Positions 1 to 22,893 of a stretch of 22,893 nucleotides of DNA are shown here, piece after piece. The first letter of the stretch is position 1; each line of letters opens with the position of its first letter. Source of the stretch: a virus; the IMG/VR virus record IMGVR_UViG_3300012037_000016, positions 1 through 22,893 of that record; one strand, 5' to 3'. The position numbers and the translations under genes were made by a program. The notes beneath the pieces were generated by a model, which was not told where the DNA came from, ran no database searches, and was given only the letters and a program-made list of their open reading frames with translations.

Positions 1-195
1 CTGCCACTTGATTGGCCAACGCCACAAGGCAATGGTGAATTGGACTTTGGTGAAGTGTCACCAATCGTTTCATCATGCGCCGTGTGTGATACGCCACTGC
101 CGATCTATGACATCACTGTGATGGAAGATGGTGATCACTGCTGTATGAAAAGCAAGTGCCATGATCGACACAATGCCGAAATGTTGAAGGAGTAA
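1..195 (+). CDS. 3' end of a small protein with Cys-rich, zinc-ribbon-like tail (partial)
   Basis: Frame 1 is open from the window edge to a TAA at 193-195, giving the last 64 residues of a gene that starts upstream. The visible part holds a CxxC pair (SCAVC, residues 26 and 29) and, about 18 residues later, a second cluster, HCCMKSKCHDRH (Cys 47, 48, 53; His 46, 54, 57). This spacing suits a single structural zinc site, as in zinc ribbons or HNH-type proteins. I do not recognise the family. It is followed at once by a terminator, so it closes its own transcription unit and probably belongs to a module upstream of packaging. The reading frame is well supported by the in-frame stop and terminator; the function is unknown. 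Confidence 0.55.
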   Translation: MPLDWPTPQGNGELDFGEVSPIVSSCAVCDTPLPIYDITVMEDGDHCCMKSKCHDRHNAEMLKE

Positions 196-199
196 GATG

Positions 200-237
200 A
201 TGCCGCTGCTATACCACTGCAGCGGCATTCTTTTATT
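200..237 (+). terminator. Rho-independent terminator after the partial gene
   Basis: A perfect 10-bp inverted repeat, ATGCCGCTGC at 200-209 and GCAGCGGCAT at 219-228, flanks a 9-base loop and is followed by the T-rich stretch TCTTTTATT. It starts four bases after the stop codon at 193-195 and lies just before the promoter-like box at 266-274, so it separates the upstream unit from the terminase genes. Confidence 0.85.
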
Positions 238-265
238 CAATCCGTATTTTGCCAAGTGCATCACA

Positions 266-274
266 TGATATACT
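266..274 (+). promoter_or_regulatory. Extended -10 promoter for the small terminase
   Basis: TGATATACT matches the recurring TGnTATAAT box with one mismatch. It ends 13 bases before the ATG at 288, so the transcript would have only a short leader of roughly 6-7 bases. No Shine-Dalgarno sequence lies in between. Confidence 0.6.
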
Positions 275-287
275 GTGTTCAATTAGT

Positions 288-776
288 ATGGCTTCAAAAC
301 GCAAGAAAATTGAATACAAGGGAAAATCCTGCTGGCAATATCCATCTGGCATGATCAAAGACGTGAAAACAGGCCAGATCATCAAAGCTGGAGTGGGGAA
401 AATTGGAGTGCCACAGATCCGCATTGAAGATCGCAACATCTTGATCATGGCTGATCTGAAGTACGCATTTGGAATTGATTGCAACGTCAGTGAAGCGTGC
501 GTGTACGCAGGGATTGTGCCAGCCACGTTGCGCCGCATGTTTGAAGACAATCCAGAATTTGCCGCCGAATGTGCCAAGCTGAAGAATCAGACGGTGCTTG
601 ATGCACGTGCTACGACAGCCACTGCTGTGAAAGAAGATCCCCGTGCGGCCATGGCGTTTCTATTCAAGAAGCGCGGCAGTGAGTTTGCTGACAGCGTGAT
701 TGATGCACATCGCAAGATTGAGCCAGTGCGTGAGATAACCAGAAAAGTATTGCCACATGCAAACGCTAGTGAATAG
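288..776 (+). CDS. Terminase small subunit (TerS)
   Basis: A 162-aa protein that probably binds the phage packaging site and loads the large subunit. The frame is open further upstream to a TTG at 249, but the ATG at 288 is preferred because it follows the extended -10 box at 266-274 and begins a typical basic N-terminus (MASKRKKIEY). The middle (roughly residues 65-95) reads as a helix-turn-helix: NVSEACVYAGIVPATLRRMF, like the DNA-binding part of many small terminases. A helical segment of the oligomerisation type follows, ending in MAFLFKKRGSEFAD, a pattern typical of the family. It sits directly before the large subunit and overlaps its start by 20 bases. The assignment rests on the HTH pattern, size and position. 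Confidence 0.8.
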   Translation: MASKRKKIEYKGKSCWQYPSGMIKDVKTGQIIKAGVGKIGVPQIRIEDRNILIMADLKYAFGIDCNVSEACVYAGIVPATLRRMFEDNPEFAAECAKLKNQTVLDARATTATAVKEDPRAAMAFLFKKRGSEFADSVIDAHRKIEPVREITRKVLPHANASE

Positions 777-2229
777 ATCCATGCTGGAACAACAGGCGGA
801 TGAATCAGAGATCCAAGATCTTGAAGATTTGATGTATCCAGTAGAAGAACTGCGTGATGAAGATGGCAGGCACATTGAGTGGATCGCCACGCCGACACAG
901 GATGAAGCATTGCTGATGCTTGAAGATCCAGTGATTGAAGAACTGATGTTTGGCGGTGGAGCTGGTGGAGCGAAAACGTATCTTGGCTGTACGTGGATCA
1001 TCCAGTCAGCATTGCGCTATGAGCGCACACGATGGCTGATAGCGCGTAATGTGCTGCTAGAGCTAGAGCAATCAACCTTGCTGACTTTTTGGGACGTGTG
1101 CCGTGATTTTGGGCTTGAAGAAGGGCGTGACTACAAGTACAACATCATCAAGCACACAGTCACTTTCAAGCAATCGAAATCAGTGGTGTATTTGAAGGAA
1201 TTGAAATACATGCCGCGTGATCCGCACTATGACAGATTGGGATCTTTTGAGTACACAGGTGTATTCATTGACGAATCACAGCAGGTGCGTGAAAAGGCCA
1301 AAGAAGTGCTGAAAACTAGAATCAGATACAAGCTGGCGATCAATGGATTGATTCCAAAGATGCTGCTGACATGCAACCCTTCCAAGGGATTTTTATACAA
1401 GCAATTCTACAAGCCCTTCAAAAGTGGCAAACTACCAGCACACAGATCCGTTGTGCTATCGCTGGCCAAGGATAATCCCTTCATTGATCCGTCATACATT
1501 TCCAACTTGGAAAAATCAGACAAGAATACCAAGCAGCGTTTGTTGTTTGGCAATTGGGAATATGATGATGATCCAGATGCACTGATCAGCTTTGATGCGA
1601 TCAGCGATCTATACACCAACACAACCGCTTCATTGACGTGGCGCGATGATGGCACGATTGATTGGAACATTGTGAAGCGGCCAGATCTAGCGATCAGCTG
1701 TGACGTTGCGCGCTATGGTCAAGATAAAACCGTGATCATGCTGTGGTACAAGCTGCAGGTGATTGGCATTTGGGTGTATGACAAAACCAGCATCCCCACT
1801 GTTATCAAAGAAGTCAGCCGCATTGAACGGGAATACAATGTGCCGCGATCCAAGATCGTGATTGATGATGATGGGATCGGTGGTGGTGTTTCTGATGGTC
1901 TGCGTGGCTGTAAGAAATTCAATGCCAATGCATCGCCAAAGCCAAAGAAGGAAAACTACATGAACTTGAAAGCGCAGTGTGGATATCATCTGGCCACACA
2001 GATTGAAAGCAGAATGCTTGGCATCGACTGTGACAACATTGATATCCAGAATATGATCAATGAAGAATTGGAGCAGCTGAAAACAAAGGACGCTGACAAA
2101 GACGGGAAGCGGAAGCTAGTGCCAAAGGATGAAATCAAAGTGCTGCTTGGCCGATCACCCGATTTCCTAGATGCGATGATCATGGGAATGTACTTCCACG
2201 TAGTGCCAACGCCAAAGTACAGTACATAG
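757..2229 (+). CDS. Terminase large subunit (TerL), ATPase-nuclease
   Basis: The 490-aa packaging motor, which pumps DNA into the prohead and cuts concatemers. Residues 66-74 hold a Walker A loop (GGGAGGAKT). Residues 168-173 hold Walker B with the catalytic Glu (GVFIDES). LLTCNP (203-208) fits the coupling motif. The C-terminal RNase H-like nuclease shows acidic residues in three expected blocks: SCDVARYGQDK (Asp316), IDDDGIGGG (Asp370-372) and SPDFLDA (Asp469, Asp472). The length is normal. The ATG at 757 overlaps the TerS gene by 20 bases. An in-frame ATG at 781, four bases after the TerS stop, is an equally possible start and would remove eight residues. No clear -10 box or Shine-Dalgarno sequence precedes either, so coupling to TerS translation is likely. 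Confidence 0.95.
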   Translation: MQTLVNRSMLEQQADESEIQDLEDLMYPVEELRDEDGRHIEWIATPTQDEALLMLEDPVIEELMFGGGAGGAKTYLGCTWIIQSALRYERTRWLIARNVLLELEQSTLLTFWDVCRDFGLEEGRDYKYNIIKHTVTFKQSKSVVYLKELKYMPRDPHYDRLGSFEYTGVFIDESQQVREKAKEVLKTRIRYKLAINGLIPKMLLTCNPSKGFLYKQFYKPFKSGKLPAHRSVVLSLAKDNPFIDPSYISNLEKSDKNTKQRLLFGNWEYDDDPDALISFDAISDLYTNTTASLTWRDDGTIDWNIVKRPDLAISCDVARYGQDKTVIMLWYKLQVIGIWVYDKTSIPTVIKEVSRIEREYNVPRSKIVIDDDGIGGGVSDGLRGCKKFNANASPKPKKENYMNLKAQCGYHLATQIESRMLGIDCDNIDIQNMINEELEQLKTKDADKDGKRKLVPKDEIKVLLGRSPDFLDAMIMGMYFHVVPTPKYST

Positions 2230-2239
2230 CTATTGATGA

Positions 2240-2248
2240 TGGTATAAT
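2240..2248 (+). promoter_or_regulatory. Extended -10 promoter for the portal gene
   Basis: TGGTATAAT, a perfect extended -10 box, ends 9 bases before the ATG at 2258. The predicted start point is within about three bases of the start codon, giving a nearly leaderless mRNA. There is no Shine-Dalgarno sequence. Confidence 0.75.
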
Positions 2249-2257
2249 ATCTGCACT

Positions 2258-4411
2258 ATGAAGCATATCCCTTTTTCAAAACGACTTGGCATGGCAGCTG
2301 ATGCAATCCGCGGCAAAAGCGCAGTGTCAGATGAACGTGGCTGGAAGGATCTGACTGGCACATCAGAAGGCAACCGTGAGTGGAATGAATTGGAGCTATT
2401 GGAACACTATTCAAAATCAGTGTATGTATTCCGTGCAATCAAAATCATTGCAGAGCGAATGAGTGCCGTACAGTACGATCTACACAGGATCGCCAACAGC
2501 CAAGGTGACGTTGAAGAAGTGCTGATGCATGAAGTGCTTGATGTTATGGCACGGCCAAACCGATTCCAGACATGGCCGCAATTGGTCAAGATCAATATCA
2601 CAAACAAGCTGCTGGCTGGTGAATCGTATCTGTACAAGGTGCGTGATGGCCGCGGTCAAGTTGTGGAGCTTTGGAACATACGGCCAGACTTGATGCAGCC
2701 GATCAAATCCAAATCAAACTGGATCAATGGATACGAATTTCAGACACAGGGCGCAAAAGAATTCTTTGCTGTAGAAGATATCATCCACAACTTTGATGTG
2801 AATCCAGTGGATAACCGCGGCGGACGTTCACCATTGATGGCCGCGAAGTCACGTGTGCAGGTTGAACTGTACGCAAACGAATACCAGCGTGACTTCTTTT
2901 TGAATAACGCACGGCCAGATGGATTGCTTGTATCTGAAGAAACGATGGGTCAAGAACAAAAGGATGACGCCAAAGAAGATTGGAATGATCAGAACCGTGG
3001 ACGCGGCAACAACAGCAAGATTGCTTTTCTTGAAGGCGGTCTGAAATACCAGCAAGTGTCTACATCACAGCGTGAAATGGACTACATCGAATCAATGAAA
3101 TTCACCCGTGAAGATATCTTGGTTGCATTTGGTGTACCAAAGGAATTGATGATTTCAGAAGGTACTGGCTTGGCCACTGGAACAAATGCCATGGATTCAT
3201 TCTTGGAAATGACGATTGATCCAGAAGTGCGGCAACTGTTTGAAGGCATCAATGAACAACTGGTGCGGCAAGATTTTGGTGCTGAATTCTACATCCAGCC
3301 AGAATCAGTGATCCCCGAAAAGCGCGAAGCAATGATTGCGGAGTTTGAAAAGGGCGTAGATAAATGGCTGACACGAAATGAAGCACGTACACTGCTTGGA
3401 CTTGAACCAGTAGACGGTGGTGATTTCTTATACACACAATTTGGCAATGTGGAGCTTGGCACAAAAGGCGCACAGATCGCTGAAGCAAAGCGTCACGTGA
3501 AGGCACTTGGCGGCGCACACGTATTCCGTGGACGGCCACAGCTACACAAGCGGCTAGTGCTTGAAGAAACGCTGACAAAGGCAGTGACAGCTGCTGTGTC
3601 AAAAGCTATGAGCAAGAAGAAAACCAAAGAAGTGAAAGCTGATGATGATGCACCCAAAAAGATTTCATTGATCAAAGGCAAGAAGGTGCGTGCGCAGTAT
3701 GAATCCAACATGAACAAGGGAATTGATCGCCGTGCTGCTGGATACCGTCAAGCGCTATCCAAGATGTTTGAAGATCAAGAATCACGTGTGGTTGAAACTG
3801 CAAAAAGTATTGTTGAAGAAAACGTGACAGATCCAACTGCACTGAAGGACATCTGGCAATCAGATCTTGAAGTGGAGATCTTCACTGAAGAAATCATGCC
3901 AACAATGCAGGCCATCGCACAAGATGCAGGTCAAGAAGGCAACAAGCTGATCAGTGATGCCACAAAAGACGTGGATGATTTTGTGATCACTACCGTGCTG
4001 CAAGAAATCTTGAATGAGCGTGCCAAGCTATTTGCTGGCAGTGTGAGCGAAACCACATTTGCTGCTATCGCTGATCAAGTGATCGCTGGACTGGATGAAG
4101 GTGAAGATGTGAATCAGATCAGCACACGTATACGATCTGTATACACAGACATCAACAAAGTACGCGCTGGATTGATTGCACGTACTGAATCCACTTTCGC
4201 CAACAACGCTGGCTTCCAAGCATCGTTTGCACAATCAAAGGTGGTCAATGGAAAAGAGTGGATTGCAACCAAGGATGAACGCACACGGCCTGCACACGCA
4301 GCAACTGATGGTGAGATCGTGGAAGTCAATTCAACCTTCAGCAATGGCCTAGACTATCCACAAGAACCAAACTGCCGCTGCGTTATTGCGCCAGCACTTA
4401 TTCAAGCGTGA
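2258..4411 (+). CDS. Portal protein fused to a MuF-type C-terminal domain
   Basis: A 717-aa fusion. Residues about 1-410 look like an HK97-type portal, the dodecameric ring through which DNA enters and leaves: an N-terminal region with YVFRAIKIIAERMSAVQYDL, then YEFQTQGAKEFFAVEDIIHN, and a segment on the order of FGVPKELM. After a Lys-rich linker (about 450-480) a long helical region leads to the MuF signature at about 667-708: EWIATKDERTRPAHAATDG followed by EPNCRC. MuF-type proteins (Mu gpF, SPP1 gp7) bind the portal and are packaged inside the head. Portals alone are usually 400-500 aa, so the extra 300 residues are a real fusion. The TGA stop at 4409-4411 doubles as the first three bases of the next gene's extended -10 box. 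Confidence 0.9.
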   Translation: MKHIPFSKRLGMAADAIRGKSAVSDERGWKDLTGTSEGNREWNELELLEHYSKSVYVFRAIKIIAERMSAVQYDLHRIANSQGDVEEVLMHEVLDVMARPNRFQTWPQLVKINITNKLLAGESYLYKVRDGRGQVVELWNIRPDLMQPIKSKSNWINGYEFQTQGAKEFFAVEDIIHNFDVNPVDNRGGRSPLMAAKSRVQVELYANEYQRDFFLNNARPDGLLVSEETMGQEQKDDAKEDWNDQNRGRGNNSKIAFLEGGLKYQQVSTSQREMDYIESMKFTREDILVAFGVPKELMISEGTGLATGTNAMDSFLEMTIDPEVRQLFEGINEQLVRQDFGAEFYIQPESVIPEKREAMIAEFEKGVDKWLTRNEARTLLGLEPVDGGDFLYTQFGNVELGTKGAQIAEAKRHVKALGGAHVFRGRPQLHKRLVLEETLTKAVTAAVSKAMSKKKTKEVKADDDAPKKISLIKGKKVRAQYESNMNKGIDRRAAGYRQALSKMFEDQESRVVETAKSIVEENVTDPTALKDIWQSDLEVEIFTEEIMPTMQAIAQDAGQEGNKLISDATKDVDDFVITTVLQEILNERAKLFAGSVSETTFAAIADQVIAGLDEGEDVNQISTRIRSVYTDINKVRAGLIARTESTFANNAGFQASFAQSKVVNGKEWIATKDERTRPAHAATDGEIVEVNSTFSNGLDYPQEPNCRCVIAPALIQA

Positions 4412-4417
4412 TATAAT
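4409..4417 (+). promoter_or_regulatory. Extended -10 promoter for the prohead protease, made from the portal stop codon
   Basis: TGATATAAT, where the TGA is the portal stop codon. The box ends 10 bases before the ATG at 4428. This favours 4428 as the start over an in-frame upstream codon at 4386, which lies inside the portal gene. Confidence 0.75.
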
Positions 4418-4427
4418 ATCTAGCAAT

Positions 4428-5246
4428 ATGAAGCCAACACAAACAACACTACAATTTGAAACACTTGGAATCGACAAAGAGAAATTCACTGTGGATGGTG
4501 TATTCAGCACAGACGATACTGATCGTCATGGTGACGTAGTGAAGCAAGATGGCTGGCTGCTAGAAAACTACATGAAGAATCCAGTGATTCTTTTTGGTCA
4601 CAATCATTGGGATCTACCAATTGGGAAGATGATCAAGCTGTCAGTTGAAGAAAAGGATGGCAAGTCACAGCTAGTTGGAACAATCCAATTTGCTGCTGAA
4701 GAATATGAGCTAGCAAAGACAATCTTCAATTTGTATGCAGGTGGATACATGAAGGCATTTTCAGTTGGATTCCGAAACTTGGAACGGTCACGCGCTGTGC
4801 GGCCTGCTGAAGAAGGTGACGATTCTGAAGAACGGGAGCGATCATACAGCGTGCTTGAAGTGAATGAGCTATTTGAAGTATCTGCTGTACCAATTCCAGC
4901 CAACGCCAACGCGCTTGTGAAGGCGGCAGAAGATGGTGTGGAACTTGGAGCGTACAAGAAGGGATTGGAAAATCTAGTTGACACAAAGATGTCAATCTTC
5001 AGTAGTGAGCATGAACGTACCATTGTGGATGCAATGGATGCGATCAAGCAATTTGCTGATACAATGAAGGACACACAAGCAACTGATACCGCTGTTGAAA
5101 CAAAAAGTGCCGCAAGCACATCCCCTCGCAGCAAGGGCAGTGATCAAGCAAAAGCCAAAGCAAGCCCACGTTTGCTGCGCGCAAAAGCTGTTCACAGGGT
5201 CAATCGTGCAATCCGCGTGATGGCCAAGGTGAAGAAATCACTATAA
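4428..5246 (+). CDS. HK97-type prohead maturation protease
   Basis: A 272-aa serine protease of the U35/S78 (HK97 gp4) family, which cleaves the scaffold part of the capsid protein during head maturation. Visible marks are the N-terminal STDDTDRHGDVVKQDGW, the catalytic His region ILFGHNHWDLPIGK (His58), the catalytic Ser region AFSVGF (Ser112), and ELFEVSAVPIPANANALV, which closes the fold at about residues 147-164. The last 50 residues are disordered-looking and strongly basic (Arg and Lys rich). They may anchor the enzyme to the very acidic scaffold segment of the capsid protein encoded next door; that is inference. The start is set by the promoter box at 4409-4417. Confidence 0.92.
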   Translation: MKPTQTTLQFETLGIDKEKFTVDGVFSTDDTDRHGDVVKQDGWLLENYMKNPVILFGHNHWDLPIGKMIKLSVEEKDGKSQLVGTIQFAAEEYELAKTIFNLYAGGYMKAFSVGFRNLERSRAVRPAEEGDDSEERERSYSVLEVNELFEVSAVPIPANANALVKAAEDGVELGAYKKGLENLVDTKMSIFSSEHERTIVDAMDAIKQFADTMKDTQATDTAVETKSAASTSPRSKGSDQAKAKASPRLLRAKAVHRVNRAIRVMAKVKKSL

Positions 5247-5250
5247 GCCC

Positions 5251-5256
5251 TAACAT
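5251..5256 (+). promoter_or_regulatory. Candidate weak -10 element (TAACAT) before the capsid gene
   Basis: TAACAT fits the general TAnnnT -10 pattern and ends 7 bases before the ATG at 5264, the same spacing as an identical hexamer before the gene at 11411 and a related one before 8846. It lacks the upstream TG. It is offered only because of this recurrence. Confidence 0.3.
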
Positions 5257-5263
5257 TATTTAT

Positions 5264-6598
5264 ATGACGTTGAAAAGTATTCTGGCAAAACTTGCCAAAG
5301 GACTTGCAATTTCTACTGAAGAAAAAGCATTCATGGATGCTAATTCTGACTTCTTGAATGCCAAGCAAAAAGAAGCAGTTGAAGATGCAGAAGTTGCTGA
5401 TGAAGCAGCTGATGAAGATGAAGAAGAAGATGCGGATGCTGAAGATGCAGACGCTGATGAAGATGAAGATGCTGAAGTAGATGAAAAAGGCATCCAAGCA
5501 ATCATCAAACGTGAGATCGGAAGTGCGGTTGCGACTGCAATGAAGGATCTTGGCGGAGATGATCAAGCTACTACAAAGAACCGCAAGAAATCAGCAGTGA
5601 CAAAGAAGAAAAGTGTCACAGCTGATCGTGTCACACGTGACTTTGTGAAGGCTATCATCACTGGTGATACCGTTGCATTGAAGGCAATGACTACTGCCAC
5701 AGGTGACACAGCCAAAGCTGGATACACAATTCCAGAGATCCTTGAAACAGAGATCATGCGGCTTGTACAAGAAGAATATGGTATTTCACGGCGTGAAATG
5801 CGATACATGCCATTCAGTGGAGCTGGTAACAAACGAACCATCGTAACAGGTGGAGCGCTGTCAGTTTACTGGACGGATGAAGGTGGCAAGAAAACATCTA
5901 CACAAGCTGTACTTGCACCAGTAACACAGGAACTCAAGAAGCTAGCAGCCATCGTGCCGCTAACTGATGAGCTGATCGAAGATTCTGCTGTGAACCTAAC
6001 AAACTATGTTGCGACATTGTTTGCTGAAGCGATTGCAAAAGAAGAAGATGATCAATTCCTAGCTGGTGACGGTACTGTGTACACAGGTGTTGTAAATGAC
6101 ACAAACACAAACGCTGTCACTATGGCATCTGGCGAAACAGTAGCTGATATCACAGTTGAAAAACTGCGTGCGATGCTAACTGCGACACCAGCCACAGCAA
6201 GACGGCGTGGAAAATTCTTCATGTCACCATCTACATACGATGTGATTGCGGCATTGAAGGACGGATCTGGAAATTACCTATTTCCAGAAATGCACAGTGG
6301 ACGGGTGGAGCGACTTCTTGGAAAAGATGTTGTGCTATCTGAATCACTACCAGCAGCCGACACTACAACTGCATCAGCTGGAATCTTCTTCTTTGGAGAT
6401 CTAGCACAAGCAGCTGTATACGGTGACAAAAACGGGATGCAGATTTCTACATCAAGTGAAGCTACGATCCGAAACGTATCGGATGATGCAGATGTGAACT
6501 TGTGGGAACAAGACATGACTGCTGTACGTGTTGTACGACGTGTTGGATTTGTGATGGCGCTTCCAAAAGCACTGACACGATTCACCAACGGTGCGTAG
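5264..6598 (+). CDS. Major capsid protein, HK97 fold with fused N-terminal scaffold (delta) domain
   Basis: A 444-aa shell subunit. Residues 1 to about 105 are a helical scaffold-like domain with a highly acidic low-complexity block at about 41-75 (runs of Asp, Glu and Ala). The mature capsid part probably begins after the basic linker KNRKKSAVTKKKSVTADR (105-122), which would be a sensible cleavage zone for the neighbouring protease. The rest matches HK97-fold capsids: YTIPEILETEIMRLVQEEY (N-arm and E-loop start), LAAIVPLTDELIEDS, FFMSPSTYDVIAALKD, and the C-terminal VVRRVGFVMALPKALTRF. It begins 17 bases after the protease stop. There is no Shine-Dalgarno; TAACAT ends seven bases before ATG and may be a weak -10. 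A strong terminator follows. Confidence 0.93.
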   Translation: MTLKSILAKLAKGLAISTEEKAFMDANSDFLNAKQKEAVEDAEVADEAADEDEEEDADAEDADADEDEDAEVDEKGIQAIIKREIGSAVATAMKDLGGDDQATTKNRKKSAVTKKKSVTADRVTRDFVKAIITGDTVALKAMTTATGDTAKAGYTIPEILETEIMRLVQEEYGISRREMRYMPFSGAGNKRTIVTGGALSVYWTDEGGKKTSTQAVLAPVTQELKKLAAIVPLTDELIEDSAVNLTNYVATLFAEAIAKEEDDQFLAGDGTVYTGVVNDTNTNAVTMASGETVADITVEKLRAMLTATPATARRRGKFFMSPSTYDVIAALKDGSGNYLFPEMHSGRVERLLGKDVVLSESLPAADTTTASAGIFFFGDLAQAAVYGDKNGMQISTSSEATIRNVSDDADVNLWEQDMTAVRVVRRVGFVMALPKALTRFTNGA

Positions 6599-6620
6599 TC
6601 ACTGACTACCAAATAAAAAG

Positions 6621-6644
6621 GCCGCACGTGGGTGCGGCTTTTTT
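6621..6644 (+). terminator. Rho-independent terminator after the capsid gene
   Basis: GCCGCAC (6621-6627), a GTGG loop, then GTGCGGC (6632-6638) form a perfect 7-bp GC-rich stem followed by six Ts. It lies 22 bases after the capsid stop and just upstream of the next extended -10 box, so the head operon ends here and the fibre gene is transcribed afresh. Confidence 0.9.
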
Positions 6645-6655
6645 AGTGTGTGGCG

Positions 6656-6664
6656 TGGTAAAAT
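6656..6664 (+). promoter_or_regulatory. Extended -10 promoter for the fibre gene
   Basis: TGGTAAAAT ends 9 bases before the ATG at 6674 and directly follows the terminator at 6621-6644. The same nine bases recur at 18038 and 18760. Confidence 0.7.
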
Positions 6665-6673
6665 ACAGACACT

Positions 6674-8839
6674 ATGGATCAGCTAAAAAATCTAATCAAA
6701 GTCACGCTGACAGCTGGCATCAATGCTACTGATACTTCAATTGTTCTATCATCATCAGATGCTGCCAAGCTGCCAGATCCAGACAATGGTGAGTACAACT
6801 TGCTGGTGTGGAATGAAACTGATTTCCCCAATGCGTATGAAGATCCGAAAGCGGAGTTTGTGCGCGTGATTGAAAAAACCAGCAACACATTCACGATTCA
6901 GCGGCCAGCAGAAGGCAATGCGTACAATGGCGAAGGCACAACCAACACTGCACGCACACACAACAAAGCTGACAAAGTGTTTGCGGCTGCCATCGTAGTA
7001 TCTGCCAAACTATTCAATGACATCCAAACGGATCTTGATCGCAAAGCAGACATTGATCATCTGCATGATGATCGCTACTACATCAAAGCCACAGTGGATT
7101 CAGCATTGGCACTGAAGGCCGCAGCTGTACACACACACGCTTTGAATGAAACAGTTGGACTTGTGGACGCTTTGGCCGCAAAAGCCGCTACAGCGCACAC
7201 ACACACCATCACAGACGTGGTTGATCTTGATACTGAACTGGCATCCAAAGCTGAATCAACCCACACGCATGATGATCGGTACTTCACAGAAACAGAAGTG
7301 ACGGCATTGCTGACTGGAAAAGCTGCTGCAAGCCACAACCACAATGATCTGTACTACACGGAATCTGAAGTGGATGGATTTCTTGCCGCCAAAGCCGCAG
7401 CATCACACAATCATGACGATCTGTATTTCACTGAAGCTGAAGTGACAGCACTACTGGCAACAAAGGCAGCTTTGAATCATGATCATGATTCTGACTACGC
7501 GACACCAGCACAGGTGACTGCAGCTGTAGCAGGCAAGGCAGACGCATCACACAGCCACACAGCAGCCAACATCAGCGACTTTGATGCAGAAGTGGACGCG
7601 AATACCAATGTGACTGCAAACACGTCACACAGGTCAAATACAGCCAATCCACACGGTGTGACAAAGCAGCAAGTTGGACTTTCAAACGTGATCAATACAC
7701 TGCAGCTGGTAGCTGCGGATGTGCAGGACGTTTTGACATCTACTGATGCTGATGTGCCGCTATCTGCAAACCAAGGCCGCGTGCTGAAGGGATTGATTGA
7801 TACTGTGAACACGGTACTTTCAAGCGACACAAACGCACTGGATACGCTACAAGAAGTGGTGGATTTCATTGAAGCAAACAAAGCGACACTGGATGCGCTT
7901 GCAATTGGATCTATCGCTGGCCTGCAGGCAGCACTGGATGCCAAAGCGGATCTGAATCACACACACAGTCAGTACGTGCAGAACACTGGCAATGAATCAA
8001 TTGCTGGCAACAAAACTTTTGCTGGTGATATTGCAATGAGTGATAGCACATTGGTGCTAGACAAAGACAAAGGATTTGTGCTGGATGATTACAACCGCAA
8101 CGGCAGAAACCACATTTGGGCAGTATCAAAGCAATATCCAGATTTTGGAATTTCATACTTTGAAGGCGCTACTGATGATATCCGATTCCATTCATCTGGA
8201 AATCCACTAGCGCCAGAATTCAGAATCACTGGATTTGGTGATGGATATTTTGGACGCGACATGCACGCAGTACGCAATGCGATCATTGGCGGCAGTGTCA
8301 CAATCGCTGATGATGCTTTTGATGCCGCAGATTGGAACGGCAATCTGACTGTGCCAACAAAGAATGCTGTGCGCGATAAGATGGAGCTGATCGAAGCGGA
8401 GATTGCAGGCAGGGCAGCAGCTAGCCATTCACACGCAATTGCTGATGTGGATGATCTTCAGACTACGCTTGATGGTAAGGCAGCGGCATCGCATACGCAC
8501 GCACAGTCAGAGATCACAGGATTGACTGCATCACTAGCTGCGAAAGCAAACACATCGCACACACATGCAATTGCGAACATCACTGGACTTGATACCGCGC
8601 TTGGTGACAAAGCCAACGCCACACACACACATGACATTGACGATACATCTGGATTGACAGATGCACTTGCTGGCAAAGCAGCAACCAGTCACGGTCACAG
8701 TGATGCAACCAGTGGAGCTGCAGGATTTATGAGTGCCACAGACAAAGCAAAGCTGGATACATACGTGAACCGCATCACAGTGGCAGCAATCGCACCATCT
8801 TCACCAGCCACAAATGATATTTGGATTGATACTAACTAG
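6674..8839 (+). CDS. Large phage fibre protein with two stacks of HxH repeats
   Basis: A 721-aa adhesin-type fibre. Residues 1-120 form an N-terminal attachment-like domain. Two repeat stacks follow, each built on an HxH motif in units of 22 or 24 residues: HxH at 129, 153, 175, 197, 221, 245, 269 and 293, then, after a globular middle region (about 300-580) with one isolated HxH at 429, at 585, 607, 629, 651 and 673. Units look like AKAAASHNHDDLYFTEAEV. In T4 gp37, HxH motifs in the trimeric needle bind iron, so these stacks probably form a metal-pinned trimeric rod. The C-terminus ends APSSPATNDIWIDTN, a common fibre ending. Its place between capsid and connector genes is unusual for a tail fibre; a head fibre is possible. 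Confidence 0.85.
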   Translation: MDQLKNLIKVTLTAGINATDTSIVLSSSDAAKLPDPDNGEYNLLVWNETDFPNAYEDPKAEFVRVIEKTSNTFTIQRPAEGNAYNGEGTTNTARTHNKADKVFAAAIVVSAKLFNDIQTDLDRKADIDHLHDDRYYIKATVDSALALKAAAVHTHALNETVGLVDALAAKAATAHTHTITDVVDLDTELASKAESTHTHDDRYFTETEVTALLTGKAAASHNHNDLYYTESEVDGFLAAKAAASHNHDDLYFTEAEVTALLATKAALNHDHDSDYATPAQVTAAVAGKADASHSHTAANISDFDAEVDANTNVTANTSHRSNTANPHGVTKQQVGLSNVINTLQLVAADVQDVLTSTDADVPLSANQGRVLKGLIDTVNTVLSSDTNALDTLQEVVDFIEANKATLDALAIGSIAGLQAALDAKADLNHTHSQYVQNTGNESIAGNKTFAGDIAMSDSTLVLDKDKGFVLDDYNRNGRNHIWAVSKQYPDFGISYFEGATDDIRFHSSGNPLAPEFRITGFGDGYFGRDMHAVRNAIIGGSVTIADDAFDAADWNGNLTVPTKNAVRDKMELIEAEIAGRAAASHSHAIADVDDLQTTLDGKAAASHTHAQSEITGLTASLAAKANTSHTHAIANITGLDTALGDKANATHTHDIDDTSGLTDALAGKAATSHGHSDATSGAAGFMSATDKAKLDTYVNRITVAAIAPSSPATNDIWIDTN
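7056..7560 (+). repeat. First HxH repeat stack in the fibre gene (72/66-bp period)
   Basis: Eight HxH motifs spaced 24, 22, 22, 24, 24, 24 and 24 codons apart, so the DNA repeats imperfectly with a 66- or 72-base period. Several HTH motifs are encoded by CACACACAC runs. Copies differ by many silent and replacement changes. Confidence 0.8.
8424..8700 (+). repeat. Second HxH repeat stack in the fibre gene (66-bp period)
   Basis: Five HxH motifs at exactly 22-codon spacing (residues 585, 607, 629, 651 and 673), with units on the pattern KAxAxxHTHAxxxITGLxxxL. The period is more uniform than in the first stack. Confidence 0.8.
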
Positions 8840-8845
8840 CAAAAT

Positions 8846-10603
8846 ATGTCAGATATAAGAGTTGAAAGTTTTGATGTAGAAGTAGCCGATGGCGGCACAC
8901 ACACGCTGAACAATGATGTTGGTGCGCTAGCAAATGCGTTTGTCAAAAACAACAACAACACAAGAAAAGGATCTGCTGGAATAGTTGGCAACGGTGGAAA
9001 TACGTCACCACGTGATGCATCCATGGCGGCTGAATTGACTGCCACAGACACCATCACATTCAGAGCTGGCAGCGGTGCATCAGTACACAAATTCATTGGT
9101 GAAGTGTGGAGATATCTTGGTGCAGCAGGTGGTGCAAATGAATTCATTGTGCGCGGCAGAGTGGCCGTGACACTTGGCAGTGGTGTTTCTAGCAACACAG
9201 CAGCTGTCAGCGGCATTGTTGCTGAAGGTGACTGTGTGCCATTCATGGCTGGATTGAGTAGTGATCAAACAAGCCTTTCTGATTATGATGCGGCAACTGT
9301 TGGTGTGCGCATGAACGGATCTGGCAGTGTAGAAGTCAGCAGGCAATCTACCACTGGCAGCGTGACTGTATATGTGACGGTTGTTGAATTCACGGGAAGC
9401 AATTGGAAAATTGGATCTGGAGTGAGTGCGAATCATGATTCTGCACGTGAGCTAGTCACATTGAATACTGACATTGATGATTGGGGAAAAACTTGGCTGG
9501 AAGCTACTGGCCAAGGTGACACCAGCAAAACAGGATTGGCTGATGTGATGTTTCTGGCGTATCCAGCAGCTGCCACAAATCAGATATATGTTGACTATCA
9601 AGAAGGCGATGGAAGTGCGCGCAATGATGGTACTGCATACGTGTACGCGATCAAAAATGAAGATGCGATTGTGTCACACAATGGCAGTAGTGATGAAATT
9701 CTTGAAGGTGAAAACAGCTACGGCACATCAATCATATTGCCAGCTGCAGTCAATCAAAATCAGATATTGAGCAGATATAGTTTGTCATGGTTTGTGACTA
9801 CATCTGGTACTGGTACAGCGCACGCCAGAGGTGCGCTAGCTGCGCGCATCACTGGAAATGAAGGATTCAGCCAAGGTGATTCACTTCTGGCAGAGCAGTA
9901 TGACAGCACACTTGATGTGACGTTTGAAACTTTGCTGACTTTTCCAGCTGTGCCAAACGGTTGCTTGATCGAAGCTGGTGGAAGTGGAACGGGTACGTTT
10001 GTTGGATTTGTGGATGGTGTATTCATTGCGCGCGCTGGTGCAGGTGGCAGCCCGACACCAGACACCACTACTGCATATCTGGAAATACCGCCAGCAACAT
10101 ACAACTTTGCAGGCAAAACAGGAGTGCTGACAGTTGCTATTGATGTGAGTGCTGGCACTATCACTGTGACGTTTGATGAAGGTGACAATGGTGTGATCAA
10201 TCACACATCCACAGGCACAGCCGCTTCTGGTATTGCCAATTGGTCTGGTGGTGATGATGGTGGTATTGGATTTGCAAACGGTAGTGTGACTGGTGGCTAT
10301 CCAGCAATTTCCTTCAATGGAACAATGACAGAATTTGACTTTGATCAATCTGGCGGCATTGATGCAACATACGTCATTGATCACTGGATTCATCGAAGTG
10401 GGAATGCTGTGAAGGCCAGATTTGCCATCATTGATATATCGCAGATGATAGATGCCGCGCCGCCTGCAGCAACTGGCCAGATCAAAGTGCAGGGTGCTGG
10501 CGGATTTGAAGCCAAGCCATTGAAGATTTGGAACGGATCAGCGTTTGTTGTGAAGCCAGTCAAGCGCTGGAATGGATCAGCATGGGTGGTCACATCATAC
10601 TAG
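8846..10603 (+). CDS. Beta-rich virion surface protein with lectin-like region and WNGSA C-terminal repeats
   Basis: A 585-aa, Gly/Ser/Thr-rich, Lys-poor protein with the texture of a virion decoration or adhesin. Residues 1 to about 200 look like a beta-sandwich repeat region. About residues 325-500 resemble a concanavalin/LamG-type jelly roll, including GVLTVAIDVSAGTITVTFDE. The last 30 residues hold two 13-residue units, KPLKIWNGSAFVV and KPVKRWNGSAWVV (Trp562 and Trp575). From memory, this ending is common in structural proteins of actinobacteriophages. No enzyme motif is seen. It follows the fibre gene by six bases. There is no Shine-Dalgarno; TAACTA (8833-8838) ends 7 bases before the ATG. 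It may be a head decoration, an accessory fibre or an adhesin; the exact role is unknown. Confidence 0.65.
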   Translation: MSDIRVESFDVEVADGGTHTLNNDVGALANAFVKNNNNTRKGSAGIVGNGGNTSPRDASMAAELTATDTITFRAGSGASVHKFIGEVWRYLGAAGGANEFIVRGRVAVTLGSGVSSNTAAVSGIVAEGDCVPFMAGLSSDQTSLSDYDAATVGVRMNGSGSVEVSRQSTTGSVTVYVTVVEFTGSNWKIGSGVSANHDSARELVTLNTDIDDWGKTWLEATGQGDTSKTGLADVMFLAYPAAATNQIYVDYQEGDGSARNDGTAYVYAIKNEDAIVSHNGSSDEILEGENSYGTSIILPAAVNQNQILSRYSLSWFVTTSGTGTAHARGALAARITGNEGFSQGDSLLAEQYDSTLDVTFETLLTFPAVPNGCLIEAGGSGTGTFVGFVDGVFIARAGAGGSPTPDTTTAYLEIPPATYNFAGKTGVLTVAIDVSAGTITVTFDEGDNGVINHTSTGTAASGIANWSGGDDGGIGFANGSVTGGYPAISFNGTMTEFDFDQSGGIDATYVIDHWIHRSGNAVKARFAIIDISQMIDAAPPAATGQIKVQGAGGFEAKPLKIWNGSAFVVKPVKRWNGSAWVVTSY

Positions 10604-10604
10604 C

Positions 10605-10613
10605 TGTTATAAT
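10605..10613 (+). promoter_or_regulatory. Extended -10 promoter for the 66-aa gene (leaderless spacing)
   Basis: TGTTATAAT ends exactly 6 bases before the ATG at 10620, so a standard start point would be the A of the start codon itself. It decides this start over an in-frame ATG at 10572 inside the preceding gene. Confidence 0.75.
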
Positions 10614-10619
10614 GGCAAC

Positions 10620-10820
10620 ATGATTGGCATTCCACTTGGATCACAAATACTTGGCGCGGTGCATGGACGGGCATCAGCTGAATCATTGCCGCCGTATTCC
10701 CCACTGGCTGCCATCGTGTACACGGCTGGCCAGCCAGTCACCAGCAAAGAAGATGGTGTATTTGAAAAGATCACAGGCCGCACCACACCAAAGGAAAATC
10801 CATACAGTAGCAAGCGTTGA
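10620..10820 (+). CDS. Small virion-cluster protein of unknown function
   Basis: A 66-aa protein starting MIGIPLGSQILGAVHGRASA and ending in a Lys/Arg-rich tail. No membrane segment or known domain is recognised. An in-frame ATG at 10572 lies inside the gene before it; the start at 10620 is chosen because a perfect extended -10 box sits six bases upstream. It belongs to the group of genes between the capsid and connector genes, so a minor head, decoration or cement role is a guess from position alone. The TGA stop (10818-10820) directly abuts the next promoter box. Confidence 0.6.
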   Translation: MIGIPLGSQILGAVHGRASAESLPPYSPLAAIVYTAGQPVTSKEDGVFEKITGRTTPKENPYSSKR

Positions 10821-10829
10821 TGTTATAAT
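10821..10829 (+). promoter_or_regulatory. Extended -10 promoter for the first head-tail connector gene
   Basis: TGTTATAAT begins on the base after the TGA stop at 10818-10820 and ends 9 bases before the ATG at 10839. Confidence 0.75.
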
Positions 10830-10838
10830 ATATTCACT

Positions 10839-11408
10839 ATGAAAGCGTACACAGATGTTGCCACAGTTGAAAACTATCTGCTGACAGAAGTGTCAAGCAG
10901 TTTTGAGCCGCAAGTTGAAACATGGATTGATGCCATGAGCATCTATGCTGACACGCTAGCTGACAGGCGGCTGATCGCTGAAGCTGAAGAAACAATGAAG
11001 TTTGATGGCACACGCACAACTGAAATGAAGCTGCCAGATTTCCAAACAATCACAGCACTTTCAATTGGTGGTGAAGCGATTGCTGAAGAAAACTACTTCT
11101 TGTATCCGCCAAACAAACAGACAAAAAACCGTATCGTGTTGAAGTCTGGACACTTCCCATTTGATCGCCAGAATATATCTGTCACAGCCAAGTTTGGCCT
11201 ATTCCCTGCAGATGCAATTCCAAACGATATTGCATGGGCAGTCACAGTGTTTGTGGCTGGCATCATCAACCGTGCCAACACATCTGGAAAAGAAGTATCC
11301 AGTGAATCAATCGGACGCTATTCAGTATCGTACCGCGCAGAAAAAGGGTGGGATGATTACAAGCGCGCAACTGAAATCATCAAAGGGTATAGACGCATAA
11401 CATTCTAG
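10839..11408 (+). CDS. Head-tail connector (adaptor) protein, gp6/gp15-like
   Basis: A 189-aa protein, mainly helical at both ends, beginning MKAYTDVATVENYLLTEV, a typical opening for head-tail adaptors that bind below the portal ring (HK97 gp6, SPP1 gp15 type). The middle includes ITALSIGGEAIAEENYFLYP, a beta segment seen in many longer connectors of this class. The segment AIPNDIAWAVTVFVAGIINR is the usual helix near the C-terminus. It is the first of four consecutive connector or tail-completion genes ahead of the tail tube gene, the standard siphovirus order, which supports the call. The start is set by the promoter box at 10821-10829. Confidence 0.75.
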   Translation: MKAYTDVATVENYLLTEVSSSFEPQVETWIDAMSIYADTLADRRLIAEAEETMKFDGTRTTEMKLPDFQTITALSIGGEAIAEENYFLYPPNKQTKNRIVLKSGHFPFDRQNISVTAKFGLFPADAIPNDIAWAVTVFVAGIINRANTSGKEVSSESIGRYSVSYRAEKGWDDYKRATEIIKGYRRITF

Positions 11409-11410
11409 CT

Positions 11411-11728
11411 ATGGCCATCAGCGACTATTTTGATACAACAATAAATATACGGCGGCTGACAGCAACCACAGGCGCAAAGAAGGCATTTGCAGATGTTGCT
11501 ACAAACGTAGCTGCACACATCCAGCCACTGACAGCGGAGATCATCCAGAATTCACCATACATTTTTGGAAAAGATTTTCAGCTATTCACTAATGATCAAA
11601 CGATCCAAGAAGGTGACAGAATCACAGATGCTAGTGGGGAATACAAAGTGATTGCGGTTGAAGAATTCAATTTCCGCGGCAAGCAGCGACACAGTGAAAT
11701 CATTATCAGAATCTTTGATGAAAAATAG
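11411..11728 (+). CDS. Head-tail joining (head closure/stopper) protein
   Basis: A 105-aa protein of the size and pattern of phage head closure proteins (SPP1 gp16, HK97 gp7 type): an N-terminal FDTTINIRRL strand, a middle TAEIIQNSPYIFGKDFQLF segment, and the C-terminal DASGEYKVIAVEEFNFRG, a beta-barrel motif usual in the joining family. It starts two bases after the previous stop. TAACAT (11398-11403) ends 7 bases upstream of the ATG and may act as a weak -10; there is no Shine-Dalgarno. It seals the connector once DNA is packaged. Confidence 0.7.
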   Translation: MAISDYFDTTINIRRLTATTGAKKAFADVATNVAAHIQPLTAEIIQNSPYIFGKDFQLFTNDQTIQEGDRITDASGEYKVIAVEEFNFRGKQRHSEIIIRIFDEK

Positions 11729-11731
11729 ATC

Positions 11732-12127
11732 ATGAAAGTTGGCGCACGTATATTGAACACTGGCCAAGTCATGAAGGCATACCGCACGGCCAGCAAACAG
11801 ATGGATCAGAAACTTCAAAATCGTGTTGAAGCTGCTTTGCGTATTGTGCAGCGTGAAGCGATGCGCCAAGCGCCAGTGGGGAAATATCCAAGCGGATCTG
11901 GCCGCACTGGTGGTACTTTGCGCCAGTCAATCAAGTATGAGCGTATAGCGCCGCTGACAGGTATTGTAGAAGCCAAAGCGCACTATGGTGTATACGTGAA
12001 CTACGGTACATACAAGATGCGTGCCAATCCCTTCATGGATCGCGCATTGAAGCTAGCCAATCCAATCATCCGCAAGAATTTCAAGCTGGCCGTCACAGCC
12101 ACGCTGAAGGATATGCAGGTCAAGTGA
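11732..12127 (+). CDS. HK97 gp10-like tail completion/neck protein
   Basis: A 131-aa basic protein with the classic HK97 gp10-family pattern: an N-terminal helix with EAALRIVQREAMRQAPVGK, a glycine-rich turn leading to SGRTGGTLRQSIKY, and a beta part ending HYGVYVNYGTYKMRANPFMD. These marks (APvgt-G-LR-Si, YxxyvEyGt, rPFm) are highly typical. It probably acts at the head-tail interface. It begins three bases after the previous stop with no obvious Shine-Dalgarno or -10 box, so it may rely on coupled translation. Its TGA stop at 12125-12127 is the start of the next extended -10 box. Confidence 0.88.
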   Translation: MKVGARILNTGQVMKAYRTASKQMDQKLQNRVEAALRIVQREAMRQAPVGKYPSGSGRTGGTLRQSIKYERIAPLTGIVEAKAHYGVYVNYGTYKMRANPFMDRALKLANPIIRKNFKLAVTATLKDMQVK

Positions 12128-12133
12128 TATAAT
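12125..12133 (+). promoter_or_regulatory. Extended -10 promoter made from a stop codon, before the tail terminator gene
   Basis: TGATATAAT, with TGA being the stop of the gp10-like gene. It ends 8 bases before the ATG at 12142. Confidence 0.75.
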
Positions 12134-12141
12134 ATAAACAC

Positions 12142-12567
12142 ATGAGCTATCGACTATTACATCAAGCAGTTGTAGACAAATTGAAAGCAACCACTGGCAT
12201 CACTGATCTAGCGGTTGATATAAACTACGCGCACACCAAATTCACTGGCTTCCCTTCCATTGCCGTTGCCAATTCCAGCAATGAAAATGACTACCAAGCA
12301 AACGATGCACGGCGGCGCACATACGGCTTCAGCATCTATGTCTACGATCTTTTCAATGACAATGACGATTATGAAGCCAGCGTGAAGAAGGTTGAAGATC
12401 TGATGGATCAAGTCATTGAAGTATTCAATTCATCCGATGCGCTGCAACCAACGGCGCTTCAAACGCAGCCAGTGCCAGCGTCATTGATCACAACTGATGC
12501 TGGTGATGAAGGTGTGTACACAGTTGGCGAAGTCATTGTGCGGTGTACCGTATATGAAGGATGCTAG
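12142..12567 (+). CDS. Tail terminator / tail completion protein
   Basis: A 141-aa protein placed just before the tail tube gene, where tail terminators (lambda gpU, SPP1 gp17 type) normally lie. The N-terminus reads as a helix for subunit docking (LLHQAVVDKLKATTGIT). The segments FTGFPSIAVANSSNENDY and RRRTYGFSIYVYD, then a helix KKVEDLMDQVIEVFNSSDAL and a closing strand VGEVIVRCTVY, give the alpha-beta alternation of that family. It would cap the tail and join it to the neck. The evidence is pattern and position, without a decisive motif. Confidence 0.65.
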   Translation: MSYRLLHQAVVDKLKATTGITDLAVDINYAHTKFTGFPSIAVANSSNENDYQANDARRRTYGFSIYVYDLFNDNDDYEASVKKVEDLMDQVIEVFNSSDALQPTALQTQPVPASLITTDAGDEGVYTVGEVIVRCTVYEGC

Positions 12568-12569
12568 CG

Positions 12570-12578
12570 TGATATAAT
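12570..12578 (+). promoter_or_regulatory. Extended -10 promoter for the 65-aa gene
   Basis: TGATATAAT ends 7 bases before the ATG at 12586. Here the TGA is not used as a stop; the previous gene ends with TAG at 12565-12567. Confidence 0.75.
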
Positions 12579-12585
12579 ATCTGTA

Positions 12586-12783
12586 ATGATTGAATCATAC
12601 CAAAACAAATCAATCGGGAAATCACCACGAACAAAATCAGCGAAAGCTGGCAAGCGTTCTGCTGTTGGATCAGCGGTGAAAACGGGAATGAAGTCATATT
12701 CATTTCCGTCTGTTGGACGTACAGTGAAAGCTGGAAGTTTGGCAGAAGCAACCAAAATTATAAATAAAGAATCTAAAGAATAA
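12586..12783 (+). CDS. Small, highly basic protein of unknown function
   Basis: A 65-aa protein rich in Lys, Ser and Gly (for example KSPRTKSAKAGKRSAVGSAV) with almost no hydrophobic core, so it is probably partly disordered. No known domain is recognised. It has its own perfect extended -10 box and abuts the tail tube gene two bases downstream. Small basic proteins at this place could be tail accessory or nucleic-acid-binding proteins, but nothing in the sequence decides it. Confidence 0.6.
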   Translation: MIESYQNKSIGKSPRTKSAKAGKRSAVGSAVKTGMKSYSFPSVGRTVKAGSLAEATKIINKESKE

Positions 12784-12785
12784 TT

Positions 12786-13769
12786 ATGTTACTTTCAGAA
12801 AATATCCAGCTTGGAGTTGGTGTTGAAACAACACGCGGTACTGCCATCGCACCTGCACATTGGGTGCGTGGACGTGTACCAACATCCATCATGCTGATGA
12901 ATGAAAAGCAACTGATCAAAGAAACCAAAGGATCACGCGCAGCATCACAGGATTCACAGATCACTTCACAACGTGTGGAAGGTGATTTTGAATTCAATGT
13001 GCGAAACGCGGCCATCGGATACTTCTTGAAGTCACTGCTTGGATCTGTCGCATCTGCTGAAAAAGGCGGAGATTCTGGAATCTATGATCACACCTTCAGT
13101 GTTGACGTGGATGAACCAGAATCACCATCACTAACTGTCGCAGTGGCACGTGGTGGCAAGCAGCATTATCAATACCCATTTGTACTGATCGCAGGACTTG
13201 AGATCAGCGCAGTGATGGGTGATCTAGTGTACGCAGTAGCCAACTTTGTTGGTAAAACTGAAACAGAAGTCAGTGACTACACACCAGCATTTGCTGATGA
13301 TGATCACATTTTCCCACGTGAAGGCGTGACTGTGAAAGTAGCTGACAATGTAGCTGGACTTGGCGCAGCAACTGGAATCTGTCTGACAGAATTTTCATTG
13401 AGCGTACAAAACGGCGCACGGCCAAAGATGTGTTTGTCATCACTGACACCAGAAAACATCATCGCTTTGATGTTTGATATCACTGGATCACTGTCACTTG
13501 ATCACGTAGATAAGACGTATCACGACTGGTACACATCTGGATCTGCCAAAGCAATGGAAATCACTATTGAAAACACTGGCAAGCAAATCGGAACTTCAAG
13601 CACACCAAAGGTTGTGATCACACTTCCAAAAGTGACACTTGAATCACGTTCTGAAGATAGGCCAATTGATGAAATCGTATCTGAAGCGATTGATTTCACA
13701 GCACACTTTGATGATGCTGAATCAAAGCAGATCGAAGTTGTAGTGACGAATGAAGAAGCCAGCTACTAG
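12786..13769 (+). CDS. Major tail tube protein
   Basis: A 327-aa protein that polymerises into the tail tube around the tape measure. The opening ENIQLGVGVETTRGTAIAP is typical of the phage tail tube family in which a long N-terminal strand precedes VRGDFEF-like segments; here RVEGDFEFNVR at about residues 60-70. The C-terminal part has ITGSLSLDHVDKTYHDWYTS and ends in a strand-rich region with FTAHFDDAESKQIEVVVTNE, also typical. It is followed by the chaperone and tape measure genes, the expected order. It begins two bases after the previous stop, without a clear promoter box or Shine-Dalgarno; TAAAGA (12774-12779) is the nearest -10-like hexamer. Confidence 0.85.
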   Translation: MLLSENIQLGVGVETTRGTAIAPAHWVRGRVPTSIMLMNEKQLIKETKGSRAASQDSQITSQRVEGDFEFNVRNAAIGYFLKSLLGSVASAEKGGDSGIYDHTFSVDVDEPESPSLTVAVARGGKQHYQYPFVLIAGLEISAVMGDLVYAVANFVGKTETEVSDYTPAFADDDHIFPREGVTVKVADNVAGLGAATGICLTEFSLSVQNGARPKMCLSSLTPENIIALMFDITGSLSLDHVDKTYHDWYTSGSAKAMEITIENTGKQIGTSSTPKVVITLPKVTLESRSEDRPIDEIVSEAIDFTAHFDDAESKQIEVVVTNEEASY

Positions 13770-13790
13770 CAAACCTAACTATTGAGAATT

Positions 13791-14147
13791 ATGATTGAAG
13801 CAACAACGCAAACGATCACAACTGACATCTGCAAAGCGGAGATTGTTGTGAAGGATTGGATCACTGCCAAAGAGCAGCAGACAATCCAGAACGTGATCTT
13901 TGCAAAGATGAAGATGGATGTGTCACCAGCCGCACAGCGCGATGGTTTACCAGCCACAAGCGGCATTGATCCAGCTGCCGCTGTAGAAATGCAGAACAAA
14001 AGCGTTGAAACATACGTTGTGAGTGTGAATGGCGATGAAAAGAACAAGCTGCAGAATCTGCTATCAATGCCAGATGCTGACTTCCAGCAAGTGATTGATC
14101 ACGTCAATTCCCTTGATGCAAAAAAAAATTCACAAACTACCAACTAA
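13791..14147 (+). CDS. Tail assembly chaperone, unshifted form (gpG-like)
   Basis: A 118-aa protein between tail tube and tape measure genes, where the lambda G-type chaperone lies. The ATG at 13791 is chosen over an in-frame TTG at 13782. It opens with MIEATTQTITTDICKAEIVV and ends just after a run of nine As, reading KKNSQTTN then TAA at 14145-14147. The body has the marks of the class: a beta N-terminus, a TAKEQQTIQNVIF helix, and a C-terminal helix LLSMPDADFQQVIDHVNSL. Most ribosomes should make this product, which would coat or fold the tape measure protein during tail assembly. Confidence 0.8.
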   Translation: MIEATTQTITTDICKAEIVVKDWITAKEQQTIQNVIFAKMKMDVSPAAQRDGLPATSGIDPAAAVEMQNKSVETYVVSVNGDEKNKLQNLLSMPDADFQQVIDHVNSLDAKKNSQTTN

Positions 14148-14281
14148 TCGTTGATCTGTGTTTGGAGATGAAGTGGGATTTTCATACCTACATGGCGCAA
14201 CCTGCATGGTTTATCAATGCAATAGTTGCGGAGTTGAATGATCGCGCAACAGAGATCAAGAAACGTAGCAAAAGAAAATAA
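13791..14281 (+). CDS. Tail assembly chaperone, -1 frameshifted form (gpGT-like)
   Basis: If ribosomes slip back one base on the A run at 14120-14128, the frame continues to TAA at 14279-14281, giving a protein of about 163 aa. The extension reads TNYQLIVDLCLEMKWDFHTY then MAQPAWFINAIVAELNDRAT and a basic tail. The pattern of a Trp, a Tyr, then QPxWF and a closing helix is what I expect of T-type extensions in siphophage chaperones. It fills what would otherwise be a 136-base gap before the tape measure gene, which begins two bases after this stop. Programmed -1 frameshifting is known in lambda G/GT and many other tailed phages. The shift itself is inferred, not observed. Confidence 0.82.
14120..14128 (+). 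promoter_or_regulatory. Slippery sequence for programmed -1 frameshift
   Basis: Nine consecutive As. In the zero frame they read GCA-AAA-AAA-AAT, so A-AAA-AAA (14120-14126) fits the X-XXY-YYZ heptamer. The two tRNA-Lys can re-pair perfectly one base back. Only a weak hairpin (CAAC/GTTG with a five-base loop) lies just downstream, so slippage may depend on the homopolymer alone. Confidence 0.8.
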
Positions 14282-14283
14282 CC

Positions 14284-16584
14284 ATGAATTCATCTAGCCA
14301 GACAATCAAAGTAGTAGTAGATGCGGAAAACAATACTGCGAAGGCTTTTGCTGCTGTTGAAAAATCAGTAGCAAAAGCAGAAAAAAACATCAGCACGTTT
14401 CAAGATCGACTTGGCAAACTGCAACCGACTTTCCAGAAAATGGCACTGGCAGGAACGGCAGCGTTTGCAGCGATTGGCGCTGGTGCTTTTTCTTTGGCCA
14501 AAGAAGCGGCCAACACGCAACGTACAGCGCAATCATTTGATGCGTTGACGAAAAGTATCGGATCTACACCAGATGCCATCTATGGACTGCGTGAAGCTAC
14601 ACGCGGCCTTGTGGATGATACTGCGCTGATGCAATCGGGATCACGTTTGATTTCAATGGGTCTGGCTGAAACTGAAGATGAAATGAACAAGCTATCTGAA
14701 ATGGCTGTGAAGCTAGGATCAGCGATGGGAAATGAAGCCACGCCATCAATGGAAAACTTTGCACTTATGCTTGCAAACCAATCTATTCTGCGATTGGATA
14801 GTTTTGGTATTTCTGGTGCGAAGGTACGTGAACGGATCTTGGAGCTGACTACTGGCACAAACGCACTGACACGCGAACAAGCATTCATGCAGGCTACAAT
14901 GGAAGAAGGGGAAAAATCAATGGCGCGGCTTGGTGACACTAGCAACACAGCTGGTGAAAAGATGCAGGCGATGCAAGCCAACATCATCAATATGCGAAAT
15001 GAAGTGGGGAATGCATTGATTCCAATTCTTGAAGATCTGATGGAAATACTGACACCAATCATCAAAGCAGTCAGCAACTTTGCCAAAGAGAATCCACAGC
15101 TGGTGAAAACACTGGTGATCGTGTCGCTGGCTGTAGCTGGCGTTGTAGCAGTGCTTGGAACGCTTGGAATTGCCTTGTTTGGGGTCACAAATGCCATTGT
15201 TGGTATGAAGGGTGCTGTCATGACAATAGTTGTCGTACTGAAGAAGTTTGCGGCACTAGGACTTGCAGGTGGAGTGGTTGCAGTGGCACTTGCTGCAGTG
15301 GCCGCACTGATTGGATACGTGATCTTCAAGCTGTACGAATTTGGAAAAGAAGTTGGCGGCATTGGCAACGCATGGTCACTGACTGTTTTGAATATGGAAA
15401 TCAAATTCTGGAAGTTTGTGCAGACTGTGGTGACGGGGATTGATAACATCTTCAGCAAGATTCCAGGTTTGGGATCTGTGTTTGGTGAAACAATAGACAA
15501 TATCAATAGCAAGATCACTGATGCTGAAGCTAACTTTGATTCATTGGCCGTGCAGGGCATCCAAGCAGCTGCAGATGAAGGAAAAGACTTTGGAGCTACA
15601 ATGACAGATGCACTGTCACAAATCACTTCTGGACTTGATCTAGCAGGCAGCACAGGTGAATCTATGGCAGACAAGATGGATGAATCCTTCACAGCTACTG
15701 TGGAAGGCATCAAAGAGATCCGCGATGAAATCACTGCCACGTGGGATGATATCAATGCGGCTGTTTCGCAGTACCGTGACAGCACGGCTGATGAAGAATC
15801 TAGTCACCAAGATAAGGTGGTGAAACTAGTGGCAAACGCAAAAGACAAACTGAAGGATCTTGAATCTGACATGCGTGATGCCAAGAAGGATGATGATGCA
15901 GCTGACATCAAGCGAATCCGTGAGCAGATGGAAGCGCAAGAAGATATCATCACATCATACAAGCGGAGTGATCTGCAGCTGGATGAAGAAATCAGTGAGC
16001 AACGGCGATTCCTGCAGAAGAATGAATTTGAGCAATTGCAAGAACTACATGACAAAAAACTGCTATCAATGCAGAAGGAATTTTTGACAGATCAAGTATT
16101 CAAACTGCAGAAGCTGGTGCTGCTAAAGCAGGAACACGGGCAGATCATGAACACAATTTCATCACAGGAACGTGCTGTGATCGAAGCGGAGATCAGCAAA
16201 TCAAAGACATTCCGTGAGCAACTGGACTTCCAGAAAAAAGGGCTTGGCACTTGGATGGATCAGACTGTCAGCATGTATGAAGATTATGTGAAGCAGGTCA
16301 ATTCCACATTGTCTGATATCAAAAGCGATGGTGGCGGATCTTCACGCGGCAAACGTGCTGCAGGTGGATCAGTGGCTGCCAATTCCCCGTACACAGTTGG
16401 TGAAAAAGGCGCAGAAACATTTGTGCCATCTACATTTGGCCGCATCATTTCAGCTGATCGAAGCATGGGCGGCGGAAATACAACTGTAGTATTCACTGGC
16501 AATACCTTCATGGATGAAGAAGATGTGGCTGAAAAAGTTGGTGACAAAATTGCGCGGACACTAAAGGATAATATGCGCGTATAA
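14284..16584 (+). CDS. Tape measure protein
   Basis: A 766-aa protein that sets tail length and is ejected with the DNA. It opens with NSSSQTIKVVVDAENNTAKA and a coiled segment, as is standard for the family. Residues about 95-240 carry the TP901/phage-tail tape measure pattern (ALMQSGSRLISMGLAETEDE, FGISGAKVRERILELTTG). A strongly hydrophobic stretch at about 273-300 and 309-348 would insert in membranes. Residues about 455-640 are charged coiled coil. The C-terminus has AAGGSVAANSPYTVGEKGAE then TFVPSTFGRI, a very typical tape measure ending. No lytic domain is seen. At about 0.15 nm per residue the tail would be near 115 nm. It begins two bases after the frameshifted chaperone stop. Confidence 0.92.
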   Translation: MNSSSQTIKVVVDAENNTAKAFAAVEKSVAKAEKNISTFQDRLGKLQPTFQKMALAGTAAFAAIGAGAFSLAKEAANTQRTAQSFDALTKSIGSTPDAIYGLREATRGLVDDTALMQSGSRLISMGLAETEDEMNKLSEMAVKLGSAMGNEATPSMENFALMLANQSILRLDSFGISGAKVRERILELTTGTNALTREQAFMQATMEEGEKSMARLGDTSNTAGEKMQAMQANIINMRNEVGNALIPILEDLMEILTPIIKAVSNFAKENPQLVKTLVIVSLAVAGVVAVLGTLGIALFGVTNAIVGMKGAVMTIVVVLKKFAALGLAGGVVAVALAAVAALIGYVIFKLYEFGKEVGGIGNAWSLTVLNMEIKFWKFVQTVVTGIDNIFSKIPGLGSVFGETIDNINSKITDAEANFDSLAVQGIQAAADEGKDFGATMTDALSQITSGLDLAGSTGESMADKMDESFTATVEGIKEIRDEITATWDDINAAVSQYRDSTADEESSHQDKVVKLVANAKDKLKDLESDMRDAKKDDDAADIKRIREQMEAQEDIITSYKRSDLQLDEEISEQRRFLQKNEFEQLQELHDKKLLSMQKEFLTDQVFKLQKLVLLKQEHGQIMNTISSQERAVIEAEISKSKTFREQLDFQKKGLGTWMDQTVSMYEDYVKQVNSTLSDIKSDGGGSSRGKRAAGGSVAANSPYTVGEKGAETFVPSTFGRIISADRSMGGGNTTVVFTGNTFMDEEDVAEKVGDKIARTLKDNMRV

Positions 16585-16585
16585 T
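16580..16585 (+). promoter_or_regulatory. -10 promoter overlapping the tape measure stop codon
   Basis: TATAAT contains the TAA stop (16582-16584) of the tape measure gene and ends 6 bases before the next ATG at 16592, exact leaderless spacing. The upstream TG of the extended form is missing (GCG instead). Confidence 0.7.
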
Positions 16586-16591
16586 ATATCT

Positions 16592-18037
16592 ATGGCATTT
16601 CAAATCACTATTGGCGGAGTGGATCGCACAAAAGAAATCAAGCGCACCAACTTCAAGATCAATGACATCATCAATAATCGGGTAGACACCTGCAGCTTCA
16701 AGATTGAAAAAGTATCTGCTGGCGGCTACGCACCAGCACTGAATGCGGAAGTGATTGCGCTTCTTGATGGTGAACGGATCTTTGGCGGCAACGTGTCGCA
16801 GTGTGGAGTACGCACCATTGGAAGCACAAAGGCCGTCACGCTTGATGTGAAGTGTGTTGGCTTCAAGCATCAATTCAGTAAGATGTTGGTCACAGATCGT
16901 TTTGAAGATATGACAGCCAACGCGATCATCACAGCGCTGATGGCTGACTATGGTGACGGCTTCACAATGGCGAACGCCGCGGCAGATGTGCAGATTGATT
17001 CAATTGCATTCAACCGAATCCCATTGAGCGATGCCATCAATAAATTGGCAGGGCTGATCAATTACAGCTGGTATATCGACTACAACAAAGATCTGCATTT
17101 TTTCCAGAAAAACAGCAAAACATCTGCATTCAATATCGCTGATGATTCAGCCAACTATGTGTTTGAATCACTTGAAGTCACCAAAGATATATCACAGATC
17201 CGAAACAGCATCTTTGTGCAGGGTGGTGAAGAACGTGGTGAACCGCGGATTGAAACGTATGTTGTAGAAGAAGGTCAAACCACATTCCCACTGGCCAACA
17301 AGTTTGCAGAGCAACCAGATGTGGAAGTGGATGGCATCGCACAGACAGTGGGTGTTGACTTCAAAAGTGAAGATGCTGATTTTGAAGTGCAGTGGAACTT
17401 CAATCAAACGTATATCAAATTTACGGATGGCAATGAGCCAGCCACAGATGCTGAAGTCACTATTGAAGGAATACCGCTATTCCCTATTCTTGTGAACGTG
17501 CCTTCACCAGTATCCATTGGCGAATTTGGACGCTTTGAATTCAGTATTGTGGATAAAACGATCAAGTCACGGGGTCAAGCTGTGGAACGTGCGCTGGCGG
17601 AGCTGCAAGCATACGGTGGTCAGATCAGTGAAGGATCATTCCGCACACACGTTGGCGGATTGCGGTCTGGTCAAATCATCAATATCAATTCAGATCTGCG
17701 TGGCATCGCAGAAGATTTCTTGATTCAAAAAGTCAGCTTCAGCGTGATCAATGATGTGGTTGAAGGTGACATTGTGGAAAAGTATTTGTGGGAAGTGGAT
17801 CTGGCTACACTGAAAACAGTGGGGATCATTGCCATCATGCAGCGGCTATTGCTGCAAGAAGAACTGTCTGAAGGTGAGCAGGAATCACTGCTGACATATC
17901 TTGAATTTGCTGACAGGGCAGTGATATCTGATTCACTGGATTCTATCGCAGGCCAGCCGAATGATTATGTGTACGACAATCCAGAAGGTGATCTGACTGG
18001 CAATACTGCAGAGTATGGCGCTGCTAGCTTTGGATAA
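16592..18037 (+). CDS. Baseplate hub / tail-tip protein (gp27/gpD-like)
   Basis: A 481-aa protein that follows the tape measure gene. The opening ITIGGVDRTKEIKRTNFKI, then RVDTCSFKIEKV and VIALLDGERIFGGNVSQ, is the recurring start of hub proteins related to phage late control protein D and T4 gp27. Next comes DRFEDMTANAIITALMADYG and the segment INYSWYIDYNKDLHFF, also family marks. An inserted beta region (about residues 215-300) and a C-terminal domain with RAVERALAEL-like and LRSGQIININSDLRG segments complete a hub. It would sit at the tail tip and anchor the tape measure and fibres. No peptidoglycan hydrolase domain is seen. Confidence 0.82.
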   Translation: MAFQITIGGVDRTKEIKRTNFKINDIINNRVDTCSFKIEKVSAGGYAPALNAEVIALLDGERIFGGNVSQCGVRTIGSTKAVTLDVKCVGFKHQFSKMLVTDRFEDMTANAIITALMADYGDGFTMANAAADVQIDSIAFNRIPLSDAINKLAGLINYSWYIDYNKDLHFFQKNSKTSAFNIADDSANYVFESLEVTKDISQIRNSIFVQGGEERGEPRIETYVVEEGQTTFPLANKFAEQPDVEVDGIAQTVGVDFKSEDADFEVQWNFNQTYIKFTDGNEPATDAEVTIEGIPLFPILVNVPSPVSIGEFGRFEFSIVDKTIKSRGQAVERALAELQAYGGQISEGSFRTHVGGLRSGQIININSDLRGIAEDFLIQKVSFSVINDVVEGDIVEKYLWEVDLATLKTVGIIAIMQRLLLQEELSEGEQESLLTYLEFADRAVISDSLDSIAGQPNDYVYDNPEGDLTGNTAEYGAASFG

Positions 18038-18046
18038 TGGTAAAAT
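18038..18046 (+). promoter_or_regulatory. Extended -10 promoter for the 84-aa gene
   Basis: TGGTAAAAT begins on the base after the TAA stop at 18035-18037 and ends 6 bases before the ATG at 18053, giving leaderless spacing. Confidence 0.7.
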
Positions 18047-18052
18047 ATAGAT

Positions 18053-18307
18053 ATGAAAAGCGCTTCAGTAAAACAATCAAAGAAATGGGATGTGCAAACC
18101 AACGTGCGCACAGGCAAAAAGATGGTGGTTGAAACCGCTGAAGTGTCGAAGTCACGGCGCATGATTGATCCAAAAGAGATCCGAAAACAGATCCAGATCT
18201 GCAATCGTAACATTGAAAAATTCCGTGATCGCAAAGATATGTTGAAGGAAATGCTTGAAGATGCCAAGGTAGCTGAAGAAGCTGATTCTAAATTCACTGC
18301 AAAATAG
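18053..18307 (+). CDS. Small charged coiled-coil protein
   Basis: An 84-aa, highly charged protein. Residues about 38-80 (IRKQIQICNRNIEKFRDRKD onward) form a clear amphipathic helix with heptad-like spacing, so an oligomer through a coiled coil is likely. No domain is recognised. It lies between the hub gene and two tail-tip proteins and starts with its own extended -10 box, so a tail-tip chaperone or small structural part is possible, but the function is unknown. Confidence 0.6.
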   Translation: MKSASVKQSKKWDVQTNVRTGKKMVVETAEVSKSRRMIDPKEIRKQIQICNRNIEKFRDRKDMLKEMLEDAKVAEEADSKFTAK

Positions 18308-18308
18308 T

Positions 18309-18794
18309 ATGAAAACAATCATCAGAAAAAAAGATGGAGTGACGATTGAAGGACACATGGAAATGCGTGTGCTTGATTCTGTGACTGGCGAAGTGAAGCG
18401 TGTACACAGTCAAAAAAATAAGATTGTGGCAGCTGCAGGATACGGCGTGAATCTAATCATGCGGCAGTTTGGTGGCGATCAAACCTATTCACTGGATCTA
18501 TCCAAATCCAAAATTGGCACAGGCACAGCCGCGGTCACTGGAACTGAAACAGATCTTGCTGCACCAGTCACCACAATAGCACGCACCAAGCAATCACCAT
18601 CTACAACCAGCATCGAACTGGAATTCTTTGCCACTGACAATGAGCTTGCCAATGGTACATATCATGAATTTGGTGTGTTCACTGATGATACAAGGATCTT
18701 CACACGGGTGCTGATCAATACGCCAGACGGATTCACCAAAGCATCGCTAGAAGATGTCATGGTAAAATACACAATAACTATCACACCATCATGA
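18309..18794 (+). CDS. Tail-tip / baseplate accessory protein
   Basis: A 161-aa protein with a pattern common in phage tail genes: an opening strand, then KNKIVAAAGYGVNLIMRQFG, the segment SKIGTGTAAVTGTETDLAAP, alternating strands with SIELEFFATDNELANGTYHE and FGVFTDDTRIFTRVLI, and a final strand MVKYTITITPS. In other phages such proteins lie by tail fibre genes and belong to the tail tip or fibre collar. I place it in that class by pattern memory, not by a catalytic motif. It starts one base after the previous stop. Its last codons overlap the next gene as ATGA (18791-18794), implying coupled translation. Confidence 0.65.
   Translation: MKTIIRKKDGVTIEGHMEMRVLDSVTGEVKRVHSQKNKIVAAAGYGVNLIMRQFGGDQTYSLDLSKSKIGTGTAAVTGTETDLAAPVTTIARTKQSPSTTSIELEFFATDNELANGTYHEFGVFTDDTRIFTRVLINTPDGFTKASLEDVMVKYTITITPS
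18760..18768 (+). promoter_or_regulatory. Possible extended -10 promoter inside the end of the 161-aa gene
   Basis: TGGTAAAAT, identical to the boxes at 6656 and 18038, but it ends 22 bases before the ATG at 18791 and lies within codons for MVKY. A second candidate, TAACTA at 18775-18780, ends 10 bases before the ATG. Either or neither may be used. Confidence 0.4.
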
Positions 18795-19795
18795 TCAAGC
18801 AAGGTAATAGAATCAAATCAGCTGACTTCCAACTAGATGGAGATTTTATTGCTGGTGAAGCAATTGCTGCTGGTGACGCTGTAGCAATAAAACCGTATCA
18901 ACAGGATGAACCAGAAGAAAACGCTTTTTCAGCATCAGCAAATTCATCAGTAATTGCTGGATCAAATGGTGCTATGATCCAATCATTTACTATTCCATCC
19001 AATATGGAATCCATGGTGAATATGACGGTATACGTTGGTAGTGTTGGAGTGCAAAGCAATGGTGGTGTTATCTCTTTGAGATCTACACGTGAAGGTGCTG
19101 AAATAGTAACACAATTACACGCTGAAGGCAATAGTAATGTAAAAACTATTGATTTGAGCAATGTGACGCTGGTGGCTGGTGAAACATATTACGTTCACGT
19201 CAGAGCAGAAAATGGAAATATTGGATGGACATCATCATCTACAACAGGTAGCGGCGCAGAACAATTTATTGGTGGAAATTGGCAAGCAAGATCCAATCTA
19301 TTTGGTTTGATTGTTAGATATATACCAAAACCAAATTTTGAAGCATTCAAAGTTTACAAAACCAGCGCAGCTGAAGCAAATGAGCGAATCAATTTTATTG
19401 GCTTTGCAAAAACTGCTGCAGCACTTGATGCAACAGTAGATATAGATATTCAACTAATCACTGATGGTCACGGTCTGACACTGACAGCAGGATCTGAATA
19501 CTTTTTATCAGACACGCTTGGTGAAATTTCTACCAGTGAAGGCACTATCAAGCGGCTTGTTGGTCTGGCGGCCACTACAGCGCGACTGGTGCGCGCACGG
19601 GGTGCAGTATCAGATCTGATCAGTTTTGCTACAAACGCTATCGCGCCATGTCCGCTAATGATCGCAAACACTAGTAGTGATACCAACATGAGAATTTATG
19701 GCAACCTTGTTGAAGGTGGAATGCAAGTGCGTGCTGGTGAAGTGCTGCAGGGTGCAAACGCTAGCCGCATCTTAGATACAGGAAGCCCAATCTAG
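18791..19795 (+). CDS. Tail protein with an inserted beta-sandwich module (probable adsorption protein)
   Basis: A 334-aa protein. Residues 15-36 (AGEAIAAGDAVAIKPY) and about 187-270 (KVYKTSAAEANERINFIGFA, then LTLTAGSEYFLSDTLGEIS) look like the two halves of one small beta domain found in phage tail proteins, where GD-AV-Y is normally joined directly to K-x-A-x-GFA. Between them lie about 150 residues of a different kind, rich in Ser and Asn, with strands such as SMVNMTVYVGSVGV and LSNVTLVAGETYYVHV, like a carbohydrate-binding beta sandwich. The DNA of the insert is clearly more AT-rich than its flanks. The C-terminus ends IYGNLVEGGMQVRAGEVLQG. It is probably a receptor-binding or adhesin part; this role is inferred. 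Confidence 0.6.
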   Translation: MIKQGNRIKSADFQLDGDFIAGEAIAAGDAVAIKPYQQDEPEENAFSASANSSVIAGSNGAMIQSFTIPSNMESMVNMTVYVGSVGVQSNGGVISLRSTREGAEIVTQLHAEGNSNVKTIDLSNVTLVAGETYYVHVRAENGNIGWTSSSTTGSGAEQFIGGNWQARSNLFGLIVRYIPKPNFEAFKVYKTSAAEANERINFIGFAKTAAALDATVDIDIQLITDGHGLTLTAGSEYFLSDTLGEISTSEGTIKRLVGLAATTARLVRARGAVSDLISFATNAIAPCPLMIANTSSDTNMRIYGNLVEGGMQVRAGEVLQGANASRILDTGSPI

Positions 19796-19807
19796 TGTGT
19801 AGCACAA

Positions 19808-19816
19808 TGGTATAAT
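19808..19816 (+). promoter_or_regulatory. Extended -10 promoter for the 107-aa membrane protein
   Basis: TGGTATAAT ends 9 bases before the ATG at 19826 and starts 12 bases after the TAG at 19793-19795. There is no Shine-Dalgarno sequence. Confidence 0.75.
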
Positions 19817-19825
19817 GTTGGTACT

Positions 19826-20149
19826 ATGGATATCACAGTGTCATTCAATCCCCTTTTTGCTGTAGCCGCTGCCGTGATCTTCACAGTTGGATTCATTTGC
19901 GGTGTATTATACAACCGCAAACATCGTGGCGATGATATCAATCTGCCGCACATCGCACACGCTTCCGTTGTATTCATGGGGATCATCATCGCACCATTTT
20001 CAGTGCTGATCGAATTGAACATCAGCACAACCGCTGTTGCATTCTGGATCGCTTCCGCACTGGCATTCTATGGAGTGGATGCAGGCGTGATGGCTGGCAA
20101 ATTCTTTGATGCTGCAATCAGCAGCCGCGGCACAGCTAACAAAAAATAA
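19826..20149 (+). CDS. Small membrane protein with three predicted membrane segments (holin candidate)
   Basis: A 107-aa protein with hydrophobic spans at about residues 9-30 (NPLFAVAAAVIFTVGFICGV), 46-66 (ASVVFMGIIIAPFSVLIEL) and 69-91 (TTAVAFWIASALAFYGVDAG). A basic loop with NRKHRGDD separates the first two, and the C-terminus is basic. Size and topology fit a class I holin, and the gene lies two genes ahead of the lysin. The hydrophobic spans are plain; the holin role is inference. Another holin candidate lies downstream at 22105, and one of the two may be an antiholin or have another job. The stop at 20147-20149 abuts the next ATG. Confidence 0.6.
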   Translation: MDITVSFNPLFAVAAAVIFTVGFICGVLYNRKHRGDDINLPHIAHASVVFMGIIIAPFSVLIELNISTTAVAFWIASALAFYGVDAGVMAGKFFDAAISSRGTANKK

Positions 20150-20779
20150 ATGAAAAAAAACATTCAGAATCCAGTTGGTAGCTATGCAATCACCTTGCTG
20201 GCCGCCTTCTTGTTCATCAATGGTGCTTCATACACATGGCAAACTGTGAGCAGTAATGCTGTGTACTTTTTCCCACTGGATCGCTATGTTGAAGTATCAG
20301 CCATCACAATCCAAGATTGGCCGATCAATCAAGATCAGCAGCTGGCATCCACATTCAGATCAGTGGATCGCAACTTCATTGCTGATATATACCATGAGCC
20401 AAAATGCTTTGATGAAGATTTTGGTGACTACATAAAATTGGCCAGCGTGGATGATGATTTGATCCACATTGATCGTGGCGTACCAATCCAACGCAAGGTT
20501 GATCCAAACACAGGTGAAGAAGTCACCAGAGTGAATTGGCGGCTTCCGATCCGTGATTCACTGCGCACAGAGCTGCGCAAACACATTGGTGAGCGTTGTG
20601 GATGGCAGATCACATACTTTTTCCGAATGCCAAACGGTGAGCTGAAGGAATATCCAGAAACATTTTTTGCAGAATATAAAGTGTTACCAGCAAAGATCCA
20701 GCCAATTGAATTCATTGAAGATGAAATACTGCAGCCGATTCTGCTTGAAGATGTAGACATCGTTATTCAACCAGACTAG
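20150..20779 (+). CDS. Single-pass membrane-anchored protein with an external domain
   Basis: A 209-aa protein. The N-terminus (MKKNIQNPVG) is basic and is followed by one hydrophobic span at about residues 11-28 (YAITLLAAFLFINGASYTW), suggesting a signal anchor with the rest outside the membrane. The outer part is acidic, with strands and just two cysteines (Cys86 in YHEPKCFDED and Cys150 in IGERCGWQITYF) that could form a disulfide. No known domain is recognised. It abuts the preceding membrane protein gene (stop TAA directly followed by ATG) and precedes the lysin. It may act in lysis (spanin-like) or superinfection exclusion, or be a tail-associated protein; this is not settled by sequence. 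Confidence 0.55.
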   Translation: MKKNIQNPVGSYAITLLAAFLFINGASYTWQTVSSNAVYFFPLDRYVEVSAITIQDWPINQDQQLASTFRSVDRNFIADIYHEPKCFDEDFGDYIKLASVDDDLIHIDRGVPIQRKVDPNTGEEVTRVNWRLPIRDSLRTELRKHIGERCGWQITYFFRMPNGELKEYPETFFAEYKVLPAKIQPIEFIEDEILQPILLEDVDIVIQPD

Positions 20780-20789
20780 AAGCATCTGA

Positions 20790-20798
20790 TGCTATAAT
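20790..20798 (+). promoter_or_regulatory. Extended -10 promoter for the lysin gene (leaderless spacing)
   Basis: TGCTATAAT ends exactly 6 bases before the ATG at 20805, so the transcript is predicted to start at the A of the start codon. It would let the lysin be expressed independently. Confidence 0.75.
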
Positions 20799-20804
20799 AT
20801 AAAT

Positions 20805-22094
20805 ATGAAAACATTGTACCGACTTGTTGTGAGCGCAAAGCCAATCACTGATGATCTGATTGATCGTCAAACGCAAGCTGATGGCATCATGAGAATTCCA
20901 GATCAGCTGAATATTGTGACGGAATTTGCATACATCCCAAACATGCTGGATGGCGCTGTGCTTGAATCTGACAAAGACATTGATGAAAAGTGGCTGAAGG
21001 CTGCTGTGAATCGTTTAGACTATCACTGGATTCACCTGCACATGGATGATGATCAATGGCGTGATCTTGGATTGCGCAATACGTTGTGGGGTCAGCAGCG
21101 GACTGTTGGCGGCCAAGTGGTCAGCTATGGCCGATGGAGTGAAGATGGCAGATACCAAACGTCACATCGTTATGAATCGCCAGTGTCTGAATTGCCAGAA
21201 GAAGCGCTTGGAGTGTGGCATGAAGGATGTCACGGATTCAATGGCATTCTTGGTGCATCATCAATTGCACTGACACATTCCATGTTCTATGGATATGATC
21301 GACTGTATACCAAAGCTGAAGAAAAGAAGCTGAAGCCGCGGCGATACGTCAAAACGCCGACACCATTGCTAGCTTGGCGATCACTTCAGTGGGGTAGATT
21401 GCCAGAGCTTGAAACGCGGAAGGCAAAGCCAGTCAAAGCGTACGGAATCGAAATTGAACAAAAGCTGCTTGATAACGGCAGCGCATCGCCGCAATGGTGG
21501 ACTGGCAATTCTCCAAAGTCATTGGTGCTTCACACCACACGTGGCGATGATGCAGGGCTTGGATCGTGGGCATGGCTGGATCAGATTGAACTGTCATACC
21601 ACTTCATCATTGCTTCAGACGGCAAGATATACCAACTAGTACCATTTGGTTGCAGTGCGTGGCACGCAGGGATCTATTCAAACCCAACTGCCGCAGTTGA
21701 AGCATTCTTCAATGGTGAGAATCCAAACCGATTATCAATCGGGATCGCATTTGCGCGCAACGCACAGGCGCGGCTGACAGATGATCAAGTAGTAGCATTT
21801 GTTGGACTGGCAAAGATCATTGGCCAGCATACAGGCGTACACTATTCTGCAGCCAACATTTTCAGCCACATAGACATTTCAGATCACAAGCCAGCTGAAG
21901 TGCGCGACTACCGATGGCAGTGCTTGGATGCGTTGCAAGGTGATCGTGAACCAGATCCAGTAGCGCCGCCAGAACCAGATCCAGTGATCATTGATACAGC
22001 CACATTGTTTGCTGCCATTGATACTGAAGCGCTGCTGATGCTGGCGAAGCTGATGCTTCAAGAAGCGGCACGGCGTGGCCAATTACAATCATAA
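20805..22094 (+). CDS. Two-domain endolysin: HExxH-containing N-terminal domain plus Amidase_2 domain
   Basis: A 429-aa lysin. The C-terminal half (about 235-375) is a type 2 N-acetylmuramoyl-L-alanine amidase: SLVLHTTRGDD (His243, first zinc ligand), YHFIIASDGKIYQLVPFG (classic), AWHAG (His287), NRLSIGIAF, and SHIDISDHKP (His355). The usual final Cys/Asp ligand region reads DHKPAEVRDYRWQC, which is unusual, and the Lys-Asp-Pro-Gly motif is not seen. The N-terminal half (1-200) contains HEGCH at 139-143, an exact HExxH zinc-peptidase motif, in EALGVWHEGCHGFNG, with His158 or Asp165 as possible third ligands. This suggests a second, peptidase-like cutting activity, though no family is recognised. 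A proline-rich linker at 383-394 leads to a short helical tail. Confidence 0.85.
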   Translation: MKTLYRLVVSAKPITDDLIDRQTQADGIMRIPDQLNIVTEFAYIPNMLDGAVLESDKDIDEKWLKAAVNRLDYHWIHLHMDDDQWRDLGLRNTLWGQQRTVGGQVVSYGRWSEDGRYQTSHRYESPVSELPEEALGVWHEGCHGFNGILGASSIALTHSMFYGYDRLYTKAEEKKLKPRRYVKTPTPLLAWRSLQWGRLPELETRKAKPVKAYGIEIEQKLLDNGSASPQWWTGNSPKSLVLHTTRGDDAGLGSWAWLDQIELSYHFIIASDGKIYQLVPFGCSAWHAGIYSNPTAAVEAFFNGENPNRLSIGIAFARNAQARLTDDQVVAFVGLAKIIGQHTGVHYSAANIFSHIDISDHKPAEVRDYRWQCLDALQGDREPDPVAPPEPDPVIIDTATLFAAIDTEALLMLAKLMLQEAARRGQLQS

Positions 22095-22104
22095 TAAATT
22101 CATC

Positions 22105-22449
22105 ATGGAAATAATCGCAGCAGCCATCTTACTGGCAACATTTGTAGAAGGATTTGTTGAATACCTATTCAGCGGAGTACCAGAAAAAGCACGGAAGTAT
22201 CTGAAGTACGTGGCACTTGTATTTGGTATAATTGTGGCACTACTATTCAACATTGATCTGCTAGCCAGCGTGTTTGGAATCGCATCAGCAATTCCATTTG
22301 TTGGCCAGATCATGAGTGGTCTGGTGATTGGACGTGGATCAAACTACGTTCATGATTTTCTTGGAAGCAGGGGATCTACATCCAAAGATGCAACGGTCAC
22401 GGCGCGCCGTCAGCCAGTGATCCGTCAAGATTTACAAGTAGGCGGCTAA
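22105..22449 (+). CDS. Holin-like membrane protein
   Basis: A 114-aa protein starting MEIIAAAILLATFVEGFVEY; an in-frame GTG at 22075 lies within the lysin gene and is less likely. Hydrophobic spans are at about 3-20, 36-50 (YVALVFGIIVALLF) and 53-75 (LLASVFGIASAIPFVGQIMS). The segment GLVIGRGSNYVHDFLG, just past the last span, is a pattern I associate with small phage holins of Gram-positive hosts. The tail (last 25 residues) is charged and basic. Directly following the lysin gene, it is the stronger of the two holin candidates. CATAAT (22090-22095), overlapping the lysin stop, ends 9 bases upstream and may be a -10 box. Confidence 0.65.
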   Translation: MEIIAAAILLATFVEGFVEYLFSGVPEKARKYLKYVALVFGIIVALLFNIDLLASVFGIASAIPFVGQIMSGLVIGRGSNYVHDFLGSRGSTSKDATVTARRQPVIRQDLQVGG

Positions 22450-22468
22450 TTCATATTTGCAAAGTATC

Positions 22469-22699
22469 ATGTCACAAAATTACACAACCATCACACAAGA
22501 TGATGTTGCCATCAATCCAGAACTAGCTGGACGTGTAGGCGAAACAGTAGAAGCCAATGAGTACAAAAAACTTGTTGGAATGGGGAAGGGCAACGGCATC
22601 AAAACCGAAACCAAAACAAAGGCAGCTGCACCAGCAGAAACTACAACTGCCGATGAAGCATCCACACCAAAGAAGGGTGGGAAAACAGCCAAGGCGTAG
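22469..22699 (+). CDS. Small Ala/Lys/Thr-rich protein of unknown function
   Basis: A 76-aa protein (MSQNYTTITQDDVAINPEL...). The frame is also open from an ATG at 22457, but 22469 gives a more normal start. The first 40 residues look folded and include ELAGRVGETVEANEYKKLVG. The rest is low complexity (KTETKTKAAAPAETTTADEA, then GGKTAKA) and likely disordered. It carries no membrane span or catalytic motif. It ends the gene block, 57 bases before the terminator at 22756. No assignment is made. Confidence 0.5.
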   Translation: MSQNYTTITQDDVAINPELAGRVGETVEANEYKKLVGMGKGNGIKTETKTKAAAPAETTTADEASTPKKGGKTAKA

Positions 22700-22705
22700 T
22701 ACAAT
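22700..22705 (+). promoter_or_regulatory. Candidate -10 box downstream of the last gene
   Basis: TACAAT begins on the base after the TAG at 22697-22699. No long coding region follows. It could drive a short RNA that ends at the terminator at 22756-22781, or be incidental. Confidence 0.3.
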
Positions 22706-22711
22706 AGAAAA

Positions 22712-22781
22712 GGCAGAGATGCCATTCTCAATGGTTGTTCACTCAATCCAAGAAGGCCGCACAGCAATGTGTGGCTTTTTT
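22712..22781 (+). ncRNA. Possible short non-coding RNA ending in a terminator
   Basis: A -10-like TACAAT at 22700-22705 would start transcription near 22712. The first bases, GGCAGAGATGCC (22712-22723), form a perfect 4-bp stem with a GAGA tetraloop, and the transcript would end about 70 bases on, at the terminator at 22756-22781. The only open frame is 24 codons from 22719 and reads through the terminator. This is a candidate only. Confidence 0.25.
22756..22781 (+). terminator. Rho-independent terminator at the end of the gene block
   Basis: GCCGCACA (22756-22763), loop GCAA, then TGTGTGGC (22768-22775) form an 8-bp stem with one G-T pair, followed by six Ts. It resembles the terminator after the capsid gene, including the GGCCGCAC core and the GGCTTTTTT end. 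Confidence 0.88.
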
Positions 22782-22829
22782 GTGTCGAGGTAGCAAAGAG
22801 CCTTATTTTTCAACGTATCTCGTGTACTT

Positions 22830-22847
22830 GTGGGGTCACTTCCCCAC
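22830..22847 (+). other. Perfect 6-bp inverted repeat in the non-coding end
   Basis: GTGGGG (22830-22835), six-base loop TCACTT, then CCCCAC (22842-22847). No T run follows, so it is not a simple terminator. It lies upstream of the promoter box cut off at the window end and may be an operator or RNA hairpin. Confidence 0.4.
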
Positions 22848-22859
22848 TTCCGTGTGTGT

Positions 22860-22880
22860 CCCTTTTCGCTTCAGAAGGGG
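22860..22880 (+). other. Imperfect hairpin upstream of the final promoter box
   Basis: CCCTTTT (22860-22866) pairs with GAAGGGG (22874-22880) using two G-T pairs across a seven-base loop. It is the second hairpin in the 194-base non-coding end and abuts the truncated -10 box. Confidence 0.3.
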
Positions 22881-22886
22881 TCAAAG

Positions 22887-22893
22887 TGATATA
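22887..22893 (+). promoter_or_regulatory. Extended -10 box truncated by the window end
   Basis: TGATATA, the first seven bases of the recurring TGATATAAT box, forms the last bases of the window. A further + strand gene probably begins within about 20 bases beyond the edge. Confidence 0.45.

Follow-up and report, generated by a model that had tools for sequence, protein, structure and literature searches.

Extended -10 boxes placed at start codons in a tailed-phage family lacking Shine-Dalgarno sequences are probably promoters of near-leaderless mRNAs

Introduction

The structural genes of phages are normally described as sharing one late promoter, or a few, and as being translated with the help of Shine-Dalgarno sequences. 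The metagenomic virus record IMGVR_UViG_3300012037_000016, which has no cultivated isolate, raises the question of whether structural genes can instead carry promoters fused to their start codons. The stretch analysed here, called the window, covers 22,893 nt (22.9 kb). It represents a tailed phage's structural half, and every gene is on the + strand. The original prediction saw TGnTATAAT-like boxes directly before many ATGs and proposed a mostly leaderless late region with a promoter for each gene.

The window begins with a small terminase gene (terS, ATG at 288, assigned by position and synteny) and a large terminase gene (757), followed by genes for a portal-MuF fusion (2258-4411), an S78 prohead protease (4428-5246), an HK97-type major capsid protein (5264-6598) and a tail-fibre-like protein (6674-8839). 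Downstream lie a tail-terminator-like gene (12142), a tail protein (12786), a tail assembly chaperone-like gene (13791), the tape measure (14284), further tail genes, and an amidase endolysin (20805-22094). Near-identical contigs lengthen the window, and one of them, L085, contributes 12.6 kb of early region encoding a DnaD-like helicase loader, Sak4, an exonuclease, an RNase H-like protein, RusA and a PIF1-like helicase. The portal is common to about 38 further contigs, mostly at 35-48% identity, and a 32-kb relative, G023, has proteins mostly 35-69% identical to those of the window phage.

Results and discussion

Exact extended -10 boxes are concentrated immediately upstream of start codons. 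TGnTAWAAT occurs 12 times on the + strand of the window and never on the - strand (1.6 expected on both strands), a count never reached in 100 shuffles, so the TGnTATAAT-like element of a sigma70-type extended -10 promoter is present repeatedly and always in the sense of the genes. Boxes with one mismatch are not enriched as a whole set (21 vs 17.2 expected), and thus the signal comes from the exact forms. At 10/25 starts, the ATG has an exact box 4-12 nt upstream, with spacings of 6-10 nt, compared with 0/521 other + strand ATGs (Fisher p=5e-15); the motif search proposed with the original prediction accordingly shows enrichment at starts and none at other ATGs. An eleventh start, at 16592, has a plain TATAAT without TGn at a gap of 6 (16580..16594), overlapping the TAA that ends the tape-measure gene.

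All eleven boxes listed earlier between 266 and 20790 are present where they had been placed, and the gap of exactly 6 nt claimed for four genes is correct. Besides 16592, these are the starts at 10620 (box and ATG 10605..10622), 18053 (18038..18055, box TGGTAAAAT) and the endolysin at 20805 (20790..20807), all on the + strand like the sites that follow. Four genes have a gap of 9, namely the portal-MuF gene (2240..2260), the tail-fibre-like gene (6656..6676, again TGGTAAAAT), and the genes starting at 10839 (10821..10841) and 19826 (19808..19828). The gap is 10 at the protease (4409..4430), 8 at the tail-terminator-like gene (12125..12144) and 7 at 12586 (12570..12588). The protease and tail-terminator boxes each overlap the TGA that ends the gene before (the portal gene in the former case), such that the stop codon doubles as the TGn of the box.

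Several sites depart from this pattern. The box at 266 (266..274, +) is present 13 nt before the terS ATG, in the weak form TGATATACT. The box at 18760 does stand 22 nt before an ATG, but it lies inside the upstream gene and does not fit, nor does one at 22224, which is also within a gene. A truncated box reported at 22887 is not real, as the sequence at this place in the overlapping contig L085 is TGATACATCACTT and no ATG follows. In 5,996 shared bases, the two sequences differ only at 22892, adjoining the window end, and this single difference creates the apparent box; the next gene in L085 past that end reads TGGTACAAT-6-ATG. The major capsid gene (5264), which is likely highly expressed, has no canonical box (a TAACAT ends 7 nt before its ATG), which we count against a general scheme; it is presumably read from the protease transcript.

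Shine-Dalgarno sequences are absent from the starts of the window, as had been claimed. Starts pair less well with the anti-Shine-Dalgarno sequence than internal ATGs do (-0.09 vs -1.57 kcal/mol), and pairing below -4.5 is found at 0% of starts and 11% of internal ATGs. The other long relatives likewise have weaker pairing at starts than within genes, and none of those examined has an excess of Shine-Dalgarno sequences at its starts. The same procedure applied to Geobacillus phage GBK2 as a positive control recovers a strong signal (-7.4 vs -1.8).

The boxes recur over a phage family with just 35-55% protein identity, often at the same genes, especially those for the portal and the head protease. 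In G023, the orthologues of the portal, protease, endolysin (TGCTATAATAAAAATATG) and 10839 genes have boxes, the gene corresponding to 12586 is also preceded by TGATATAAT, and terS has TGTATAAT at a gap of 9. Two other relatives, G001 and G021, likewise have boxes before portal and protease, and the 10839 orthologue in G021 is boxed too. Among relatives whose portal start can be read, the majority keep the box, generally 6 nt before the ATG. Portal relatives together have 92 sense and 21 antisense boxes, counted over loci that are not fully independent because some contigs overlap or are near-identical. Where an ATG lies downstream of a relative's box, gap 6 is the commonest (27 sites), followed by gap 8 (8 sites), with some noise added by taking the first ATG of the longest ORFs as the start; in G001, a 37-kb contig, all eight detected boxes are at gap 6. 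Some single sites are expected to be due to chance, since box-rich relatives are otherwise AT-rich. The lack of overall enrichment of the one-mismatch form could suggest that all boxes are chance AT-rich words between genes. The probability of this explanation is negligible, as it is refuted by the shuffles, the control ATGs and the retention of the boxes in relatives. The trait belongs to the whole phage family and not merely to the late region of the window.

The nucleotides following the box resemble an initiator. In the window, nucleotide 7 after the box is A in 10/11 sites, and nucleotide 6 is a pyrimidine in 10/11. When gap-6 sites are left out, so that the A of ATG is not counted, and identical sites are removed, a pyrimidine-A remains at nucleotides 6/7 in 6/7 window sites (P = 0.0005 with the upstream background and 3e-5 with the whole-window background). 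In the relatives, likewise after removal of identical sites, 14/27 boxes with gaps of 7-12 have it at this position, the top of six offsets with the runner-up at 10. The pyrimidine/purine step that a sigma70-type promoter shows 6-8 nt after its -10 element is thus found here. If the box is a promoter, the start base is expected at a constant distance from it, independent of how far away the ATG lies; such placing is predicted by a transcription start and not by a ribosome-binding element, and as a sequence pattern it favours transcription initiation. The four gap-9 genes all read ...ACT-ATG, and since the pyrimidine-A lies 3 nt before the ATG, their predicted leader is the trinucleotide ACU and not zero. 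Predicted leaders from box spacing span 0-4 nt. A paired -35/-10 scan found none of the boxes up to position 20000, in keeping with an extended -10 promoter of the sigma70 type, which needs no -35 hexamer.

Taken together, the boxes are very probably promoters for the primary (sigma70-type) sigma factor fused to start codons, giving near-leaderless mRNAs, with closely spaced genes served by coupling. Host RNA polymerase would read the boxes without a -35 element and start at the pyrimidine-A 6/7 nt downstream, making the first transcribed base the A of the start codon or a base up to four nt before it. Translation of the resulting leaderless or near-leaderless mRNAs would rely on recognition of the start codon, in a host that uses little Shine-Dalgarno pairing. 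Genes within about 10 nt of a previous stop would have no promoter and would be translated by coupling. A large part of the protein output in this phage family probably comes from mRNAs with almost no leader. Several window starts at gaps of 9-10 count against a stricter version, and complete leaderlessness is predicted for four genes only.

Two other functions of the box have to be weighed against the promoter reading. The box could be a non-Shine-Dalgarno ribosome-binding element, i.e., an AU-rich translation enhancer such as an S1 site, on a long late mRNA, and no promoter. It sits where such a site would, before starts without a Shine-Dalgarno sequence, and the authors of PMC5397173 warn that S1 binding is another possible source of AT bias at -20 to -10. 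However, the conserved word is a complete TGn-extended -10, the pyrimidine-A keeps its distance to the box and not to the ATG, and genes that follow a short intergenic gap and have no box would be in equal need of a ribosome-binding element. We regard this explanation as improbable, and give about the same low weight to a phage-specific late promoter that would be read by a phage-modified polymerase and produce short leaders, comparable to the T4 late element TATAAATA. In favour of the latter, exact boxes in the lineage of the window are nearly limited to the structural half, and several early genes have TAAYNATTGAGA instead. On the other hand, the gap-6 boxes of G001 are scattered over its contig well beyond the portal-capsid cluster, the TGn extension suits primary sigma factors, and no sigma factor or RNA polymerase was recognised among the proteins searched, early proteins included, many early ORFs having no assigned function. 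A phage transcription factor may be among these ORFs. An archaeal leaderless promoter is ruled out by distance, as its TATA box is expected about 25 nt upstream.

Boxed starts stand at intergenic gaps, and this distribution revises the picture of one promoter per gene. The prediction of promoters at ATGs without Shine-Dalgarno sequences is well supported by the position, strand bias, conservation and fixed initiator position of the boxes. In contrast, "nearly each gene" does not hold with about 11/25 starts carrying a canonical box, and "mostly leaderless" is too strong for the same reason, the boxless starts mostly abutting or overlapping the previous stop. Boxed genes begin 7-75 nt after the previous stop, 10/11 of them at 14 or more, whereas 9/12 boxless genes lie within 10 nt of it or overlap it (Fisher p=0.003), a contrast that is partly geometric because a box needs room. 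The close spacing suggests translational coupling, and the boxless genes are probably read from an upstream promoter and translated in this way. The tape measure, with a gap of 136 nt in front of it, is an apparent exception. The gap is accounted for by a -1 frameshift extension of the gene upstream, which is conserved and whose end lies 2 nt before the ATG; with this extension included, the boxless count becomes 10/12. An A9 run (14120-14128) lies at the end of the 13791 gene, from which the -1 frame (14147-14281) runs on to a stop at 14279-14281. G023 has the same A-run, and the product of this frame is strongly conserved there. A programmed -1 frameshift at this run is likely from these features, and frameshifts of this kind are typical of tail assembly chaperones before the tape measure gene. 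Between the capsid gene and the 6656 box, a strong GC hairpin with a T run on one side and an A run on the other (6620..6645, +; z -5.7) has the form of a bidirectional terminator. The layout suggests a picture of nested transcripts, each headed by a leaderless or nearly leaderless gene and continuing into closely spaced genes.

The early half of the window's phage uses the exact box hardly at all, with a single, unplaced copy in the 12.6 kb of L085, which also weighs against the promoter reading. Several early genes of L085 have TAAYNATTGAGA 1-8 nt before the ATG instead, as do genes in G023, and the window contains it once, at 13776. The sites are at 7305, 8573, 8730 and 16197 in L085 and at 9707, 11750 and 16190 (- strand) in L086. 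In the window, the motif forms TAACTATTGAGA-ATT-ATG (13776..13793, +) before the tail assembly chaperone-like gene, and the G023 orthologue is preceded by the same TAACTATTGAGA. It thus directly precedes start codons, in most cases those of early genes, and is conserved between two phages; it may be a variant -10 (nATAAY), an operator or a translation element. A scan of the collection for this second motif gave one match per contig, which is chance level. More tentatively, and with somewhat less than even probability in our estimation, the whole tailed-phage family may lack Shine-Dalgarno sequences and be largely leaderless, each uncoupled gene having its own extended -10 at the AUG so that transcription controls the expression of each gene separately. 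Within one genus, TGnTATAAT (late) and TAAYNATTGAGA (several early) would be two promoter classes that time the cycle, and the host would be one that normally initiates on leaderless mRNA.

Leaderless extended -10 promoters are already known. In lambda, the cI gene read from PRM is a single leaderless phage gene whose transcription starts at the A of AUG, and the structural genes use one late promoter with Shine-Dalgarno sequences. The window phage shares this start at the A of AUG (here predicted), which in lambda concerns one regulatory gene only. T4-type late promoters are numerous, each -10-like without a -35, with leaders that contain Shine-Dalgarno sequences and a requirement for gp55/gp33/gp45. 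Many -10-like elements without a -35 are common to T4 and the window, but gp55/gp33/gp45 were not recognised among the proteins searched here. Two Bacteroidota phages, Flavobacterium phage 11b and Cellulophaga phage phi10:1, have a related large terminase (~40% identity) and also lack Shine-Dalgarno sequences at their starts. Unlike the window phage, phi10:1 has no box enrichment (0.06 vs 0.056), and phage 11b has weak enrichment (6/42), none of the six -10-like matches at its annotated starts being an extended -10. Zheng and colleagues took TA signals about 10 nt upstream to mark leaderless genes, which are widespread and not dominant in bacteria (PMC3160421). In such cellular genomes, as in the window phage, a TA-rich -10 signal lies directly before the start codon and is read as a sign of leaderless mRNA; leaderless genes can exceed 20% there, compared with up to about half of the structural-module starts in this family without Shine-Dalgarno sequences. 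A paper on phage AR9 remarks, without showing it, that phage transcripts are often leaderless (PMC5312081). In the open-access literature, we found no phage family described as this dense in such promoters and devoid of Shine-Dalgarno sequences; the combination looks new, although this search is weak evidence of novelty.

If promoters are indeed fused to start codons across a family, virion production can rest on leaderless mRNA. The fusion would aid gene callers in placing starts in uncultivated viruses, and it provides a natural promoter series with fixed initiator spacing that could be used for testing leaderless translation. It is also a clue to the host, which would be required to translate leaderless mRNA efficiently with little Shine-Dalgarno use. 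A Planctomycetota host was suggested by a portal relative on contig 453 (L041) of a Planctomycetaceae MAG, yet only 3 box-ATG matches occur in this 4.6-Mb genome, and 59 Planctomycetota genomes contain 0-10 each; a MAG binning error is possible. Plasmids of Chlorobiota and Rhodothermota are without the signature (1/49, 1/39, 1/25). Patescibacteria were considered because patescibacterial phages have been reported (PMC13059738) and the window's relatives are almost only metagenomic; genetic code 25 is unlikely, since the standard code gives long ORFs without interruptions.

The element also occurs outside this phage family, in other environmental phages. A scan for TGNTATAATAAANATATG found at least two in sense at 28/78 loci of such phages, mostly beside Shine-Dalgarno sequences. 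At four of their loci (L238, L252, L265 and L281), the box TGnTATAATAAAnATATG precedes a conserved gene of ~225 aa, which, judged by eye, resembles a 2-oxoglutarate oxygenase. Among the relatives of the window phage, the 75.7-kb G013 (L213 and L214) has about 20 tRNA genes in a cluster.
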